Assembly: GCA_023700805.1 (NCBI GenBank) | Contig: JAMPYF010000018.1 | Coordinates: 1 to 64,000 of the forward strand | DNA: 64,000 nucleotides | Direction of reading: 5' to 3' | From: Sulfuritalea sp. | Lineage (GTDB): Bacteria > Pseudomonadota > Gammaproteobacteria > Burkholderiales > Rhodocyclaceae | Part shown: positions 1 through 64,000 of the stretch, piece after piece | How the letters are laid out: each line of letters begins with the position of its first letter | Numbering within the stretch: position 1 is the first letter of the stretch | Made by a program: the position numbers and the translations under genes | The notes under the pieces: model-generated | Database searches by the model: none | The model's input: the letters and a program-made list of their open reading frames with translations, nothing else | Told to the model about the DNA's origin: nothing

Positions 1-66
1 GTTCTCCTCGTCATTCGGGAACATTCCCGACGACAGGATGGACAACACGGCTTCTGAAATGCAAAA

Positions 67-94
67 CGCGGTGGTGACTAGCGCCACCACCGCG
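67..94 (-). terminator. Rho-independent terminator-like hairpin
   Basis: CGCGGTGGTG at 67-76 pairs perfectly with CACCACCGCG at 85-94 across an 8-base loop. On the minus strand the stem is followed by TTTT, as expected for an intrinsic terminator of leftward transcription, which would include glgP. Confidence 0.5.
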
Positions 95-370
95 TCAGCG
101 GTTTAGTTCAACGTGATGTCGCCGATGAAACGGTGAGTAAACGGGATATCCGACAGTCGCGTATTCCGGCGAGCCATGCGGACTGATTGTTTTTAAACGA
201 AGTTTCTCGATAAACGGGAGTCATGTTGTCGAATAATCCTTTTGGCGCGGCCCGAGCGTCAAGCCGCTGGAATTCCCATTCAGGATACGCAATCGGCAAA
301 TTGGCGTCTACTACCGGTTGCTGCGGGCACGACAACAACAGCACCGCCGAGGTTTCGCTTTGGCTCGTCG

Positions 371-394
371 CCGTCCCGCCAGCGCCAACTCTTG
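371..394 (-). repeat. Dispersed 25-bp element, copy 1
   Basis: The minus strand reads CAAGAGTTGGCGCTGGCG, then GG, then ACGGCG, which matches the window consensus. It forms a close pair with copy 2, about 55 bp apart, in the glgP 3' flank. Confidence 0.8.
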
Positions 395-424
395 CTCAAT
401 TAAAGCTTCCAGGCTCGACCTGTT

Positions 425-450
425 CGCCGTGCCGCCAGCGCCAACTCTTG
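425..450 (-). repeat. Dispersed 25-bp element, copy 2
   Basis: The minus strand reads CAAGAGTTGGCGCTGGCG, then GC, then ACGGCG. It ends only about 8 bp from the glgP stop codon. Confidence 0.8.
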
Positions 451-457
451 ACCCGGC

Positions 458-2941
458 TCAGCCCAGCGGGCGCGGCACGGCTTCGACGTTCCAGATGGTC
501 TTGGCGTACTGGCCTATGGTGCGGTCGGAGGAGAACTGGCCCATGCCGGCGACGTTGAGGATGGCCTTCTGCACCCAGGCCGCCGGGTCGCAATACAGGG
601 CGCCGACCTGCTCCTGGCAGGCGATGTAGGCGGCGTAGTCGGCGAGCAGCAGGTAGTGGTCGCCCTGCGCGGTCAGGGTGTCGAAGATCGGCTTGTAGCG
701 CTCGCGCTCCTCGGGCGAGAAGAAGCCGTCGCGCAGCATGTCCAGCGTCTGCCTGAGTTCGCCGTTGCCGTTGTAATAATCCCAGGGCCGGTGGCCGGCA
801 GCGTAGGTCTGCGCGACTTCGTCGGCGGTGAGGCCGAAGATGAATATGTTCTCCGGGCCGACTTCGTTGCGGATTTCGACGTTGGCGCCGTCCAGGGTGC
901 CGATGGTCAGCGCGCCGTTCATGGCCAGCTTCATGTTGCCGGTGCCCGAGGCTTCGGTGCCGGCGGTGGAGATCTGCTCCGAGAGGTCGGCGGCCGGGAT
1001 GATGATCTCGGCGTTCGACACGTCGTAGTTGGGAATGAAGACCACCTTGAGCCGGTCGCGCACCAGCGGGTCGTTGTTCACGATGTCGGCGACGTCGTTG
1101 ATCAGGCGGATGATCAGCTTGGCCATGCGGTAGCCGGGGGCGGCCTTGCCGCCGAAGATCACGGTGCGCGGCGGCGCGTCGCCGCCGGCGCGCAGGCGGT
1201 TGTAGAGCGTGATGACGTGCAGCACGTTGAGCAGCTGGCGCTTGTATTCGTGGATGCGCTTGATCTGCACGTCGAACAGCGAATCGGGATCGAGCCGGAT
1301 GCCGAGCCGCTTTTCGACCACCTGCGCCAGACGGGCCTTGTTGGCGCGCTTGACGCGCACGAACTCGTCGCGGAAGCCGGCGTCGGCGGCCAGCGGCGTC
1401 AGTTGCCGCAGCTGGTCGAGATCCTTGAGCCAGCCTTTGCCGAGATGGCGGCTGACGAGTTTCGACAGCGCCGGGTTGGCCTGGTTGAGCCAGCGCCGCG
1501 GCGTCACGCCATTGGTCATGTTGACGATACGGTCGGGCCACAGGCGGTGGAAGTCGGCGAAGATGGTTTCCTTCATCAGGCGGGTGTGGATCGCGGCGAC
1601 GCCGTTGACCTTGTGGCTGCCGACAATGGCCAGGTGCGCCATGCGGATGCGTTTGCCCTTGGCCTCGTCGATCAGCGACATGCGCTGCCACAGCGCCGGG
1701 TCGCCGGGGTAGTGGTGCATCACGTCCTTGAGGAAGCGGTGGTTGATCTCGTAGATGATCTGCAGATGGCGCGGCAGCACGCGCTCGAACAGCGGCACCG
1801 GCCAGGTTTCCAGCGCCTCGGGCATCAGCGTGTGGTTGGTGTAGGCGAAGGTGCGCGTGGTGATGTCCCAGGCCCGCGCCCAGTCGATCTGGTGCAGGTC
1901 CATCAGGATGCGCATCAGTTCGGCCACGGCGATCGACGGATGGGTGTCGTTGAGCTGCATCGCCACCTTGTCCGGCAGCGCGTCGAGCGGCGCGCCCGAC
2001 TTGCTGAAGCGGTAGAGCATGTCCTGCAGCGAGGCGGAGACGAAGAAGTACTGCTGCTTGAGGCGCAGCTCGCGGCCCATCTCGGTGGTGTCGTCGGGGT
2101 AGAGCACCTTGGACAGGTTTTCCGAATCGTTCTTGTCCTCCACCGCGGCGATGTAGTTGCCCTCGTTGAAATACTTGAGGTCGAAATCGCGGCTGGCCTT
2201 GGCCGCCCACAGCCGCATGTTGTTCACCGTGCCCGTGTCATAACCGGGGATCGGGTAGTCGTAGGCCATGGCCATGACGTCGTCGCTGTCCACCCACTGG
2301 AAATGCTTCTTGCCGTGCTCGTCGGCAAAGTCCACCACGCGGCCGTGGAACTTCACCTGGTACAGCACCTCGGGGCGCGGGAACTCCCAGGGGTTGCCGT
2401 AGCGCAGCCAGTTGTCGGGGTGCTCGACCTGCTGGCCGTCCTCGATGCTCTGGTGGAACATGCCGTATTCGTAGCGGATGCCGTAGCCGTATCCGGCGAC
2501 GCCCATGGTCGCCATCGAATCGAGGAAGCAGGCCGCCAGCCGCCCCAGGCCGCCGTTGCCCAGCGCCGCGTCCTGCTCCATCTCGCGGATGTCGTCCGGC
2601 TTGAGGCCGATGCCGACCACCGCTTCCAGCGCGTCCATGAACTCCTTGTCGCAGCAGATGTTGAGCATCGAGTTCATCATGGTGCGGCCCATGAGGAATT
2701 CCATCGAGAGGTAATAGACGCGCTTGCGGTCCTCGACGTAGTAGCTGCGCATGGTTTCCATCCAGCGCTCGATCATGCGTTCGCGCAGCACCGCGGCGGC
2801 GGCGTAGAACCAGTCGCGGTCGGTGGCGGTGATCGGGTCCTTGCCGATGGTGTAGATCAGGCGGTGGACCAGCGAGCGCCGGATCGAGGCGGCGTCGAGG
2901 GCGGGATGGTCGAGCTCGGGCAGTGCGGCTGGCTTCTTCAT
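458..2941 (-). CDS. glgP: Glycogen/maltodextrin phosphorylase
   Basis: This enzyme cleaves alpha-1,4-glucan with phosphate to release glucose-1-phosphate in the cytoplasm, using pyridoxal phosphate. The 827-residue product has the usual family length. It carries the PLP signature EASGTGNMKLAMNGALTIGT near residue 665, with the Schiff-base lysine at about 671. An in-frame extension of 57 codons upstream is Arg-rich and unlike the family. The chosen ATG begins MKKPAALPELD and has AGGAAG seven bases before it. The gene diverges from the PilZ gene, and no other glycogen genes lie nearby. Function is secure; natural glucan preference cannot be read from sequence. Confidence 0.95.
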   Translation of the reverse strand: MKKPAALPELDHPALDAASIRRSLVHRLIYTIGKDPITATDRDWFYAAAAVLRERMIERWMETMRSYYVEDRKRVYYLSMEFLMGRTMMNSMLNICCDKEFMDALEAVVGIGLKPDDIREMEQDAALGNGGLGRLAACFLDSMATMGVAGYGYGIRYEYGMFHQSIEDGQQVEHPDNWLRYGNPWEFPRPEVLYQVKFHGRVVDFADEHGKKHFQWVDSDDVMAMAYDYPIPGYDTGTVNNMRLWAAKASRDFDLKYFNEGNYIAAVEDKNDSENLSKVLYPDDTTEMGRELRLKQQYFFVSASLQDMLYRFSKSGAPLDALPDKVAMQLNDTHPSIAVAELMRILMDLHQIDWARAWDITTRTFAYTNHTLMPEALETWPVPLFERVLPRHLQIIYEINHRFLKDVMHHYPGDPALWQRMSLIDEAKGKRIRMAHLAIVGSHKVNGVAAIHTRLMKETIFADFHRLWPDRIVNMTNGVTPRRWLNQANPALSKLVSRHLGKGWLKDLDQLRQLTPLAADAGFRDEFVRVKRANKARLAQVVEKRLGIRLDPDSLFDVQIKRIHEYKRQLLNVLHVITLYNRLRAGGDAPPRTVIFGGKAAPGYRMAKLIIRLINDVADIVNNDPLVRDRLKVVFIPNYDVSNAEIIIPAADLSEQISTAGTEASGTGNMKLAMNGALTIGTLDGANVEIRNEVGPENIFIFGLTADEVAQTYAAGHRPWDYYNGNGELRQTLDMLRDGFFSPEERERYKPIFDTLTAQGDHYLLLADYAAYIACQEQVGALYCDPAAWVQKAILNVAGMGQFSSDRTIGQYAKTIWNVEAVPRPLG

Positions 2942-3018
2942 GGCGGGCTTCCTGAAACAATACGAACAGCATGATACTCGCCGGCCGCGCGCTGCGCGGG
3001 GGCGGCCGCGCCGGCGGC

Positions 3019-3049
3019 TGGGCCGCCGCCGGGGCCCAAGCTTTTTTTT
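3019..3049 (+). terminator. Terminator-like hairpin in the PilZ leader
   Basis: TGGGCC (3019-3024) can pair with GGCCCA (3033-3038), and eight T residues follow at 3042-3049. A competing GGCGGC/GCCGCC stem overlaps it. It faces the downstream PilZ gene from inside the glgP-PilZ divergent promoter region, so it could attenuate PilZ transcription or insulate it. The arrangement is visible; the function is inference. Confidence 0.35.
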
Positions 3050-3101
3050 CCGGATTCGGCGCTTCCCCGGGATAATAGCCGGCCCGGGAAAGGTCAGCCG
3101 A

Positions 3102-3812
3102 ATGGAAAGCAATCAAGATCACGCGCACGAGGAACCCACCGAAAGCCAGCTCACGCTCGAAGAAGCCCGCCTTACGATCGGCGACCTGATCAGCCTGCAG
3201 GCGCATCGCGGCGAGGTCGTCGAGCGCTATACGGTGCGGCTGATAGGGATGTCCAAGGGCCGCAGCGTGCTGGTCACGACGCCGATGGTCGACGGCCACT
3301 ACCTGCTCATGCGCGAAGGCCAGGCGCTGATCCTGCGGGCCTTCTCGGGCAGGAGCGCGTATGCCTTTCCGACCCAGATCCTGAAGAACGTCAATACGCC
3401 CTACCCTTACCTGCACCTCAGCTATCCGCGCCAGGTGCGCTCGCTGGTGGTGCGCCGCGGCGCCCGCGCCGACGTCCGGGTCATCTGCGCCATCACCCAT
3501 TGCGACGGCGTCCCGATCGAAGCGGCCGGCACCATCATCAACCTCAGCATCGGCGGCGCGCTGCTGACCACCAAGGCCATTCCGGGCAAGAAGGGCCAGC
3601 GCCTGACCATCAAGTTCAAGTGCGTGCTCAACGGCATCGAGGCCCTGCTGGAACTCGACACCGTGATCCGCGCCATCAACGTCGACCAGAGCGGCGATAG
3701 CGAAACGCCTTATCAGATCGGCGTGCAGTTCACCGACGTCTCCGCCGAGGACTCGATCCCGCTGCTGGCCTTCGTCTATCAGGCGCTGCTGGAGCAGGTG
3801 CCCGGCGCCTGA
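3102..3812 (+). CDS. PilZ domain protein, YcgR-like
   Basis: A probable cyclic-di-GMP receptor of 236 residues. The N-terminal half resembles the YcgR-type beta domain. The C-terminal PilZ domain begins at about residue 112 and shows the ligand motif RRGARADVR (RxxxR), then NLSIGGALL in place of D/NxSxxG. YcgR proteins slow flagellar rotation, but no motility gene is in the window, so the effector target is unknown. The chosen start MESNQDHAHE lies after the leader hairpin; a longer in-frame extension is Arg-rich and noncoding in character. The last 34 bases overlap the 3' end of the opposing DNA glycosylase gene. Several c-di-GMP enzymes sit near 43-48 kb. Confidence 0.88.
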   Translation: MESNQDHAHEEPTESQLTLEEARLTIGDLISLQAHRGEVVERYTVRLIGMSKGRSVLVTTPMVDGHYLLMREGQALILRAFSGRSAYAFPTQILKNVNTPYPYLHLSYPRQVRSLVVRRGARADVRVICAITHCDGVPIEAAGTIINLSIGGALLTTKAIPGKKGQRLTIKFKCVLNGIEALLELDTVIRAINVDQSGDSETPYQIGVQFTDVSAEDSIPLLAFVYQALLEQVPGA

Positions 3813-4288
3813 ACGCCGGCGTCCGCCAGGCCGTCGCGCCAGCGCGCGAGCTTTTCCTCGAAGCGCATGCCGGCATGGGCCGGGCTGGTCGAGGGCAGCA
3901 CCAGCGCCTCGAAACCGAGGGCCTCGACTTCGCGAATGCGACGCGCCGCCATGCGGCCGTTGAAACAGACTCGCCGTAGCGGACTCTGTCTGCCGGGGAT
4001 TCCGCTTCGCGGGCCGGCAAGCGCCAACTCCCTGAGCTCGCCCAGCGGGTTCGGCTGCGCAGCGCGGATCGCCGTGTCGAGGCTGCCGGCGCGTTCGCAG
4101 GAGGCATAGACGTCCCAGATCGCAATGCCGGCGTCCTGCACCGCGGCGATGCGCGCCGGGTAATCCATCGCCGGCAGCGGCTGGCCGATCACCGCGCCGA
4201 GGATGCGCCAGAACTGGTTCTGCGGATGGGCGTAGTACTGCTGCGCGGCGAGCGAAGCCGTGGACGGAAACGAGCCCAGGATCAGCAC
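3779..4288 (-). CDS. DNA-deoxyinosine (hypoxanthine) glycosylase, UDG superfamily
   Basis: A base-excision repair enzyme expected to remove hypoxanthine or related bases from DNA. Visible are LILGSFPSTASL near the N-terminus, YYAHPQNQFWRIL (uracil-glycosylase-fold substrate pocket), a late FNGRMA and LPSTSPAH near the C-terminus. The GTG at 4288 is the only conventional start, but family sequence (TGLAPVIDARARV) continues upstream to a CTG at 4327, just inside the htpG 3' end, so initiation may be at CTG or the gene may be translated unusually. Residues near 90-107 (ELALAGPRSGIPGRQSPL) are an insertion relative to the family and coincide with an interrupted copy of the dispersed element. Confidence 0.8.
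   Translation of the reverse strand: MLILGSFPSTASLAAQQYYAHPQNQFWRILGAVIGQPLPAMDYPARIAAVQDAGIAIWDVYASCERAGSLDTAIRAAQPNPLGELRELALAGPRSGIPGRQSPLRRVCFNGRMAARRIREVEALGFEALVLPSTSPAHAGMRFEEKLARWRDGLADAGVQAPGTCSSSA
3971..4033 (-). repeat. Interrupted copy of the dispersed element inside the glycosylase gene
   Basis: On the minus strand GGAGTTGGCGCTTGCCGG is separated by about 40 bp from CGCTACGGCGAG, so the two halves of the consensus flank extra DNA that contains a hairpin (ACAGACTC/GGACTCTGT). The whole piece is in frame with the gene and adds about 20 residues. Confidence 0.5.
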
Positions 4289-4337
4289 CCGGGCGCGCGC
4301 GTCGATGACGGGCGCGAGGCCCGTCAGTCTTGCCGAC

Positions 4338-6269
<1,932 letters not shown>

Positions 6270-6442
6270 AGGGCATCCTCTTGTGGAACGTGGAACAACG
6301 ATCAAGAGGCCGATATGGGGGCGGCGAAGGCCGTTTCAAGAGCAGGGACTTAGCCCTTGTCGGCCACTGTTGGTACGCTGGCGTACAGCGTGCCATTCCG
6401 CAACCGATTATCCTTGGCGCCCCGAGCACCCATCACCCTTTT

Positions 6443-6572
6443 GTCCGCAGATTTCGCAGATTGACGCAGATGGATCATGGGGTACCTGGTCAGGAGGTAG
6501 CACCCTCCGGGCAAGCCGGTGGCACTGGCCACTTCGTTGTTCTATCTGCGTAATCTGCGTCATCTGCGGATT
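6443..6572. repeat. Long imperfect palindrome built of CGCAGAT units
   Basis: The 346-bp gap between htpG and the antiporter holds a left arm of about 28 bases (6444-6471), made of CCGCAGATT, TCGCAGATT and GACGCAGAT. It is mirrored by an almost perfect right arm (6543-6570) of ATCTGCG units, across about 70 bp. Each arm is itself a degenerate tandem of 9-10-base units. The element lies about 45 bp upstream of the antiporter start. It looks like a non-autonomous palindromic repeat; no transposase is nearby. Nothing else is evident in 6270-6440. Confidence 0.75.
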
Positions 6573-6615
6573 GAACCGAGATTTTTGGCATCAACCGAGG
6601 AAGACCGAACCAACC

Positions 6616-7893
6616 ATGACCAACGCGCAATGGTTTCTGCTCATCGGCGGCCTGCTGCTGGCCCGGGGAGCCACGGCTTCCCTGCTGGCACGGCTGCCGG
6701 TCACCCCGGCCATCATCTATCTGGCGGTGGGAATGCTGGCCGGGCCCACGGTACTCGATGCCTTCCACTTCAATCCGCTCAAGCAATCGGCCCTGCTCGA
6801 AGTGCTGACCGAGGTGGCGGTGCTGATTTCGCTGTTCGCCGCCGGCGTCAAGATGCCGGTGCCGGTCAGCCTGGCGCGCTGGCGCACGCCTATCCTGTTG
6901 GCCACCGTGTCCATGACCGTCACCGTCGGCCTGGTCGCGGCCTTTGCCTGGTATCTGCTCGATCTGCCGCTGGGCGCGGCCATCCTGCTCGGCGCGATCC
7001 TGGCGCCGACCGACCCGGTGCTGGCGACCGACGTCCAGATCCGCCACCCCGGCGACCGCGATCAGTTGCGCTACACCCTGACCTGCGAAGCCGGCATGAA
7101 CGACGGCAGCGCCTTTCCCTTCGTGATGCTGGGCCTGGGGCTGCTCGGCTTGCACGATCTCGGCGAATTCGGCCTGCGCTGGGCGCTGTACGACGTGCTC
7201 TGGGCCACCGCGGCAGGCGTCGCCATCGGGCTGCTGTGCGGCGCCGCCCTGGCCCACCTGGCGTGGAAGCTGCGCGGCAAGGAACAGGAACACAAACTGA
7301 TGGACGACTTCCTCGGCCTCGGCCTGATCGGTGTCGTCTATGGCCTCAGCGTGATGGTCGACGCCTGGGGATTCCTCGCGGTATTTTTCGCCGCCGTCGC
7401 CTTGCGCCAGACCGAACTCAAGCTCGCCGGGTCGGCCTCGCAGGCGGCCGGCGCCGACGCCGACAGCGAACTGCCGCCGACCGTCAGCGAAGGATCGCTG
7501 GTGTTCAAGGAACACCTGGAGCGGCTCTCGGAAATAACCCTGATCCTGCTGATCGGCGGCACCATGTTCCTCGATTCCTGGAGCTGGCGGGCGGTGGCGC
7601 TGGCGCTGTTCCTGTTCGTCGTGGCGCGCCCGCTCAGCGTCCTCGTCGGCCTGCTGGGCACCCGCAGCTCGTGGCCGATACGCGGCATGGTCGGCTGGTT
7701 CGGCGTGCGCGGCATCGGTTCGCTGTACTACCTGATGTATGCGATCCAGCACGGCCTGCCCGAAACCCTGGCGCTGGAACTGATCCAATTCACGCTGATC
7801 GCCGTATCGCTGTCCATCCTCGCCCACGGCACCAGCGTCAAGCCCCTGATGGGCCTATTCGTGCGCCACCGCAGGAGCCTGCCGCCGCCCTAG
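6616..7893 (+). CDS. Cation:proton antiporter, CPA family
   Basis: A 425-residue inner-membrane protein with about 12 hydrophobic segments, expected to exchange Na+ or K+ for protons. Typical family features are visible: PVTPAIIYLAVGMLAGP near the N-terminus, AILAPTDPVLATDVQ carrying the conserved Thr-Asp pair, EAGMNDGSAFPFV in the transport core, and a late FGVRGIGSLYYLMYAI. The ATG MTNAQWF is chosen because hydrophobic family-like sequence starts there. The ribosome site is weak (GGAAG about 12 bases upstream). The frame is open through the upstream palindrome, so a longer annotated product would be artefactual. Ion specificity is unknown. Confidence 0.88.
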   Translation: MTNAQWFLLIGGLLLARGATASLLARLPVTPAIIYLAVGMLAGPTVLDAFHFNPLKQSALLEVLTEVAVLISLFAAGVKMPVPVSLARWRTPILLATVSMTVTVGLVAAFAWYLLDLPLGAAILLGAILAPTDPVLATDVQIRHPGDRDQLRYTLTCEAGMNDGSAFPFVMLGLGLLGLHDLGEFGLRWALYDVLWATAAGVAIGLLCGAALAHLAWKLRGKEQEHKLMDDFLGLGLIGVVYGLSVMVDAWGFLAVFFAAVALRQTELKLAGSASQAAGADADSELPPTVSEGSLVFKEHLERLSEITLILLIGGTMFLDSWSWRAVALALFLFVVARPLSVLVGLLGTRSSWPIRGMVGWFGVRGIGSLYYLMYAIQHGLPETLALELIQFTLIAVSLSILAHGTSVKPLMGLFVRHRRSLPPP

Positions 7894-7909
7894 CCGCAGC
7901 GCCGGGCCC

Positions 7910-7937
7910 AGGAGTTGGCGCTGGCGCTACGGCGGCG
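7910..7937 (+). repeat. Dispersed 25-bp element, plus orientation
   Basis: AGGAGTTGGCGCTGGCG, then CT, then ACGGCG lies in the 48-bp gap between the convergent antiporter and mlaC stop codons. Confidence 0.8.
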
Positions 7938-7941
7938 CGGG

Positions 7942-8598
7942 CTATGCCGCGTTCCACGAGGGCTGCTCCAGCCGCGGCGCAAATGTCGCGATGTCGGCAC
8001 GGCGGTTCTTTTCCTGCAGGGTTTTGATCAGGCCGTCGATGCCGCCCTTGCCGACCTCGCTGGCGAAGCTGTTGCGGTAATTGGTGACCAGGCTGACGCC
8101 GGCAATGGCCACGTCGAACACCTTCCAGTCGCCTGCGGCGCTGGCCAGGCTGTAGTCGAGCGAGATCGGCTGGCCTCCCGGCTTGTTGATCTGGCTATGC
8201 ACGGTGACCTCGTCGCCGGCGCCCTGCCTGGGCGAGGGCTTGAAGCTCACGGTCTGGTCGCGATAGGAAGTCAGCGCGTTGGCGTAGGTGCGCACCAGCA
8301 GGCTGCGGAATTCCCCGACCAGCACCCTGCGCTGCTCGGCGTTGGCCTGCTGCCAGGGACGGCCGACGGCGAGGCTGGTCATGCGGGCAAAGTCGAAATG
8401 CGGCGCGACCTTGGTTTCGATCAGGGAGACGGCCCGCTGGCGGTTTCCGGACTGGATGCCCTTGTCCTCGCGCAGGATTTTCAGCACCTCTTCGGTGACG
8501 CCCTTTACCAGTGTCTCGGGTTCGCTGGCCGCGGCCGGTGCGAGCCACGATGCCAGCAGGACAGCAGCCAACAGCCAACTCAAGCGTTTGCGGATCAT
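7942..8598 (-). CDS. mlaC: Phospholipid-binding periplasmic protein MlaC
   Basis: A periplasmic carrier that shuttles phospholipids between outer and inner membrane in the Mla lipid-asymmetry system. The 218-residue product has a signal peptide (KRLSWLLAAVLLASWLAPAAA) and the Ttg2/MlaC core, with KVAPHFDFARMTSLAVGR, YANALTSYRD and the C-terminal VSLVTNYRNSFASEV. The start MIRKRL has GGAGGT four bases upstream. It stands alone: mlaFEDB are not in the window, which is less common than an mlaFEDCB operon. It diverges from the NarL-type regulator across 259 bp. Confidence 0.92.
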   Translation of the reverse strand: MIRKRLSWLLAAVLLASWLAPAAASEPETLVKGVTEEVLKILREDKGIQSGNRQRAVSLIETKVAPHFDFARMTSLAVGRPWQQANAEQRRVLVGEFRSLLVRTYANALTSYRDQTVSFKPSPRQGAGDEVTVHSQINKPGGQPISLDYSLASAAGDWKVFDVAIAGVSLVTNYRNSFASEVGKGGIDGLIKTLQEKNRRADIATFAPRLEQPSWNAA

Positions 8599-8857
8599 GA
8601 TGACCTCCATTGCAAGTGGCACCCGCGGATGGGGCGGGAATCGCCCCGCCACCCCACCGGGGGAAGAGTCCGCGGCTTGATTGCAGCCTAGGTCCGCGTT
8701 GGCGCCATTGCTGTCGGACGCCGCCGATTCGTTTGTAGGACAGCGCCGACAGCGGCGCGCCGGGCGCCAGGCGGCGCAGCGAAAGACGGCCTTGGCCCTG
8801 AACTCCGGCAGGCGATGGCGGGTCAGACCCAAGACAATATCGAGCGGAGTGCCCCTC

Positions 8858-9493
8858 ATGCTGCGAGTCGCGATAGTCGATGACCATGCGATTGTCCGTG
8901 CCGGTTTTCGCGAGATGCTGGCCGACGAAGTGGGCATCGCCGTGGCCTTCGAGGCCGCTTCCGGCGAGGAGGCGCTGGCGCTGCTGCAGGAAACCGGCTG
9001 CGACGTGCTGCTGCTGGATCTGGCACTGCCCGGGCAAAGCGGAATCGATGTGCTGCGCACCCTGCGCCTGCATCAATCCGAGCCGCGGGTGCTGGTCCTG
9101 ACCGGCTTTCCCGAGGAGCGTTATGCCCTGGCGATGATCCGCAACGGCGCCGACGGCTACCTGTGCAAGGAATGCGGACGGGATGAGTTGCTGCGCGCCG
9201 TGCGCACCGTCGCCCAGGGCCGCCGCTACCTCTCGCCGCGCATGGCCGAACTGCTCGCCGACGAGGTGACGGGCGCCGGCGCGGCGGCGCCTCATCGGCA
9301 ACTCTCGGAGCGGGAATTGCAGGTCTTTCTGCGCCTTGCCCGCGGGCAATCGGTTTCGGAGATCGGCGCGGCGCTCCGGCTCAGCATCAAGACCGTGAGC
9401 ACATATCGCTCGCGTCTTCTGGAAAAGCTCGGGGTGGGCAGCAATGCGGAACTGGCCGCCTATGCCGTGCGCAACAGCCTGATGCTGGAGTGA
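8858..9493 (+). CDS. NarL/FixJ-type response regulator
   Basis: A 211-residue two-component regulator. The receiver (1-120) has the acidic pair in AIVDDHAIVRAG, the phosphoacceptor Asp in LLLDLALPG, and a Lys in LCKECGRDEL. A LuxR-type helix-turn-helix follows (LSERELQVFLRLARGQSVSEI, then KTVSTYRSRLLEKLG). It sits 10 bp before a stand-alone receiver and is convergent with a NarX-type kinase, so it is the likely DNA-binding output of that kinase. An upstream in-frame extension lacks domain sequence; GGAG precedes the chosen ATG by about nine bases. Target genes are unknown. Confidence 0.9.
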   Translation: MLRVAIVDDHAIVRAGFREMLADEVGIAVAFEAASGEEALALLQETGCDVLLLDLALPGQSGIDVLRTLRLHQSEPRVLVLTGFPEERYALAMIRNGADGYLCKECGRDELLRAVRTVAQGRRYLSPRMAELLADEVTGAGAAAPHRQLSERELQVFLRLARGQSVSEIGAALRLSIKTVSTYRSRLLEKLGVGSNAELAAYAVRNSLMLE

Positions 9494-9503
9494 ACGCGCG
9501 AAC

Positions 9504-9914
9504 ATGGACCGCACCGGACAGATCCCGCCGCTGAAAGTGGTGCTCATCGAGGATTCGTCCATCCTGCGCCAGACCCTGGGCGCCGCGATCGGCGAACTGG
9601 CGGGCGTGGAAGTCGTCGGCGAGGCGGAGGACGAATCCGCCGCCATAGAACTGCTGCAGCGCCAGCAGCCCGACCTGGCCATCGTGGACCTGCAGTTGCG
9701 GGCGGGCAGCGGCATCGGCGTGCTGCGCGCGATCTCGCTGAACCCGGACCGCTTCGGCCGCCCGCGCGCCGTGGTGTTCACCAATCACGGCCAGGTGCTG
9801 ATCCGCGAGCGCTGCCTGGCGTTAGGCGTCGAGGGCTTTTTCGACAAGGCCAGCCAGATGGGCGAACTACTGACCTACCTGCGAACCTACCTGCGGCAGG
9901 CGACGCCTTCCTGA
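9504..9914 (+). CDS. Stand-alone response-regulator receiver domain
   Basis: A 136-residue CheY-like protein with no output domain. Acidic residues lie in VVLIEDSSILRQ, the phosphoacceptor Asp in LAIVDLQLRAG, and the conserved Lys in FFDKASQ. It follows the NarL-type regulator by 10 bp and is read toward the histidine kinase on the opposite strand. The trio could form a branched relay in which this receiver acts as a phosphate sink or a protein-interaction output. That role is inference. Confidence 0.87.
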   Translation: MDRTGQIPPLKVVLIEDSSILRQTLGAAIGELAGVEVVGEAEDESAAIELLQRQQPDLAIVDLQLRAGSGIGVLRAISLNPDRFGRPRAVVFTNHGQVLIRERCLALGVEGFFDKASQMGELLTYLRTYLRQATPS

Positions 9915-9923
9915 TCCGCGGCC

Positions 9924-11312
9924 TCAGGCGTCGGGCGCCGTCAGCGGAATCCGCGCCACGATGCGGACCCCGGCGCCGGGCCGGCTGTTGAGTATGAAAT
10001 CCCCGGCGCACATCTGGACGCGGTGTTTCATGCCCGCCAGACCATGATGCCGCCGCGATGCCGCAGCGGCCTGGAATCCCTGGCCGTCATCCTCGATTTC
10101 CAGCTCCAGCCCCTTGCCTGCCACGACGCGCAACGCGAGCTTCACCCGCCGCGCGCGGGCGTGCTTGCGGATGTTGGTCAGGGCCTCCTGGGCAATCCGA
10201 AAAGTCGCCAGCGCCGGGGCCGGGTCAAGCTCCACGTCGTCGGCCGGCAGGTCCAGGCTCAGCCTGGCCTCGGCGTCGCGGGCGAACTCCTCGCCGAGGA
10301 CGCGCAGCGCGCTGACCAGGCCCAGCATTTCGAGCAGCGGCGGGCGCAGGTCGTCGATGATCCGGCGCTTCATGGCGATGCCGTCGTCGAGCAGCCGTTC
10401 CAGCCGCGCCAGGCGTTGCAGGCAGGGCGCGAGCGCCGCGGCGTCGACACCGTCCAGCTTGCGGGCGATCCATCCGGATTCCATCTTGGCGGCGGTGAGC
10501 AGCGCCCCCAGCTCGTCGTGCAGTTCCCGCGCCAGACGGGCTTTCTCGGCTTCGCGAACATTGGTCAGGTAGCTCGCCAGTTCGCTCAACTCGGCGGTAC
10601 GCTCCTGCACCACGCTGTCGAGGCGCTGGTTCTCGCTGTGCAGCAGGCCGGCGAGCTGTTCCCGCAACTGGAGCTGGCGTTCGAGGACGAAATACAGCAG
10701 GACCATCAGCGCCACGGCGCCGGCGGCGAGGACGAGGACCACCGCGCGGGTCTGTTCGAGCTCGCGCGTCGAGCGCTCGAAGGAGACCCGCCCCTGCGCC
10801 ATCAGCTGCGCCTCCAGTCCCAGGATCAGGTCGCGGATGCGGTCGGTGTAACGCTTGCCCTGGATGCGGGTTTCCTGGCCGGCAATGCCGCGCTCGACCG
10901 CCTGGTCGAGGCTGCGCAGCTTGATCGCCACCAGGCCCGAGAGATCGGCGATGACATCGTCGTTGGCGGGATTCGTCGCGAAGTCGCGGCGAATTTCCTC
11001 CAGGCGTTCGTCCATGGTTGCCACCCTGTTTTGGTACGGTTCGAGATGGGCGCGATTGCCGCTCAGCAGATAGCCGCGCACGGCGTTTTCCGCATCCATC
11101 AACTGGATCAGCAAACCGTCGAGGCGCTCCACCCGTTCGGCCTGCAACTGCAGGCCGTCGAGGGCGTCCAGGCTGTCGCTCGCCTGCCTGTGGCTGGACC
11201 CCAGCAGGAGCAGCACGAAGACGCAGCCCAGGGCCAGCAGCAGGTGGTGCCAGTCCTTGCGGGCGATGCGCCCAAGGCGGGGCGCCAGGTAAGACGGGAT
11301 GATTGCTTGCAT
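9924..11312 (-). CDS. Sensor histidine kinase with CHASE3 domain, NarX/HPK7 type
   Basis: A 462-residue membrane kinase. A transmembrane helix (about 24-42) is followed by a periplasmic CHASE3-like helical sensor (LIQLMDAENAVRGYLLSG), a second membrane helix near 190-212, a HisKA_3 dimerisation domain with the phospho-His in ARLARELHDELGALL, and an HATPase (AQEALTNIRKHARA, LEIEDDGQGF, HGLAGMKHRV). This architecture pairs with NarL/FixJ regulators, and one is encoded convergently 430 bp away. The ligand is unknown. It diverges from the EF-hand gene. Confidence 0.9.
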   Translation of the reverse strand: MQAIIPSYLAPRLGRIARKDWHHLLLALGCVFVLLLLGSSHRQASDSLDALDGLQLQAERVERLDGLLIQLMDAENAVRGYLLSGNRAHLEPYQNRVATMDERLEEIRRDFATNPANDDVIADLSGLVAIKLRSLDQAVERGIAGQETRIQGKRYTDRIRDLILGLEAQLMAQGRVSFERSTRELEQTRAVVLVLAAGAVALMVLLYFVLERQLQLREQLAGLLHSENQRLDSVVQERTAELSELASYLTNVREAEKARLARELHDELGALLTAAKMESGWIARKLDGVDAAALAPCLQRLARLERLLDDGIAMKRRIIDDLRPPLLEMLGLVSALRVLGEEFARDAEARLSLDLPADDVELDPAPALATFRIAQEALTNIRKHARARRVKLALRVVAGKGLELEIEDDGQGFQAAAASRRHHGLAGMKHRVQMCAGDFILNSRPGAGVRIVARIPLTAPDA

Positions 11313-11485
11313 GGCATGCCTCCTTCCCCAGGCCGGAAATCCGCCCGGGTACGCAGGAATTGTCCTACACGCGTTTCAGTCAAGTCTGACAGCGGCTTTG
11401 CCGCGCGGTTCCTATGATGAAACCAACTCCCGGCAAAACACCGCGGAGGACTGTTGTTATTACTACATTTTTCAAGGAGACAGCG

Positions 11486-11794
11486 ATGAAAACCAGGACC
11501 CGTCTCGCGACGCTGTGCGTCGTTCTTGCCGCCCTGCCGCTCGGCGCGATTGCCGCCGACCCGGCGCCCGCCACCGGCGGCACGCCGGCGGCTGCGACCA
11601 CCCCGGGCACAGCCGCCGCCGGCGCGCAAGCGGCGCCGATATTCGAGCAATTGGACAGCAACCGCGACGGCGTTGTGACCAAGGACGAGGCCAAGCGCTC
11701 GGCCGACGTCACGGCCCGCTTCAAGGAGCTCGATGCCGACCGCGACGGCAGGATTTCCGCCGCCGAATTCAGGAAGACCATGCCCGCGAAATAG
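11486..11794 (+). CDS. Exported EF-hand protein
   Basis: A small 102-residue protein with an N-terminal signal peptide (KTRTRLATLCVVLAALPLGAIA), an Ala/Pro/Thr/Gly-rich linker, and two calcium-binding EF-hand loops, DSNRDGVVTKDE and DADRDGRISAAE, each with canonical acidic ligands at positions 1, 3, 5 and 12. It probably binds Ca2+ in the periplasm; the role is unknown. AAGGAGA precedes the ATG. A BON-domain lipoprotein gene follows 103 bp downstream. Confidence 0.85.
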   Translation: MKTRTRLATLCVVLAALPLGAIAADPAPATGGTPAAATTPGTAAAGAQAAPIFEQLDSNRDGVVTKDEAKRSADVTARFKELDADRDGRISAAEFRKTMPAK

Positions 11795-11897
11795 ATTCCG
11801 GGAATGGACGTGCCAGGAGAACGGATCGATTGCGCCGTCGGGACTTGCTCCCGGGCAGACGATCCGACCGGCCACGCAACCGTAAAGGAGAACCACG

Positions 11898-12212
11898 ATG
11901 AACGCCAAATCCACCACTGCCGCGATCCTGATGACGCTGCTGCTTGGCGCCTGCGGCGGCAGTCCGACCAAGGAAAGCACCGGCGAGTACGTCGACGACA
12001 GCGTCATAACCACCAAGGTCAAGTCCGCCTTCATCCAGGACAAGGACGTCAAGGCGACCGACATCAAGGTCGAGACCTTCAAGGGCGTCGTCCAGCTTTC
12101 CGGCTTCGTCGCCAGCCGCGCCGAAGTCGAAAAGGCCTCGCAGGTCGCCAGCCAGGTGCCGGGAGTCAAGGCGGTACGCAACGACATCCGCCTCAAGGCC
12201 AGCGACGGATGA
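11898..12212 (+). CDS. BON-domain lipoprotein, OsmY-like
   Basis: A 104-residue lipoprotein with lipobox LLLGAC at residues 14-19, so the mature protein begins at the Cys. A single BON domain follows (DDSVITTKVKSAFIQDKDV, then KGVVQLSGFVASRAEVEKA and GVKAVRNDIRLK). BON proteins act at the cell envelope, often in osmotic or envelope stress and phospholipid binding. AAAGGAG precedes the ATG. The substrate cannot be read from sequence. Confidence 0.87.
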   Translation: MNAKSTTAAILMTLLLGACGGSPTKESTGEYVDDSVITTKVKSAFIQDKDVKATDIKVETFKGVVQLSGFVASRAEVEKASQVASQVPGVKAVRNDIRLKASDG

Positions 12213-12275
12213 CCCGTATTGCCGTTGCCGAATCCGGACACGCCACCGAACAGGCGTAAATGTAAATAGCGGCCT

Positions 12276-12301
12276 GAAGAGTTGGCGCTGACGGAACGGC
12301 G
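12276..12301 (+). repeat. Dispersed 25-bp element, plus orientation
   Basis: GAAGAGTTGGCGCTGACGG, then A, then ACGGCG. It directly abuts the 87-bp tandem repeat that follows, so two repeat families are nested here. Confidence 0.7.
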
Positions 12302-12469
12302 CAGGGGACGTCGCGAAGCACTGCTTCGCGCCTGCGCCGGTCGGCTGGCCATGCAGGGCCGGCCGAGGGCCCCGACCAGGGGCCGAAGCAGGGGACGTCG
12401 CGAAGCACTGCTTCGCGCCTGCGCCGGTCGGCTGGCCATGCAGGGCCGGCCGAGGGCCCCGACCAGGGT
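12302..12469. repeat. Two tandem 87-bp copies of a GC-rich palindromic repeat
   Basis: Units starting at 12302 and 12389 are essentially identical. Each has the palindrome CGCGAAGCACTGCTTCGCG (centred near 12320 and 12407) and a second stem, GGCTGGCC/GGCCGGCC. A diverged copy lies at 53132-53180. The 484-bp gap 12213-12696 holds this array and one dispersed element. The remainder up to the kinase start shows no gene, only a plus-strand frame open through the repeats that looks spurious. Confidence 0.85.
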
Positions 12470-12696
12470 ATTTCCCTCTCCGGCCTTCCTTTACCTCACC
12501 GCCAGGCCGGCGCATCCGCTGCATTCACCTCACCGCCACTGCCTGGACATCAGCCCGCGTTCAGCGTGCCATCCTGGAACGCTCTTCTGCAAATCGTGGC
12601 GCGACCGGACCAAACGATTGACCGCTGCGGCCGGCGTCAGGCACACTCCATACGAGCCGGTCGGATTTCCCATCCTTGACGAGGAGCCTGCGGTAA

Positions 12697-13980
12697 ATGG
12701 AGCAAGTTGCTGAAGCCGGTATAGAAAAGTATCAAATCACCCGGGAGCTCGGCAGGGGCGCGACGAGCATTGTTTACCTCGCTTACGACACGTTCAACGA
12801 ACGCGAGGTGGCGATCAAGATCTTCAAACCGGAAATCTTGGCCGACCCCGAACACGGCAATACCTACCGCAAGCTGATCGCCAATGAGGCGGCCCTGGCG
12901 GGGCGCCTCAACCACCCGCACATCGTCGGCATCTACGACGCGCTGCTGGGCCGCGACGAAGGCTATATCGTCATGGAATACGTGCAGGGCGAAACGCTGG
13001 AAAAGTACGGCCATGTCGAGCACCTGCTGCCCGTGGACAAGGTGATCGAGATCGCCTTCAAGTGCGCCCTGGCGCTCGATTTTGCCAGCCGCAACGGCAT
13101 CATCCATCGCGACATCAAACCGGCGAACATCATGCTCTGCGCGGATGGCGCCGTGAAGATCGCCGACTTCGGCGCCGCGATCCTGGCGAAGAACGACGAG
13201 ACGCAACTGACCGGGGTCGGTTCGCCTGCCTATATGTCGCCGGAGCAGGTCAGGAACGACAACCTCAGCTACCAGACCGACATCTATTCCCTGGGCGTGG
13301 TGATGTACAAGCTGCTCACTGGGCGCCTGCCCTTCGAAGCCGACACCAACTACGGGCTGACCCACAAGATATTGAACGAGGACGCGCCCAGCATCCGCAC
13401 CCATCGCCCTGCGCTGTCGGCGCGGCTCGCCGACATCGTCACCAAGGCATTGCGCCGCAACAGGCCGGAGCGGCATGCCGACTGGCGCGAGTTCATTGAG
13501 GACCTGTCGACCATCGCGGAGCTGGATCTGCCACAGGAAGCCGATTCCGAGACCCAGCGCTTCAACATGCTGAAGGCATTGCCGTTCTTTCAGGACTTCA
13601 GCGAAATCGAACTCTGGGAAGTGCTGCGCATCAGCATCTGGGGGCGCGTGCCAGCCGGCACCTACCTGGTCGACGAGGGGACCAAGGGCAACTTCTTCTT
13701 TGTCATCGCCGATGGCAGCGTGGGCGTGATCAAGGGCAACAAGAAACTCAGCACGCTGGGCAAGGGGCACTGTTTCGGCGAGATGTGCTACATCCGGCAG
13801 GGCGCGCTGACGCGCACCGCCACCATCGTGGCCGACACGCCCGTCACCCTGTTCAAGATCAAGGCCGACTCCTTGCATAAGGCATCGGAAAACTGCCAGC
13901 TCCGGTTCAACCGCTCGTTCATGAACATCCTGGTCGACCGGCTGGCGCAGGCGACCAGCGAACTGGCCACCGTGTACTGA
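12697..13980 (+). CDS. Ser/Thr protein kinase fused to a cyclic-nucleotide-binding domain
   Basis: A soluble 427-residue Hanks-type kinase. The glycine loop is ELGRGATSIVYLA, the ATP lysine is K41 in VAIKIF, the catalytic loop is HRDIKPANI (Asp139) and the DFG motif is at 157-159. From about residue 285 a cNMP-binding domain follows, with GHCFGEMCYIRQGALTRTAT, the FGE...RTA phosphate-binding cassette of CRP/PKA-R proteins. Kinase activity may therefore respond to cAMP or cGMP. GAGGAG lies upstream of the ATG. It is convergent with an FHA protein, a natural phosphothreonine reader, ending 19 bp apart. Lack of membrane segments distinguishes it from PknB-type receptors. Confidence 0.93.
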   Translation: MEQVAEAGIEKYQITRELGRGATSIVYLAYDTFNEREVAIKIFKPEILADPEHGNTYRKLIANEAALAGRLNHPHIVGIYDALLGRDEGYIVMEYVQGETLEKYGHVEHLLPVDKVIEIAFKCALALDFASRNGIIHRDIKPANIMLCADGAVKIADFGAAILAKNDETQLTGVGSPAYMSPEQVRNDNLSYQTDIYSLGVVMYKLLTGRLPFEADTNYGLTHKILNEDAPSIRTHRPALSARLADIVTKALRRNRPERHADWREFIEDLSTIAELDLPQEADSETQRFNMLKALPFFQDFSEIELWEVLRISIWGRVPAGTYLVDEGTKGNFFFVIADGSVGVIKGNKKLSTLGKGHCFGEMCYIRQGALTRTATIVADTPVTLFKIKADSLHKASENCQLRFNRSFMNILVDRLAQATSELATVY

Positions 13981-13999
13981 CTCCGCGCCCGGCCGACGG

Positions 14000-14860
14000 C
14001 TAGCGGCCGATCTTAGCGTCGAGAAAGGCCTTGATCTCGAGAAACTTCGCTTCCTCGCGCTTGACGAACTCCACGGTGCAGTCATCGAGGCCCGCCAGCA
14101 TGAAGCCCTCTTTCGATTCCGGCAGGACGAAGGTGATGTAGCCGGCCAGCAGGGTGCTGGCCGGCTTGAACTGGATCGAGGCGATCGAGTCGATGGGGAT
14201 GTTCTTGTCGCCCTTGATGCCTTCCAGCAGGTCGCCCTTGAGGCTCTGCAGCAGCACCTTGATGCCCATCTTGCGCTTGATCGCGACCTCCTTGTCATAG
14301 ACCTCCAGGCGATCGCCCGATTTCGACTCGGCGCTCATCAAGACGCCCGGCGCGGTCGCGTAGCCAAGCCCGCAGGACGGGCATTTGTCTTCCGGCGCCT
14401 TCGCATCCTTGGCTTGCCGCTGGTAGGCGCAGTGCGGGCATGGGCTCGTCGCCGAGGGGCCGCCGGCCGCCGCCGGCGAGCTCGTCCGCGGCGGTTTCGG
14501 CAGCCGCTCCGGTTTATCGGATTCGCGCGCCTGGACTCTGTCCGCCGCCGGGACGGCATCGCCGCGCTTGACGTCTTCCTCGACGAAACGAAGTTGACAG
14601 CTGCCGACCGCAATCAGGTCCTCGTCGCTCAGCAGCAGCTTGGTGATTTTCCTGTCGTGCACGAAGGTGCCGTTTGCGCTGCCGAGGTCTTCGATGACGT
14701 AGAGATCGCCACAGCGGGTGATTACCGCATGCTCGCTGTCGGCATTGACATTGTCGAGGGGAATCTCATTGGACGCCCTGCTGCCAATGACCATGCGGTC
14801 CTTATTGACCGGAAATTCCCCGAGCACGCGACCGTTCGAGTTAACCACCAGCTTCGGCAT
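14000..14860 (-). CDS. FHA domain and zinc-ribbon protein
   Basis: A 286-residue protein. The FHA domain (1-95), expected to bind phosphothreonine, shows MVIGSRASNEIPLDN, SEHAVITR and LGSANGTFVHD. A Pro/Ala-rich linker leads to a zinc ribbon (CPHC...CPSC, near 155-180), then a beta-rich C-terminal domain resembling bacterial PH/DUF4429 folds (IPIDSIASIQFKPASTLLAGY). The start MPKLVVN has GAGGAAAG upstream. It is convergent with the kinase-cNMP gene, and the pairing suggests a kinase and phospho-reader. The C-terminal assignment is tentative. Confidence 0.85.
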   Translation of the reverse strand: MPKLVVNSNGRVLGEFPVNKDRMVIGSRASNEIPLDNVNADSEHAVITRCGDLYVIEDLGSANGTFVHDRKITKLLLSDEDLIAVGSCQLRFVEEDVKRGDAVPAADRVQARESDKPERLPKPPRTSSPAAAGGPSATSPCPHCAYQRQAKDAKAPEDKCPSCGLGYATAPGVLMSAESKSGDRLEVYDKEVAIKRKMGIKVLLQSLKGDLLEGIKGDKNIPIDSIASIQFKPASTLLAGYITFVLPESKEGFMLAGLDDCTVEFVKREEAKFLEIKAFLDAKIGR

Positions 14861-15389
14861 GCCGCTTTCCTCGAAAATTGAGATTTCCAATTGTGCAAGC
14901 ATAGCGCAAGGACCGGCGATACGGCGATGCGCCGGGAGTCGCAGGCTCGCAGGTGCAAGTCCAGAAGGAGGAGATTGAGACAAAGCCGCGTGCCCTGTTC
15001 ATCGGCCGCGCCGCCACCGCGTTTTCCGCGAAATGAGCCAGGCGTCAAGCGACCGGGATCGGCCTGGCCCTGCGGGCCAAGCTCAAGCCCAACGAGCGGC
15101 AGCTCATTGCCGTATTCGAGGCAGCCAATACCCGACCCCCGAATCGCGGCAGCGGACACCGGGCACTCGCCGATCCCCACCAGTTCGCCGTCGAACGCCT
15201 GCCGCTGAATTCCGGTGTCCGGCAACTGCCGGCGGCCACGAATCCCTGCAGTCCCAAAGACTGCCTTTCGAGATCCAGGCTTGCTTTCACCGTTTGCTGC
15301 ACGGCAATAGCGCCTCACAAGGTTGCGGCACTTGCGCGCAAGCATGGTCGCGATTATTATGAACGTTCATTCGAAACCAGATTCTCGCC
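14861..15389. other. Intergenic region, possible decayed gene
   Basis: No start-to-stop gene is convincing. A plus-strand stretch near 15045-15130 reads GIGLALRAKLKPNERQLIAV with plausible codon use but has no start codon or ribosome site, so it may be a decayed gene fragment. A perfect 10-bp inverted repeat, CGGACACCGG (15153-15162) and CCGGTGTCCG (15212-15221), lies downstream. The right end holds the TetR operator. Confidence 0.4.
15355..15372. promoter_or_regulatory. Probable TetR operator upstream of tetR
   Basis: The palindrome ATGAACGTTCAT (15359-15370) extends into GAACGTTCATTC. The same 12-mer, with one change (GAACATTCATTC), occurs in front of the dsrE gene at 16016-16027. It ends 18 bp before the tetR ATG, a position suited to autorepression. 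Confidence 0.6.
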
Positions 15390-15980
15390 ATGGCGCGTCC
15401 TCCTGCCAACGTCCCTCCCGGCCAAGTCCGAGAAAAGATCATTGTTGCGGCGCTGCAGCTGTTTACCCAGCGTGGCTACTTCAATACGTCTGTGCCGGAT
15501 ATGGCGCGGACCGCACAGGTCAGCGTGGGTTCCATCTACCACCACTTCAAGGACAAGGAAGACGTCGCCAGGGCACTCTATCTGAGCCTGATGGAAGGCA
15601 TGCAGGGCGAACTGTCGCGAATTGCCGAAGCGCAGGCCACGGCCCACGACCGCTGCCGCGCTGTCGTTGCCATGTTGTTCGAACTGACCGAGTCGAGCCG
15701 CGACGCCATGGATTTCATGCTCTACGCCAAGCATCGGGAATTCCTGCCCGGCGAGCGTCCGGTCTGCTCCTCGCAGCCCTTCGAAACCATGCGCGATTTC
15801 GTGCAGCAGGGCATGGACCGGGGCGAGATACGCCACATGGACGCCATGGTGGCGAGCGCCTGTCTTTTCGGCGGGGCCCTGCGGCTGATTACCGCGCGCC
15901 TCGACGGTGTTCTTGCCGAGCCGCTTCCGGACAAGCTGGACCTGGTCTGGGAATGTGCCTGGCGGAGTATCGCGGCTTGA
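15390..15980 (+). CDS. TetR/AcrR family transcriptional regulator
   Basis: A 196-residue repressor. The N-terminal HTH (about 12-58) reads REKIIVAALQLFTQRGYFN, TSVPDMARTAQVSVGSIYHH and FKDKEDVARALY; the C-terminal half is a ligand-binding helical domain. It is closely followed by its own intrinsic terminator. Similar operators in front of it and of the dsrE-tusA operon indicate that it controls both. The inducer is unknown; given its targets, a sulfur or redox compound is possible but unproven. Confidence 0.9.
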   Translation: MARPPANVPPGQVREKIIVAALQLFTQRGYFNTSVPDMARTAQVSVGSIYHHFKDKEDVARALYLSLMEGMQGELSRIAEAQATAHDRCRAVVAMLFELTESSRDAMDFMLYAKHREFLPGERPVCSSQPFETMRDFVQQGMDRGEIRHMDAMVASACLFGGALRLITARLDGVLAEPLPDKLDLVWECAWRSIAA

Positions 15981-16000
15981 ACCCGAGCCGTGTTTTTTTT
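15973..16000 (+). terminator. Intrinsic terminator after tetR
   Basis: CGGCTTG (15973-15979), loop AACC and CGAGCCG (15984-15990), then TGTTTTTTTT. The stem overlaps the tetR stop codon. It separates tetR from the dsrE operon, so the operon must have its own promoter. Confidence 0.8.
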
Positions 16001-16011
16001 GCCGTAATTTC

Positions 16012-16027
16012 GAACGAACATTCATTC
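16012..16027. promoter_or_regulatory. Probable TetR operator upstream of the dsrE-tusA operon
   Basis: GAACGAACATTCATTC has the dyad GAA-GAA--TTC-TTC and shares GAACATTCATTC (one change) with the site in front of tetR. It lies between the tetR terminator and the ribosome site AGGAGAGAG of the first operon gene, so a bound repressor would cover the promoter or transcription start. Confidence 0.6.
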
Positions 16028-16040
16028 TAGGAGAGAGAAC

Positions 16041-16457
16041 ATGAAATCCATGGCCATCGTGATTCGTGATGACTCGTACGACAAGATCCTGACGCCGCTC
16101 GCCTTCGCCTACCTGACGGCATCGGAAGGAACGCAGGTCGACATGCTTTTCGTCAATTGGGCGGTCAAGGCGCTCACTGCCGAAGGTGCCGCCGCCCTGC
16201 GGATCGACGGCCGGCACGCGGCCGAGGAAGCCAAGGTGCGCGAGGGTGTCGCCAAGGCCGGACTTCCGGTCGAGGTCTACGACATCATCAAGGCGCTGAA
16301 GAGCACCGGCTGCGTGAATTTCTACGCCTGCAGCCTGGCCGCGGCGATCTTCGGCGTGAATGAGGGCAACCTGATCCCCGAAGCCGAAGGCATCGTCGGC
16401 GCCGCCTGGTTCCTCAACGACAAGGCCGCCAAGGCGGAGCACTGCCAATACTTCTGA
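16041..16457 (+). CDS. DsrE/DsrF-like family protein
   Basis: A 138-residue protein of the DsrE-like fold, whose members act as sulfur relay or sulfur-binding proteins. Visible are the beta-alpha start MAIVIRDDSYDKILTPLAFAY, the strand VDMLFVNWAVKAL, and the cysteine-bearing segment TGCVNFYACSLAAAIFGV, with two Cys that could carry persulfide. AGGAGAGAG precedes the ATG. The next gene, 10 bp on, is a TusA-like sulfur carrier, the usual partner. No dsr or sox enzyme is in the window, so the sulfur source and acceptor are unknown. Confidence 0.88.
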   Translation: MKSMAIVIRDDSYDKILTPLAFAYLTASEGTQVDMLFVNWAVKALTAEGAAALRIDGRHAAEEAKVREGVAKAGLPVEVYDIIKALKSTGCVNFYACSLAAAIFGVNEGNLIPEAEGIVGAAWFLNDKAAKAEHCQYF

Positions 16458-16467
16458 GGAGATCCCC

Positions 16468-16707
16468 ATGAGCGACATGACCATTACCGCGGTGCTCGAC
16501 ACCTCCGGCAAGTGCTGCCCGATGCCGATGGTGGAAACCAACAGGGCGATAAAAGGCCTGGCTGTGGGTGACGTGCTTCACATCATTGCCACCGATGTCG
16601 GCACGCGCAAGGACATCCCTTCTTGGTGCGAGCGTACTGGGCAGACCCTGTTGTCGATGACGGAACAGGACGGCGTGATCAATTACCATGTCCGCAAGGA
16701 TCGCTGA
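16468..16707 (+). CDS. TusA/SirA-like sulfur carrier protein
   Basis: A 79-residue sulfur carrier with the family motif GKCCPMPMVETNRAIKGL; the CPxP cysteine (second of the CC pair, about residue 17) is the expected persulfide site. GAGGAGATCCCC precedes the ATG. It follows the DsrE-like gene by 10 bp and overlaps the next small gene by 20 bp. DsrE-TusA pairs pass persulfide sulfur between cytoplasmic proteins; the final acceptor here is not identified. Confidence 0.9.
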   Translation: MSDMTITAVLDTSGKCCPMPMVETNRAIKGLAVGDVLHIIATDVGTRKDIPSWCERTGQTLLSMTEQDGVINYHVRKDR

Positions 16708-16894
16708 AGCGCCGGAGCTTTGCGTCGTCTGCGTGTACTTCCCGCCGAATCTTCCGATCCAGGCTTATTCGCGCGAGGACTGGGACCTGCTCCAGTCGCT
16801 GCCGTGTTCGTTCGAACACGCACCCGGCGATGCGGCCTGCCTGGCGACGCGCAGCACCTGTTGCGCGGTGGTGGCGAAGTATTCAGGCGCGTAG
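16688..16894 (+). CDS. Small Cys-rich protein, third gene of the DsrE-TusA operon
   Basis: A 68-residue protein that I do not recognise. It has six Cys, in ELCVVCVY, LPCSF, AACL and STCCAVV, which suggests metal, cluster or persulfide binding. The reading frame overlaps the end of the TusA gene by 20 bp and stops 6 bp before a strong intrinsic terminator, the expected geometry for a genuine last gene of the operon. A ribosome site is not obvious, so translation is probably coupled to tusA. Confidence 0.6.
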   Translation: MSARIAEAPELCVVCVYFPPNLPIQAYSREDWDLLQSLPCSFEHAPGDAACLATRSTCCAVVAKYSGA

Positions 16895-16900
16895 CCAGAC

Positions 16901-16930
16901 GGACGGGGTGGCCTCCACCCCGTCCTTTTT
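16901..16930 (+). terminator. Strong intrinsic terminator of the DsrE-TusA operon
   Basis: GGACGGGGTGG (16901-16911), loop CCT and CCACCCCGTCC (16915-16925) form a perfect 11-bp stem followed by TTTTT. Confidence 0.93.
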
Positions 16931-17148
16931 GTCTGTTGTCAGGCAAAAGCACACAACCCGCATTGTCCGTGAATGCCAGGTTGCGCCTGCTTGATGCCTG
17001 TGGATCGTCGGCCGGACCGTAGAGTGCTTGCCTGCTTTGCGGAATCTCGACTGGCTTACCCTCGACAACCGTTGCGGCCGACACAACGCAGTTCGCGGCC
17101 TGGCTTCCGGACGGCTCTCGGCGACCGGCAGCAGCCTGCCGCGCCCCT

Positions 17149-17366
17149 CCCCGCGCCAGCCGCCGCAACAACTGCGCCACCGTCGCCACCGCCTGCGCCG
17201 CCATGCGCCGCAGTTCCGGCAGGCAGGAGCCGCCGCATTTGAGCTGGGCCTGAACTTGTTCCAGGGCCAGGCCCTGGAGCTGGTCGCCGACGGCATCGAT
17301 GCGCGCCATCTTGACGATGCCGCGGCGCGGGTCGCGATAGACGGTGCTGTCGCCCAGATCGAGTGC
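17149..17366 (-). pseudogene. Duplicated fragment of the nasA 3' end
   Basis: This stretch matches the nasA 3' end (19090-19527) almost base for base, including LDLGDSTVYRDPRRGIVKMA and MARID. It has an internal in-frame deletion of about 180 bp and a 9-bp loss in the CGSSCGSC cluster motif. The large deletion joins sequences that share CAGGCCCT in nasA, so it probably arose by slippage between those 8-bp repeats. The nasA stop TAG is CAG here, so the frame runs on. There is no start or ribosome site, so it is a dead copy about 2 kb from the parent. Confidence 0.85.
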
Positions 17367-17526
17367 AGAGTTCGGCCCCCGCTCTGCAAGAACAATTGCT
17401 CGCGATCATTGAATCGCGCTGATTGCATTCAAGAGCAAGCATAAGGCTGGCCGGCTTTCTCTATCGCCGTGGTACCAGCACCGACGTTCCCAGGCACGAC
17501 TTGAGCCGAATCCCGGCATCATTTCG

Positions 17527-17563
17527 GCTCACTGAGGGCTCACTGAGGGCTCACTGAGTGAGC
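17527..17563. repeat. Tandem 11-bp repeat ending in a hairpin
   Basis: GCTCACTGAGG is present at 17527 and 17538, then GCTCACTGAG, closing in the perfect hairpin GCTCACT-G-AGTGAGC (17549-17563). Apart from this, the terminator and the nasA fragment, I see nothing in the 883-bp gap 16895-17777. Confidence 0.75.
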
Positions 17564-17777
17564 TGACTGCCAGGGTCCGCGACTGACAATCGGCACATAC
17601 CGTTCCCAGGAGCGGTCCAAGGGGATTTGCGCCGCCAAGGGCCGCAATGAATACCTGGATTCAACCGGTCGTGGGCTCGGAAGCTGGCTCGAACGACCGA
17701 TTGGCACTTCCGTGCTATTACCGCACCCGCCCCAAAGCGGCCGTTCCCGGCCGGCCGGAGAGGACGATCAATGCGCG

Positions 17778-18257
17778 TCAGCCGCGCCGGGCCGCTTCGA
17801 TCGCAGCGATGTCGATCTTTCCCATCTGCATCATCGCCTCGAAAGCGCGCTTGGCCGCCGCGCGATCAGGATCGGCGATCGCGGCCATCAGGGCGCGCGG
17901 CGTGATCTGCCACGACAGGCCCCACTTGTCCTTGCACCAGCCGCATTCGCTTTCCTGGCCGCCGTTTCCGACAATCGCATGCCACAGGCGATCGGTTTCG
18001 GCCTGGTCGTCGGTCGCAACCTGGAAGGAGAAAGCCTCGCTGTGCTTGAACGCCGGCCCCCCGTTCAGGCCGATACAAGGGATGCCCATCACGGTGAATT
18101 CGACCATCAGGACGTCGCCCTGCCTGCCATCGGGATAGTCGCCGGGCGCGCGATGGATCGTTCCCACCGCACTGTCCGGAAACGTCGCGGCGTAGAACTG
18201 CGCGGCTTCTGCCGCGGTGCCGTCGAACCAGAGACAAATCGTGTTTTTGCTGATCAT
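17778..18257 (-). CDS. VOC/glyoxalase-superfamily protein, PhnB-like
   Basis: A 159-residue protein of the 3-demethylubiquinone methyltransferase-like (PhnB/YjdN) branch of the vicinal-oxygen-chelate fold. Visible are TICLWFDGTAAEAAQFYAAT at the N-terminus, GIPCIGLNGGPAFKHSEAFS in the middle, and GWCKDKWGLSWQITP toward the C-terminus. Despite the historical name, family members are not methyltransferases; the substrate is unknown. GGAGAACTGAA precedes the ATG, and the start overlaps the upstream gene's stop (ATGA). Confidence 0.85.
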   Translation of the reverse strand: MISKNTICLWFDGTAAEAAQFYAATFPDSAVGTIHRAPGDYPDGRQGDVLMVEFTVMGIPCIGLNGGPAFKHSEAFSFQVATDDQAETDRLWHAIVGNGGQESECGWCKDKWGLSWQITPRALMAAIADPDRAAAKRAFEAMMQMGKIDIAAIEAARRG

Positions 18258-18547
18258 TTCAGTTCTCCGATAGATGTAGTAAATGGCTCAAACGCTGCAG
18301 CGGTCGCATTTGGCGTTGGACGGCGGGCCTCCTCGAACTCGATCGCGTTCCTGGTGTCGGCGATCACTTCACCTTTGCCCAGGACCCGGACGCGCACGCC
18401 GGCGGGCTTCGTCGCGATGCGATGGTCGGGGTACTTCGCATACCCTGGAGCGGGATTACCGCCGCTCGACGATTGCGTCGGATACTCGGACGACAAGGGC
18501 GGCGGCTCGACATGCATTCCTTCGGCGCTGGGTTTGACTTGCGGCAT
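18254..18547 (-). CDS. Truncated DUF427-like protein
   Basis: A 97-residue product starting MPQVKPSAEGMHVEPP after GAGGAGACAGCC. The stretch RIATKPAGVRVRVLGKGE and VIADTRNAIEFEEA matches the first strands of DUF427 proteins. The rest of that domain (the PPVYYIPR and CPYKG regions) is absent and replaced by a short tail. It overlaps the VOC gene by 4 bp (ATGA), so it may now act mainly as a coupled leader. Probably a deletion remnant. Confidence 0.55.
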   Translation of the reverse strand: MPQVKPSAEGMHVEPPPLSSEYPTQSSSGGNPAPGYAKYPDHRIATKPAGVRVRVLGKGEVIADTRNAIEFEEARRPTPNATAAAFEPFTTSIGELK

Positions 18548-18743
18548 GGCTGTCTCCTCGAAAATTGACGGTGGCGATCCCCTGCGGTGAGGGGATCGCA
18601 CTCCGTAGTCGATCGGCTCTGCCTGAATTCGACATCGTCCGTGCTCCGTTGTTCGATTCTGCCGTCCGCCTTCGTCAAGCTCGGTCAATCCATGGCACTG
18701 CGTAGGATATAGTCACCGCTTCGAGAATTCGCGAGCCGGAACC

Positions 18744-19013
18744 ATGCTGATTGCGCTTGTAGCCATCGCCCTGCTGATTGCCGCTGTCGCTGCCATCTAT
18801 TTGCTTTTGAAGAGCATGGGGCAAGACGGCGTGGAAATCGCGGCCCCCGGCAGTTGCAGGAGCGGAAGATGCGGCGTCAGGGACACCGCAGGCGCCGCAG
18901 CGGGATGCCGCCAGCAAGAAGTCCGGCTTGATGAAACCGGCGAAATCGACGAAGCGGCCAAGCTGGATCGAGAGGATGCGCTTGCGGAACAACCGGACAA
19001 GCGCCCGGGCTGA
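18744..19013 (+). CDS. Small membrane-anchored protein, uncertain
   Basis: An 89-residue frame with an N-terminal hydrophobic helix (LIALVAIALLIAAVAAIYLL) followed by APGSCRSGRCG and an acidic tail. Codon use is coding-like. The paired Cys in CRSGRC could bind a metal. It ends 112 bp from the nasA 3' end on the other strand. I do not recognise the family. The ribosome site is weak. Confidence 0.45.
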   Translation: MLIALVAIALLIAAVAAIYLLLKSMGQDGVEIAAPGSCRSGRCGVRDTAGAAAGCRQQEVRLDETGEIDEAAKLDREDALAEQPDKRPG

Positions 19014-19125
19014 GCCCTGCTTTTGCGCCCGCTGAAGATTCCATGCCGGCCGCCTCGGCCTACGAGCCGACCATTACGCCAGCCCGCCTCGACGCTCCCC
19101 GCGCCACGCGCGGCCACCGCAACAA

Positions 19126-21858
19126 CTACGCTACCGTCACCACCGCCTGCGCCGCCATGCGCCGCAGTTCCGGCAGGCAGGAGCCGCAGGAACTGCCGCA
19201 TTTGAGTTGCGCCTGAACTTGCTCCAGGGCCAGGCCCTGGCCGAGCAGGGCCTTGATGTCGGTATCGGCTACGCCGAAGCAGTTGCACACCGTGCGTCCG
19301 GCCGGGACCAGGCCGGCGGGCGGCTGGGCCGCCGGGGCGAACAGCCAGCGGCGCAGGTCGCCCAGCGGGCGGCCGCTTTGCATCAGCTCGCGCAGCCAGT
19401 CGGCGGCGGCGGTTTCGCCGGCCAGCAGCAGGCCCTTGAGCTGGTCGCCGGCGGCATCGATGCGCGCCATCTTGACGATGCCGCGGCGCGGGTCGCGATA
19501 GACGGTGCTGTCGCCCAGATCGAGTGCGGCGACCAGCAGGGCCAGCCTGTCGTCCGCCAGCGGCTCGGCGCCGGCGACGTTCAGCGCCAGCAGCGGATGA
19601 TCGCGCCCGGCCAGGGTCAGCGCGGCGTAGTCGAATTGCGGCAGGAAATGCGCCAGGCGCGCACGCCAGACCAGCAGTTCTTCTTCCGGCTCGGCCGTTT
19701 CGGCGGCGCGCAGCAGCACCAGGCGCCAGGGCAGTTCGGCGCGCTCGACGCGGATCGCGGCGTGCTTGAGTTCGGGCTGTTTCGAGACCGGGTCGGTGGC
19801 TGCGGGCATCAGTTGATTGACGCCGGCGTGGGACAACGAGCGCCCGCCCCAGTGCATCGCGGCGAAGGCCTGGCCCGGCTTCAGTTCCTCGCTCGCGGAT
19901 ACGGGCAGGACGATCTCGCCGCGCCGGCTGGCGACGCGCGCCAGGTCGCCTTCCTTGAAGCCGCGCCGCTCGAGGTCGGCCGGGTTCAGCAAGAGGCGCG
20001 GCGCCGGCTCGTGGGCGCACAGGCGCGTCGCGCGGCCGCTGCGGCTCATGCCGTGCCACTGGTCGCGCAGGCGGCCGGTGGTGAGGCGCAACGGGAAGCG
20101 CGCATCGGGCGCTTCGGCGGTCAGGTTGAAGCTCAGCGGCACGAAGCAGGCGCGGCCGTCGGCCGTGGCGAAGCGGTGATCGGCGTAGAGGCGCGCCTGC
20201 CCGCTCGTGGCGCCGGCGGGGTAGGGCCATTGCTGCGGGCCGTCTCGTTCCAGCACGGCATGGCTCAAGCCGCCGATGTCGAGGTCGCGGCCGCGCGTGG
20301 TGGCGACGTGTTCGGCAAATACCTCGGCGGTAGCGGCGAAGGCGAAGTGCTGCGCCGTGTCGCCAGCGCCAACTCTTGCGGCCAGCCGCCGTGCGAAATC
20401 GGCGGCGATATTCCAGTCGGCGCGGGCCTCGCCGGGCGGCGCCACCGCCGCGCGCACGCGCGAGATGCGGCGCTCGGAATTGGTCACCGTGCCTTCCTTC
20501 TCGCCCCAGCTCGCGGCCGGCAGCAGCAGGTCGGCGTAGGCCGCGGTTTCGATGTCGGCAAAGGCGTCCTGCACCACGACGAACTCGGCCTTCTGCAAGG
20601 CTTCGCGCACGCGGGTCTGGTCGGGCAGCGAATGCGCGGGGTTGGTGCAGGCGATCCACACCGCCTTGATCTTGCCCTCGCGCAGCGCGTCGAACATGTC
20701 GACCGCGGTTTTGCCCGGCGTTGCCGGAAGCGCCGGCACGCCCCACAGCGCGGCGAGTTCCTCGCGGTCGGCGGCATCGCTCAGCGTGCGATGGCCCGGC
20801 AGCAGATTGGCCATCGCGCCGACCTCGCGCCCGCCCATGGCATTGGGCTGGCCGGTCAGCGAGAACGGCCCCATGCCGGGCCGGCCGATCTTGCCGGTGG
20901 CGAGATGCAGGTGGATCAGCGCGGCATTGTTGGCGGTGCCGTGCGAGGACTGGTTGAGACCCTGGCACCACATCGACAGTGGCGCCCGGGCCGCACCGAA
21001 CCAGTGCGCCGCGGTGACGATGTCGTCGGCCGACACTCCGCAACTGGCGGCTGCGGCGGCCGGCGTCAGTTCGCGCAACTGCGCGCGCAGGGCGGCGAAG
21101 CCGCTGGTGTGCGCGGCGATGAAGGCCTCGTCGACCAGGCCTTCCCAGAGCAACACATGCAGCATCGCGCTGTAGAGAATCGCGTCGCTGCCCGGCGTGA
21201 TCGCCAGGTGCAGGTCGGCCATCGCCGCGGTGTCGGTGCGGCGCGGGTCGATCACGACGATTTTCAGATCGGGATTCGCCGCCCTGGCGTCCTCGATGCG
21301 GCGGAACAGCACCGGATGCGCCCAGGCCGTGTTGCTGCCGGCCAGCAGGAACAGGTCGGCCAGCGCGATGTCCTCGTAACTGCAGGGCACCGCATCGGCG
21401 CCCAGCGTGGCCTTGTAGCCGGCCACGGCCGAGGACATGCACAGGCGCGAATTCGAGTCGATGTTGTTGGTGCCGACCACGGCGCGCGCGAGCTTGTTGA
21501 AGACGTAGTAGTCCTCGGTCAGCAGCTGGCCGGAAACGTAGAAGGCCACGGCGTCCGGGCCATGCTCAGCGATGATCGCGGCGAAGCGTTCGGCCGCCGC
21601 GTCGAGCGCCGTGTCCCAGCCCACCGCGCGGCGCGCCTGGTCGCCCGCGGCGCGGTATTCGGGCACCAGGGCGCGGCCGGTGAGCTGCGTGGTCAGGTGC
21701 AGGCTGGCGCCCTTGCTGCACAGGCGGCCGAAATTGGCCGGATGCTCGGGATCGCCGCGCACGCCGACGATCTTCGCCGTAGCGCCAGCGCCAACTGTCT
21801 CGATGATCACGCCGCAGCCCGTGCCGCAATAGCAGCAGGTGGAACGGGTCTCACTCAC
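19126..21858 (-). CDS. nasA: Assimilatory nitrate reductase catalytic subunit
   Basis: A cytoplasmic molybdopterin enzyme reducing nitrate to nitrite. From the N-terminus: the 4Fe-4S ligands STCCYCGTGCG and GRLCSKGASLH, the large Mo-bis-MGD domain (LCMSSAVAGYKATLGAD, MWCQGLNQSSHGTANNAA, DLLLPAASWGEKEGTVTNSE), the C-terminal dinucleotide-binding region (RLTTGRLRDQWHGM) and a BFD-like [2Fe-2S] domain (CNCFGVADTDIK, CGSSCGSC). Length is 910 residues from GTG 21858. Two copies of the dispersed element lie inside, giving ETVGAGATA near residue 20 and RVGAGDTAQ near residue 500. It is the last gene of the nrt-nir-nas operon. The start is uncertain because the 5' region is rearranged. Confidence 0.93.
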   Translation of the reverse strand: MSETRSTCCYCGTGCGVIIETVGAGATAKIVGVRGDPEHPANFGRLCSKGASLHLTTQLTGRALVPEYRAAGDQARRAVGWDTALDAAAERFAAIIAEHGPDAVAFYVSGQLLTEDYYVFNKLARAVVGTNNIDSNSRLCMSSAVAGYKATLGADAVPCSYEDIALADLFLLAGSNTAWAHPVLFRRIEDARAANPDLKIVVIDPRRTDTAAMADLHLAITPGSDAILYSAMLHVLLWEGLVDEAFIAAHTSGFAALRAQLRELTPAAAAASCGVSADDIVTAAHWFGAARAPLSMWCQGLNQSSHGTANNAALIHLHLATGKIGRPGMGPFSLTGQPNAMGGREVGAMANLLPGHRTLSDAADREELAALWGVPALPATPGKTAVDMFDALREGKIKAVWIACTNPAHSLPDQTRVREALQKAEFVVVQDAFADIETAAYADLLLPAASWGEKEGTVTNSERRISRVRAAVAPPGEARADWNIAADFARRLAARVGAGDTAQHFAFAATAEVFAEHVATTRGRDLDIGGLSHAVLERDGPQQWPYPAGATSGQARLYADHRFATADGRACFVPLSFNLTAEAPDARFPLRLTTGRLRDQWHGMSRSGRATRLCAHEPAPRLLLNPADLERRGFKEGDLARVASRRGEIVLPVSASEELKPGQAFAAMHWGGRSLSHAGVNQLMPAATDPVSKQPELKHAAIRVERAELPWRLVLLRAAETAEPEEELLVWRARLAHFLPQFDYAALTLAGRDHPLLALNVAGAEPLADDRLALLVAALDLGDSTVYRDPRRGIVKMARIDAAGDQLKGLLLAGETAAADWLRELMQSGRPLGDLRRWLFAPAAQPPAGLVPAGRTVCNCFGVADTDIKALLGQGLALEQVQAQLKCGSSCGSCLPELRRMAAQAVVTVA
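20353..20378 (-). repeat. Dispersed 25-bp element inside nasA
   Basis: CAAGAGTTGGCGCTGGCG, then AC, then ACGGCG, read in frame as RVGAGDTAQ within the molybdopterin domain. Confidence 0.8.
21775..21799 (-). repeat. Dispersed 25-bp element near the nasA N-terminus
   Basis: GACAGTTGGCGCTGGCG, then CT, then ACGGCG, read in frame as TVGAGATAK just after the first iron-sulfur cysteines. Homologues run more directly from the cluster motif into the GVRGDPEHPAN segment, so this looks like a short insertion. Confidence 0.75.
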
Positions 21859-21956
21859 GACGGATACCGCCCCTGACACGGAGCTGCGGCAGAACCCCCC
21901 GCCCGGCGGGGGGACGAAAGGGGGGTGCCCATTCTTGCCGCACGCGGCCCGCGCGC

Positions 21957-22028
21957 AATATGCGGGTCGCAGCCCGTGCCGCAATAGCAGCAGGTGGAGC
22001 GCGTCTCGCGCACGATGGATTCAGGCAT
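21957..22028 (-). pseudogene. Remnant of a second nasA 5' end
   Basis: Reading from an ATG at 22028 gives MPESIVRETRSTCCYCGTGC, near-identical at DNA level to the nasA start (GTG 21858), then diverging into unrelated codons after GGCTGCG. It lies 5' of the current nasA, where the original start would be expected after nirD. It suggests that nasA was duplicated or replaced here. The 317-bp gap 21859-22175 also holds a C/G-rich hairpin (CCCCCCG/CGGGGGG, 21895-21913) and the CACCAAG palindrome. Confidence 0.65.
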
Positions 22029-22052
22029 GCCCATGGGGTCGCGGAAAATCTT

Positions 22053-22152
22053 TCACCACCAAGACACCAAGTTTCACCAAGGAAAAACAAGTCGATAGCT
22101 TTTCTTGGTGCTCCTCTTGGTGCTCCTTTGTGTCCTTGGTGTCTTGGTGGTA
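22053..22152. repeat. Long palindrome of CACCAAG units between nirD and nasA
   Basis: The left arm reads CACCACCAAGACACCAAG, then CACCAAGG. The right arm is CTTGGTGCTC units ending CCTTGGTGTCTTGGTGG. It pairs over about 30 bases and closely resembles the element at 24956-25063. It sits in the nirD-nasA intercistronic gap of the leftward operon. Confidence 0.8.
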
Positions 22153-22175
22153 AGGATTCTGGCTTTTCATGATAG

Positions 22176-22484
22176 TCAAAGCTCCAGCCACACCTCGCCG
22201 CCCTCCACCCGCGTGGCATAGCGCCGGGCGCAGCCGTGGTCCGGCGCGCAGGCCTCGCCGCTGTCGAGTTCGACGTTCCAGCCATGCATCGGGCAGGTCA
22301 CGCGATGGCCATGGACGATGCCCTGCGACAGCGGCCCGCCCTTGTGCGGACAGGCGTCGCGCAGCGCGAAAACGTGGTCGTCGGCGGCGCGGAACACCGC
22401 GATGCTGCCCGCCTCGTGCGGCAGCACGCGGCTGCCGCGCAGCGGGATTTCATCGAGGCGGCAGACTTTATGCCAGTTCGACAT
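22176..22484 (-). CDS. nirD: Nitrite reductase small subunit, Rieske type
   Basis: A 102-residue Rieske-fold partner of NirB in cytoplasmic NADH-nitrite reductase. Both Rieske ligand motifs are present: ACPHKGGPLSQG (CxH) and CPMHGWN (CxxH), so this copy can bind a [2Fe-2S] cluster, unlike NirD forms that lack the ligands. The start MSNWHKVCRLDE has GGAGAACGCC upstream and overlaps the nirB 3' end by 17 bp, consistent with coupling. Confidence 0.95.
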   Translation of the reverse strand: MSNWHKVCRLDEIPLRGSRVLPHEAGSIAVFRAADDHVFALRDACPHKGGPLSQGIVHGHRVTCPMHGWNVELDSGEACAPDHGCARRYATRVEGGEVWLEL

Positions 22485-24945
22485 GGCGTTCTCCATTGAT
22501 ATCGATCGGCGCCGGCAGCGGCGCGAACTCGTGGCGGGCGACGCCCTGGGTGCGTTCCGCCCAGGGATCGACCGTGCCCTGCAGCGCATAGAGCAGACGC
22601 TGGTGCAGGGCCTTGCGCTGCTCGGCGTCGTCGACGATGCGGCTCCGGATGCCGTCGAGGCCGACGCGCTGCACCCAATGCACGGTGCGCTCCAGGTACC
22701 AGGCTTCCTCGCGGTAGAGCTGGAGGAAGGCCGCGGAATACTCGAGCACTTCCTCGCGCGTGCCGACCTTGCAGAAGAACTCGGCGACCTCGGTCTTGAT
22801 GCCGCCGTTGCCGGCGACGTAAAGCTCCCAGCCGGAATCCACGCCGATCACGCCGACGTCCTTGATACCGGCCTCGGCGCAGTTGCGCGGGCAGCCCGAG
22901 ACGGCGAGCTTGACCTTGTGCGGTGACCACATGCCGAACAGCATCTTCTCCAGCTCGACGCCCATGCTCATCGACTTCTGCGTGCCGAAGCGGCAGTGCT
23001 CGGAGCCGACGCAGGTCTTCACCGTGCGGATGCTCTTGCCATAGGCATGGCCCGAAGGCATGCCGAGATCCTGCCAGACGCCGGGCAGGTCTTCCTTTTT
23101 GATGCCGAGCAGGTCGATGCGCTGGCCGCCGGTGACTTTCACCGTCGGCACCTTGTACTTCTCGGCGACGTCGGCGATGCGGCGCAACTCGTCGGGCGTG
23201 GTCAGGCCGCCCCACATGCGCGGCACCACGCTGTAGGTGCCGTCCTTCTGGATGTTGGCATGGGCGCGCTCGTTGATGAAGCGCGACTGCGGATCGTCCT
23301 GCGCCTCGTGCGGCCAGGTCGAGATCAGGTAGTAGTTGAGCGCCGGGCGGCAGGTGGCGCAGCCATCCGGCGTGCGCCAGTCGAGCGCCTTGAAGGCGGC
23401 GTCGAGCGACAGCAGCTTCATCGAGCGCACCGCCTGGCGCACCTCGTTGTGGTTGAAGTCGGTGCAGCCGCAGACCGGCTTGGTCGTGCGGTCGGCGGCC
23501 TGGTAGGCGCCGCCGACGGTGGAGGCGAGAATCTGCTCGACCAGGCCGGTGCAGGAGCCGCAGGAGCTCGACGCCTTGGTGTGCTTCCTGACGTCGTCGA
23601 GGGTGAACAAGCCGTGCTCGCGGATGGCCTTGACGATGGTGCCCTTGCACACGCCGTTGCAGCCGCAGACTTCGGCCGTGTCGGCCATCGCCGCCGCCTG
23701 CGAGGCGCCGGCATGGCCGACGTCGCCGACGTGGTTGTTGGCGAAGGCGTCGCCGAACATCAGGTGGTCGCGGATCGCGCCGATGTCGCGGCCTTCCTTG
23801 AGCAGCTGGAAATACCAGCCGCCATCGGCCGTGTCGCCGTAGAGCACGGCGCCGATCAGCTTGTCCTTTTCGATCACCAGGCGCTTGTAGATGCCGCCGT
23901 TCCTGTCGTGCAGCACGATGTCTTCGGTGCCGTCGCCACCGGTGAAATTGCCGGCGGAGAACACGTCGATGCCGGTGACCTTGAGCTTGGTCGAGGTGAC
24001 CGAGCCCTGGTAGCGGCCGATGCCGTGCTGCGCCAGGTGGTTGGCGCAGACCTTGGCCTGCTCGAACAGCGGCGCGACGAGGCCGTAGGCGGTGCCGCGA
24101 TGCGCCGCGCATTCGCCGACCGCGTAGATCTTCGGATCGTAGGTCTGCAAGGTGTCGGTGACGACGATGCCGCGGTTGCAATACAGGCCCGCGCTTTCGG
24201 CCAGGGCCGTGTTGGGGCGGATGCCGGCGGCCATCACCACCAGGTCGGCCGGAATCTCCGCGCCGTCCTTGAAGCGCACCGCGCCGACGCGACCCGAAGG
24301 CGCGGCCGTGAGCATTTCGGTCTGCTTGCCGAGCAGGAATTTGAGACCCTTGGCTTCCAGCGAGGCCTGCAGCATGTCGGCGCCGGCCTGGTCCAGCTGG
24401 CGCTCCATGATCCAGTCCAGCAGATGCACCACGGTGACGTCCATGCCGCGCAGGCGCAGGCCGTTGGCGGCCTCCAGCCCGAGCAGGCCGGCGCCGATCA
24501 CCACCGCGTGTTTGTGGTTCGCCGCAGCGGCGATCATCGTCTCGGTGTCGGCGATGTCGCGGTAGGCAATCACCCCGGGCAGGTCCTTGCCCGGCACCGG
24601 CAGGATGAAGGGCGTCGAGCCGGTGGCCAGCAGCAGGCGGTCGTAGGGCACCGCCAGATCGTCCGCAATGACCAGGCGCTTGACGCGGTCGATCTTCGTC
24701 ACCTTCTTCCCGGCATGCAGCGTGATGCCGTTGTTCCTGTACCAGTCGAGGTCGTTCAGCACGATGTCGGCCAGCGTCATCTCGCCGGCCAGCACCGGCG
24801 AAAGCAGGATGCGGTTGTAATTGCCGTGCGGCTCGGCGCCGAACACGGTGATGTCGTAGAGATCCGGGGCGAGCTTCAACAGCTCCTCCACGGCGCGGAT
24901 GCCGGCCATGCCGTTGCCGACGACGACGAGTTTTTGCTTTTCCAT
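22468..24945 (-). CDS. nirB: Nitrite reductase (NADH) large subunit
   Basis: A cytoplasmic siroheme enzyme that reduces nitrite to ammonium with NADH. The 825-residue protein has an N-terminal FAD/NAD oxidoreductase (VVVGNGMAGIRAVEELL, VIGAGLLGLEAANGLR), BFD-like [2Fe-2S] ligands (CGCNGVCKGTIVKAI, SSSCGSCTGLV), and the sulfite/nitrite reductase half-domains with siroheme-4Fe4S cysteines TCVGSEHCRFG and GCPRNCAEAG near 640-690. The start MEKQKLVVVG follows AGGTCTTCAA. It lies downstream of the nitrate transporter genes, separated by a long palindrome, and overlaps nirD. Confidence 0.96.
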   Translation of the reverse strand: MEKQKLVVVGNGMAGIRAVEELLKLAPDLYDITVFGAEPHGNYNRILLSPVLAGEMTLADIVLNDLDWYRNNGITLHAGKKVTKIDRVKRLVIADDLAVPYDRLLLATGSTPFILPVPGKDLPGVIAYRDIADTETMIAAAANHKHAVVIGAGLLGLEAANGLRLRGMDVTVVHLLDWIMERQLDQAGADMLQASLEAKGLKFLLGKQTEMLTAAPSGRVGAVRFKDGAEIPADLVVMAAGIRPNTALAESAGLYCNRGIVVTDTLQTYDPKIYAVGECAAHRGTAYGLVAPLFEQAKVCANHLAQHGIGRYQGSVTSTKLKVTGIDVFSAGNFTGGDGTEDIVLHDRNGGIYKRLVIEKDKLIGAVLYGDTADGGWYFQLLKEGRDIGAIRDHLMFGDAFANNHVGDVGHAGASQAAAMADTAEVCGCNGVCKGTIVKAIREHGLFTLDDVRKHTKASSSCGSCTGLVEQILASTVGGAYQAADRTTKPVCGCTDFNHNEVRQAVRSMKLLSLDAAFKALDWRTPDGCATCRPALNYYLISTWPHEAQDDPQSRFINERAHANIQKDGTYSVVPRMWGGLTTPDELRRIADVAEKYKVPTVKVTGGQRIDLLGIKKEDLPGVWQDLGMPSGHAYGKSIRTVKTCVGSEHCRFGTQKSMSMGVELEKMLFGMWSPHKVKLAVSGCPRNCAEAGIKDVGVIGVDSGWELYVAGNGGIKTEVAEFFCKVGTREEVLEYSAAFLQLYREEAWYLERTVHWVQRVGLDGIRSRIVDDAEQRKALHQRLLYALQGTVDPWAERTQGVARHEFAPLPAPIDINGERHVELA

Positions 24946-24955
24946 TTGAAGACCT

Positions 24956-25063
24956 TTCACCACCAAGACACCAAGTTCACCAAGGGAGCACCAAGGAAGA
25001 CCAGATCAAACGCATCAAGTTGATTTTCTTGGTGCATCTTGGTGTCCTTGGTGTCTTGGTGGT
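24956..25063. repeat. Long palindrome of CACCAAG units between nrtD and nirB
   Basis: The left arm holds CACCACCAAGACACCAAG, CACCAAGG and CACCAAGG; the right arm holds CTTGGTGCATCTTGGTG and CCTTGGTGTCTTGGTGG. The transcript of the leftward operon would fold into a very long stem here. It sits 10 bp after the nrtD stop and 11 bp before the nirB start. Confidence 0.85.
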
Positions 25064-25072
25064 TAGGATTTT

Positions 25073-25945
25073 TCATGCCGCTCTTTTCAACTGCTTGCGG
25101 TAGAGGAACTCGAACACCGCGGCGCGGTAGTCGGCGAAGCGCGTGTCCTGCGCCAGTTCCAGCCGGTCGCGCGGACGCTCCAGTTTCACTTCGACGATCT
25201 CGCCTATGGTCGCGGCCGGGCCGTTGGTCATCATCACGATGCGGTCCGACAGCAGCACCGCCTCGTCGACGTCGTGGGTCACCATCACCACCGTGGCGCC
25301 GGTCTTGGCCATCACGCCGTTGAGCTCGTCCTGCAGCGCGGCGCGGGTCAGGGCGTCGAGCGCGCCGAAGGGCTCGTCCATCAGCAGCAGCTTCGGTTCC
25401 ATGGCGAAGGCGCGGGCGATGCCGACGCGCTGCTTCATGCCGCCGGAAATCTCGTGCGGGTACTTGTGCATGGCGTGGTCCATGTGCACCATGTCGAGCG
25501 CCGCCGCGACGCGGGCTTTCAGCTTGGGCACGCCTTCCTTGCGGCCGAAGACGCGCTCGACGCCGAGCATGACGTTTTCGAAGCAGGTCATCCAGGGCAG
25601 GAGGCTGTGGTTCTGGAACACCACCGAGCGCTCCGGTCCCGGCCCGGCGATCTCGCGGCCGTCGCAGAGCAGCAGACCGCTGGTCGGCAGGCTGAGCCCG
25701 GCGATCAGGTTGAGCAGCGTGCTCTTGCCACACCCGGAATGGCCGATCAGGGTGACGACCTCGCCCACGCTGACATCGAGGTTGATGTCGCGCAGCGCGG
25801 TGAATTTGCCGCTCTTGGTGCTGAAGGTCTGGCCGACGTTTTCGATCTTGACGATGGGCTTGTTGGCTACGGCCGGGCTTGCGCCCTTAACCCTCGCTTC
25901 GCTCGCGTTAGCCTGCGCCGAAACTTCACATTCGTTCGTTTTCAT
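25073..25945 (-). CDS. nrtD: Nitrate ABC transporter ATP-binding protein, NrtD/NasD type
   Basis: A 290-residue ATPase of the nitrate/nitrite/taurine ABC family. The Walker A is GHSGCGKSTLLNLIAGL, the Q-loop follows VVFQNHSLLPWM, the signature is HEISGGMKQRVGIARA, Walker B is LLLMDEPFGALDA, and the switch His is in MVTHDVDEAV. It lacks the fused substrate-binding domain of NrtC, so it is the short form. The ATG lies two bases after the permease stop. The N-terminal 30 residues are Ala/Glu-rich and variable. Confidence 0.92.
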   Translation of the reverse strand: MKTNECEVSAQANASEARVKGASPAVANKPIVKIENVGQTFSTKSGKFTALRDINLDVSVGEVVTLIGHSGCGKSTLLNLIAGLSLPTSGLLLCDGREIAGPGPERSVVFQNHSLLPWMTCFENVMLGVERVFGRKEGVPKLKARVAAALDMVHMDHAMHKYPHEISGGMKQRVGIARAFAMEPKLLLMDEPFGALDALTRAALQDELNGVMAKTGATVVMVTHDVDEAVLLSDRIVMMTNGPAATIGEIVEVKLERPRDRLELAQDTRFADYRAAVFEFLYRKQLKRAA

Positions 25946-25947
25946 GA

Positions 25948-26889
25948 TTAGCGGCTTTCGTAGGTGAAGCGTTTGGCGATCATCAGCAGCATGGTTTCCA
26001 GCGCCAGGCCGACCATGCCGATGACGAAGATGGCGATGACGATGTGCTCGACCTTGAGGTTGTTCCACTCGTCCCAGACCCAGAAGCCGATGCCGACGCC
26101 GCCGGTGAGCATTTCCGCGGCGACGATGACGAGCCAGGCGGTGCCGATCGAGAGGCGGATGCCGGTCAGCATGTAGGGCAGCACGGCGGGGAACAGGATC
26201 TTGGTGATCACCTTGGCTTCCGACAGGCCGAGCACGCGCGCGACGTTGAGGTAGTCCTGCGGCACGCGCTGCACGCCCTGCGCGGTGTTGAGGATCATGG
26301 GCCAGATCGAGCAGATGAAGATGGTCCAGGTCGCCGCCGGGTCGGCCTTCTGGAACACCAGCAGGCCGATCGGCAGCCAGGCCAGCGGCGAAACCGGACG
26401 CAGCAGGCTGATGATGGGCTCGAACATGCGGTTCATGAAGGCGAAGCGGCCGAGCAGGAAACCCATCGGAATGCCGACCAGGGCCGCGAAGCCGAAGCCG
26501 ATGCCGACCCGCTGCAGGGACGACAGCACGTTCCAGCCGATGCCCTGGTCGTTCGGCCCGTTGCGGTAGAAGGGATCGGCGAACAGCTTGAGCGCGGCAT
26601 CCCAGGTCTTGTCCGGCCCCGGGATGTTGCCCGACTTGATCGCGACGAGCGCCCAGATGCCGATGAGCAGAAGCATCCCGAAAAGCGGCGGGATTAACAC
26701 TTTCGCAAGGTCGCGAAAGTGTTCATTGCGTGGCCCGCCCTCCCCTTGCCCCTCCCGCGCGGGAGGGGTACTGGTTTGCTCGCTGCGCTCGACTGTCACG
26801 GGGAGCTCCGTAGCTGCTGCTGCGGTCTTGACGGGCACGGGCTCCACCTTGGCCGGCGCTTCGACCAGCTTCAATGCAAGTGCACTCAT
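25948..26889 (-). CDS. nrtB: Nitrate ABC transporter permease
   Basis: A 313-residue inner-membrane permease with about six helices and the EAA-type loop NVARVLGLSEAKVITKILFPA for ATPase contact. The start MSALALKL follows AAGGAG. The first 70 residues are a poorly conserved Ala/Val/Glu-rich leader. It contains two DNA palindromes read in frame (26698-26721 and 26749-26768), giving STPPAREGQGEG and a following segment, which look inserted. It lies between nrtA and nrtD. Confidence 0.92.
   Translation of the reverse strand: MSALALKLVEAPAKVEPVPVKTAAAATELPVTVERSEQTSTPPAREGQGEGGPRNEHFRDLAKVLIPPLFGMLLLIGIWALVAIKSGNIPGPDKTWDAALKLFADPFYRNGPNDQGIGWNVLSSLQRVGIGFGFAALVGIPMGFLLGRFAFMNRMFEPIISLLRPVSPLAWLPIGLLVFQKADPAATWTIFICSIWPMILNTAQGVQRVPQDYLNVARVLGLSEAKVITKILFPAVLPYMLTGIRLSIGTAWLVIVAAEMLTGGVGIGFWVWDEWNNLKVEHIVIAIFVIGMVGLALETMLLMIAKRFTYESR
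26698..26768. repeat. Two palindromes in the nrtB 5' coding region
   Basis: CACTTTCGC (26698-26706) and GCGAAAGTG (26713-26721) form a perfect 9-bp stem. CCCCTCCCGCGCGGGAGGGG (26749-26768) is a perfect 20-bp palindrome. C/G hairpins of the second type also occur at 21895-21913 and 53235-53255. Confidence 0.7.
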
Positions 26890-26920
26890 GTCGTTCTCCT
26901 TTTCCATTGCAGACAATCGA

Positions 26921-28234
26921 TCAGGCATGCACCTTGAACGAGCCGGCGTACTTTTTCGGGTCCTTGCCGTCCCACACCACGCCGTCGATCAGCTTGTGGC
27001 TGCGCATGTCGCTCTTCGGCAGGCTGACGCCGGCCGCGGTCGCCGCCTGCCGGTAGATGTCGATGCGATTGACCTTCTTCGCCACGGCGAGGTAATCGGG
27101 ATCGTCCTTGAGCAGGCCCCAGCGCCGGTGCTGGGTGAGGAACCACATCGCATCCGACAGGTAGGGGAAGTTGACCGCGCCGTCGTTGAAGAACTTCATG
27201 TGGTTCTTGTCGTCCCAGCTCTTGCCGAGACCGTTGGAATAGCGGCCGAGCATGCGTTCGAGGATCACGTCCATGTCGGTGTTGATGTAGGCCTTCTGCG
27301 CCACAGTCTCGGCCGTCAGGCGGCGATTGGCGAGCGAAGCGTCGATCCACTTGCCGGCGTCGAGCACGGCGGCGGTCATGGCGCGCGCCGTGTTCGGATT
27401 TTTCGCCACCCACTCGGCCGAGGTGCCGAGCACTTTTTCCGGATGGTCGACCCAGATGTCCTGCGAAGTAACCGCGGTGAAGCCGATCTTGTCCATGATG
27501 GCGCGGTTGTTCCAGGGCTCGCCGACGCAGAAGCCGTCCATGTTGCCGACGCGCATGTTGGCCACCATCTGCGGCGGCGGCACGGTGATGGTCTTGACGT
27601 CCTTGAAGGGATTCACGCCATGTGCCGCCAGCCAGTAATAGAGCCACATGGCATGGGTGCCGGTGGGGAAGGTATGGGCGAAGGTGTATTCGCGTTCCTT
27701 CTTCGCCACCAGCTTGGCCAGCGATGCGCCGTCGGTGGCGCCCTTGGCCTTGAGCTGGTTCGACAGGGTGATGGCCTGGCCGTTCTGGTTCAGCGTCATC
27801 AGCACGTTCATGTCCTTCTTCGGCCCGCCGATGCCCAGTTGCACGCCATACACCAGGCCGTAGAGCACGTGCGCGGCATCGAGTTCGCCGTTCACCAGCT
27901 TGTCGCGCACCGAGGCCCAGGAGGCTTCCTTGGTCGGGATGATCTTGATGCCGTACTTGGCGTCGAACTTCTGCACCGCGGCCATGACCACGGAGGAACA
28001 GTCGGTGAGCGGAATGAAGCCGATGCGCACTTCCTTCTTCTCCGGCGCATCGGAACCGGCGGCCCAGGCGCCGGAACGGACTCCGGGCGGCACCAGGCTC
28101 ATGAGCGCGGCTCCGCCGGCGAGCTGGAGGAAATCGCGCCGCGAAGGCCCCGCAATGGCGGGTGCCGGAAGCTCGACAGTCTCGGTAGCGACGCTGGTCG
28201 CGGGCAGGTGGGAAAGCTTGTCTTCATGGTTCAT
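26921..28234 (-). CDS. nrtA: Nitrate ABC transporter substrate-binding protein
   Basis: A 437-residue periplasmic nitrate/nitrite receptor of the NrtA/CmpA family. It has a twin-arginine signal, PSRRDFLQLAGGAALMSLVP, near residue 31, then EVRIGFIPLTDCSSVVMAA and later NMRVGNMDGFCVGEPWNN. Export through Tat suggests folding before secretion. The start MNHEDKLSHL follows GGAGATCGAG. It is the first gene of the leftward nitrate assimilation operon and lies just after the sigma-54 promoter and leader terminator. Confidence 0.93.
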   Translation of the reverse strand: MNHEDKLSHLPATSVATETVELPAPAIAGPSRRDFLQLAGGAALMSLVPPGVRSGAWAAGSDAPEKKEVRIGFIPLTDCSSVVMAAVQKFDAKYGIKIIPTKEASWASVRDKLVNGELDAAHVLYGLVYGVQLGIGGPKKDMNVLMTLNQNGQAITLSNQLKAKGATDGASLAKLVAKKEREYTFAHTFPTGTHAMWLYYWLAAHGVNPFKDVKTITVPPPQMVANMRVGNMDGFCVGEPWNNRAIMDKIGFTAVTSQDIWVDHPEKVLGTSAEWVAKNPNTARAMTAAVLDAGKWIDASLANRRLTAETVAQKAYINTDMDVILERMLGRYSNGLGKSWDDKNHMKFFNDGAVNFPYLSDAMWFLTQHRRWGLLKDDPDYLAVAKKVNRIDIYRQAATAAGVSLPKSDMRSHKLIDGVVWDGKDPKKYAGSFKVHA

Positions 28235-28261
28235 CTCGATCTCCGCTGGGAACTGATAAAC

Positions 28262-28322
28262 AAAAACGGCGCCCGTTGCGCATCGCCGGGAACAGATCCC
28301 CAGTAACGCAACAGACACCGTT
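28262..28322 (-). terminator. Leader terminator of the nitrate operon, likely NasT-controlled
   Basis: On the minus strand AACGGTGTCTGTTGCG (28322-28307) pairs along all 16 positions, with three G-U wobbles, with CGCAACGGGCGCCGTT (28280-28265), across a 26-base loop, and is followed by TTTTTGTTT. It lies in the nrtA leader, 28 bp before the gene. In Klebsiella and Azotobacter, ANTAR proteins (NasR/NasT) prevent such leader terminators from firing when nitrate is present; nasT lies 300 bp upstream. The 28235-28535 gap holds this hairpin, the promoter, a possible enhancer and one dispersed element. Confidence 0.8.
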
Positions 28323-28369
28323 GTCATTTGCACCGAACCGCCTTTGATCCGGCACTCAGGCCTTGTTTA

Positions 28370-28384
28370 GCAACCGCTGTGCCA
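28370..28384 (-). promoter_or_regulatory. Sigma-54 promoter of the nrt-nir-nas operon
   Basis: The minus strand reads TGGCACAGCGGTTGC, an excellent match to TGGCAC-N5-TTGC, with GG and GC ten bases apart. It lies about 135 bp before nrtA and about 50 bp before the leader terminator. Nitrogen-limitation control through NtrC is the usual meaning. Confidence 0.82.
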
Positions 28385-28433
28385 GCTTTCGCGAATCTCC
28401 CGCAAACCCTTGTCGCGGCTGCAACACAGCCCG

Positions 28434-28458
28434 GAGAGTTGACGCTGGCGATACGGTG
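28434..28458 (+). repeat. Dispersed 25-bp element between nasT and the nitrate promoter
   Basis: GAGAGTTGACGCTGGCG, then AT, then ACGGTG. It is a slightly diverged copy lying between the putative enhancer and the sigma-54 promoter. Confidence 0.65.
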
Positions 28459-28484
28459 ATGCGCGCCGCAGGGAGAATGATGCT

Positions 28485-28499
28485 GCACCGCAATAGCGC
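28485..28499. promoter_or_regulatory. Possible NtrC-type upstream activator half-site
   Basis: GCACCGCAATAGCGC matches the left half of the NtrC consensus GCACY-N5-GGTGC well and the right half partly. It lies about 115 bp upstream of the sigma-54 promoter, a typical enhancer distance. Confidence 0.3.
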
Positions 28500-28535
28500 G
28501 CCAATGAGGTACGGCGCACCGGAACGGGGCGCGAA

Positions 28536-29111
28536 CTAGAGCAGCAGCCTGGCCATCTCGATCAGGTCGCCGGCGATCTTGCCGATCGGCTGCGCACGTT
28601 CCATCGCCAGCTTGCGCAAGGCCGCGTAGGCCTGGTCCTCGTCGAGGCCGCGGGTCTTCATCAGGATGCCCTTGGCGCGCTCGACCAGCTTGCGCTCGGA
28701 GAGCTTGTGCGTCACCGTCGCGAGTTCCTGCTTGAGCTTCTGGTGCTCCTCGAAGCGCGCGATGGCCACATCGACGATGGGCTTCAGCCGCGCCAGGTCG
28801 AGGTTATCGACGACGTAGGCGGAGACGCCGGCCTTGAACGCGGCGCGCATCACCTCGGCATTGCCCTCCTGGGTCAGGATGATCACCGGGCGCGGCATCT
28901 CGCGGTTCATCACCGCGAGGTTCTCCAGCGTGTCGCGCGACGGCGAGTCGGTCTCGATCAGGATCACGTCGGGCCGGATGGTCTCGATCTGGGCGCTCAG
29001 GTCGAGCGCCGTAGGCAGCACGGCGGCCACCTGGTGCCCAGCCATGGCCAGTCCGGCGCAGAGCTCGCCGGCGCGTGCACGGGATTCGTCGATGATCAGG
29101 ATGCGCAACAT
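28536..29111 (-). CDS. nasT: Nitrate-responsive antiterminator NasT (ANTAR response regulator)
   Basis: A 191-residue protein with a receiver-like domain (LRILIIDESRARAG, then VILIETDSPSRDTLENLAV, with Asp in place) and a C-terminal ANTAR RNA-binding domain (VERAKGILMKTRGLDEDQAY, then AALRKLAME). NasT binds paired hairpins in nitrate-operon leaders and promotes read-through; its usual sensor partner NasS is not in this window. It is on the same strand as, and 301 bp upstream of, nrtA, whose leader contains a terminator. Function is well supported by context. Confidence 0.92.
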   Translation of the reverse strand: MLRILIIDESRARAGELCAGLAMAGHQVAAVLPTALDLSAQIETIRPDVILIETDSPSRDTLENLAVMNREMPRPVIILTQEGNAEVMRAAFKAGVSAYVVDNLDLARLKPIVDVAIARFEEHQKLKQELATVTHKLSERKLVERAKGILMKTRGLDEDQAYAALRKLAMERAQPIGKIAGDLIEMARLLL

Positions 29112-29174
29112 CGGCAGCAGACACGCAAGAGGCGTGCCGCTGCATCTAAGCCCTGCTTGGGAAAATTTTCGGCG

Positions 29175-29501
29175 CTAACCCGTGCTCCAGCCGCGCGGAC
29201 GCTTCATGCCGGCGATCTTGCAGGCCTGCTTGACGTAGCCGTAGGGGAAAAGCTCGAAAATCATGTTGCGCGAAGCTGCGCCGAAGCGCGCCGCCAGGTG
29301 CCGGGCGACGAAACGCACGTCGGGGATCACCTGGTGCTCCTGATAAAACTCGCGCATGAAGTGGATCGCATCCCAGTGGGCATCGCCCAGCTCGATGTTC
29401 TCGCGCTGCGCCAGCTCCACCGCGAGCTCCTCGCTCCATGCGCCCGGATCGACCAGATAGCCTTCATCGTCGGTCGCCGGCAATTCCATTGTCGCCTCCA
29501 T
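29175..29501 (-). CDS. tusE: TusE/DsrC-family sulfur relay protein
   Basis: A 108-residue DsrC-like protein. Visible are TDDEGYLVDPGAWSEELAVE near the N-terminus, REFYQEHQVIPDVR and the C-terminal arm ACKIAGMKRPRGWSTG, with one Cys at about 94. The last Cys of true DsrC is replaced by the WSTG ending, so it should act as a persulfide carrier of the TusE type rather than in the DsrC trisulfide cycle. Two starts are possible; the inner one (MELPATDDEG, 29489) has the stronger GGAGG site. It diverges from the MarR gene. Confidence 0.88.
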   Translation of the reverse strand: MEATMELPATDDEGYLVDPGAWSEELAVELAQRENIELGDAHWDAIHFMREFYQEHQVIPDVRFVARHLAARFGAASRNMIFELFPYGYVKQACKIAGMKRPRGWSTG

Positions 29502-29547
29502 CGCGTTCCTCCATGGTCATCAGAACAGACAGCGATACGAATAATAC

Positions 29548-29560
29548 ATCACGCCGTGAT
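29548..29560. promoter_or_regulatory. Candidate operator between tusE and marR
   Basis: ATCACG-C-CGTGAT is a perfect palindrome in an AT-rich stretch of the divergent promoter region. A MarR-family regulator encoded 54 bp away is the natural candidate to bind it. Confidence 0.4.
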
Positions 29561-29613
29561 AGAAGCACAATATGATATGTTTGCCGTGTTGCACGTCGGG
29601 GATGAACCAGCCC

Positions 29614-30033
29614 ATGCCGAGAAAGACCCTTAGCAAGAAGGAATTCGAAACCCTCTCGGAGTTTCGCTATCGCCTGCGGCGCTTCCTGCGCTTTTCCGAA
29701 CAGGTGACGCGCAAGAACGGCATCACGCCGCTGCAGTACCTGCTGCTGCTGCACGTCAAGGGCTTCCCCGGACGCAACTGGGCGACCGTGGGCGAACTGG
29801 CGAATCGTTTGCAGGCCCAGCATCACGGCGTCGTCGCCCTGATCTCGCGCTGCGAGAAACTCGGCTGGGTCGAGCGCAGGCAGGGCCAGACCGACCGGCG
29901 CGAAGTCGAGATCCACCTCACGGCCGACGGCGAACGCATGGTGGGCAAGATGGCGGCCTTGCACCGCGCCGAACACCTGAATCCGGAAGGCAGCTTTCTG
30001 CTGCCCGAGTTGCAGGACCTGCAGGAGGCATGA
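29614..30033 (+). CDS. MarR family transcriptional regulator
   Basis: A 139-residue winged-helix regulator: LRRFLRFSEQVTRKNGITPL, YLLLLHVKGFPG, then the recognition region VGELANRLQAQHHGVVALIS and the wing ERRQGQTDRREVEIHLT. An alternative Met 12 bases upstream exists; neither has a strong ribosome site. The next small gene overlaps its stop (ATGA). It diverges from tusE, so it may regulate itself and tusE through the palindrome at 29548. The effector is unknown. Confidence 0.87.
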   Translation: MPRKTLSKKEFETLSEFRYRLRRFLRFSEQVTRKNGITPLQYLLLLHVKGFPGRNWATVGELANRLQAQHHGVVALISRCEKLGWVERRQGQTDRREVEIHLTADGERMVGKMAALHRAEHLNPEGSFLLPELQDLQEA

Positions 30034-30248
30034 GCATGGCCACGCAGGACCCGGCCCAACTCGCCGCCGCGGTGCGCGCGGCCTGCATCCAGGCCGCGCT
30101 CGACGGCTACGAACGGGCGCAGATCGCCGGCCTGTGCCAGGAGGGCGCCTGGGAATGTGCCGTCGATGCAATGCGCATGATCGACCTCAAGGCCATTCTG
30201 CAGGACCCGGCCGCAGGGGCCGACGCCTTGCAGCAACAACGCGACTGA
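30030..30248 (+). CDS. Small conserved protein coupled to marR
   Basis: A 72-residue acidic, Ala-rich protein with AAVRAACIQAALDGYERAQI and GLCQEGAWECAVDAMRMIDL. Similar short proteins occur next to MarR genes in related bacteria, sometimes labelled acetyltransferase without basis. Overlap with the marR stop (ATGA) indicates translational coupling. No domain is recognised. Confidence 0.65.
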   Translation: MSMATQDPAQLAAAVRAACIQAALDGYERAQIAGLCQEGAWECAVDAMRMIDLKAILQDPAAGADALQQQRD

Positions 30249-30285
30249 GGAACTGCCGCGGCTTGAACCGTGCGCCGGCCCGGTG

Positions 30286-30987
30286 TCAGCCGGTCGTGCC
30301 GAACAGCATGCCGACAGCGGCGGTGATCACCATCGCCAGGGCTCCCCAGAACGTCACCCGCCATGCGCCGAGCAGCGCGCTGGCGCCGCCCACCCGGGCG
30401 GCGACGGCACCGAGCAGCGCCAGGAAGGCAAGCGAGCTTCCCGCCACCAGCGGAATCAGCAGCGCCTCGGGCGCCAGTGCCGTTACGGCCAGCGGCAGCA
30501 GCGCGCCTAGCGCGAAGCTGGCGGCGGAGAACAACGCGGCCTGGACCGGCTGCGCGCCGCGGAGTTCGGAGATACCCAGCTCGTCGCGCGCGTGGGCACC
30601 CAGGGCATCGTGCGCCATCAATTGCTCCGCCACCTGCTGCGCCAGGCCGGACTCCAGACCGCGGCCGACATAAATGGCCGCCAGCTCGCGCCGTTCCGCG
30701 ACGGGATCCTTGTCCAGCTCGACGCGCTCGCGTGCCAGGTCGGCCTGCTCGGTATCCGCCTGGGAATGGACCGATACGTATTCGCCGGCGGCCATCGACA
30801 TGGCCCCGGCCACCAGCGCGGCGACGCCGCTTACCAGAATGCTGGCGTGGCCGGCCCCGGCCGCGGCGACGCCGACGATCAGGCTGGCGGTCGAGACGAT
30901 GCCATCGTTGGCACCCAGCACGGCGGCGCGCAGCCAGCCGATGCGATCCGTTCGATGGCGCTCGGCATGGCGACGCCACGAGCTCAC
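30286..30987 (-). CDS. VIT1/CCC1-family transporter (Fe/Mn exporter type)
   Basis: A 233-residue membrane protein with LRAAVLGANDGIVSTASLIV at the N-terminus, AGAMSMAAGEYVSVHSQADT in the middle and further hydrophobic helices to the C-terminus. This is the CCC1/VIT family, which moves Fe2+ or Mn2+ out of the cytoplasm. The GTG start overlaps the stop of the upstream SRPBCC gene (GTGA), so the two are co-translated. The acidic central helix (about 80-110) fits the metal-binding region of the family. Confidence 0.88.
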   Translation of the reverse strand: MSSWRRHAERHRTDRIGWLRAAVLGANDGIVSTASLIVGVAAAGAGHASILVSGVAALVAGAMSMAAGEYVSVHSQADTEQADLARERVELDKDPVAERRELAAIYVGRGLESGLAQQVAEQLMAHDALGAHARDELGISELRGAQPVQAALFSAASFALGALLPLAVTALAPEALLIPLVAGSSLAFLALLGAVAARVGGASALLGAWRVTFWGALAMVITAAVGMLFGTTG

Positions 30988-31550
30988 GGACGCTCCGCCC
31001 CGGACCTCGCCGGCGCAGGGGCCGGCGCAGCGACCCGCCCTGCCCGCGCCTTGACGGCGGGCGCCATCAGGTCGGTGTTTTCCTGACCCACCAGCGGCGC
31101 CTTGAGCCGTTTGGCCAGCGCCTTGCCGCCCTGCACCATGATCTGCGCATGGTTGCGCACGAATATCGCGCGCGCCACCGGCGCCACCAGATTCATCCAC
31201 CACCGCTTGCTGTGCACATGCCATTCGTAACGGACGACACTGAGCTTGCCCTGGGAGGAGAAGCTCCAGCGGCCGCTGCCGTCCAGGTCGCCCGTGGCGA
31301 CGCCCTCGATGGCGAGGTTGTGCTCAATGCGGGTGGCACAAACATCGAACACCACCCGGTAGGGCAGTTTCCCGTGCCAGACATAGCGGCGCACGCTATC
31401 GATGCCCCTGGCATCGCCGCCGGCAAGCTGCTCGACCTTGCACACGCTGGGCCACCAGTCGGGCCAGCGCAGCGAATCCTCGATCGCCGCGTATACCTCG
31501 TCCAGCGGCGCCTCGATGCGCCAGACGGTCGGCAAGTGATATTCGGCCAT
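30984..31550 (-). CDS. SRPBCC/polyketide-cyclase-like lipid-binding fold protein
   Basis: A 188-residue protein: EYHLPTVWRIEAPLDEVYAA, IEDSLRWPDWWPSVCKVEQL and GRWSFSSQGKLSVVRYEWHV are typical START/SRPBCC strands with the W-P-W-W motif. The last 35 residues are a low-complexity Ala/Pro tail. It probably binds a hydrophobic ligand. Its stop overlaps the VIT transporter start by 4 bp. An upstream GTG would add seven residues. Confidence 0.8.
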   Translation of the reverse strand: MAEYHLPTVWRIEAPLDEVYAAIEDSLRWPDWWPSVCKVEQLAGGDARGIDSVRRYVWHGKLPYRVVFDVCATRIEHNLAIEGVATGDLDGSGRWSFSSQGKLSVVRYEWHVHSKRWWMNLVAPVARAIFVRNHAQIMVQGGKALAKRLKAPLVGQENTDLMAPAVKARAGRVAAPAPAPARSGAERP

Positions 31551-31583
31551 GCCGCTCTTACCGCTGCCCACTCAAGCCACGGT

Positions 31584-31910
31584 TCAAGCCAGCTTGGCCC
31601 AGATGATGCACCACGCCTCGGGGCTGATCTGACCTTCGACCAGCGCGCAGGTGTTCGACGCGGCGGCGAAGTGCCGGCAATTGCTGCATTTCTGCTCGCC
31701 CTTGGGCGTCAATTGGTACTGCACCCCTGACTGTTTCGCTTTCATCTGGGCGGGCGGCGCGGCAGCACTGGGCGGTGCGGCGCCGGACGGCGGCGAGCTG
31801 GCGCCCGGCTTCGAATCGCAGCCGGACAGCAGCAGCGGCAGGGACAGGCCGCAAGCCGCGGCCAGGGCACCGCGCAATACCAGGCGGCGGGATGGGATGT
31901 CTGCATTCAT
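31584..31910 (-). CDS. High-potential iron-sulfur protein (HiPIP)
   Basis: A 108-residue exported electron carrier with a twin-arginine signal (SRRLVLRGALAAACGLSLP), a Pro/Ala-rich linker, and the four [4Fe-4S] cysteines in QKCSNCRHFAAASNTCALVE and EAWCIIWAKLA (C-x2-C-x8-C-x12-C). HiPIPs carry electrons in the periplasm to reaction centres or terminal oxidases. GGAGACGATTT precedes the ATG. It lies upstream of, and divergent from, the alternative oxidase operon. Confidence 0.92.
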   Translation of the reverse strand: MNADIPSRRLVLRGALAAACGLSLPLLLSGCDSKPGASSPPSGAAPPSAAAPPAQMKAKQSGVQYQLTPKGEQKCSNCRHFAAASNTCALVEGQISPEAWCIIWAKLA

Positions 31911-32180
31911 AAATCGTCTCCTTTGATCGCCGATTGCTTCGGTCTTGCACAGCATGCCCGCCGCTGCCGCGCAGCGCTGTGCGCCAACGCACAGAGGCAG
32001 CGCCTGGCGCTGTGTGGGCTGGCGCACGGAAGCGGCATGGGGCGCGGCGCATCGTGGAGGCTGGTACGCAAATGTGCGCGCGGCACCGAATGGCGAGATT
32101 CGCGGACTGCGCTGCACATGGAAATCGCCGGTGCGCCGACACATATGGCCAATTGCACGCAACACCTTGAGGAGAACACC

Positions 32181-32339
32181 ATGAGCCTTGGAATGATTCT
32201 TTTGATTGTCCTGATCCTGATGCTGCTTGGCGCCATCCCGACCTGGCCGCACAGCAGAAGCTGGGGCTATGCGCCCAGCGGCGGACTGGGCCTGGTGCTG
32301 GTCATCATCATTGTGCTGTTGTTGATGGGCCGACTGTGA
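32181..32339 (+). CDS. DUF3309 small membrane protein
   Basis: A 52-residue protein with two hydrophobic segments around PTWPHSRSWGYAPSGGLGLV, the DUF3309 hallmark. GAGGAGAACACC precedes the ATG. Its stop overlaps the GTG start of the alternative oxidase gene (GTGA), so it is part of that operon. Function unknown. Confidence 0.87.
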   Translation: MSLGMILLIVLILMLLGAIPTWPHSRSWGYAPSGGLGLVLVIIIVLLLMGRL

Positions 32340-33016
32340 CGGCGGGCGCATCACCCGGGCTTGAACCGCATTACGCGCCGCAGCGGCTCGGCGACCGACT
32401 GGCCCTGGGCCTGGTCAAGCTGTTGCGCTTCTTCGCCGACGCCTTCTTCGCCAGGCGCTACGGCCACCGTGCCGTGGTGCTGGAGACGGTTGCTGCCGTG
32501 CCGGGCATGGTCGCCGGTTCGCTGCAGCACCTGCGCGCGCTGCGCCGCATGGAAAGCGATCGGGGCTGGATTCGCACCCTGATCGACGAAGCCGAGAACG
32601 AGCGCATGCACCTGATGAGCTTCATCCAGGTCGCGCGACCGACGCAGTTCGAGCGCCTGCTGATCCTCGTGGCGCAGGGGATTTTCTACAACTTCTTCTT
32701 CCTGCTCTACCTGGTGTCGGCAAGGACCGCACACCGCTTTGTCGGCTATCTCGAAGAGGAGGCGGTGTACAGCTACACGGAATACCTGGCCGGGGTGGAC
32801 GACGGCACTTATCGCAACGTCGCCGCGCCCGGCATCGCCATCGACTACTGGAAGCTGGCGCCCGATGCGTGCCTGCGCGAGCTCATCATCGCGGTGCGCG
32901 CCGACGAGGCGCATCACCGCGACGTCAATCACGCCTATGCCGACGTTCTTGCGCCGTCTCGCCAGCACCAACTCTCGGATCGAGTCCCGCGCAGGGGAGG
33001 GGACGAACCCGCGTAG
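32336..33016 (+). CDS. Alternative oxidase (diiron ubiquinol oxidase)
   Basis: A membrane-associated ubiquinol oxidase that reduces O2 to water without proton pumping. The diiron ligands are all visible: E50 in [11 protein letters not shown]89xxH92 in EAENERMHL, a Glu of LEEEAVYSY at 140-142, and E191xxH194 in [11 protein letters not shown]. The 226-residue form is compact. After residue 204 the family sequence ends and the tail ([17 protein letters not shown]) is encoded by a dispersed element copy, so the C-terminus has been rewritten. It overlaps DUF3309 and is followed by a PQQ dehydrogenase. It may protect against NO, cyanide or over-reduction. Confidence 0.9.
32952..32976 (-). repeat. 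Dispersed 25-bp element at the alternative oxidase 3' end
   Basis: The minus strand reads GAGAGTTGGTGCTGGCG, then AG, then ACGGCG. It supplies most of the last 20 codons of the oxidase and ends about 40 bp before its stop. Confidence 0.7.
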
Positions 33017-33113
33017 CGTTGAGCATCGTCCCGGCTGTATATTGTTTGCCCAAGCCGCACCGTCCGCTTTGCGCCAATGGCGCCAATGCCGGAGCGACTT
33101 GGAGGAGAGGTTC

Positions 33114-34445
33114 ATGAACATGCGATTGCTGCTACCGGTTGCCGTCGCCGCCTTGTCGCTCGGCGCCTGCGGCGACATGGCCACGCTGCCGATTGCGGCC
33201 GGCACCGGGCCGCAACCGGCGCTGCCGGCGCCCCAGCAAACGCTGCTGCCGACCGTGAATATCGCGCCGGCGATCAGCTGGCCGGCCGGCGCTACGCCGC
33301 AGGCGGCAGCCGGCATGCGCGTCGCCGCCTTCGCCCGCGACCTCGACCATCCGCGCTGGCTGCATGTGCTGCCCAACGGCGACGTGCTGGTGGCGGAATC
33401 CAATGCGCCGCCCAAGCCAGAAGCCGACAAGGGCATCAAGGCCTGGGTGACCGGCCTGGTGATGAAGCGGGCCGGCGCCGCCGTGCCCAGCGCCAACCGC
33501 ATCACGCTGTTGCGCGACACCGATGGCGACGGCATAGCCGACCTGCGCACGGTGCTGCTGGCCGGCCTCAATTCGCCCTTCGGCATGGCGCTGGTCGGCG
33601 ACAGCCTCTACGTGGCCAACGCCGACGCGGTGCTGCGCTTTCCGTACACGGCGGGTCAAACGCGCATCGCCGCGCCCGGCACGCGGCTGGTCGAATTGCC
33701 GGGCGGGCCGATCAACCATCACTGGACCAAGAACCTGATCGCGAGCCGCGACGGCAAGCGACTTTATGTCAGCGTGGGCTCGAACAGCAATGCGGCCGAG
33801 CGCGGCATGGATGTCGAAGCGGGACGCGCCGCCGTCTGGGAGCTGGACCTCGGGAGCGGCGCGCACCGCATCTTCGCCTCCGGCCTGCGCAATCCGGTCG
33901 GCATGGCCTGGGAGCCCGACAGCGGCGCCTTGTGGACCTCGGTCAATGAGCGCGACGAACTCGGCAGCGACCTGGTGCCCGACTACATGACCTCGCTGCA
34001 GGACGGCGGCTTCTACGGCTGGCCCTACAGCTACTACGGCCAGCATGTCGACGTCCGCGTGAGCCCGCCACGGCCGGACCTGGTGGCCCGCGCCATCGTT
34101 CCCGACTATGCCCTCGGCCCGCACACCGCCTCGCTCGGCCTGGCCTCCGCGGCCGGCGCCGCGCTGGGGCCGGCTTTCGCCAAGGGCATGTTCGTCGGCC
34201 AGCACGGCTCCTGGAACCGCCGCCCGCACAGCGGCTACAAGGTGATCTTCGTCCCCTTCGCCAAGGGCAAGCCGGCCGGCGCCCCGCTCGATGTGCTGAC
34301 AGGATTTCTCAGCGCGGACGGCAAGGCATACGGCCGCCCGGTCGGCGTCGCCATCGACCGCCGGGGCGCCTTGCTGGTCGCCGACGATGTCGGCAACGTG
34401 GTCTGGCGCGTCAGCGCTGCCGAGCCGGATCGACGCAAACCATGA
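33114..34445 (+). CDS. PQQ-dependent sugar (sorbosone-type) dehydrogenase lipoprotein
   Basis: A 443-residue beta-propeller protein with lipobox LSLGAC, so probably anchored in the outer periplasmic face. Propeller signatures: [87 protein letters not shown] and [14 protein letters not shown]. This is the soluble glucose/sorbosone dehydrogenase family. GGAGGAGAGG precedes the ATG. Its stop overlaps the MBL-fold gene start. Electrons from periplasmic sugar oxidation could feed quinone and the neighbouring oxidase; substrate and PQQ supply are unknown. Confidence 0.87.
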
Positions 34446-35191
34446 TCTTCCGCCAGTTATTCGAGCCGCTGTCCAGCACCTATACCTACCTGCTCGGCAG
34501 CAGCGAAACCGGCCAGGCGGTATTGATCGATCCGGTCATCGTCGCCGTCGAGCGCGACCTGGCCGAACTCGGCCGCCTCGGGCTGAGCCTGGCCTTCACC
34601 GTGGAAACCCACATCCACGCCGACCACATCACGGCCGCGCTGGAACTGAAAAAGCGCAGCGGCAGCCGGATCGCCGCGCCGGCCTGCGAGCGCCTGCCCT
34701 GCGCCGACTTCGGCATCGAAGAGGGCAGGCCGCTGCGGCTAGGCGGCATCGAACTGCAGCCCCTGCACACGCCGGGGCACACGGCCGGCCACTTTTGCTA
34801 CCTGGCCGGCGACCGCGTGTTCACCGGCGATGCGCTGCTGATCGACGGCTGCGGCCGCACCGACTTCCAGGACGGCGATGCCGATGTCCTGTACCGGAGC
34901 GTGCACGAGAAACTCTTCGTGCTGGCCGACGAGATCCTGGTTTATCCGGCACACGACTACAAGGGCCGCCACGTTTCCTCCATCGCGCAGGAAAGGCAGG
35001 GCAATGCGCGGCTCGGCGGCGAGCGCAGCCTGGAAGGGTTCACAAAGCTGATGGCCGAGCTGAAGCTGCCCTATCCCGATTTCATCGACTACGCCGTGCC
35101 CGGCAACCGGCTCTGCGGCGTCTGCCCCTGCGATCTGCCCGATGAGCTGGAAAAGTACTGCCGGCAGATGACGTCGAGCCCGCAGGGCTGA
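34442..35191 (+). CDS. MBL-fold persulfide dioxygenase-like hydrolase, ETHE1 family
   Basis: A 249-residue metallo-beta-lactamase-fold protein with [15 protein letters not shown] (metal ligands H57, H59, D61, H62), [33 protein letters not shown] and [10 protein letters not shown]. The GCGRTDFQ segment is the ETHE1 hallmark, pointing to glutathione persulfide oxidation to sulfite in the cytoplasm. It overlaps the PQQ dehydrogenase by 4 bp (ATGA), an unexpected partner. The C-terminal 40 residues contain LCGVCPCD, an additional Cys cluster. Confidence 0.87.
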
Positions 35192-35197
35192 ACTGCT

Positions 35198-36124
35198 TCA
35201 GGCGGGTTCCACCGGAAACGAGTAGCGCAGGTAGAGGTGGCTGCCGCCGCGGCGCAGGTCGGTGAGGCTGCCCCACAGCGGGTCGTCGGGCACGAAGCTC
35301 CGGCCCATGACCAGGCTGAGCCGCCGGTCATCGGCAGCGCGGCCGGCAATCTGCGGCGCGAGCGTGAGGAACTGTTCGTCGATCAGACGCGCGGCGTAGA
35401 AGTCGCCGAGCAGGCGCGGCCCACCCTCGACCAGAATCCGCCGGGCGGGGCGCACCCGGCACACCTCGTCGAGAATCGCCTGCGCCGGGATCGCGTGCCC
35501 GCTGCGACCGGTCGTGCGGATTGCGCGGATCTCCACCGAATCGGGCACATGCTGCTGCAGCAAGCGCTTCGCACCCGGCCTCGTGGTCAGGATCAGGGTC
35601 TGCACCTTGCCCGCAGCGAACACGGGCAGGCCCAGGTCCAGCGTTCCGCTGCCGCTGACGATGACATGCAGCGGTGCCTCGCTGTTGCCCAGCGCCGCGC
35701 TGAGCTGCCGGTAGTCGTTTGCAAGGCCGGGAAAGATCGCCGCGGCGGTCCACAGGTGCCGGCTGTCGGCACCCAGCGTGCCGGCGCCGATGATCACCAC
35801 GTCGGCAACAGCGCGCAACAGACCCATGACCATGCGGTCCTGGGCGTTGAAGCCGCTGATGTCGCCGCCGCTGGCGTGGCCCGTTTCATTGAGCGAGACG
35901 ACGCCATCGAGCGTCGCCACAAAATTGCTGAAGACATAGGGCCGTCCGTGCAGCGACGGGACGCGCAGGCTGCCATACAGGCGCGCCAGCCTGGGCGGCA
36001 GCGCAAGCTGCTTGCCGCGCCGGGTTGCCAACAGCGTCGTCAGCGGCGCAAGCGCTGCGGAGACTGGGCGGGACATGGACTCGGCCGTCCCTGAGTTCAA
36101 ACGGGCCGTGCGTCCACTCGACAC
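35198..36124 (-). CDS. RibD C-terminal/dihydrofolate-reductase-like protein
   Basis: A 308-residue NADPH-dependent reductase-fold protein of the RibD-C family. Visible are RPYVFSNFVATLDGVVSLNE, GGDISGFNAQDRMVMGLLRA, ADVVIIGAGTLGAD and the C-terminal RRILVEGGPRLLGDFYAARL. No deaminase domain is present, so it is not bifunctional RibD. The GTG start at 36124 directly abuts the TAG stop of the upstream gene, suggesting coupled translation; a later ATG at 36076 has no ribosome site. The substrate is unknown. Confidence 0.8.
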   Translation of the reverse strand: MSSGRTARLNSGTAESMSRPVSAALAPLTTLLATRRGKQLALPPRLARLYGSLRVPSLHGRPYVFSNFVATLDGVVSLNETGHASGGDISGFNAQDRMVMGLLRAVADVVIIGAGTLGADSRHLWTAAAIFPGLANDYRQLSAALGNSEAPLHVIVSGSGTLDLGLPVFAAGKVQTLILTTRPGAKRLLQQHVPDSVEIRAIRTTGRSGHAIPAQAILDEVCRVRPARRILVEGGPRLLGDFYAARLIDEQFLTLAPQIAGRAADDRRLSLVMGRSFVPDDPLWGSLTDLRRGGSHLYLRYSFPVEPA

Positions 36125-36457
36125 CTAATCCGACGCCGAATTTGACACCGAATTTGACACCCTCGTCCCTTCAATCAATTCGCGGCCCCTGAGGAAACCC
36201 ATGTCTTCGGCAACGGCCTGCGTGGAATAGAACAATTCGGGATCCGACGTGGCGCTGGCAGCTTCCTGGTCCATCGGCCCGGTGCCGGCCCCGGTGATCC
36301 TTACCTTGAATGTCCATTGCTCCCCATGGCCGGCAAGCGCGACGTTCTCGGGTACGCGCGATTCCGCGCAGACATGCATTTGCTTGCCGTGGTATTCCTC
36401 TGTCTTCCATCCTGGCTGGTCGTTCGTTACAACATGCTTCGAGGTTGCGGTATCCAT
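36125..36457 (-). CDS. Hypothetical protein, about 110 residues
   Basis: An acidic soluble protein not recognised by family: TSKHVVTNDQPGWKTEEYHG, then EQWTFKVRITGAGTG and the tail GTRVSNSVSNSASD. The tail comes from a short tandem repeat in the DNA (GAATTTGACACC). AGGAG precedes two successive Met codons; the second fits spacing better. Its stop touches the RibD-like GTG start. Confidence 0.7.
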   Translation of the reverse strand: MDTATSKHVVTNDQPGWKTEEYHGKQMHVCAESRVPENVALAGHGEQWTFKVRITGAGTGPMDQEAASATSDPELFYSTQAVAEDMGFLRGRELIEGTRVSNSVSNSASD

Positions 36458-36571
36458 CATGGTCTCCTGGGGTGTGCGGGTTCAAGGTTGAATCGTGGGT
36501 TCACCGTTGGCGACGAAGCCTGCTGCTGAAACAGCTGTCGGCAAGGACGCCTGCGGCCTGGTGATAGACGT

Positions 36572-36646
36572 TCAGCGCAGTCCGAAAAAGGACAGGACCG
36601 CCAGGACGACGACGACCAGGCCAACGATGTAAATGATGCTGTTCAT
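36572..36646 (-). CDS. 24-residue single-pass membrane peptide
   Basis: A very short gene: MNSIIYIVGLVVVVLAV, continuing to a terminal FFGLR. Almost the whole peptide is one transmembrane helix with a charged end. GGAGG lies seven bases before the ATG, an excellent ribosome site. Near-identical tiny proteins (IVGxVVVxLxxLSFxGLR type) are widespread in proteobacteria to my knowledge, with no known role. Confidence 0.72.
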   Translation of the reverse strand: MNSIIYIVGLVVVVLAVLSFFGLR

Positions 36647-36964
36647 GAGATTGCCTCCATAGGTCGAGTGAGCGCATCGGATGCCGAGGGCACCGCCGTT
36701 CACGGATACGACACTGCGCGTTCCGCAGCGCGGGCACTGTACGTTGCCGCACCCAGGTCGGGACGCAAAGCCGGTGCCCGAAGCTTGCGGCAAGGCGGCA
36801 CGCCATCCGATGATTCCTGCCTGACCGATTACCCGGGCAATTACCCGGTCGTGCGGCAAGCCGCTATGTTCGACAGCAGACATATCGAGCACGCAATTCC
36901 GGGTAGCCTGCGGACTGGACTGCTTCCCTTTCGGGTTGCCGGCCAGTCGCCGAAGGAAAAACCA
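36647..36964. other. Divergent promoter region
   Basis: A region of 318 bp between the 24-residue peptide gene and the next plus-strand gene. It contains the direct repeat TTACCCGG (near 36830 and 36840). A plus-strand frame is open through it into the downstream gene but without a ribosome site. No terminator or RNA gene is seen. Confidence 0.4.
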
Positions 36965-37150
36965 ATGAGCCTCAAACTCGTCACCCTCGTCGCCCACGAT
37001 GGGAAAGCGCTGATCAAGGTCAATCCGCTCCGGGTGAATTACCTGGTGTCCCCGGAGCAGGGGTACACCAAGATCCATTTCGGGCTCGATCAGACCATAG
37101 ATGTCACGGGTAGCCTGGAGACCGTGGAGAAGGCGCTTGGCTCCGCCTAG
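36965..37150 (+). CDS. Small hypothetical protein
   Basis: A 61-residue protein: VTLVAHDGKALIKVNPLRVN, YLVSPEQGYTKIHFGLDQTI and VTGSLETVEKALG. The pattern looks like a small beta-sheet domain that may bind a partner; no family is recognised. AAGGAAAAACC lies just before the ATG. It precedes a small membrane protein gene by 8 bp, so the two probably form one operon. Confidence 0.65.
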   Translation: MSLKLVTLVAHDGKALIKVNPLRVNYLVSPEQGYTKIHFGLDQTIDVTGSLETVEKALGSA

Positions 37151-37158
37151 GCCCCGGC

Positions 37159-37362
37159 ATGGACACCCGCACGCTCATCTTCTATGTTGCACTCCTGCTC
37201 AGTGCCGGAACTGTTGCCGAACTCTATGTGCGCATCAAGGGGATAGGTGAAAATGTCGAGAAACTGCGCGGCGTCGTCGTACCCAAAAAGCCAAGACTCG
37301 CCCCTCCCGTCCTGCTCCTGATCGCCGCCATCATCACCGCCGTCCTGACCATTCCGCGCTGA
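37159..37362 (+). CDS. Small membrane protein
   Basis: A 67-residue protein with an N-terminal helix (LIFYVALLLSAGTVAELYV), a basic loop (KLRGVVVPKKPRLAPP) and a C-terminal helix (VLLLIAAIITAVLTIP). It begins 8 bp after the previous small gene. I do not recognise the family. Confidence 0.6.
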   Translation: MDTRTLIFYVALLLSAGTVAELYVRIKGIGENVEKLRGVVVPKKPRLAPPVLLLIAAIITAVLTIPR

Positions 37363-37412
37363 TCGACGCGGCCGGCGGTCGCCATGGCGTGGTCATCGAT
37401 GGGCGCCTGCAA

Positions 37413-37438
37413 CGCCGGGTCGCCAGCGCCAACTTTCG
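37413..37438 (-). repeat. Dispersed 25-bp element upstream of the Gly-rich protein
   Basis: The minus strand reads CGAAAGTTGGCGCTGGCG, then AC, then CCGGCG, a slightly diverged copy. It lies about 105 bp before the start of the repeat protein. Confidence 0.65.
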
Positions 37439-37542
37439 ACAAGAGACCCGCGCAGCGCGTGTTCGCTGGCGAACAGACCCGATCCGGCACGCAACTCACA
37501 ATTCCACGCGCCGCTCAACCAGTCAACCCGGACCGAAAGCCC

Positions 37543-37995
37543 ATGAAACCGATCTCCGCCGCACTGCTGCTGTTCGCCCTGGCCTGGCTGCCGCCGGCCC
37601 TGGCGACGGATCCCTGCGATTGCAGGGGCTACACCGGCCAGGGCGGCAGCTGCGACTCCGGATTGGGTGGAGCGGCCTACTCCGGACCCGGCGGACCCGC
37701 CTCCGCCGGCCATGAAGGCCCGTGCTATGCGGGACAGGGCGGCCCGCGCTATGCCGGACCGGGCGGCCCGCTTTACGCCGGACCCGGCGGGACGCTCTAT
37801 GCCGGTCCTGGCGGAGCGGCCTATGCCGGACCGGGCGGACCGGCAGATGCCGCGCCCGGCGGGCCGGCCCACAACGGACCTGGCGGACCCGCCTACGCGG
37901 GGCCGGGCGGCGCCTGCTATGCCGGACCGGGCGGGCCGTGCTACGCCGGTCCCGGCGGCACCGGCCAGGGCTGCGCCTCAGTCTGCCGTCGATGA
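37543..37995 (+). CDS. Secreted glycine-rich octapeptide-repeat protein
   Basis: A 150-residue exported protein with signal peptide KPISAALLLFALAWLPPALA, then CDCRGYTGQGG and about nine octapeptide repeats of the form GPxYAGPG, with CYAGPGGPCYAGPGG at the end and a terminal CASVCRR. The Gly/Pro period of eight and the cysteine pairs suggest an extended, possibly disulfide-linked structural or surface polymer. The DNA repeats are imperfect, so the protein pattern is under selection or recently expanded. I do not know a function. The last 18 bases overlap the opposing small gene. Confidence 0.75.
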   Translation: MKPISAALLLFALAWLPPALATDPCDCRGYTGQGGSCDSGLGGAAYSGPGGPASAGHEGPCYAGQGGPRYAGPGGPLYAGPGGTLYAGPGGAAYAGPGGPADAAPGGPAHNGPGGPAYAGPGGACYAGPGGPCYAGPGGTGQGCASVCRR

Positions 37996-38187
37996 ATCTT
38001 CCGCGTCGGCGCCACCCGCCGCCGCGTCGCGGCCCTGCTTCTGCCTGAGTCTTTGGTTCTTGTCGTCGTTGGCGAAGACGAAGCGGCCATGCAGCACACA
38101 GCCCTTCATGCCCGGGTCGCAACGCAGGTGATTGACCTTCGAGCACAGGTCGTCGGTTTCGTGTGGGCAACCCCATGAGCCGGCCAT
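37978..38187 (-). CDS. Small conserved Cys-rich protein
   Basis: A 69-residue protein starting AGSWGCPHETDDLCSKVNHL, then CDPGMKGCVLHGRFVFANDD. Four Cys and two His in a compact N-terminal half resemble a zinc-binding module. Similar CPHE...C...CDPGMKGCVL proteins occur in other betaproteobacteria to my knowledge. The Ala/Asp-rich tail is low complexity. It overlaps the Gly-rich protein gene tail to tail. Confidence 0.7.
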   Translation of the reverse strand: MAGSWGCPHETDDLCSKVNHLRCDPGMKGCVLHGRFVFANDDKNQRLRQKQGRDAAAGGADAEDSSTAD

Positions 38188-38378
38188 GATTCGTCCTGCA
38201 GGATTGATGTACGAAAAAGCATAGCACGCGAAACCGCCTTCGCCGTCCCCTGCGCCGGACGCCGCTTGCCGCGGCTGCCCGGCGGCTTTGCGCTAGATCA
38301 AACCTCCGCCATTGACAGTCCTCTGCGGACCACAATAAGTGTATGGTTTTGATTCCAGTCGGCCACGGAAATGCCGCA

Positions 38379-40292
38379 ATGAATAAAGCTCGGTGGGATA
38401 TTTTTCGCTCATCCGCCGTAATTCGCTACGCGATGTTCGCCGCGGTCGCCTGGATGGCGATTTCGGCCGGGTCGATAGCTTGGTACCTGCAGGACAGCGA
38501 GCGCCAGGTGCTCGAAATCGCCCACCACGAAGCCTCTGCCTATATCGGCAAGGACATGGCCTTCCGCGCCTGGGCCACCTCCCATGGCGGGGTCTATGTG
38601 CCGCCGACCGAGAAGACGCCGCCCAATCCCTACCTTGCGGCCACACCGGAGCGCGACGTGGTGACGACCACCGGCAAGAAGCTGACGCTGATGAATCCGG
38701 CCTACATGCTGCGCGAAGTGCAGACGCATTTCGCCGGGCCGTTCGGCGAAAAGGGACGCATCGTCAGCCTGCGCCCGCTCAACCCCATCAACACCCCGGA
38801 TCAATGGGAACGCGCGGCGCTGCTGCGCTTCGAGACGGGCGCGCAGGAGGTGTCGGCGGTCGACAACATCGGCGGGGTGCCGCACCTGCGCGTGATGAAG
38901 CCCTTCTACACCGAGGACGGCTGCCTCAAATGCCATGGCCGCCAGGGCTACAAGGCCGGCGAAGTGCGCGGCGGGATCGTCGTTTCGCTGTCCCTGGAAC
39001 CTTTCTACGAAGCCGCCAGCCGGACCAAACGGCATCTGCTGGTCAGCCATTCCGCCGGCTGGTTGATCGGCCTGCTGGCGATCGGCCTGGTGGCGATACG
39101 CAGCCATCGGCGCGAACTCGAACGCAAGGCGGCGGAAGACGTCCTGCGCCACAGCGAATCCAGCCTGGCGGAAGCCCAGCGCATCGCCCATCTGGGCAAT
39201 TGGGAGCTCGATCTGGTCGGCAACGTGCTGACCTGGTCGCCGGAGATCTTTCGGATATTCGAAATCGATCCGGCGCAATTCGGCGCCTCCTACGAAGCCT
39301 TTCTCGCGGCGATCCATCCCGACGACCGGGCCATGGTCAATAAGGCCTTCACCGACTCCGTGGCGAACCGGCAACCCTATGACATCGTGCATCGCCTGCT
39401 GATGCAGGACGGCCGCGTCAAGTACGTCAATGAAAAATGCGAGACCCATTACGCGGCGGACGGCAAGCCCATACGCTCGCTGGGCACGGTGCATGACATC
39501 ACCGAGCGCCAGCGCGCCGAGGAGCAGGTCCGCGCCCTCAACCAGGAACTGGAGCAGCGGGTCGCGGCGCGCACCACACAACTGGAAGCCGCCAACAAGG
39601 AACTGGAGGCCTTCGCCTTTTCCGTCTCGCACGACCTGCGGGCGCCCTTGCGCGCCATCGACGGCTTCTCGCGCATCCTGGTCGAGGATTACGAACACAC
39701 GCTCGATGCCGAAGCCCGGCGCCTGCTCGGGGTGGTGCGCGAAAACAGCCAGCGCATGGGCCAGTTGATCGACGACATACTGAGCTTTTCGCGCATGAGC
39801 CGCCGCGACATGGGCTTCAGCGACTTCGACCTGGCGGTGCTGGCGCAATCGGTGTTCGACGAGCAGCAGGCCGTCCTTCCCGAGCGCCGGCTGCTGCTGA
39901 AGCTCGGCGAACTGCCCACGGCGCGCGGCGACCGGGCGATGATCCGGCAGGTGCTGACGAACCTGATTGCGAACGCGATCAAGTTCACCGCGCCGCGCCC
40001 GCAAGCCGTGATCGAAATCGCCGGCGACAGCGCGAGCGGCAGCGACGAAAACCACTACTGGGTGCGCGACAACGGCGTCGGCTTCGACATGCAATACGCC
40101 GACAAGCTGTTCGGCGCCTTCCAGCGCCTGCACAGCACGGAACAGTTCGAGGGGACCGGCATCGGCCTGGCCATCGTCAAGCGCATCGTCACCCGCCACG
40201 GCGGACGGGTCTGGGCCGAGGGCAGGGTCAATGAAGGTGCGGCGATCCATTTCACCCTGCCACGCGGCAAGGCACGGGAGGCGGCGAGATGA
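38379..40292 (+). CDS. PAS sensor histidine kinase with Tll0287-like heme domain
   Basis: A 638-residue membrane kinase. The first helix (14-36) leads into a periplasmic domain of DUF3365/Tll0287 type with a c-type heme motif, [10 protein letters not shown] (CLKCH about 182-186), suggesting redox or gas sensing. Then come a second helix (212-235), a PAS domain (260-380), a coiled segment, HisKA with [20 protein letters not shown], and HATPase ([33 protein letters not shown]). An earlier Met at 38343 has no ribosome site. It overlaps the next kinase gene by 4 bp. Confidence 0.9.
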
Positions 40293-42817
40293 GCCCGCCA
40301 CTGTCCGGCCGCGGCCCCGCGCGCCTGGCGAATGCGTCGTCGGGGGCATTCATCCGCTGGATGCAGACGGGCGTTGCCCTGATCAACCTGCTGGTGTTCG
40401 GCGTCGTGGCCGTTTCGCTTTATGAAAGTCATGCGGAATCGCAGCAGCGAGCCGGGCTCACGGCGCAGAACCTGTCGAACCTGCTGGCCCAGGGCGTCGC
40501 CGGCGACATCGACAGAATTGACCTGACACTGCTTTCCGCGGTGGACGAAGTGCAACGCCAGCTCGCCGACGGCGCCATCGACGGGCCGGCGCTGAATGCC
40601 TTTCTGGCGCGACAGCAGGGGCGTCTGCCCGAGATTTTCAGCCTGCGCACGACCGATGCCGACGGTATCGTCACGCATGGGATAGGCGTGGCTCCGACGG
40701 CCCGACAAAACAATTCCGACCGCGAGTACTTCACCCGCCAGCGCGACAATCCGGGAACCGGTCTGGTGATCGCCAGCCCGGTATTCACGCGCCTCGACCA
40801 GCGCTGGGCAGTTCCCCTGTCACGCGCCATCCATCTGCCGGACGGATCCTTCGGCGGCGTGGTCTATGCCAACCTTTCGCTGGATCACCTGGCCAACACG
40901 CTTGCCGCCATCGATGTCGGCCGGCGCGGATCAGTCTCCCTGCGCGACAGGGAACTGAGGATATTCGCACTCTCGCCGGTTCCCGCGAACTTCGACCAGG
41001 TCGCCGGCGAAAAGCTACCCATGCCGGAACTGCAGGCGCTGATCGAGGCCGACAGGCATGCCGGCAGCTATGTTTCGGCGCGCGCGGTCGATGGCGTCGA
41101 ACGCAAATTTGCCGTGCGCCGCGTTGCCGGCTTTCCCCTCTATGTCGTCGTCGGCAGGGCCACCGACGACTACATGGCGCAATGGCGGAAGCTGGCGACC
41201 AACACCGCGGCGATGGTGGGGCTGTTTTTCCTGGCGACGCTGATTTCGTCCTGGCTGATCGACCGCAACTGGAAGCACCAGCTGGCCGCGACGCAGGAAC
41301 TGGCGCGCGAGGAGGAAAAATTCCATACCGTCGCCGATTACACCTACGATTGGGAGTACTGGGAGGGCCCGGGCGGCGAAATACTGTTTATGTCGCCCTC
41401 GTGCGACCGGGTGACGGGCTATTCCCCGGCCGAGTTCCTGGCGCAACCGGATCTGCTCTACCGGATCATCCATCCCGACGATGCCCACCTGATGGCCGAC
41501 CACCAGAGGGACATCGCCGCCAGGGACGAGGCCGGGGTGGACTTTCGCATCCTGCGCCGCGATGGCGAGGTCCGCTGGATAGGCCACGGCTGCCGTGCCG
41601 TGTTCGGCCGCGACGGCAAGTTCATGGGGCGCCGCGCCAACAACCGCGACATCACCGAGCGCAAGCGGATCGAGCACGAGATTCGCCAGGCGGTTGCCTA
41701 CAATCGCAGCCTGATCGAGGCCAGCCTTGATCCGCTGGTGACGATAGGCGCCGACGGCAAGATCACCGACGTGAATTCGGCGACCGAGGCGGTGACCGGC
41801 TACGCCCGGGACAGGCTGATCGGCACCGAGTTCTCGGACTATTTCTCCGATCCCGACAAGGCACGTGCCGGCTATCGGCAGGTGTTCGCCGAGGGCAAGG
41901 TGCGCGACTACGAGCTGGAGATTCGGCACCAGGACGGACATTTGACACAGGTGCTGTATAACGCGGCGCTGTATCGCGACGACACCGGCGAGGCGATCGG
42001 CGTATTCGCCGCAGCACGCGACATCTCGGAGCGCAAGCGCGCCGAGGAGGCGGTGAATCGGCTCAACACCGAACTCGAACAGCGCGTGGCGAGGCGCACT
42101 GCCGAACTGGAGGCGGCCAACAAGGAACTCGAGGACTTCTCTTACTCGATCTCCCACGATCTGCGCACACCCTTGCGCGCGATTGCCGGATTCGCCCGCA
42201 TCCTGGTCGATGAACATGCCGCCACCCTCGACAGCGAAGGCCTGCGTCTGCTCGACGTGGTCCAGGCGAATACGGTGCGTATGGGCCGTTTGATCGACGA
42301 GTTGCTCGAGTTCCTGCGCCTCGGCCGACGGCCGATGAATTTCGGGTCTGTTGACGTCGCGCAGCTGGTTCTGGAAATCTTCAGGGAACTGCAGGCCTCG
42401 GTGCCGGACCGCGAGCTGCAACTGGTGTTGAAGAATCCGCCGCCACTGTGGGGCGACCGCACCATGATCCGCCGCCTGCTGACGAACCTGCTCTCGAATG
42501 CGGTTAAATTCACCCTGCCGCGGCCGCTGGCGGTGATCGAAGTCGGCGGCGAGATCAAGGGCGATCAGGTGCTCTACTATGTCAAGGACAACGGCGTGGG
42601 CTTCGACATGCAATACGTGGATAAGCTGTTCCAGGTCTTTGAGCGCGTGCATCCGGTCGGACAGTTCGAAGGCAGCGGTACCGGCCTGGCCATGGTCAGG
42701 CGCATCGTCGGCCGCCATGGCGGCCGCGTCTGGGCCGAAGGCCAGGTCGACGTCGGTGCCACCATCAGTTTTACCTTGCCGGCAAGAGAGGTCGCAAATG
42801 ACTCAACGCAACGATGA
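40289..42817 (+). CDS. Cache-PAS-PAS sensor histidine kinase
   Basis: An 842-residue kinase with two membrane helices (about 23-45 and 300-322) bracketing a periplasmic dCache-type sensor ([20 protein letters not shown] and [19 protein letters not shown]). Two PAS domains follow (about 345-465 and 470-590), then HisKA ([20 protein letters not shown]) and HATPase ([32 protein letters not shown]). The kinase core closely resembles the preceding gene, so the pair probably arose by duplication with a new sensor. It overlaps both neighbours. Confidence 0.9.
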
Positions 42818-43247
42818 AGTGGAAATCCTGCTGGTCGAGGACACGGCGGCGGACGCCGAGCTGACCATCCGCGCCCTGAAGAAGAACTGCCTGGTGAATA
42901 ACCTGGTCTGGGTCAAGGACGGCGCCGAGGCGCTCGACTTCGTCTTCGCTACCGGGGCCTACGCCGGACGCGACCAGGCCCGCCAGCCCAAGGTGGTCCT
43001 GCTCGATCTGCGCCTGCCGCGCATCAGCGGCGTCGAGGTGCTGCGGCGGCTGAAGAACGACGACCGCACCCGGACGATCCCGGTCGTGGTGCTGACTTCC
43101 TCGAAGGAGGACGTCGACGTCGAGGAATGCTACCGGCTCGGCGTCAACAGCTACATCGCCAAGCCCGTGTCCTTCGACGAGTTCGTCAAGGTGGTGGGTG
43201 AACTGGGCCTTTACTGGCTGCTGCTGAACAAGATACCCAATGAGTGA
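42798..43247 (+). CDS. Single-domain response regulator, Rcp1-like
   Basis: A 149-residue receiver: [19 protein letters not shown], phosphoacceptor Asp in [32 protein letters not shown] and Lys in YIAKPVSF. It resembles the Rcp1-type partners of phytochrome-like PAS kinases. It overlaps the upstream kinase by 20 bp, so it is the likely first phosphate acceptor. GAGAGG precedes the ATG. Confidence 0.9.
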
Positions 43248-43253
43248 GCTGCA

Positions 43254-45539
43254 ATGACAGAGGGACTGAAAATCCTGCTGCTGGAAGACGAACCGATCGA
43301 CGCCGAACTGGCGACGCGTGCGCTGCACAAGGCCGGCATCGAGTTCTCCCCCCTGCGTGTGGAAACCCGGGACGCCTTCGTTGCGGCGCTGAAGGATTTC
43401 CGCCCCGACATCGTTCTCGCCGACTATCGGCTGCCGACCTTCGACGGCCTCGAAGCACTGGCCATCGCCGTGGAACAGGCGCCGGACGTGCCTTTCATCT
43501 TCGTCTCCGGCGCCATGGGCGAGGAGTTTGCGATCGAGACCCTGCATCAGGGCGCGGCGGACTATGTCATCAAGGACCGCCTCGGCAAGCTCGCGCCGGC
43601 GGTCAGCCGTGCCTTGCAGGAAGCGGCGGAGCGCCGCCTGCGCCACCGCGCCGAAATCGAACTGGCGGCAAGCGAGGAGCGATTTCGGAAAATCGCCGAA
43701 TCGGCACAGGATGGGCTGATCACGGTCGACCAAAGCGAGTCGATCACCTACTGGAACCCTGCGGCGGAACGCATGTTCGGTTACAGCGCGGCAGAAACCA
43801 TCGGCCGCTCCCTGCATCGACTGCTGGCACCGGCGCGCTACCAACAGGCCATACAGCAGGGCTGGGACCGCTTTTGCGCGACCGGTCAGGGACCGGTGGT
43901 CGGCCACACCCTGGAAATGTCGGGCCTGCGCAAGAACGGCGAAGAATTTCCGGTCGAATTGTCGATTTCCTCGGTGGCGATCGACGGGCACTGGCACGCC
44001 ACGGGCATCGTGCGCGACATTTCCGAACGCCACCGGGCCGAGGCCTTGCGCCGCGAACTGGCCGCCATCGTCGAATCCTCGGAAGACGCCATCATCGGCA
44101 AGGCAACGGACGGTCGCATCACGACCTGGAACAGCGGCGCCGAGAAAATGTACGGCTACACCGCCGCCGAAATCGTCGGCAAGCGGATAAATCTATTGGC
44201 GCCGGACGATCGCCAGCAGGAAATAGTCGATCTGCTCGAAACGGTCAGGAGCGGCAAGAGCGTCGCGCATTACGAAACCGTGCGCATGCGCAGCGATGGC
44301 CACCTGATCGAGGTGTCGCTGTCGCTGTCGCCGATCCGCGACTCCTCGGGAAGGATCAGCGGCGTGTCGACGATCGCGCGCGACATCACGGCACGCAAGG
44401 CCGCCGAGCGCGCGATCCAGCGCAGCAACCGCTTCCTGCGCACCCTCAGCCGCTGCAATGAAACCCTGGTCCATGCCACCGAGGAAATGGCCCTGCTGGA
44501 GGACATGTGCCGCGTGGTGGTGGAAGCGGGCGGCTTCCCGTTGGCCTGGGTGGCCTATGTCGAGCACGATGCCGCCCGATCGCTGAGGCCGATGGCGCAG
44601 TTCGGCGAGCGCGCCGCCGAATATGTGGCAGGACTCAACCTGACCTGGGACGACAATGAGCGCGGCGAGGGACCGAACGGGCGGGCCGTGCGCAGCGGCC
44701 AGATCCAGGTTGCCGAGGATATCGCCACTGCGCCAGGGCGCTCGCCCCTGCGCTTGCGCGCGCTGGAATTCGGTTACCGTTCGAATGTCGCCCTGCCGCT
44801 CAAAATCGATCGCGACGTAATCGGCACGCTCAACATCTATTCGGTCGAGGCCGGGGTGTTCGGCGACGAGGAAGTGAGCCTGCTCGCCGAACTCGCCGCC
44901 GACCTTGCCTTCGGCATAGTCACGGTGCGCGGCCGCGCCGCGCAGCGCGACAGCGCGCTCAAGCTCGAACACGCCCTGGAGGACACGATCCAGGCCATCG
45001 CCACGACGATCGAGGCGCGCGACCCCTACACGGCGGGGCACCAGCAGCGGGTCAGCCTGCTGGCGACCGCGATCGCCCGCGAAATGGGGGTCGCCGACGC
45101 CGTCGTGGCCGGGGTCCAGCGCGGCGCGGTGATTCACGACATCGGCAAGGTCTATGTTCCGGCGGAGATCCTGAACCGGCCGGGGAAACTCAGCGACATC
45201 GAGTTCTCGCTGATCAGGACCCATTCCCAGGTCGGCTACGACATCATCAAGGACATCGATTTTCCCTGGCCCATCGCCAAGATCATTCTCCAGCACCACG
45301 AGCGCATGGATGGCAGCGGCTATCCGAACGGACTGAAGGGCGAGGAGATCCTGCTGGAGGCGCGAATCATCGCCGTGGCCGACGTCGTCGAAGCCATGAT
45401 GAACCACCGCCCCTACCGCGCCGCCCTGGGCCTCGACGCGGCCATCACGGAGATCGAACGCTGCGCCGGCGGGCAGTTCGACCCGCAGGTGGTTGCGGCC
45501 TGCGTCCAGGTGATGCGCCGGGGCAAGCCGTTTAACTGA
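43254..45539 (+). CDS. Receiver-PAS-PAS-GAF-HD-GYP protein
   Basis: A 761-residue probable c-di-GMP phosphodiesterase. Domains: receiver (1-120, ILLLEDEPIDAELATRAL, IVLADYRLPTFDG), PAS (140-258), PAS (262-385), GAF (395-560) and HD-GYP (575-745). The HD-GYP metal site is intact: AGHQQRVSLLATAIA, AVIHDIGKVYVP and LQHHERMDGSGYPNGLKGEE, so hydrolysis of c-di-GMP is expected. It starts 7 bp after the stand-alone receiver and ends 22 bp from the convergent GGDEF-EAL gene. Confidence 0.92.
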   Translation: MTEGLKILLLEDEPIDAELATRALHKAGIEFSPLRVETRDAFVAALKDFRPDIVLADYRLPTFDGLEALAIAVEQAPDVPFIFVSGAMGEEFAIETLHQGAADYVIKDRLGKLAPAVSRALQEAAERRLRHRAEIELAASEERFRKIAESAQDGLITVDQSESITYWNPAAERMFGYSAAETIGRSLHRLLAPARYQQAIQQGWDRFCATGQGPVVGHTLEMSGLRKNGEEFPVELSISSVAIDGHWHATGIVRDISERHRAEALRRELAAIVESSEDAIIGKATDGRITTWNSGAEKMYGYTAAEIVGKRINLLAPDDRQQEIVDLLETVRSGKSVAHYETVRMRSDGHLIEVSLSLSPIRDSSGRISGVSTIARDITARKAAERAIQRSNRFLRTLSRCNETLVHATEEMALLEDMCRVVVEAGGFPLAWVAYVEHDAARSLRPMAQFGERAAEYVAGLNLTWDDNERGEGPNGRAVRSGQIQVAEDIATAPGRSPLRLRALEFGYRSNVALPLKIDRDVIGTLNIYSVEAGVFGDEEVSLLAELAADLAFGIVTVRGRAAQRDSALKLEHALEDTIQAIATTIEARDPYTAGHQQRVSLLATAIAREMGVADAVVAGVQRGAVIHDIGKVYVPAEILNRPGKLSDIEFSLIRTHSQVGYDIIKDIDFPWPIAKIILQHHERMDGSGYPNGLKGEEILLEARIIAVADVVEAMMNHRPYRAALGLDAAITEIERCAGGQFDPQVVAACVQVMRRGKPFN

Positions 45540-45560
45540 CGGCAGCGGCGGGCGCCGGCG

Positions 45561-47699
45561 CTATTCCTCCCTGCCGGCCGCGGCGGACAGCTTCGCGCGC
45601 CAGACCGGATCGACCTGGCGCAAGGCTGCCGCTGCCGCCTGCACCGACAAGGGCCGGGAAAAATAATGTCCCTGGACATGGGGACAGTCCATGGACTTGA
45701 GCAACTGCACCTCTTCGGCCGTTTCGGGCCCTTCCGCGATGACGTCCATTTTCAGGGACTGCGCCAGGCTCAGGATGGCGCGCACGATGGCCACGGCCTC
45801 GACCGAGCTTCCCATGTTGCGGATGAAGGACTGGTCTATCTTCAGGGTGTCGACGGGAAAGCGATGCAGGTAGCTGAGCGAGGAATAGCCGGTGCCAAAA
45901 TCGTCCATGCTGATGCGCACCCCGATGTCCTTCAACTGCCGCAGCTTCTCCGACGCCGCCGTCACATCGGCCATGAGTATGCTTTCGGTGATTTCCAGTT
46001 TCAGGTTCGCCGCCGGCAGCCCGCTCCTGCGCAGCGTATCCGCGACTTGCGCAACCAGGTCGTTGTTGCCGAACAGCTGCCGGCTTGAGAGATTCACGCT
46101 GATGGTGACGTGATCCATGCCCGGCCCCAGGCTGCGCCAGCTTGCCAGCTGCCGGCAGGCCTCGAACAGCACCCATTGCCCGATGGCCGCGATCAGGCCG
46201 GTTTCCTCGGCCAGGGGGATGAACTCGGCGGGTGAAACCGGCCCGAGTTCGGCGTGATGCCAGCGCATCAGCGCCTCGAAGCCGACCAGCTGCCCCGAAC
46301 CGAGCGCAATCACGGGTTGATAGTCGAGATGGAAGCCCTGCTGCTCGACCGCCCGCCGCAAGTCGGCCTCCATGTGCAATTCGGCCACCGCCCGGGCGTG
46401 CATGGCCGCGTCGAACAGCGAATAGCAGGCCTTGCCCTGTGCCTTGGCGCGGTACATCGCGGTATCGGCATCGCGCAGCAGTTCTTCGGGCTGGGTGTAG
46501 TGCGGCGAGTTGATGGCCACGCCTATGCTGCCGGACATGGACAGCACGTGCCCGTCTATGGTCAGCGACTTTTCCAGGCCGGCCTGCACCCGTTCGGCGA
46601 CGCGGATCGCATCGGACTCGCCGGAAATGTCGTCCAGCAGCAGGATAAACTCGTCGCCGCCGAGCCGCGCCAGCGTGTCCTCGGGCCGGCAGCACAGCGC
46701 CAGGCGGCGCCCGCACTCGATCAGAAAGCGGTCGCCCACCATGTGCCCGAGGCTGTCATTGACGTTCTTGAAGCGATCGAGATCGATGAACAGCACGGCG
46801 AACATGTGCTCCGGATGCCGCTGCGCCCGGTCGAGGGCGCGCCGCAGGGACTCCATCAGCAAGGCGCGATTGGGCAGCCCGGTCAGCGAATCGTGCAGTG
46901 CGTCGTGCTGCAGTTGCTGCGCGGCAAGCTTGCGTTCGTCGATGTCGGTCTGCGAACCGGCCAACCGCCAGGTCATGCCGTGTGCATCGCGCACGGCGAT
47001 GCCGCGGCACAGCATCCAGCGATGGCTGCCGTCCTTGTGCAGGATGCGGTACTCGGCCACCAGATGGTCGGTCTGCCCGGCCACGCAACGTCCGAGCCGC
47101 TCGCGGAACTCGGGCAGGTCCTCGGCATGGATGCGCTGCAGCCAGTCGTCCTCGGTGCTGCCGATCTGATCCTCGGCAAAGCCGAGCATGGCTTTCCAGC
47201 GCGGCGAAAAATACACGTGGCGCTGGAGCAGATGCCAGTCCCACAGGCCGTCGTTGGAACCCGCCGCCGCCAGGGCATAGCGCTCCTCGCTGGCGCGCAA
47301 GGCCCTCTCGGCCTCTTTGCGCTCCAGGGCGTAGCGCATCGCGCGCTGCAGCAGGTTGCTGTCGACATGGCCCTTGACCAGGTAGTCCTGGGCGCCGGTC
47401 TTGACCGCGCTGAGGGCCAGCACTTCGTCGTCGGTTCCGGTCAGCACGATGATCGGCACCTGGGGCGCGCGCGCAAACACGGTGCTGAAGGTGTCGAGCC
47501 CCAGGCTGTCGGGCAGGGAAAGATCCAGCAGCACCATGCCGATATCGCCCTGGTCCAGGAAATCCAGTCCGGAGGAGAGCCGGTCCGCCTGGCGCCAAAG
47601 GCGGAACTGATCCTGGTTGCTTTCCTGGAGCATCTCCTGGATCAGGCGCGCATCGCCGGGATTGTCCTCGACCAGGAGGACATTCGCCGCATGGTTCAC
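45561..47699 (-). CDS. Receiver-PAS-GGDEF-EAL protein
   Basis: A 712-residue c-di-GMP enzyme. Domains: receiver (1-125, [30 protein letters not shown]), PAS (140-260), GGDEF (275-435) with LGGDEFILLLDD, and EAL (445-700) with VGFEALMRWHH, NLSSRQ, DDFGTGYSSLSYLHRFP and LKIDQSFI. Both catalytic motifs look intact, so it could make or degrade c-di-GMP. The GTG at 47699 follows AGGGGAATCC; an earlier ATG at 47759 overlaps the upstream stop (ATGA) and would add a non-domain leader. It faces the HD-GYP gene. Confidence 0.92.
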   Translation of the reverse strand: MNHAANVLLVEDNPGDARLIQEMLQESNQDQFRLWRQADRLSSGLDFLDQGDIGMVLLDLSLPDSLGLDTFSTVFARAPQVPIIVLTGTDDEVLALSAVKTGAQDYLVKGHVDSNLLQRAMRYALERKEAERALRASEERYALAAAGSNDGLWDWHLLQRHVYFSPRWKAMLGFAEDQIGSTEDDWLQRIHAEDLPEFRERLGRCVAGQTDHLVAEYRILHKDGSHRWMLCRGIAVRDAHGMTWRLAGSQTDIDERKLAAQQLQHDALHDSLTGLPNRALLMESLRRALDRAQRHPEHMFAVLFIDLDRFKNVNDSLGHMVGDRFLIECGRRLALCCRPEDTLARLGGDEFILLLDDISGESDAIRVAERVQAGLEKSLTIDGHVLSMSGSIGVAINSPHYTQPEELLRDADTAMYRAKAQGKACYSLFDAAMHARAVAELHMEADLRRAVEQQGFHLDYQPVIALGSGQLVGFEALMRWHHAELGPVSPAEFIPLAEETGLIAAIGQWVLFEACRQLASWRSLGPGMDHVTISVNLSSRQLFGNNDLVAQVADTLRRSGLPAANLKLEITESILMADVTAASEKLRQLKDIGVRISMDDFGTGYSSLSYLHRFPVDTLKIDQSFIRNMGSSVEAVAIVRAILSLAQSLKMDVIAEGPETAEEVQLLKSMDCPHVQGHYFSRPLSVQAAAAALRQVDPVWRAKLSAAAGREE

Positions 47700-47755
47700 T
47701 GGATTCCCCTCCCGCCGGCCCACTCGCCCAGCGACGGGGGGTGACACAAGGTGTC

Positions 47756-48205
47756 TCATGACGCCACCTGCGGCGGCAGGGTCACGATCGACAGGTAGAA
47801 GGAATCGATGCCCCTGACCACTTCGGCAAACTTGCCGAAGTCGACGGGTTTGGTGATGAAGCAGCTGGCCTGCAGCAGATACGACTTCTGCACGTCCTGC
47901 TCGGCCGCCGAGGTGGTCAACACCACCACCGGGATGTGCTTCAGGCGCGCATCGGCCTTGACCGCGGCGAGGACTTCGCGCCCGTCCATGCGCGGCAGGT
48001 TGAGGTCGAGCAGGATCAGGTCGGGCAGCGGCCGGTCGCGGTAGGCGCCCTCCTGGCGCAGGTAGGCCAGCGCCTCGACGCCGTCCCTGACGACATCCAT
48101 CGGGTTGTCCACCTTACCGTCCTTGAAGGCTTCCACGGTCAGGCGCACATCGCCCGGATTGTCTTCGACCAGCAGGATCCTGATCGGATGGTTGCGAGAA
48201 TTCAT
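47756..48205 (-). CDS. Single-domain response regulator, Rcp1-like
   Basis: A 149-residue receiver: [20 protein letters not shown], Asp in [29 protein letters not shown] and [15 protein letters not shown]. It is coupled by ATGA overlaps to the kinase upstream and possibly to the GGDEF-EAL gene downstream, giving a kinase-receiver-effector order that mirrors the plus-strand set at 40.3-45.5 kb. Confidence 0.9.
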
Positions 48206-49488
48206 GACGGTTCTCCGTCAGGCAGGGTGAAGCAGAAGCTGGAACCACGTCCGGGTTCGGAACTGACCCAGATGCGTCCGCCATGACGCTCGACTATCCG
48301 CTTGCAGATGGCCAGCCCGATGCCGGTGCCCGGATAGTCCGCCGCCGTGTGCAGCCGCTGGAAGATCACGAATATCCTTTCGGCGTATTGCGGATCGATG
48401 CCGATGCCCTGGTCGGCTACGCTCAGCTGCCATTCGCCGTCCCCGCGCTGCGCAGCGATGCGGATCGCCGGCGGCGCTGCGCCGTGGAACTTTATGGCGT
48501 TGCCGACGAGGTTTTGCAGCAGGAGTTCCATCTGGGTCGCGTCGGCCCAGACCGTGGGCAGCTCATCGACGCTTATCACCGCGCGGCTTTCGTCGATGGC
48601 GGCTTTCAGGTTCGCCAGCACACGCTGCATCACCGCCGCCAGGGGTGTCGGCTCCAGTTCCCTGCCGCGCGTGCCGACGCGGGAAAACGCCAGCAGGTCG
48701 TTGATCAGCCTCTGCATGCGCAGGGCGCCGTCCACGATGAAGTTCAGGAAGTCGTCGGCATCCGCGTCGATGCGGCCGCGATAGCGCCTGACCAGCAACT
48801 GCGTGTAGCTGGCGACCATGCGCAAGGGTTCCTGCAGGTCGTGCGAGGCGACGTAGGCAAACTGTTCCAGGTCGGCATTGGAGCGGGCCAGTTCGCGGGC
48901 TTGCTGCGCCAGGCGGCGGTTGGAGTCGCGCAATTCGGCGGTGCGCTCCCTGACGCGGATTTCCAGCTCGTCGTGGGCGCGCTGCAGGGCCGCTTCCGCG
49001 GCCTTGCGCGCGGTGACGTCGCGCAGGATGACGGTGAATACCAGGCCCGTGTCCAGCGCCAGCTTGGCGATCGAGGCTTCGGCCGGGAACTCGCTGCCGT
49101 CCTTGCGGCGACCGTAGATTTCGCGGCGCTCGGCCATGACGCGGGCCGCATCCGGCGCCACCGCAAAGCCCTCGACCAAGCCGCGGTGGCTGCTCCTGAA
49201 CCGGTCCGGCAACAGGATTTCGAGCGGCCGGCCGAGCGCCTCGTCGACCTTGTAGCCGAAAATGCGCTCGGCGCCGCGATTGAACATGGTGATCGCCTGG
49301 GCGGCGTTCACCGTGATGATGGCGTCATCGGCGATCTCGAGGATTTCGGCAAAGTGCGGATCGGCCGTCGCGGCAGCGCCCGAACTTGCCTCATCGCGCA
49401 ACGCGGCGGCGGGCCCGCCGCCCGCCGTCGATGCCACGCCGATAGCGCTTTCCCCGCCGCCAACGTCCATTCTCAAGGCTTGCTCCAT
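48202..49488 (-). CDS. Cytoplasmic PAS sensor histidine kinase
   Basis: A 428-residue soluble kinase. An Ala/Gly-rich N-terminus leads to one PAS domain (about 45-165, [20 protein letters not shown]-like), a coiled linker, HisKA with [20 protein letters not shown] and HATPase ([34 protein letters not shown]). This core resembles bacteriophytochrome-type kinases but lacks a chromophore domain. Several starts are possible (49539, 49488, 49470); none has a strong ribosome site. The stop overlaps the receiver start (ATGA). Confidence 0.87.
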
Positions 49489-49608
49489 CACCCGGCCATG
49501 AAAATCACAATGCACCTGTTGACCGCCAATATCAACCACGCGCCCATCAGGGTGGAATCGCCTCCACCACCCGGACCGGCAGCCCGCAGGCGCCGCTGGT
49601 CTGCTGCG

Positions 49609-50043
49609 CTAGCTGCGCGTGAGGATCGCCTTCAGCCGATTCGGTGCGCGCACCAGGTCCGCCAGCGTGTATTCGTCGAGCGTCGCGTACAGAGTATCGA
49701 AGGCACGCGACAGCACCGCCGCCAGCCGGCAGGCCGGCGCGATGCGGCAGCTTGCAGGCTCGTCCGACAGGCATTCGACGATCGGCGCATTGCCCTCGCT
49801 GACGCGGACGATCTGCCCCAGGCGGATTTCCTCGGGCGGGCGCGCCAGGCGGATGCCGCCGCCCTTGCCGCGCACCGATTCGATGACCCCGGCGCGCGCC
49901 AGTTGATGCACCACTTTCATCAGATGGTTCTCGGAAATCCCGTAGGCCGCGGCAATCTCCGGAATCGTGGCCAGCCGCTCGCGACTGAGCGCGAGGAACA
50001 TCAGCACGCGCAGGGTGTAATCTGAAAAGGTGGTGAGTCTCAT
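49609..50043 (-). CDS. nsrR: NsrR-type Rrf2 nitric-oxide sensing repressor
   Basis: A 144-residue Rrf2 regulator. The HTH reads RLTTFSDYTLRVLMFLALSR and IPEIAAAYGISENHLMKVVH, with the wing GKGGGIRLARPPEEI. Three Cys at about 91, 99 and 105 in VECLSDEPASCRIAPACRL (C-x7-C-x5-C) are the expected iron-sulfur ligands that react with NO. It diverges from the DUF59-DUF2249-NnrS operon, with two NsrR-like palindromes between. NsrR de-represses NO-detoxification genes when its cluster is nitrosylated. Confidence 0.9.
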   Translation of the reverse strand: MRLTTFSDYTLRVLMFLALSRERLATIPEIAAAYGISENHLMKVVHQLARAGVIESVRGKGGGIRLARPPEEIRLGQIVRVSEGNAPIVECLSDEPASCRIAPACRLAAVLSRAFDTLYATLDEYTLADLVRAPNRLKAILTRS

Positions 50044-50063
50044 GATGTCGGGTCCGCGCGTAT

Positions 50064-50086
50064 AAGCTGCATCTATTATATTGCTT
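50064..50086. promoter_or_regulatory. NsrR-like operator 1
   Basis: AAGCTGCATCT, one base, TTATATTGCTT: an imperfect 11-1-11 dyad resembling the AAGATGCATTT-type NsrR half-sites. It sits 21 bp upstream of the nsrR start, suited to autoregulation. Confidence 0.55.
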
Positions 50087-50110
50087 TTAAAAATGCGCGG
50101 TGTTAGGATT

Positions 50111-50133
50111 AAGCTGTATTTAATTTACTGCTT
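50111..50133. promoter_or_regulatory. NsrR-like operator 2
   Basis: AAGCTGTATTT, one base, ATTTACTGCTT: an 11-1-11 dyad with 8 of 11 positions symmetric and the same AAGC start as operator 1. It sits 12 bp before the DUF59 gene start, so binding would block that operon. Confidence 0.65.
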
Positions 50134-50144
50134 TTGAAAAGACC

Positions 50145-50480
50145 ATGGCCACCGACATTGATACAGCCAAGCCCGTACCCGATGAAGCCGCGATCAGGGC
50201 GCTGCTGCGCCAGGTGATCGATCCCGAGATCGGCATGAACATCGTCGACCTCGGCCTGCTGTATCGCGTCGATGCCGGGCCGCAGGGCATCCTGATCGAA
50301 ATGACCATGACCTCGCCGGCCTGCCCGATGGGCGAAATGATCCTCGACGAGGTCAAGGACGTGCTCGCCCATGCGCTGCCGCAGAGTTGCGCGACGGATG
50401 TCCGCCTGGTCTGGGAACCGCCCTGGACGCCTGCGATGATGGATGCGGCGGCCAAGCAGCATTTCGGCTGGGAGCCCTAG
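50145..50480 (+). CDS. DUF59/MIP18-family iron-sulfur assembly factor
   Basis: A 111-residue protein: LRQVIDPEIGMNIVDLGLLY and TMTSPACPMGEMILDEVKDV, the MIP18/SufT/PaaD signature with the conserved Cys in SPACPMG. Such proteins help mature Fe-S clusters. As first gene under the NsrR-like operator, it probably repairs clusters damaged by NO. The DUF2249 gene follows after 70 bp. Confidence 0.9.
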   Translation: MATDIDTAKPVPDEAAIRALLRQVIDPEIGMNIVDLGLLYRVDAGPQGILIEMTMTSPACPMGEMILDEVKDVLAHALPQSCATDVRLVWEPPWTPAMMDAAAKQHFGWEP

Positions 50481-50550
50481 ATTCCGCAATCCCCCTATCC
50501 TCCGTTACACCCTCAACCCGCAGCATTCAATATTCGACAGGAGCAAAACC

Positions 50551-50841
50551 ATGAGCAGCACACCGAACTTCAAATCCACCGTCGATGTCCGCAGCATCGC
50601 CCCGCGCGAGCGCCACCCGCTGATTTTCGGCACTTTCGATGCGCTCGCCGCCGGCGAGGCGCTGCTGCTGGTCAATGACCATGATCCGAAGCCGCTGTTC
50701 TACCAGTTCCAGGCCGAATCGAAGGGCGAGTTCACCTGGGACTACCTGGAGTCCGGCCCCGAAGTCTGGCAGGTGAAGATCGGCAAGCCCGCGGCCGGCG
50801 CCGCGCCGGTGGCGGTCGGCGGCTGCGGCTGCGCGCACTGA
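50551..50841 (+). CDS. DUF2249 domain protein
   Basis: A 96-residue protein with the DUF2249 pattern: VDVRSIAPRERHPLIFGTFD, GEALLLVNDHDPKPLFYQFQ and a C-terminal GGCGCAH. DUF2249 proteins are found with NnrS, hemerythrin and Rrf2 regulators in denitrifiers, and may bind a cofactor through the His-Asp-Pro segment. CAGGAGCAAAACC precedes the ATG. The terminal CGC could bind metal. Function not established. Confidence 0.85.
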   Translation: MSSTPNFKSTVDVRSIAPRERHPLIFGTFDALAAGEALLLVNDHDPKPLFYQFQAESKGEFTWDYLESGPEVWQVKIGKPAAGAAPVAVGGCGCAH

Positions 50842-50852
50842 CGACAAGCGCG

Positions 50853-51965
50853 ATGGCCGACCTGCGCCCCGCCGCCCGCCTGCCGCTGCTGGTGCTGGGC
50901 ATGCTGTCCCTGGTCGGCGGCGTGCTGGCCGGCCTGGCGCGGCTGGACTGGCACATGCCGCCGGTGGCGGCAGGTGCCGCCGGCTGGCACGGGGCGCTGA
51001 TGATTTCCGCCTTTCTCGGCACCGTGATCAGTCTCGAACGGGCCGTGGCGCTGGGCCGCGGCTGGGCCTATCTGGCGCCGGCCGCGGCCGGCATCGGCGG
51101 CGTCGCCCTGCTGGCCGGCGCGCCGCTGTTGCTTACACAAGTGCTGGCCGTCGCCGCGGCCGCGACCCTGGTCGCCGCCAGCGTCCAGGTGCTGCGCCGC
51201 CTGGTGGCGCCCTTCACCGTGATCCTGGCGATCGGCGCGCTGTGCTGGCTGATCGGCAACCTGGCCTGGCTGGGCGGCGGCGCACTGGCCGCGGCGGTGC
51301 CCTGGTGGCTGGCCTTCCTGGTTCTGACGATCGCCGGCGAGCGGCTGGAACTGACCCGCTTCCTGCCCACCCCGGCGCGGGCGCAACGCCTGTTCTTCGC
51401 CATCGTCGGCGCCATCCTGGCCGGCGCCGCGACCAGCTTCTGGCACCTCGATGCCGGCCTCGGCCTGTTTGCCGGCGGCCTGCTGGCGCTGGCCGCCTGG
51501 CTGCTGCGCTATGACCTGGCGCGGCGCAATGCCCGACAACAAGGCCTGACCCGCTTCATCGCGCTGTGCCTGCTCTCCGGCTATGCCTGGCTGGTCCTGG
51601 CCGGCCTGCTCGGGATCAGCGGGGGTTTCCTGCCCGGCCATCCCTGGCGCGATGCGGCGCTGCACGCGGTCGGCCTCGGCTTCGTCTTCTCGATGATCTT
51701 CGGCCACGCGCCGATCATCTTCCCCGCCGTGATGCGGGTTAAGATCCCCTACCACCCGGCCTTCTACCTGCCGCTGCTGGTGCTGCACGTTTCGCTGGCG
51801 CTGCGGGTTTTCGGCGGCCTCAGCGGCGAATTCGCGCTGCGCAGCGAAGGCGGCCTGATCAATGCCATCGCGCTGCTGCTGTTCATTGCCACGCTGCTGA
51901 GCAGCGTCCTGCGCGGCAGGCGCGGCGTGGCGCTGGCGCAGGCCCACGGTCACACGCCGCCCTGA
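50853..51965 (+). CDS. NnrS-like polytopic membrane protein
   Basis: A 370-residue protein with about 11 hydrophobic helices. Visible are GWHGALMISAFLGTVISLER near residue 45 and FVFSMIFGHAPIIFPAVMRV near 290, both with conserved His, typical of NnrS-like heme/copper-type membrane proteins that relieve nitrosative stress. It begins 11 bp after the DUF2249 gene. A direct NO reductase role is not known for the family. Confidence 0.85.
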   Translation: MADLRPAARLPLLVLGMLSLVGGVLAGLARLDWHMPPVAAGAAGWHGALMISAFLGTVISLERAVALGRGWAYLAPAAAGIGGVALLAGAPLLLTQVLAVAAAATLVAASVQVLRRLVAPFTVILAIGALCWLIGNLAWLGGGALAAAVPWWLAFLVLTIAGERLELTRFLPTPARAQRLFFAIVGAILAGAATSFWHLDAGLGLFAGGLLALAAWLLRYDLARRNARQQGLTRFIALCLLSGYAWLVLAGLLGISGGFLPGHPWRDAALHAVGLGFVFSMIFGHAPIIFPAVMRVKIPYHPAFYLPLLVLHVSLALRVFGGLSGEFALRSEGGLINAIALLLFIATLLSSVLRGRRGVALAQAHGHTPP

Positions 51966-51995
51966 AGCCGCAACCCACCTCAACCCGGAGCCGCC

Positions 51996-53093
51996 ATGTT
52001 CTTCAGCCAACTCAAAACCCGCCTCGCCGCAGCGGAAGCCGACCAGGCCCGGCTGCAGGCCGAGAATGCCGCGCTGCTGCAGCGCATCGGCCAGATCGAA
52101 TCCGCGCACGCGGCCTTGAGCGGCGAAACCGGCGGCCTGCGCCGCGACCGCGCCCATCTCGATGGCGTCTTCGCCAGCCTCGGCAGTTTCGGTGAATCCC
52201 TCAGCGGCGTCAGCCAGTCCTTCCTCGGCCTGGCCACCACGCTGAACCGTGAAAAGGCCTCGGCGCTGGAAGCCGCGACCCAGTCCGACGCCAACCGCCT
52301 GAGCTTCGAAAAAACCGCCGATAACCTGAATGCCATGTTCAGGAAAATGACCGATGCCTCGCGCAATGTCGACAGCCTGAATCAACGCGCCGCCGAGATC
52401 GGCGGCATCGTCGGCCTGATCAAGGAGATCGCCGACCAGACCAACCTGCTGGCGCTCAACGCCGCGATCGAGGCGGCGCGCGCCGGCGAGGCCGGACGCG
52501 GCTTCGCCGTGGTCGCCGACGAAGTGCGCAAGCTGGCCGAGCGCACGGCCAAGGCCACCACCGAGATTTCCGGCCTGGTCGGCGCCATCCAGCTGGAAAC
52601 CGGCACCGCCAAGGCGGCGATGGAAGTGGGCGCCGGGGAAGCCAGCCGCTATTCGGCCGAAAGCGAGCAGGCGATGCACAGCATGCAGCGCCTGCATGAA
52701 TTGTCGCGGCACATGGAAGGCGCCATCGCCTCGTCCGCCCTGCTGTCGAACGTCGAACTGGCCAATCTCGAAGAGCTGATGTTGAAGCTGGAGGTGTACA
52801 AGGTGTTTCTCGGCATCTCGCGCCTGCGCCCCGAGGATTTGCCGGACGAGACGCAATGCCGTCTCGGCCAGTGGTACGCCGGCGAAGGCCGCGAGCGCTT
52901 TGCCGGCCTGCGCGGCTATGCCGACCTGGAAGCCCCGCACCGCGCCGTGCATCAGCATGCCCGCCGCGCCGTCGAGCTCTACTACGCCAGCGGCCTGGAG
53001 GCGGGCCTGGCCGAGCTCAAGGCGATGGAGCAGTCCAACCTGGTGGTGATGTCCGGCATGAACCGGATGCTTGGCGCATTGGCCGGATCATGA
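51996..53093 (+). CDS. Soluble chemoreceptor with C-terminal CZB domain
   Basis: A 365-residue cytoplasmic methyl-accepting-type protein without membrane helices. An N-terminal coiled coil (1-45) precedes the signalling hairpin [20 protein letters not shown] and [20 protein letters not shown] (about 140-185). The C-terminal CZB zinc-sensing domain has KVFLG, CRLGQWY and [13 protein letters not shown] ligands. CZB receptors sense zinc or hypochlorous acid. Its place inside an NsrR-type operon suggests a link between nitrosative stress and taxis or c-di-GMP signalling. No che genes are in the window. Confidence 0.88.
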
Positions 53094-53131
53094 GCGCCCT
53101 GCACGGCCGCCCGAAGGGGCGAAGGCGGGGT

Positions 53132-53255
53132 TTCGCGAAGCACTGCTTCGCGCCGCCGGAGCCGGCCGGCTGTGCAAAGCCGGCCGTGGAACCCCAGTCA
53201 TCCCACGAAGCCGCAGAGCGGCGCACCGTAGTCACCCCCTCGCTCGGCGAGGGGG
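53132..53255. repeat. Cluster of GC-rich palindromes between the chemoreceptor and FNR
   Basis: TTCGCGAAGCACTGCTTCGCG (53132-53152) is the same palindrome as in the 87-bp tandem at 12302-12469, followed by the related GCCGGCCGGC/GCCGGC stem. CCCCCTCGC-TCG-GCGAGGGGG (53235-53255) is a perfect 9-bp hairpin of the C/G type. Together they fill the 181-bp gap. Confidence 0.8.
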
Positions 53256-53274
53256 CTGGGGGGAGGGTCGTCCA

Positions 53275-54048
53275 GTGAATTCGAACCCCGGCGCGGAAAA
53301 ATGGACCGGCGAGCGCGTGCTCGCTATCCATGCCTGGACCCCCACCCTGCTGTCCTTCCGCACCACGCGGCCCGCCGCCTTCCGCTTCACGCCCGGCCAT
53401 TACACGCGCCTGGGCCTCGGCGCCGACGATGCGGTGGTATGGCGCCCCTATTCGCTGGCCTCGGCGCCGCAGGACGAATTCCTCGAATTCATCGCCATAC
53501 TGGTGCCCGGCGGGGCTTTCTCGGAGCAGTTGAAACAACTGCGCGTCGGCGACAGCCTGCGCCTGGACAAGGCCAGCTACGGCTTCCTCACCGTCAACCA
53601 ACTGGCGCCGGGCAAGGATCTCTGGCTGCTCGCCAGCGGCACCGGGCTCGGTCCCTTCGTCTCCATCCTGCGCGACGCCGCGGTGTGGCAGGACTACGCG
53701 CGCCTGATCCTGGTGCACAGCGTGCGCCAGTCGGCCGAGCTCGCCTGGCGCGACGAAATCGCCGCGCTGCCCGCAAGGCATGGCGGCGCGCAGGCCAGGC
53801 TCAGCTACATCCCCATCGTCACCCGCGAACCGGGCGCCACAGCGCTGGCCGCACGCATCCCGCTGCTGCTCGCCGACGGCCGCCTCGAAGCCGCGGCAGG
53901 CTGTCCCTTGAGCCTGGCCGATTCGCGCCTGATGGTCTGCGGCAATCCCGAACTGGCGCGCGAACTGCGCGAGTTCCTCGGCGCGCGCGGCTACGCCACC
54001 AACCGCCGCGGCGTACCGGGGCAGATGGCCTTCGAGAAATACTGGTAG
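53275..54048 (+). CDS. Ferredoxin-NADP(+) reductase
   Basis: A 257-residue FAD flavoprotein. FAD binding: RFTPGHYTRLGLG and RPYSLASAP; NADP binding: WLLASGTGLGPFVSILRD and LMVCGNPELARELREFLG; the terminus is GVPGQMAFEKYW, the aromatic-ended FPR type. It would supply electrons from or to NADPH for ferredoxin and Fe-S repair. The GTG start follows GGGAGGG at eight bases; the in-frame sequence upstream comes from repeats. It follows the chemoreceptor and precedes hemerythrin. Confidence 0.92.
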   Translation: MNSNPGAEKWTGERVLAIHAWTPTLLSFRTTRPAAFRFTPGHYTRLGLGADDAVVWRPYSLASAPQDEFLEFIAILVPGGAFSEQLKQLRVGDSLRLDKASYGFLTVNQLAPGKDLWLLASGTGLGPFVSILRDAAVWQDYARLILVHSVRQSAELAWRDEIAALPARHGGAQARLSYIPIVTREPGATALAARIPLLLADGRLEAAAGCPLSLADSRLMVCGNPELARELREFLGARGYATNRRGVPGQMAFEKYW

Positions 54049-54064
54049 GCGCGATGCCGCCGCG

Positions 54065-54496
54065 ATGAAGCGCCATCCGCAACTGCAGGACCTCTCGCGC
54101 GAACATCACGGCGCGCTGAAGCTCGCGCGCGACGCGCGCCAGGCCGCCGCGGCGGGAGCGGCGGACAAGCTCGCGACGATCGCCGCACGCGTCGTGCGCC
54201 TGTTCGCCGCCGAACTCGATCCGCATTTCCGCGTCGAGGAGCAGGGCCTCCTGGCGACCCTGGCGCAGGCCGGCGAACACGCGCTGGTGCAGCGCACCCT
54301 GGACGAGCACGCGCAACTGCGCCGTCTCGCCGCGGACCTGTCGGCGCCCGATGCCGCCACGCTATTGCGCTTCGCCGATCTGCTCGCCGCGCATGTGCGC
54401 TTCGAGGAGCGCGAACTGTTCGAAACGGCGCAAGGCCACCTCGCGCCCGGCCCGGCCGGCGCCGATCCAGCGCGCACGCAGCCTGCCCGGCCATGA
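54065..54496 (+). CDS. Hemerythrin-domain protein
   Basis: A 143-residue four-helix diiron protein. Ligands are visible as LSREHHGALKLARDA, LDPHFRVEEQGLL, LDEHAQLRRLA and HVRFEERELFETA. Such domains bind O2 or NO and include Fe-S repair proteins (YtfE-like), though the YtfE N-terminal domain is absent. Location downstream of NsrR fits NO handling. The start is weakly marked. It overlaps the DUF3079 gene by 4 bp. Confidence 0.88.
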   Translation: MKRHPQLQDLSREHHGALKLARDARQAAAAGAADKLATIAARVVRLFAAELDPHFRVEEQGLLATLAQAGEHALVQRTLDEHAQLRRLAADLSAPDAATLLRFADLLAAHVRFEERELFETAQGHLAPGPAGADPARTQPARP

Positions 54497-54708
54497 CGAA
54501 GAAGTTTCCCCTGCATCCCCGGCATCCCGAGCGGATCTGCTGGGGCTGCGACAAATACTGTCCGGTCGATGCCCTCGAATGCGGCAACGGATCGGAGCGC
54601 ACCCCGCATCCGGCGGAACTGCTCGGCGACGACTGGCTCGAGCACGGCGACTGGGGCATAGCAACCGAACCGGCCGCGGCCGGCGTCGATAGAAGCGCCG
54701 CGGATTAG
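54493..54708 (+). CDS. DUF3079 small Cys-rich protein
   Basis: A 71-residue protein: KKFPLHPRHPERICWGCDKY and CPVDALECGNGSERTPHPAE are the DUF3079 hallmark, with four Cys in a C-x2-C-x3-C-x6-C pattern that could bind a metal or cluster. It overlaps the hemerythrin stop (ATGA) and ends the operon. Function unknown. Confidence 0.87.
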   Translation: MTKKFPLHPRHPERICWGCDKYCPVDALECGNGSERTPHPAELLGDDWLEHGDWGIATEPAAAGVDRSAAD

Positions 54709-54729
54709 TTTCGCCGGCTTACGCGCCGC

Positions 54730-54755
54730 CAAGAGTTGGCGCTGGCGCCACGGCG
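54730..54755 (+). repeat. Dispersed 25-bp element in the gap after DUF3079
   Basis: CAAGAGTTGGCGCTGGCG, then CC, then ACGGCG: an exact consensus copy between the convergent DUF3079 and dioxygenase genes. Confidence 0.85.
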
Positions 54756-54793
54756 GCCGGCTCGCGAGGCCGCTTACCGGCTGCCGCGGGAAC

Positions 54794-55474
54794 TCAGCCT
54801 CCGGCCTCCAGCACGATGTCGAAGCGCAGCGTATTCGCCGCCCCGGGCTCGGGCAGTCCGAGCAGCGCCCGGCGCGCGGCGGGGTCGCGGACCGCCATGA
54901 ACAGGCCATCGCGCTCGTTGCCGGCGCCGGCCGCGCCGGGCAGATACATCTGGGTCACCAGCAGTTCGCGCGTGCCGCGGCTGGCGCGGAAATGCACATG
55001 CGGCGTGCGCCCCGGATACTCGACCGGCGCTATCGTGAAGAAGCGATAGCTGCCGTCAGCGCCGCTCGTGGCGCGGCCATAGCCGCGGAACTGCGGGTCG
55101 AGCGGCTGCGGGCTGTTGTCGTGCGGGTGGTGGTAACGGCCGTGCGCGTTGGTCTGCCAGATTTCGAGCAGCACGCCCGCCTGCGGGCGGCCGGCGCTAT
55201 CGAGCACGCGGCCGACGATGGTCAGCGGCTTGCCGTGTGCCCTGCCCTTGCCGTCGACAGTTGTCAGGTCGCTCCCGGCGCGCACGTCCGGCTGCAGCGG
55301 ATAGAAGGGGCCCAGCGCCTGGCGCGGCGTCGCCATCGCGCCGGGCGCGGCGCAGGCGGCGCCCGGCAGCAAGACGAGCAGGGGCGACAGCAGCAGCAGG
55401 CGGCGCCGACTGCGCATGGCGGCGGACGACGGCGCAAGAGTTGGCGCTGGCGGTACGGCGAGACGGATCCTCAT
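54794..55474 (-). CDS. Intradiol ring-cleavage dioxygenase-like exported protein
   Basis: A protein of the protocatechuate 3,4-dioxygenase beta-fold family: ALGPFYPLQPDVRAGSDLT, GRVLDSAGRPQAGVLLEIWQ, the Fe-ligand region GRYHHPHDN, YRFFTIAPVEYPGRTPHVHF and TQMYLP. Tyr and His ligands appear present. The N-terminus has a signal (SRRRLLLLSPLLVLLPGAACA), so it would act outside the cytoplasm, as do some poorly understood members. The ATG at 55474 follows GGGAG and is 17 bp from the SDR stop. The dispersed element encodes AVPPAPTLAP between this ATG and the signal. A later Met (55417) has no ribosome site. Confidence 0.8.
   Translation of the reverse strand: MRIRLAVPPAPTLAPSSAAMRSRRRLLLLSPLLVLLPGAACAAPGAMATPRQALGPFYPLQPDVRAGSDLTTVDGKGRAHGKPLTIVGRVLDSAGRPQAGVLLEIWQTNAHGRYHHPHDNSPQPLDPQFRGYGRATSGADGSYRFFTIAPVEYPGRTPHVHFRASRGTRELLVTQMYLPGAAGAGNERDGLFMAVRDPAARRALLGLPEPGAANTLRFDIVLEAGG
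55435..55460 (+). repeat. Dispersed 25-bp element inside the dioxygenase signal region
   Basis: CAAGAGTTGGCGCTGGCG, then GT, then ACGGCG. It lies between the coupled ATG and the hydrophobic signal core, read in the reverse frame as AVPPAPTL. Confidence 0.85.
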
Positions 55475-55490
55475 GGCTTCATTCTCCCGC

Positions 55491-56228
55491 TCACATGGTC
55501 AGGGTCAGCCCGCCATCGACCACGAATATGTGGCCGGTGGCATAGCGGCTGCGCAGCAGGCCCAGCGCGGCCTCGACGCAGTCGTCCGGAACGGCGGAGC
55601 GCTGCAGCGGCGCGCGGGTCCTGACCGCCTCGTGCTGCGCCTGCCAGTCCTTGGTCCATGGCGTTTCGACCAGGCCGGGGGCGACGGCATTGACCCGCAC
55701 CGGGGCGCAGGACTTGGCCAGCAGGCGCGTCATCTGGTTCAGCGCGGCCTTCGCCATCGAATAGGCGATCGAGCTGCCGACCGGGCGCACGCCGGCAATC
55801 GAGGTGATGTTGATGACATTGCCGTCGGCGCTTTGCTTGAGGTAGGGCATCGCCGCCTTGGTCAGCAGCCAGGTGCCGGTGACGTTGATGTCGAAGGTCC
55901 TGGCGAATATCTCGTCGGTCAGCGCGGCGAGGTCGTGATGCGGCACGGCCGTGGTCCAGCCCGCGTTGTTCACCAGGATGTCGAGCTGGCCGAAGCGTTC
56001 GATGGTAGCGGCCAGCAGGCGTTCGCCGGCAGCCTTGTCGCTGATGTCGGCCTGCACGTAGCAGGCGTCCTTGCCGAGTTCGGCGGCGATGCGCCCGCCG
56101 GCTTCGGCCGAGTGCGCCGAGTTGATCACCACCGAGGCGCCCAGGGCGGAGAGCCGCCGCGCGATGGCCTCGCCGATGCCGCTGCTGGACCCCGTGACCA
56201 GCGCCACTCTGTTGGAAAACTCGCTCAT
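55491..56228 (-). CDS. Short-chain dehydrogenase/reductase (SDR)
   Basis: A 245-residue Rossmann oxidoreductase: cofactor motif VTGSSSGIGEAIARRL, NNAGW, catalytic Ser-Tyr-Lys in SIAGVRPVGSSIAYSMAKAA, and the C-terminal GHIFVVDGGLTLTM. The Ser-His replacing a basic residue after the second strand gives no clear NAD/NADP preference. GGAGGATTTG precedes the ATG. The dioxygenase follows closely in the same direction, so they are probably one operon. Substrate unknown. Confidence 0.9.
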   Translation of the reverse strand: MSEFSNRVALVTGSSSGIGEAIARRLSALGASVVINSAHSAEAGGRIAAELGKDACYVQADISDKAAGERLLAATIERFGQLDILVNNAGWTTAVPHHDLAALTDEIFARTFDINVTGTWLLTKAAMPYLKQSADGNVINITSIAGVRPVGSSIAYSMAKAALNQMTRLLAKSCAPVRVNAVAPGLVETPWTKDWQAQHEAVRTRAPLQRSAVPDDCVEAALGLLRSRYATGHIFVVDGGLTLTM

Positions 56229-56253
56229 CAAATCCTCCTGCTTTGTTGTGGGA

Positions 56254-56308
56254 CGGACCGCAGGGAGGACTTCGGTCCGCCATCCACCTTGGCCGACTGA
56301 AGTCGGCC
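56254..56308. repeat. REP-like double hairpin
   Basis: CGGACCG (56254-56260) pairs with CGGTCCG (56273-56279), and GGCCGACT-GA-AGTCGGCC (56291-56308) is a perfect 8-bp stem. The second hairpin has the common bacterial REP look (GGCCGACTTCAGTCGGCC on the other strand). It lies between the SDR start and the NorD-like stop. Confidence 0.7.
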
Positions 56309-56367
56309 CTACAGCGCCGGCTGCAGCCGCCCTGCGTGGTCTTATGGGACGGCAGGATAGCCCAGAC

Positions 56368-58434
56368 TCAGCCGGTCAGCTTGCGGTAGATCTCGGCGAT
56401 TTTCTGCGGCAGCTTCTTCGCGTCGTCGATCACCGCATAATGCGCGGGGCCATAGAGCTGCGGCAGGTAGTCGGCGCCGTGGCGGTCGATGGTCACGCAA
56501 TAGCTGCGGATGCCGCGCTCGCGCGCTTCGAGCAGGGCGCGGCGGGTGTCCTCGATGCCGTAGCGGCCGCGGTATTCGTCGCCGTAGTCGTCGGGGCGGC
56601 CGTCGGACAGCGTCACCAGCAGCTTGTGGCGGGTGTTCTGGCGGGCCAGCAGGCCGGAGAGATGGCGCACCGCGACGCCCATGCGCGTGTAGTCCCTGGC
56701 TTCGATGCCGGCGATGCGGCTGCGCGTGGCGGCGTCGTAGCGATCGGCAAAACGCTTGACCGGGTAGATGTCGCAATGCGTGCGCGTCCAGCCCGAAAAG
56801 CCGTAGATCGCATAGCTGTCGCCCAGCGCCTCGATGGCCTCGCACAGCAGCACCAGCGATTCGCGTTCGGCGTCATTGACCCAGCCCTTGGTCGAACCGC
56901 TCATGTCGACCATGAACATCACGGCCAGCGAGCGTTCGATGCGGCGGCGGTGGATGAACAGGCGCGGCGAGGGCTCCGTGCCGCTCTTGCGGTCGGCGCG
57001 CGCCTCGACCTGGGCGTCGAGGTCGATTTCCTCGCCGTCGAACTGGCGCCGCTGCGGCTTGTCCTCGCCGCGCAGGGCCTCGAAGCGGCGGCGGATGCTG
57101 CGGATCAGGTGGGCGTGGCGAGAACGCACTTCATCGACCCAGGCGTGGTCGCCGACCGGCGCCTTCATTTCATAGAGATGGCACCAGCCATGGCGCCAGG
57201 CCGCGCGCCGGTAGTCCCACTCGTCATAGAAGGCATCGGGCTGGGTGGTGACCGTGACGGTGGCGGAACTATCGACGCCATCGACCGGCGACCAGGCGCC
57301 CGGCCCCGCCGCCTGCAGGACCTCGGGGGGGATCTCGCCGAGGTCCTGCTGCAGCGAGCGTGCGGCCTCGCGCGCCGGTAGCGGCAGGGCGAGGAATTCG
57401 GCCTGCGGGTCGACATGCTGGGTCTGGCCTTGCGCCGCCAGCGGCGGGTAGTCGGGATGGTCCTGCCCGCCGGCACTCGGATCGACGGCGCGCAGCACGT
57501 TCAGCGCCTGGCGCAGCGTCGCCGTATCGCGCGCGATGCGGACAGCGCGCACGCGGCGCGCGGCGAGCGGATCGAGGGCGCCGACATGCGGGAAATTCGG
57601 CGTCTCGCCAGCGCCAACTATGCGCAACTCGGCCAGGCAGGCCAGGCTGTCGGCGACGCTCGCCTGCGGCCGCGCCAGGGCCGCCGCGGTGGCCGCAAGT
57701 GCTGCCGGCCATGGCCCGCGCAGGCCGGCGATGTCGGCGGCGAGGCCGGGCAGGTCGCGCCCCAGGCAGGCTTCGAGACGCATCGCCTCGAACAGCGCGA
57801 ACCAGCGCAGCGCAGCCTCGGGCGCGGGCCACTGCGCCAGTTCCGGCTCGGGGTCGATGTTGAAGCTGCCGAAGCGCGTCTGCGCCCACAGCAGCGCCGC
57901 GATGGCCTTGTACAGGCGGCGGTTGCCGGCGGCATCCGGCGCCGCGTCGAGGCGTTCCGGCAGCCACAGGGTTTCGCTGTCGGTCCAGGCCCGGGGCCCG
58001 GCGACCAGCTTCAGCGGCCGGCCTTCGAGCGCATGCAGGAAGCGCGACAGGCGGCCCTCGATCGCGCCGAAGGCTACGCCCTCCTGCGATTCGAAGGCGC
58101 CGGCGCGGTGTGCCGCGGCGAAGTCGTTCAGGGCGCGGCGCGTCGCAGCCAGGCCGCTGCGATCGTAGGCATCGAGACCGGCGCGCGCCCAGTCGTCGAG
58201 CTGCGCGCCTAGGCTGGCCGCCTGCTCCGCGGCGCGCGAGGCGATCAGCCAGCCCAGATCGTCCGAGGTCTGCGCGGCGACACCGGCCCAGTGCAGCACG
58301 CGCTCCTGCAGTTCGCGCGGCAGGGCTTCGAGCAGCGCCGCCGGCTCCGCCGCCGAGCGCTGACGCAGCGACAGCAGCAGCAGTTCGTCGAGCCGCGCTT
58401 CGAGTTCGTGAGCGAAGAGCTTGCGTTCGCCCAT
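56368..58434 (-). CDS. VWA-domain activator, NorD/CbbO type
   Basis: A 688-residue protein with a C-terminal von Willebrand A domain carrying an intact MIDAS, FMVDMSGSTKGW, plus YAIYGFSGWTRTHCDIYPVK and LVTLSDGRPDDYGDEYRGRY. The N-terminal 450 residues are helical. It partners with the adjacent MoxR-type AAA+ ATPase to insert metal into, or remodel, an enzyme: NO reductase (NorD) or Rubisco (CbbO). No norCB or cbbLS is in the window, so the client is unresolved; the nearby NsrR cluster favours NorD. A dispersed element adds IVGAGETP near residue 278. Confidence 0.87.
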   Translation of the reverse strand: MGERKLFAHELEARLDELLLLSLRQRSAAEPAALLEALPRELQERVLHWAGVAAQTSDDLGWLIASRAAEQAASLGAQLDDWARAGLDAYDRSGLAATRRALNDFAAAHRAGAFESQEGVAFGAIEGRLSRFLHALEGRPLKLVAGPRAWTDSETLWLPERLDAAPDAAGNRRLYKAIAALLWAQTRFGSFNIDPEPELAQWPAPEAALRWFALFEAMRLEACLGRDLPGLAADIAGLRGPWPAALAATAAALARPQASVADSLACLAELRIVGAGETPNFPHVGALDPLAARRVRAVRIARDTATLRQALNVLRAVDPSAGGQDHPDYPPLAAQGQTQHVDPQAEFLALPLPAREAARSLQQDLGEIPPEVLQAAGPGAWSPVDGVDSSATVTVTTQPDAFYDEWDYRRAAWRHGWCHLYEMKAPVGDHAWVDEVRSRHAHLIRSIRRRFEALRGEDKPQRRQFDGEEIDLDAQVEARADRKSGTEPSPRLFIHRRRIERSLAVMFMVDMSGSTKGWVNDAERESLVLLCEAIEALGDSYAIYGFSGWTRTHCDIYPVKRFADRYDAATRSRIAGIEARDYTRMGVAVRHLSGLLARQNTRHKLLVTLSDGRPDDYGDEYRGRYGIEDTRRALLEARERGIRSYCVTIDRHGADYLPQLYGPAHYAVIDDAKKLPQKIAEIYRKLTG
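57601..57624 (-). repeat. Dispersed 25-bp element inside the NorD-like gene
   Basis: The minus strand reads CATAGTTGGCGCTGGCG, then AG, then ACG. It is read in frame as IVGAGETPNF, the same VGAGxT frame as both NasA copies. Confidence 0.7.
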
Positions 58435-58440
58435 GAGGGG

Positions 58441-59271
58441 CTAAAACACTGCGCGGATCAGGTCGTCCAGCGCATCGCGCGTATCGGTTTCGTCGGCCAG
58501 CGGGCGGGCGATGGCCGCGGTGCAGGCGATCGCCGGGCTCATGCCGCTGGCAATAAGCTGCGCGGCATGGACCAGCAGGCGCGTGCCGGCGCCTTCGTCG
58601 AGGCCGGCGCCCTTCAGCTTGCGCGTCAGGTGGCCGAGCTTGACCAGCTTCTGTGCGGTGTCGTCATCGACGCCGCCTTCGTGGGCGACGATGCGCGCCT
58701 CGGTCGCGGCGTCGGGGTAGTCGAAATCGAGCGCGACGAAACGCTGCCGCGTGCTCGGCTTCATTTCCTTCAGCACGCTCTGGTAGCCGGGGTTGTAGGA
58801 AATCACCAGCATGAAGTCGGGCGGCGCCTCGATGTACTCGCCGCGCTTTTCCACCGGCAGCGCGCGGCGCGAATCGGTCAGCGGATGGATCACCACCGTG
58901 GTGTCCTTGCGCGCCTCGACGATCTCGTCGAGATAGCAGATGGCGCCGGCACGCACGGCCGCGGTCAGCGGGCCGTCCATCCAGACGGTCTCGTCGCCGA
59001 CGATCAGGTAGCGGCCGACCAGGTCGGCGGTGGTCAGGTCGTCGTGGCAGGCCACGGTCACCAGCGGCCGCTGCAGGCGCCAGGCCATGTGCTCGACGAA
59101 GCGCGTCTTGCCGCAGCCGGTGGGGCCCTTGAGCATCACCGGCAGGCCGCTTTTCGCCGCCGCGGCGAAGACCTCGAGTTCGTCGCCGGTGGCATGGTAG
59201 TAGGGTTCGCTGTCGAGATGCACCAGCGGTGTGGCCAGCGCGCGCGGCGCCGAGTTTCTGGCAGGGTTCAT
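58441..59271 (-). CDS. MoxR-type AAA+ ATPase, NorQ/CbbQ/NirQ family
   Basis: A 276-residue ATPase: Walker [15 protein letters not shown], pore-loop region [17 protein letters not shown], Walker [14 protein letters not shown] and [20 protein letters not shown] with [12 protein letters not shown]. It forms a hexameric remodelling machine with the VWA protein encoded 6 bp downstream. Sequence alone does not separate NorQ from CbbQ. The start [12 protein letters not shown] is accepted. Confidence 0.92.
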
Positions 59272-59298
59272 CGCGGTACCTGTTTCGACAACTGTCTA

Positions 59299-59330
59299 GG
59301 CAACTATTTAGGCAACTATTTAGGCAACTT
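59299..59330. repeat. Tandem 12-bp repeat at the bepA stop codon
   Basis: GGCAACTATTTA occurs at 59299 and 59311, followed by GGCAACTTA, and partly before (ACTGTCTA). The bepA stop TAG falls inside the array, so repeat-number change would alter the C-terminus. Confidence 0.7.
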
Positions 59331-60776
59331 AGGCTGCTTGGCCTCGTCGGCCAGGCGCTTCTTCAGTTCGCGCAGCCGCGAATCCACTTGCGACTGCTCG
59401 TAGAAATTGCCGTCGCCGGCCTTTTGCGCCAGTTCCAGCTGTTCCACGGCCTGCGGCACCTGGCCCAGCAGCGCATAGCTTTCGGCCTGGGCGCGATGCT
59501 GCTGCAGGCGCCTGCCGAGCAGCGACCAGGTCTGCGCCTGCAGGGCATGCATCTTGGCGTCCGAGGGGTAGTTCAGCAGTTCGTCCTCGGTGACCTTGAT
59601 CGCCTGCTGCGGCTGGCGCGCCTCCAGCAGGGATTCGACCAGGCCGTAGGCGATCGCGCGCTCCTGCGGAAAGCGCGGCTGCGCGTCGCGCAGTATCTTC
59701 ACCGCGCCGGCCGCGTCACCCTGCTTCAGGCGCAGCTGCGCGGCCAGCGTTTCTATCATCGGCGACACCGCCTTGAGGCGGCGCAGTTCGCCCATCTGCT
59801 TTTCCGCCGCCGCGAGATTGCGCTCCCGCAATTGCGCCTGGGCCAGGCCGTAGCGCACGGCGGCTTCGCTGCCGGCGAAGCTGCGATCCTTGAGCCGGGC
59901 TTCGAACTCGGTCACCGCGTCGCGCGGCGTGCCATCCTGCGCGCGCAGCTTGGCGCGCACCAGCTGGAACTCGAGCGAATCCGCCACCTGCCGGTAGGGC
60001 CGCGACTGGATTCGGTTGCCCATGTCGGCCAGGCGCTCGGTGGTCAGCGGATGGGTCCGCAAATAGCCCGGCGCGTTGTTTTCATACAGGCGCCCGAACT
60101 TTTGCAGGCGCTCGAAAAAACTGCTCATGCCGCGAATATCGAAGCCCGAACGCTCCAGCACGCCGAGGCCGAAACGGTCGGCCTCGCGCTCGAAATCGCG
60201 CGAGTAGTTGAGTTGGTTCTGGATCGCCGCACCCTGCCCGGCCATGGCCGCGCCCATGGCCAGATCCGGGCTGCTGCGCGCCGCGAGGATCGCCACCGCG
60301 AGCGCCAGCAGGCTGGTCACCTGGCCCTGCCCCGACTTGTTGACCAGGCGCGCCAGGTGGCGCTGCGTGACGTGGGAAATTTCGTGCGCCAGCACCGAGG
60401 CCAGCTCCGATTCGGAGGCGGCCGCGAGGATCAACCCGGTATGCACGCCGATGAAGCCGCCGGGCATGGCGAAGGCGTTGAGCGTCGTGTCGCGCAGCGC
60501 GAAGAACTCGAATTCCTGGCGCGCTTCCGCGCTCTGCGCGGCCAGCCGGTTGCCCAGCCGGTTGAGGTAGCTGGTGACCTCGGGGTCATCGAGCCATGCC
60601 GGATCGCGCCGGATGTCGAGCATCACCGATTCGCCGATGCGCCTTTCCATGGCCGGCGAGAACTCGGCCTGCGCCGCTTCGCCGAGGTCGGGCAGGCCGT
60701 CGGCCACCGACAGGGCCGGTGCCGAAAGAATGCCGAAACCGAGAATCAGGGTGCTGGCAAGCGGATAAAATTTCAT
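59316..60776 (-). CDS. bepA: Periplasmic M48 metalloprotease/chaperone BepA
   Basis: A 486-residue exported protein with signal peptide [20 protein letters not shown], an M48 peptidase domain (zinc motif [12 protein letters not shown], third ligand region [14 protein letters not shown]) and a C-terminal tetratricopeptide-rich half. BepA controls LptD and outer-membrane protein assembly quality. The start MKFYPLAS is preferred over an upstream Met that would put Arg/His before the signal. It diverges from moaC across 48 bp. Confidence 0.92.
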
Positions 60777-60824
60777 ACCGCTATGATAGCGGCTCCGCAA
60801 AAACCAGTTGTGACAGCGTATTTC

Positions 60825-61328
60825 ATGAATTCACCAAAGAAGCCCGCCAGCCCGCTGACCCACTTCGATGGCGCCGGCCAGGCGCACATGGTCGACGTCG
60901 GCGCCAAGAGCGAAACCACGCGCGTGGCGCGCGCCCGGGGCCATATCCGCATGGCAGCGGCGACCTTCGCCCTGATCGAAAACGGCTCGGCCAAGAAGGG
61001 CGACGTGCTCGGCATTGCGCGCATCGCCGCGATCCAGGGATCCAAGCGCACCGCCGAGCTGATCCCGCTGTGCCATCCGCTGGCGCTGACGCGCGTCGCC
61101 GCCGAATTCACGCTCGATGCCGGACTCCGGCGCGTGACGCTGGAGGTGACGGCGGAAACCGTGGGCCGCACTGGCGTCGAGATGGAGGCGCTGACCGCGG
61201 TATCGGTCGGCCTGCTCACCATCTATGACATGTGCAAGGCCGCCGACCGCGGCATGGTCATCGAAGACATCCGCCTGCTGGAGAAGGCCGGCGGCAAATC
61301 CGGACACTGGCTGGCAGACGACAAATGA
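60825..61328 (+). CDS. moaC: Cyclic pyranopterin monophosphate synthase
   Basis: A 167-residue molybdenum cofactor enzyme that makes cPMP with MoaA. Conserved motifs: [70 protein letters not shown] and [16 protein letters not shown]. The expected cofactor user in this window is NasA. A second upstream Met would add 14 residues; neither has a clear ribosome site. The stop overlaps the ctaA start (ATGA), an uncommon pairing. Confidence 0.95.
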
Positions 61329-62380
61329 ACTCGAGCAATTCGCAACGCGCCCTGGCCTGGTGGCTGTTCGCCTGCTGCGCCATGGTGTTCCTGACCATGG
61401 TGGTCGGCGGCGTGACGCGCCTGACCCACTCGGGCCTGTCCATCGTCGAATGGAAGCCGCTGATCGGCGCCCTGCCGCCGCTGACCCACGCCGACTGGCT
61501 GGAACTCTTCGCCAAGTACCAGCAGACGCCGGAGTTCATCCAGCGCAACCACGACATGACGCTCGACGGCTTCCAGTTCATCTTCTGGTGGGAATGGGCG
61601 CACCGCCTGCTCGGCCGCTCGATCGGCCTGGTGTTCGTCATCCCCTACGCCTGGTTCCTGCTGCGCGGCCGCTTGCGCGGCGCGCTGGCGGCCAAGGTGT
61701 TCGGCTTCTTCATCCTCGGCGGCCTGCAGGGCGCGATGGGCTGGTACATGGTCAAGAGCGGCCTGGTCGACGATCCGCGCGTGTCGCAGTACCGTCTGGC
61801 CGCGCACCTCGGGCTGGCCTTCGTGCTGTTCGGCCTGATGGCCTGGACCGGATTGGGTATGCTGCAGCCGCGGAATGCCAATGGCGCCGTCTCGCCAGCG
61901 TCAACCCACCAGGGAATACCGCTTCGCATAACTTTCACGCGACGGCTCGGCAACTGGCTGGTGGCGCTGGTCTTCATCATGGTGCTGTCGGGCGCGCTGG
62001 TCGCCGGCATCCGCGCCGGCCTGGCCTACAACACCTTTCCGCTGATGAACGGGCATTTCGTGCCGCCCGAGATCTTCATGGTCGAGCCGCTATGGCTGAA
62101 CTTCTTCACCAACATGGCCACGGTGCAGTTCGACCACCGCATGATCGCCTGGCTGCTGATGGGACTGATCCCCTGGTATTCCTGGCGCATATGGAAGGAG
62201 ACGCCCGCGGCGCGCACACCGGCCCTGGTGCTGACGCTGTGGCTGGCGGTGCAAGTGAGCTTGGGCATCGCCACGCTGCTGCTGCAGGTGCCGGTGGCCC
62301 TCGCCGCCGCGCACCAGGCCGGAGCGATGGTGCTGTTCGGCCTGCTGATCTGGGCGAATCACGCGATCCGGCGGGCGTGA
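61325..62380 (+). CDS. ctaA: Heme A synthase, COX15/CtaA type
   Basis: A 351-residue membrane protein that oxidises heme O to heme A for aa3-type oxidases. Eight helices are apparent. Signatures are [54 protein letters not shown] and [11 protein letters not shown], giving the paired heme His ligands. A dispersed element gives GAVSPAST in the loop near residue 190, between helices 4 and 5, where length variation is tolerated. No cox or ctaB genes are in the window. Confidence 0.93.
61886..61908 (-). repeat. Dispersed 25-bp element inside ctaA
   Basis: The minus strand reads GGGTTGACGCTGGCG, then AG, then ACGGCG. It is a diverged copy in the ctaA interhelix loop, read in the reverse frame. Confidence 0.6.
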
Positions 62381-62381
62381 T

Positions 62382-62927
62382 TCACTCGTAGCGGACCTCG
62401 ATCACATCGAGTTCGCGCAGGCCCCCGGGGCTGTCGAAGCGCACCGTGTCGCCCTCGCGCGCCTTCATCAGCGCGCGCGCCAGGGGCGAGATCCAGCTGA
62501 TGCGGCCTTCCTGTGCATTGGCTTCGTCGATGCCGACGATCTGGTAGGTTTCTTCCACGCCGTCGGCATCGCAGACCGTGACGGTGGCGGCGAAGAACAC
62601 CTGGTCGCAGTTGCGCTGGTCGGCCGGATCGACGATCACCGCGGATTCGAGGCGCTTGGAGAGGAAGCGGATGCGCCGGTCGATTTCGCGCAGGCGCTTC
62701 TTGCCGTAGATGTAGTCGCCGTTCTCCGAGCGGTCGCCGTTGCCCGCCGCCCAGGACACCACCTGCACGATGGCGGGCCGCTCGACCTTGACCAGGTGTT
62801 CGAACTCGGCGCGAATCTGCGCATGGCCGCGCACCGTCATGTAGTTCTTGGTGCCGGCGGGAATGCTGGACTCGGGCGCTTCGTCCTCGTCCTCATCATC
62901 CGATTCTTTGACAAAAGCCTTGTTCAC
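62382..62927 (-). CDS. greB: Transcript cleavage factor GreB
   Basis: A 181-residue RNA polymerase factor that rescues backtracked complexes by stimulating transcript cleavage. The N-terminal coiled coil holds GDRSENGDYIYGKKRLREID, with the acidic tip (DRSEN) needed for catalysis; the C-terminal FKBP-like domain has YQIVGIDEANAQEGRISWIS and SPLARALMKAREGDTV. The GTG start gives the family N-terminus MNKAFVKE followed by an acidic DDEDEDE stretch. It is convergent with ctaA and diverges from the MFS gene. Confidence 0.94.
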   Translation of the reverse strand: MNKAFVKESDDEDEDEAPESSIPAGTKNYMTVRGHAQIRAEFEHLVKVERPAIVQVVSWAAGNGDRSENGDYIYGKKRLREIDRRIRFLSKRLESAVIVDPADQRNCDQVFFAATVTVCDADGVEETYQIVGIDEANAQEGRISWISPLARALMKAREGDTVRFDSPGGLRELDVIEVRYE

Positions 62928-62970
62928 GTGATGGAAATCGCCAACAAAATTAAATGTTAACATCCAAAGC

Positions 62971-64000
62971 ATGACAAATCCCGCCGCCCCGACACCACAA
63001 CGCCCGCTCTCCACCGTGCTCGTCTTCGCCGCGCTGATCGTCTGCGTGGCGATGGGCATCCGCCATACCTTCGGCCTGTTCCTGACGCCGATGAGCATGG
63101 AGCATCAATGGAGCCGCGAAGTGTTCTCCTTCGCCCTCGCCCTGCAGAACCTGATGTGGGGCGCAACCCAGCCCTTCGCCGGCTGGCTGGCCGACCGCTA
63201 TGGCGCGCGGCGCGTGCTGTGGGGCGCCAGCATCCTGTACGCGCTGGGCCTGGTCGGCATGGCCTATTCCGCCAGCGGCACCGGGCTGGCGGCCAGCGCC
63301 GGCCTGCTGATAGGCGCGGCGCAAAGCGGCTGCACCTACAGCGTGGTGTTCGCCGCCATGGGCAAGCTGGTGCCCGACGCCAAGCGCGGCTGGGCCATGG
63401 GCGTGGTCGCCGCGGCCGGCTCCTTCGGCCAGTTCCTGATGATTCCGGTGGCCTCGGGCCTGATCGGCGGCATGGGCTGGTTCGGCACGCTGCTGATTTT
63501 CGCCGCCTCCGCGCTGCTGATCATTCCGCTCGGCGCGGCCCTGACCAAGGGACTCAGCGCCGGCGCCGCCGGCATCGGCCAGACCGCGCGCGAGGCGCTG
63601 GGCGAGGCGATGAGCGAGAAAAGTTTCGTGCTGCTGATCGCCGGCTATTTCGTCTGCGGCTTCCAGGTGGTGTTCATCGGCGTGCATTTCCCGACCTACC
63701 TGATCGACAAGGGCATGGGCGCGGAAGTCGGCATGACCGCGCTGGCCCTGATCGGCCTGTTCAACGTGTTCGGCAGTTACGGCGCCGGGCATCTGGGCAA
63801 CCGCCTGCCCAAGCGCCATGTGCTGGCCGGCATCTACGCCGCGCGCAGCGTGGCGATCAGCCTCTTCCTCTGGGCGCCGCTGACGGCCGCCAGCGTCTAT
63901 GTGTTCTCGGCGGTGATGGGCCTGCTCTGGCTGTCCACGGTGCCGCTGACCAATGCCATTGTGGCCCAGGTGTTCGGCGTGCGCTTCCTCGGCATGCTCT
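62971..64000 (+). CDS. MFS transporter, partial at window end
   Basis: The first 343 codons of a major facilitator permease, open to the window edge. It begins MTNPAAPTPQRPLSTVLVFA. The first helices contain VAMGIRHTFGLFLTPMSMEH, the loop 2-3 motif GWLADRYGARRVLWG (G-x3-D-R-x-G-x-R-R) and helix 5 GVVAAAGSFGQFLMIPVA. The style is that of the monocarboxylate/oxalate-formate antiporter group. The AT-rich stretch upstream (62943-62965) is the shared promoter with greB. Substrate unknown. Confidence 0.88.
   Translation, partial: MTNPAAPTPQRPLSTVLVFAALIVCVAMGIRHTFGLFLTPMSMEHQWSREVFSFALALQNLMWGATQPFAGWLADRYGARRVLWGASILYALGLVGMAYSASGTGLAASAGLLIGAAQSGCTYSVVFAAMGKLVPDAKRGWAMGVVAAAGSFGQFLMIPVASGLIGGMGWFGTLLIFAASALLIIPLGAALTKGLSAGAAGIGQTAREALGEAMSEKSFVLLIAGYFVCGFQVVFIGVHFPTYLIDKGMGAEVGMTALALIGLFNVFGSYGAGHLGNRLPKRHVLAGIYAARSVAISLFLWAPLTAASVYVFSAVMGLLWLSTVPLTNAIVAQVFGVRFLGML

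What the first reader, a model, noticed from the sequence alone, without database searches (positions are those of the whole stretch)
371..61908. A dense family of short dispersed elements with a core open in all six frames
About 14 copies of AAGAGTTGGCGCTGGCG, two variable bases, then ACGGCG lie in both orientations across the window, roughly one per 4-5 kb. Clear copies: 371, 425, 7910, 12276, 20353, 21775, 28434, 32952, 37413, 54730, 55435, 57601, 61886, plus an interrupted one at 3971. The core reads without stops in all six frames (for example ELALA, SWRWR, VGAG, RQRQLL, PAPTL). About half the copies are inside genes and are translated. The core contains three GGCG steps spaced 6 and 8 bases apart and is not a simple palindrome. 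This resembles the Rickettsia palindromic element idea but is shorter, and may be an undescribed protein-tolerant repeat.
Basis: partly seen in the sequence, partly recalled or inferred. Interest (0 to 1): 0.78.

Follow-up and report, generated by a model that had tools for sequence, protein, structure and literature searches.

The report
Candidate DNA uptake tag, Rhodocyclales
A 26-base DNA word occurs hundreds of times in the genomes of a group of environmental bacteria and behaves like the 'self' tags that some bacteria use to recognise and take up DNA of their own kind, although uptake itself has not been tested here.

Summary
The repeat is real: CAAGAGTYGGCGCTGGCG-VB-ACGGCG, 26 bp with sharp ends, two nearly free bases, not palindromic. 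The genome holds 693 copies against 4 for the reversed control. All 31 genus genomes searched carry it (47-750), as do most genomes of five other genera of the family; 62 genera hold 0-16. It lies on both strands without polarity. It is about five times denser between genes, yet 75 of 131 copies are inside genes, 74 of them in four of six frames.

One position is switched genome-wide: T in the three nearest genomes, C in 28 others, and in place at five aligned loci. Between close relatives the core hardly changes while the free bases do. Six of seven copies checked against solved homologues show no repeat-sized insertion. The twelve lowest-GC bins hold none.

So it is not a protein-tolerant insertion like the Rickettsia palindromic element. 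The best reading is a recognition word kept by biased DNA uptake, as DUS/USS are in Neisseriaceae and Pasteurellaceae, here longer and in another family. Receptor and function are untested. A minority of copies carry a stereotyped hairpin insert, two of them in the window.

The parts
369..394 (-). element copy, NN = GG, intergenic; direct pair with the next copy
   Evidence: 0 mismatches
425..450 (-). element copy, NN = GC, intergenic
   Evidence: 0 mismatches
3972..4033 (-). long B form: the element with a hairpin insert (stem TGCCGG/CCGGCA), 36 bp longer than the short forms (2-4 mismatches) held at this place by G001, G007, G012 and G013
7909..7934 (+). element copy, NN = CT, intergenic; orthologues in G001 (NN = CC) and G016 (NN = CT)
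12276..12301 (+). element copy, NN = GA, intergenic
   Evidence: 2 mismatches
20353..20378 (-). element copy, NN = AC, in the molybdopterin oxidoreductase gene (reads ARVGAGDTAQ). G013 and six of the seven distant same-genus relatives aligned (G002, G004, G005, G012, G014, G020) have imperfect AGTC forms in this loop, G008 has none; G001 and G007 carry long A forms
21775..21800 (-). element copy, NN = CT, same gene (reads ETVGAGATAK); in distant relatives this hairpin loop is about 12 bp shorter and has no element
28433..28458 (+). element copy with 4 mismatches, intergenic; cleaner orthologue (1 mismatch) in G001
32952..32977 (-). element copy, NN = AG, in a predicted gene
   Evidence: 2 mismatches
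37413..37438 (-). element copy, NN = AC, intergenic in my calls
   Evidence: 3 mismatches
54730..54755 (+). element copy, NN = CC, intergenic
   Evidence: 0 mismatches
55435..55460 (+). element copy, NN = GT, intergenic
   Evidence: 0 mismatches
57598..57623 (-). element copy with 4 mismatches, in a predicted gene with a weak VWA match
61885..61936 (-). long A form: GAAAGT, then TATGCGAAGCGGTATTCCCTGGTGGG, then the second part of the element; in a predicted gene

Best explanation
The element is a sequence-specific recognition word that works like the DNA uptake sequences (DUS/USS) of naturally transformable bacteria. Proposed working: a surface DNA receptor, most likely a type IV pilus minor pilin, binds double-stranded DNA carrying CAAGAGTYGGCGCTGGCG-VB-ACGGCG, so DNA of the cell's own lineage is taken up preferentially and recombined into the chromosome. 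This bias makes near-matches drift towards the word wherever the protein or the intergenic region tolerates it. Copies are therefore built up by point changes and small indels rather than by transposition, and all follow when the receptor's preference changes (T or C at position 8). Shown here: abundance, phylogenetic range, lack of polarity, intergenic excess, frame choice, core constancy against free NN, the genome-wide T/C switch and its in-place occurrence at five loci, absence from the lowest-GC bins sampled, and a ComEC gene in 30 of 31 genus genomes.
For: Abundance: 693 against 4 control in the own genome; 31 of 31 genus genomes hold 47-750 against controls of 1-20. Range: of 395 family genomes in 68 genera, at least 50 copies (<=1 mismatch) in 6 genera: g1 22 of 23, g43 17 of 19, g70 4 of 4, g88 9 of 9, g32 1 of 1, g62 1 of 1; the other 62 genera 0-16, controls 0-1. 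Switch: G000, G001, G016 have 501, 411, 485 copies fitting T with <=1 mismatch, of which 30, 25, 36 are C-exact; in the other 28 genomes the two counts differ by 0-14, so nearly all copies are C. Unbiased samples: T at 54 of 59 (G000), C at 72 of 72 (G002). Third variant AGTCGACG: 62 copies in G011, 6 in G098, 0-3 in the other genomes of 395. In place: 10 of 10 comparisons between T-group and C genomes differ T/C, at 5 loci. Constancy: 30 ortholog pairs at about 24 loci, 16 changes in 60 NN cells, 16 in 720 other element cells, flanks 8.6%. No polarity: strands 31/28 and 37/35, mixed along the chromosome. Placement: intergenic density 6.3 against 1.26 and 5.8 against 1.2 per 10 kb; 75 genic copies fall in frames 30, 22, 13, 9, 1, 0. 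Atypical DNA: 0 copies in the 6 lowest-GC 5-kb bins of each genome; one such stretch, L209, holds TraN, TraU, McrBC. Competence: ComEC in 30 of 31. Genic share, intergenic excess, lack of orientation bias and origin by point mutation are described for DUS/USS in PMC1939737, dialects and permissive placement in PMC3630211 (passages read).
Against: No transformation or uptake has been shown for these organisms and no receptor was found. PF16732 (ComP_DUS) hits pilins in 30 of 31 genus genomes but also in 25 of 30 other-genus genomes and in all 22 carriers and non-carriers, and the hits are a mixture of pilin types. ComEC too is in 25 of 30 other-genus genomes, and G017, which has almost lost the element, keeps it. 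G293 has 0 copies in a genus where 17 of 19 have at least 50. The word is much longer (24 selective positions) than the known 9-12-bp cores. Inverted pairs are few: 2 close ones in 72 sites of G002, none in 59 of G000. The mismatch distribution is sharply cut at 5-6, less gradual than described for DUS. One SelB copy coincides with an 8-residue longer loop and window copy 21775 with a loop about 12 bp longer, so small insertions do take part. Many ortholog loci were fetched through an exact match, which inflates core constancy. The low-GC cut-offs were set after seeing the counts; G002 bins of 0.58-0.62 hold 7 copies in 12 bins, and exact copies occur in IMG/VR viral contigs.
Confidence: 0.65

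Rival explanations
1. It is the binding site of an intracellular DNA-binding protein that needs many sites per chromosome (nucleoid organiser, replication or segregation factor). Copies would be kept by selection on the chromosome and not by uptake bias.
For: Long constant core with a free 2-bp spacer, unclustered distribution (variance/mean 0.74 and 0.91 per 5 kb), absence from the lowest-GC bins, and a lineage-wide base switch fit any recognised site.
Against: No strand polarity and no obvious regional gradient in 20 stretches of G002, as sites of the KOPS, matS or parS kind would show (those comparisons recalled; distribution). 75 of 131 copies lie inside genes, so it is not a promoter site. 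G017 has nearly lost it. I recall no chromosomal system with hundreds of 24-position sites.
Confidence: 0.21
2. It is a short mobile or inserted repeat (RPE-, MITE- or REP-like) that spread by copying into many sites; the hairpin-bearing long forms are the full elements and the 26-bp copies are remnants.
For: The hairpin word GCGAAGCGGWATYCC occurs 2-50 times in each of 31 genus genomes, and 33 of 44 distinct sites read sit inside element halves in stereotyped forms. Some copies coincide with longer protein loops.
Against: 26 bp is not a multiple of three, yet over half the copies are in open genes. Six of 7 copies show no repeat-sized insertion against solved homologues. At window 3972-4033 four relatives have the short form, so the long form was probably gained there. 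The in-place and genome-wide T/C switch is not expected of old insertions.
Confidence: 0.08
3. It is a by-product of base composition, codon usage or common protein motifs such as VGAGDT and EELAxRR.
For: Genic copies do sit on such residues, e.g. EELALAARR in IlvD, and a near-match with 4-5 mismatches at L014 2105 reads FKVxAGDTVLIPPG.
Against: 0 matches in 100 shuffles, reversed-pattern controls of 0-20 against hundreds, fivefold intergenic excess, 62 other genera of the same family with 0-16 copies.
Confidence: 0.01

Closest known systems
DNA uptake sequence (DUS) of Neisseriaceae, read by the minor pilin ComP (PMC3630211, passages read)
   Same: Many dispersed copies, several lineage-specific dialects differing by single bases, genic and intergenic places, genome-wide dialect differences
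   Different: DUS is a 10-12-bp word with thousands of copies and many inverted pairs; here 24 selective positions with a free 2-bp gap, hundreds of copies, few inverted pairs, another family, no receptor or uptake shown. The reverse complement shares GCCGT with DUS, possibly by chance
Uptake signal sequence (USS) of Pasteurellaceae (PMC1939737 and PMC12616744, passages read)
   Same: Extended consensus (29 bp) around a core, about 65% in reading frames in H. influenzae, intergenic excess, no orientation bias, built by point mutation
   Different: USS has a 9-bp core with weaker A+T-rich flanking parts; here the constant part is long, GC-rich and bipartite; different bacterial group
Rickettsia palindromic element
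   Same: Repeat found inside reading frames
   Different: RPE is a long palindromic in-frame insertion; here short, not palindromic, and mostly not an insertion
REP/BIME hairpin repeats with RAYT transposases (recalled)
   Same: The hairpin inserts of the long forms are short GC-rich stem-loops scattered in the genome
   Different: The inserts are mostly nested in a specific 26-bp word; no transposase was looked for
HIP1 of cyanobacteria, KOPS, Chi, matS (recalled)
   Same: Overrepresented genome-wide motifs
   Different: HIP1 is an 8-bp palindrome; KOPS and Chi are short and strand-polar; matS is confined to one domain; none shows these features

Membership tests
DUS/USS-type DNA uptake sequence | Far more copies than expected, hundreds or more per genome | tested here: met
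   693 against 4; 47-750 in 31 genus genomes, lowest G017
[quoted passage not shown]
   31/28 in 304 kb of G000; 37/35 in 400 kb of complete G002, mixed throughout
DUS/USS-type DNA uptake sequence | Many copies inside genes, with excess in intergenic DNA and permissive protein places | tested here: met
   75 of 131 genic, intergenic density about fivefold, four frames used; gene calls by a home-made caller
DUS/USS-type DNA uptake sequence | Lineage-specific dialects that follow phylogeny | tested here: met
   T in the 3 nearest genomes by identity, C in 28 others, A-variant in G011 and G098; no tree was built
DUS/USS-type DNA uptake sequence | Copies arise by change in place rather than by insertion | tested here: met
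   6 of 7 copies without repeat-sized gap in solved homologues; T/C in place at 5 loci; counter-examples of 12 bp and 8 residues
DUS/USS-type DNA uptake sequence | Scarce in foreign DNA | tested here: inconclusive
   0 copies in the 6 lowest-GC bins of each of two genomes, one stretch a conjugative element; but small sample, cut-offs set afterwards, L181 low-GC genes look ordinary, and some IMG/VR contigs hold copies
DUS/USS-type DNA uptake sequence | Inverted pairs acting as terminators | tested here: inconclusive
   2 close inverted pairs in 72 sites of G002, 0 in 59 of G000
DUS/USS-type DNA uptake sequence | Competence machinery present | tested here: met
   ComEC in 30 of 31 genus genomes, but also in 25 of 30 other-genus genomes; other com genes not tested
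DUS/USS-type DNA uptake sequence | Dedicated receptor | tested here: inconclusive
   PF16732 hits in 30 of 31 genus genomes but also in non-carriers, mixed pilin types
DUS/USS-type DNA uptake sequence | The word raises DNA uptake or transformation | not testable with these tools
   needs an experiment
Rickettsia palindromic element | Long palindrome inserted in frame in genes | tested here: not met
   short form has no inverted repeat (sequence read); no repeat-sized insertion in 6 of 7 copies
REP/RAYT repeat | Stem-loop repeat, mainly extragenic | tested here: not met
   short form has no evident stem-loop (sequence read, not folded); 75 of 131 genic; RAYT transposase not searched
KOPS-like polar motif | Strand bias by replichore | tested here: not met

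The most novel reading that the evidence does not exclude
A self-recognition system for DNA uptake that arose independently in a further bacterial family, using a 24-position bipartite word read as two parts across a free 2-bp gap, with at least three dialects. The words themselves are the preferred landing sites of a small nested hairpin element (A, B and C forms), so a selfish sequence exploits the uptake tags as tolerated insertion sites or as passengers of transformation.
Probability: 0.3. Interest if true: 0.88.

Novelty: new variant of a known kind. Interest (0 to 1): 0.74.

Why it matters
In the passages read here, self-specific uptake words are called well established in Neisseriaceae and Pasteurellaceae, with only a suggestion of sequence specificity in another betaproteobacterium (PMC4212676). 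A further family with its own word, and a clean single-base switch between genomes that still share about 85% identity in aligned genes, would let one test directly how such a word and its reader change together and whether uptake bias alone maintains hundreds of copies. It would also mark these bacteria as habitually transformable and help spot recently acquired DNA in their genomes.

Tried and rejected
Insertion reading: looked for clean empty sites in orthologues and against solved structures; mostly in-place differences. The six host proteins (7 copies with 1-3 mismatches) were picked from the 42 copies listed because I expected solved homologues; a further copy in the IlvD gene call lies outside its aligned part. 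Polarity reading: the listing for G002 showed only + sites with a gap in the middle; an unbiased sample showed this was a listing effect. Extra dialect in G017 and G026: word counts in 152 and 117 kb gave no new word; the G017 sample has 2 sites with at most 5 mismatches, G026 has degenerate C copies. Receptor by family profile: PF16732 is too general, no candidate claimed. Phage carriage: a capped scan of IMG/VR found 120 stretches with an exact copy; I read 80 of the 120, with 111 sites at <=4 mismatches in 712 kb, all C. Whether they are host flanks of proviruses was not resolved. The scan for named genomes was also capped and showed two records only. Literature: no held paper has both 'uptake sequence' and Sulfuritalea or Rhodocyclaceae, and four 13-14-mers of the core occur in no held paper; a further search on Sulfuritalea, repeats and competence gave nothing on point in its listing. 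These cover only the open-licence library. The T-group pairs mix named and G loci; JAUYSD01 and G016 may be the same genome. One search counted pairs in both directions; searches count each once.
Full report
WHAT IS THERE. The finding's 25-mer gives 12 matches with up to 3 mismatches in the window and none in 100 shuffles; a 26-position scan with up to 5 mismatches gives 13 sites. From 304 kb of the window's genome taken without regard to the element (window plus 240 kb of contig C4) the consensus is CAAGAGTTGGCGCTGGCG-VB-ACGGCG, with information falling to near background within one or two bases of both ends. The first free base is almost never T and the second almost never A. The mismatch distribution is bimodal: 59 sites at 0-5 mismatches against 1 in the reversed control. 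Genome-wide the 22-base core has 693 sites with up to 3 mismatches against 4 for the reversed pattern.

WHO HAS IT. The window lies in a 4.16 Mb genome of 63 contigs. The two named records in a capped scan are titled Sulfuritalea sp. C5_metabat.bin.47 and Rhodocyclales bacterium NC_groundwater_749; their longer stretches align to this genome at about 87-97% identity. A contig of the latter has the same length (38,988) as a G001 contig. All 31 genomes of the genus carry the core (47 to 750 sites, controls 1-20), while 30 genomes of other genera hold 0-5, like their controls. In a wider draw of 395 family genomes in 68 genera, with at most 1 mismatch, at least 50 copies occur in six genera: g1 22 of 23, g43 17 of 19 (one with 33, one with 0), g70 4 of 4, g88 9 of 9, g32 1 of 1, g62 1 of 1. 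The other 62 genera have 0-16 per genome; 43 of the 68 genera have at least one match, so sporadic copies exist in 37 of them, against controls of 0-1.

DIALECTS. Position 8 is T at 54 of 59 sites in G000 and C at 72 of 72 sites in the 400-kb sample of the complete genome G002. Across the genus, G000, G001 and G016, the closest by identity, have 501, 411 and 485 copies fitting T with at most one mismatch, of which 30, 25 and 36 are C-exact. In the other 28 genomes the two counts differ by 0-14, so almost every copy is C. A third variant, AGTCGACG, is common in G011 (62) and present in G098 (6); 11 other genomes hold 1-3. G017 has almost no copies left and G026 mostly degenerate C copies; word counts in samples of both gave no replacement word. 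Between T-group and C genomes, all 10 gap-free comparisons found differ T/C, at 5 loci. Two of these lie side by side in G001 (L109) and match a close inverted pair of G002 (L214), both switched.

HOW COPIES CHANGE. Among 30 distinct ortholog pairs of the T group, at about 24 loci, the two free bases differ in 16 of 60 cells, the other 24 positions in 16 of 720, and the 200-bp flanks by 8.6% on average. Many of these loci were fetched by exact match, so core constancy is overstated; the contrast with the free bases inside the same element is not affected in the same way.

WHERE COPIES SIT. With a home-made gene caller, 33 of 59 copies in G000 and 42 of 72 in G002 lie in genes, 26 and 28 between genes, 2 at edges; density is about fivefold higher between genes. 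The 75 genic copies use frames reading RVGAGxTA (30), AVxPAPTL (22), RRxASAxS (13) and QELALAxRR (9); PxRQRQLL occurs once and KSWRWR never. Against solved homologues, copies in LpxH, ValRS, IlvD and the first copy in SelB align without a gap. Copies in PrmC and a HoxF-like protein have 1-2 residue gaps. The second SelB copy coincides with an 8-residue longer loop. These 7 are of 42 listed, chosen for expected homologues. A 26-bp insertion would shift frame. Strands are balanced (31/28 and 37/35) and mixed along the G002 chromosome. Spacing is not clustered (variance/mean 0.74 and 0.91 per 5 kb).

ATYPICAL DNA. Five-kb bins with low GC (below 0.62 in G000, below 0.58 in G002; 6 bins each, cut-offs set afterwards) hold no copy, against 59 in 55 and 72 in 74 other bins; G002 bins of 0.58-0.62 hold 7 in 12. 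One low-GC 20-kb stretch, L209, encodes TraN, TraU, McrBC and HipA; L190 holds an ABC-three-component system, while L181 encodes ordinary transport genes. The samples are small and a GC-rich word is less likely to arise in such DNA.

LONG FORMS. Copies 3971 and 61886 are long forms. In form A an insert of about 22-27 bases, TATGCGAAGCGGTATCCC..GGGA, follows AAAGT, and the base after it is C in the five G002 copies read and T in three of four T-group copies. In forms B and C a hairpin with loop CCCGCGAAGCGGAATYC sits in the second half, in either orientation. Its stem ends vary in a matched way (TGCCGG/CCGGCA, TGCCTG/CAGGCA, TACCTG/CAGGTA, TGCCCG/CGGGCA). The hairpin word occurs 2-50 times in each of 31 genus genomes, controls 0-1. 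Of 44 distinct sites read (viral loci left out; 30 loci were fetched through the hairpin word itself), my script put 33 in forms A, B or C (two C-like ones scored as B), 3 in partial forms and 8 in others, some of them partial, some apparently chance. At window 3972-4033 four relatives have the short form, so the insert was probably gained there.

MECHANISM. Constant word, free gap, in-place change, genome-wide switch, permissive placement and no polarity are the features described for DNA uptake sequences: genic fraction, intergenic excess, no orientation bias and evolution by point mutation in PMC1939737; dialects, permissive regions and inverted pairs in PMC3630211 (passages read). ComEC is present in 30 of 31 genus genomes; the one without is 79% complete. 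I therefore read it as a word kept by biased uptake of self DNA. The receptor is unknown: the ComP family model finds pilins in carriers and non-carriers alike. A chromosomal binding site for an unknown protein remains the main rival.

NOVELTY. No held paper combines uptake sequence with Sulfuritalea or Rhodocyclaceae, and none contains four 13-14-mers of the core. As function is untested I call it a word that works like a DUS, not a proven DUS.

Noticed in passing
window 53194-53280; L014 1868-1982; also L061, L068, L086, L094, L096: A separate dispersed repeat of about 85-115 bp containing CCCCCTCGCCAAGCGAGGGGG or a close variant, in several contigs of this genome and its relatives.
   Followed up: partly
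window about 22044-22160: A repeat of about 110 bp rich in ACCAAGACACCAAGG, 78-81% identical to six other places of the own genome and with weaker matches in G007.
   Followed up: no
window 12301-12381 and 12388-12468: Two identical 81-bp copies 87 bp apart, starting directly at the end of the element copy at 12276.
   Followed up: no
window 37634-37985: Tandem array of 24-bp units (ten overlapping copies of a 136-bp reference) in an open frame, next to the element copy at 37413.
   Followed up: no
window 17132-17366 and 19113-19527: Segments about 84-98% identical, apparently a second, partial copy of the end of the molybdopterin oxidoreductase gene.
   Followed up: no
L271-L350 (IMG/VR contigs): Viral-collection contigs carry exact copies, all of the C dialect in the 80 of 120 loci read, mostly one per locus; host flank or true phage carriage not resolved.
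   Followed up: partly
L209 (G002, 1.90-1.92 Mb): Low-GC conjugative element with TraN, TraU, McrBC and HipA and no element copy.
   Followed up: partly
G032, G033, G035 and other genera of the family: Single exact C-dialect copies in genomes otherwise without the element, possibly transferred DNA.
   Followed up: no
L109 3721 and 3752 (G001); L214 19144 and 19175 (G002): A close pair of copies, inverted in G002, kept at the same place in both dialects with both copies switched T/C; possibly a terminator-like hairpin.
   Followed up: partly
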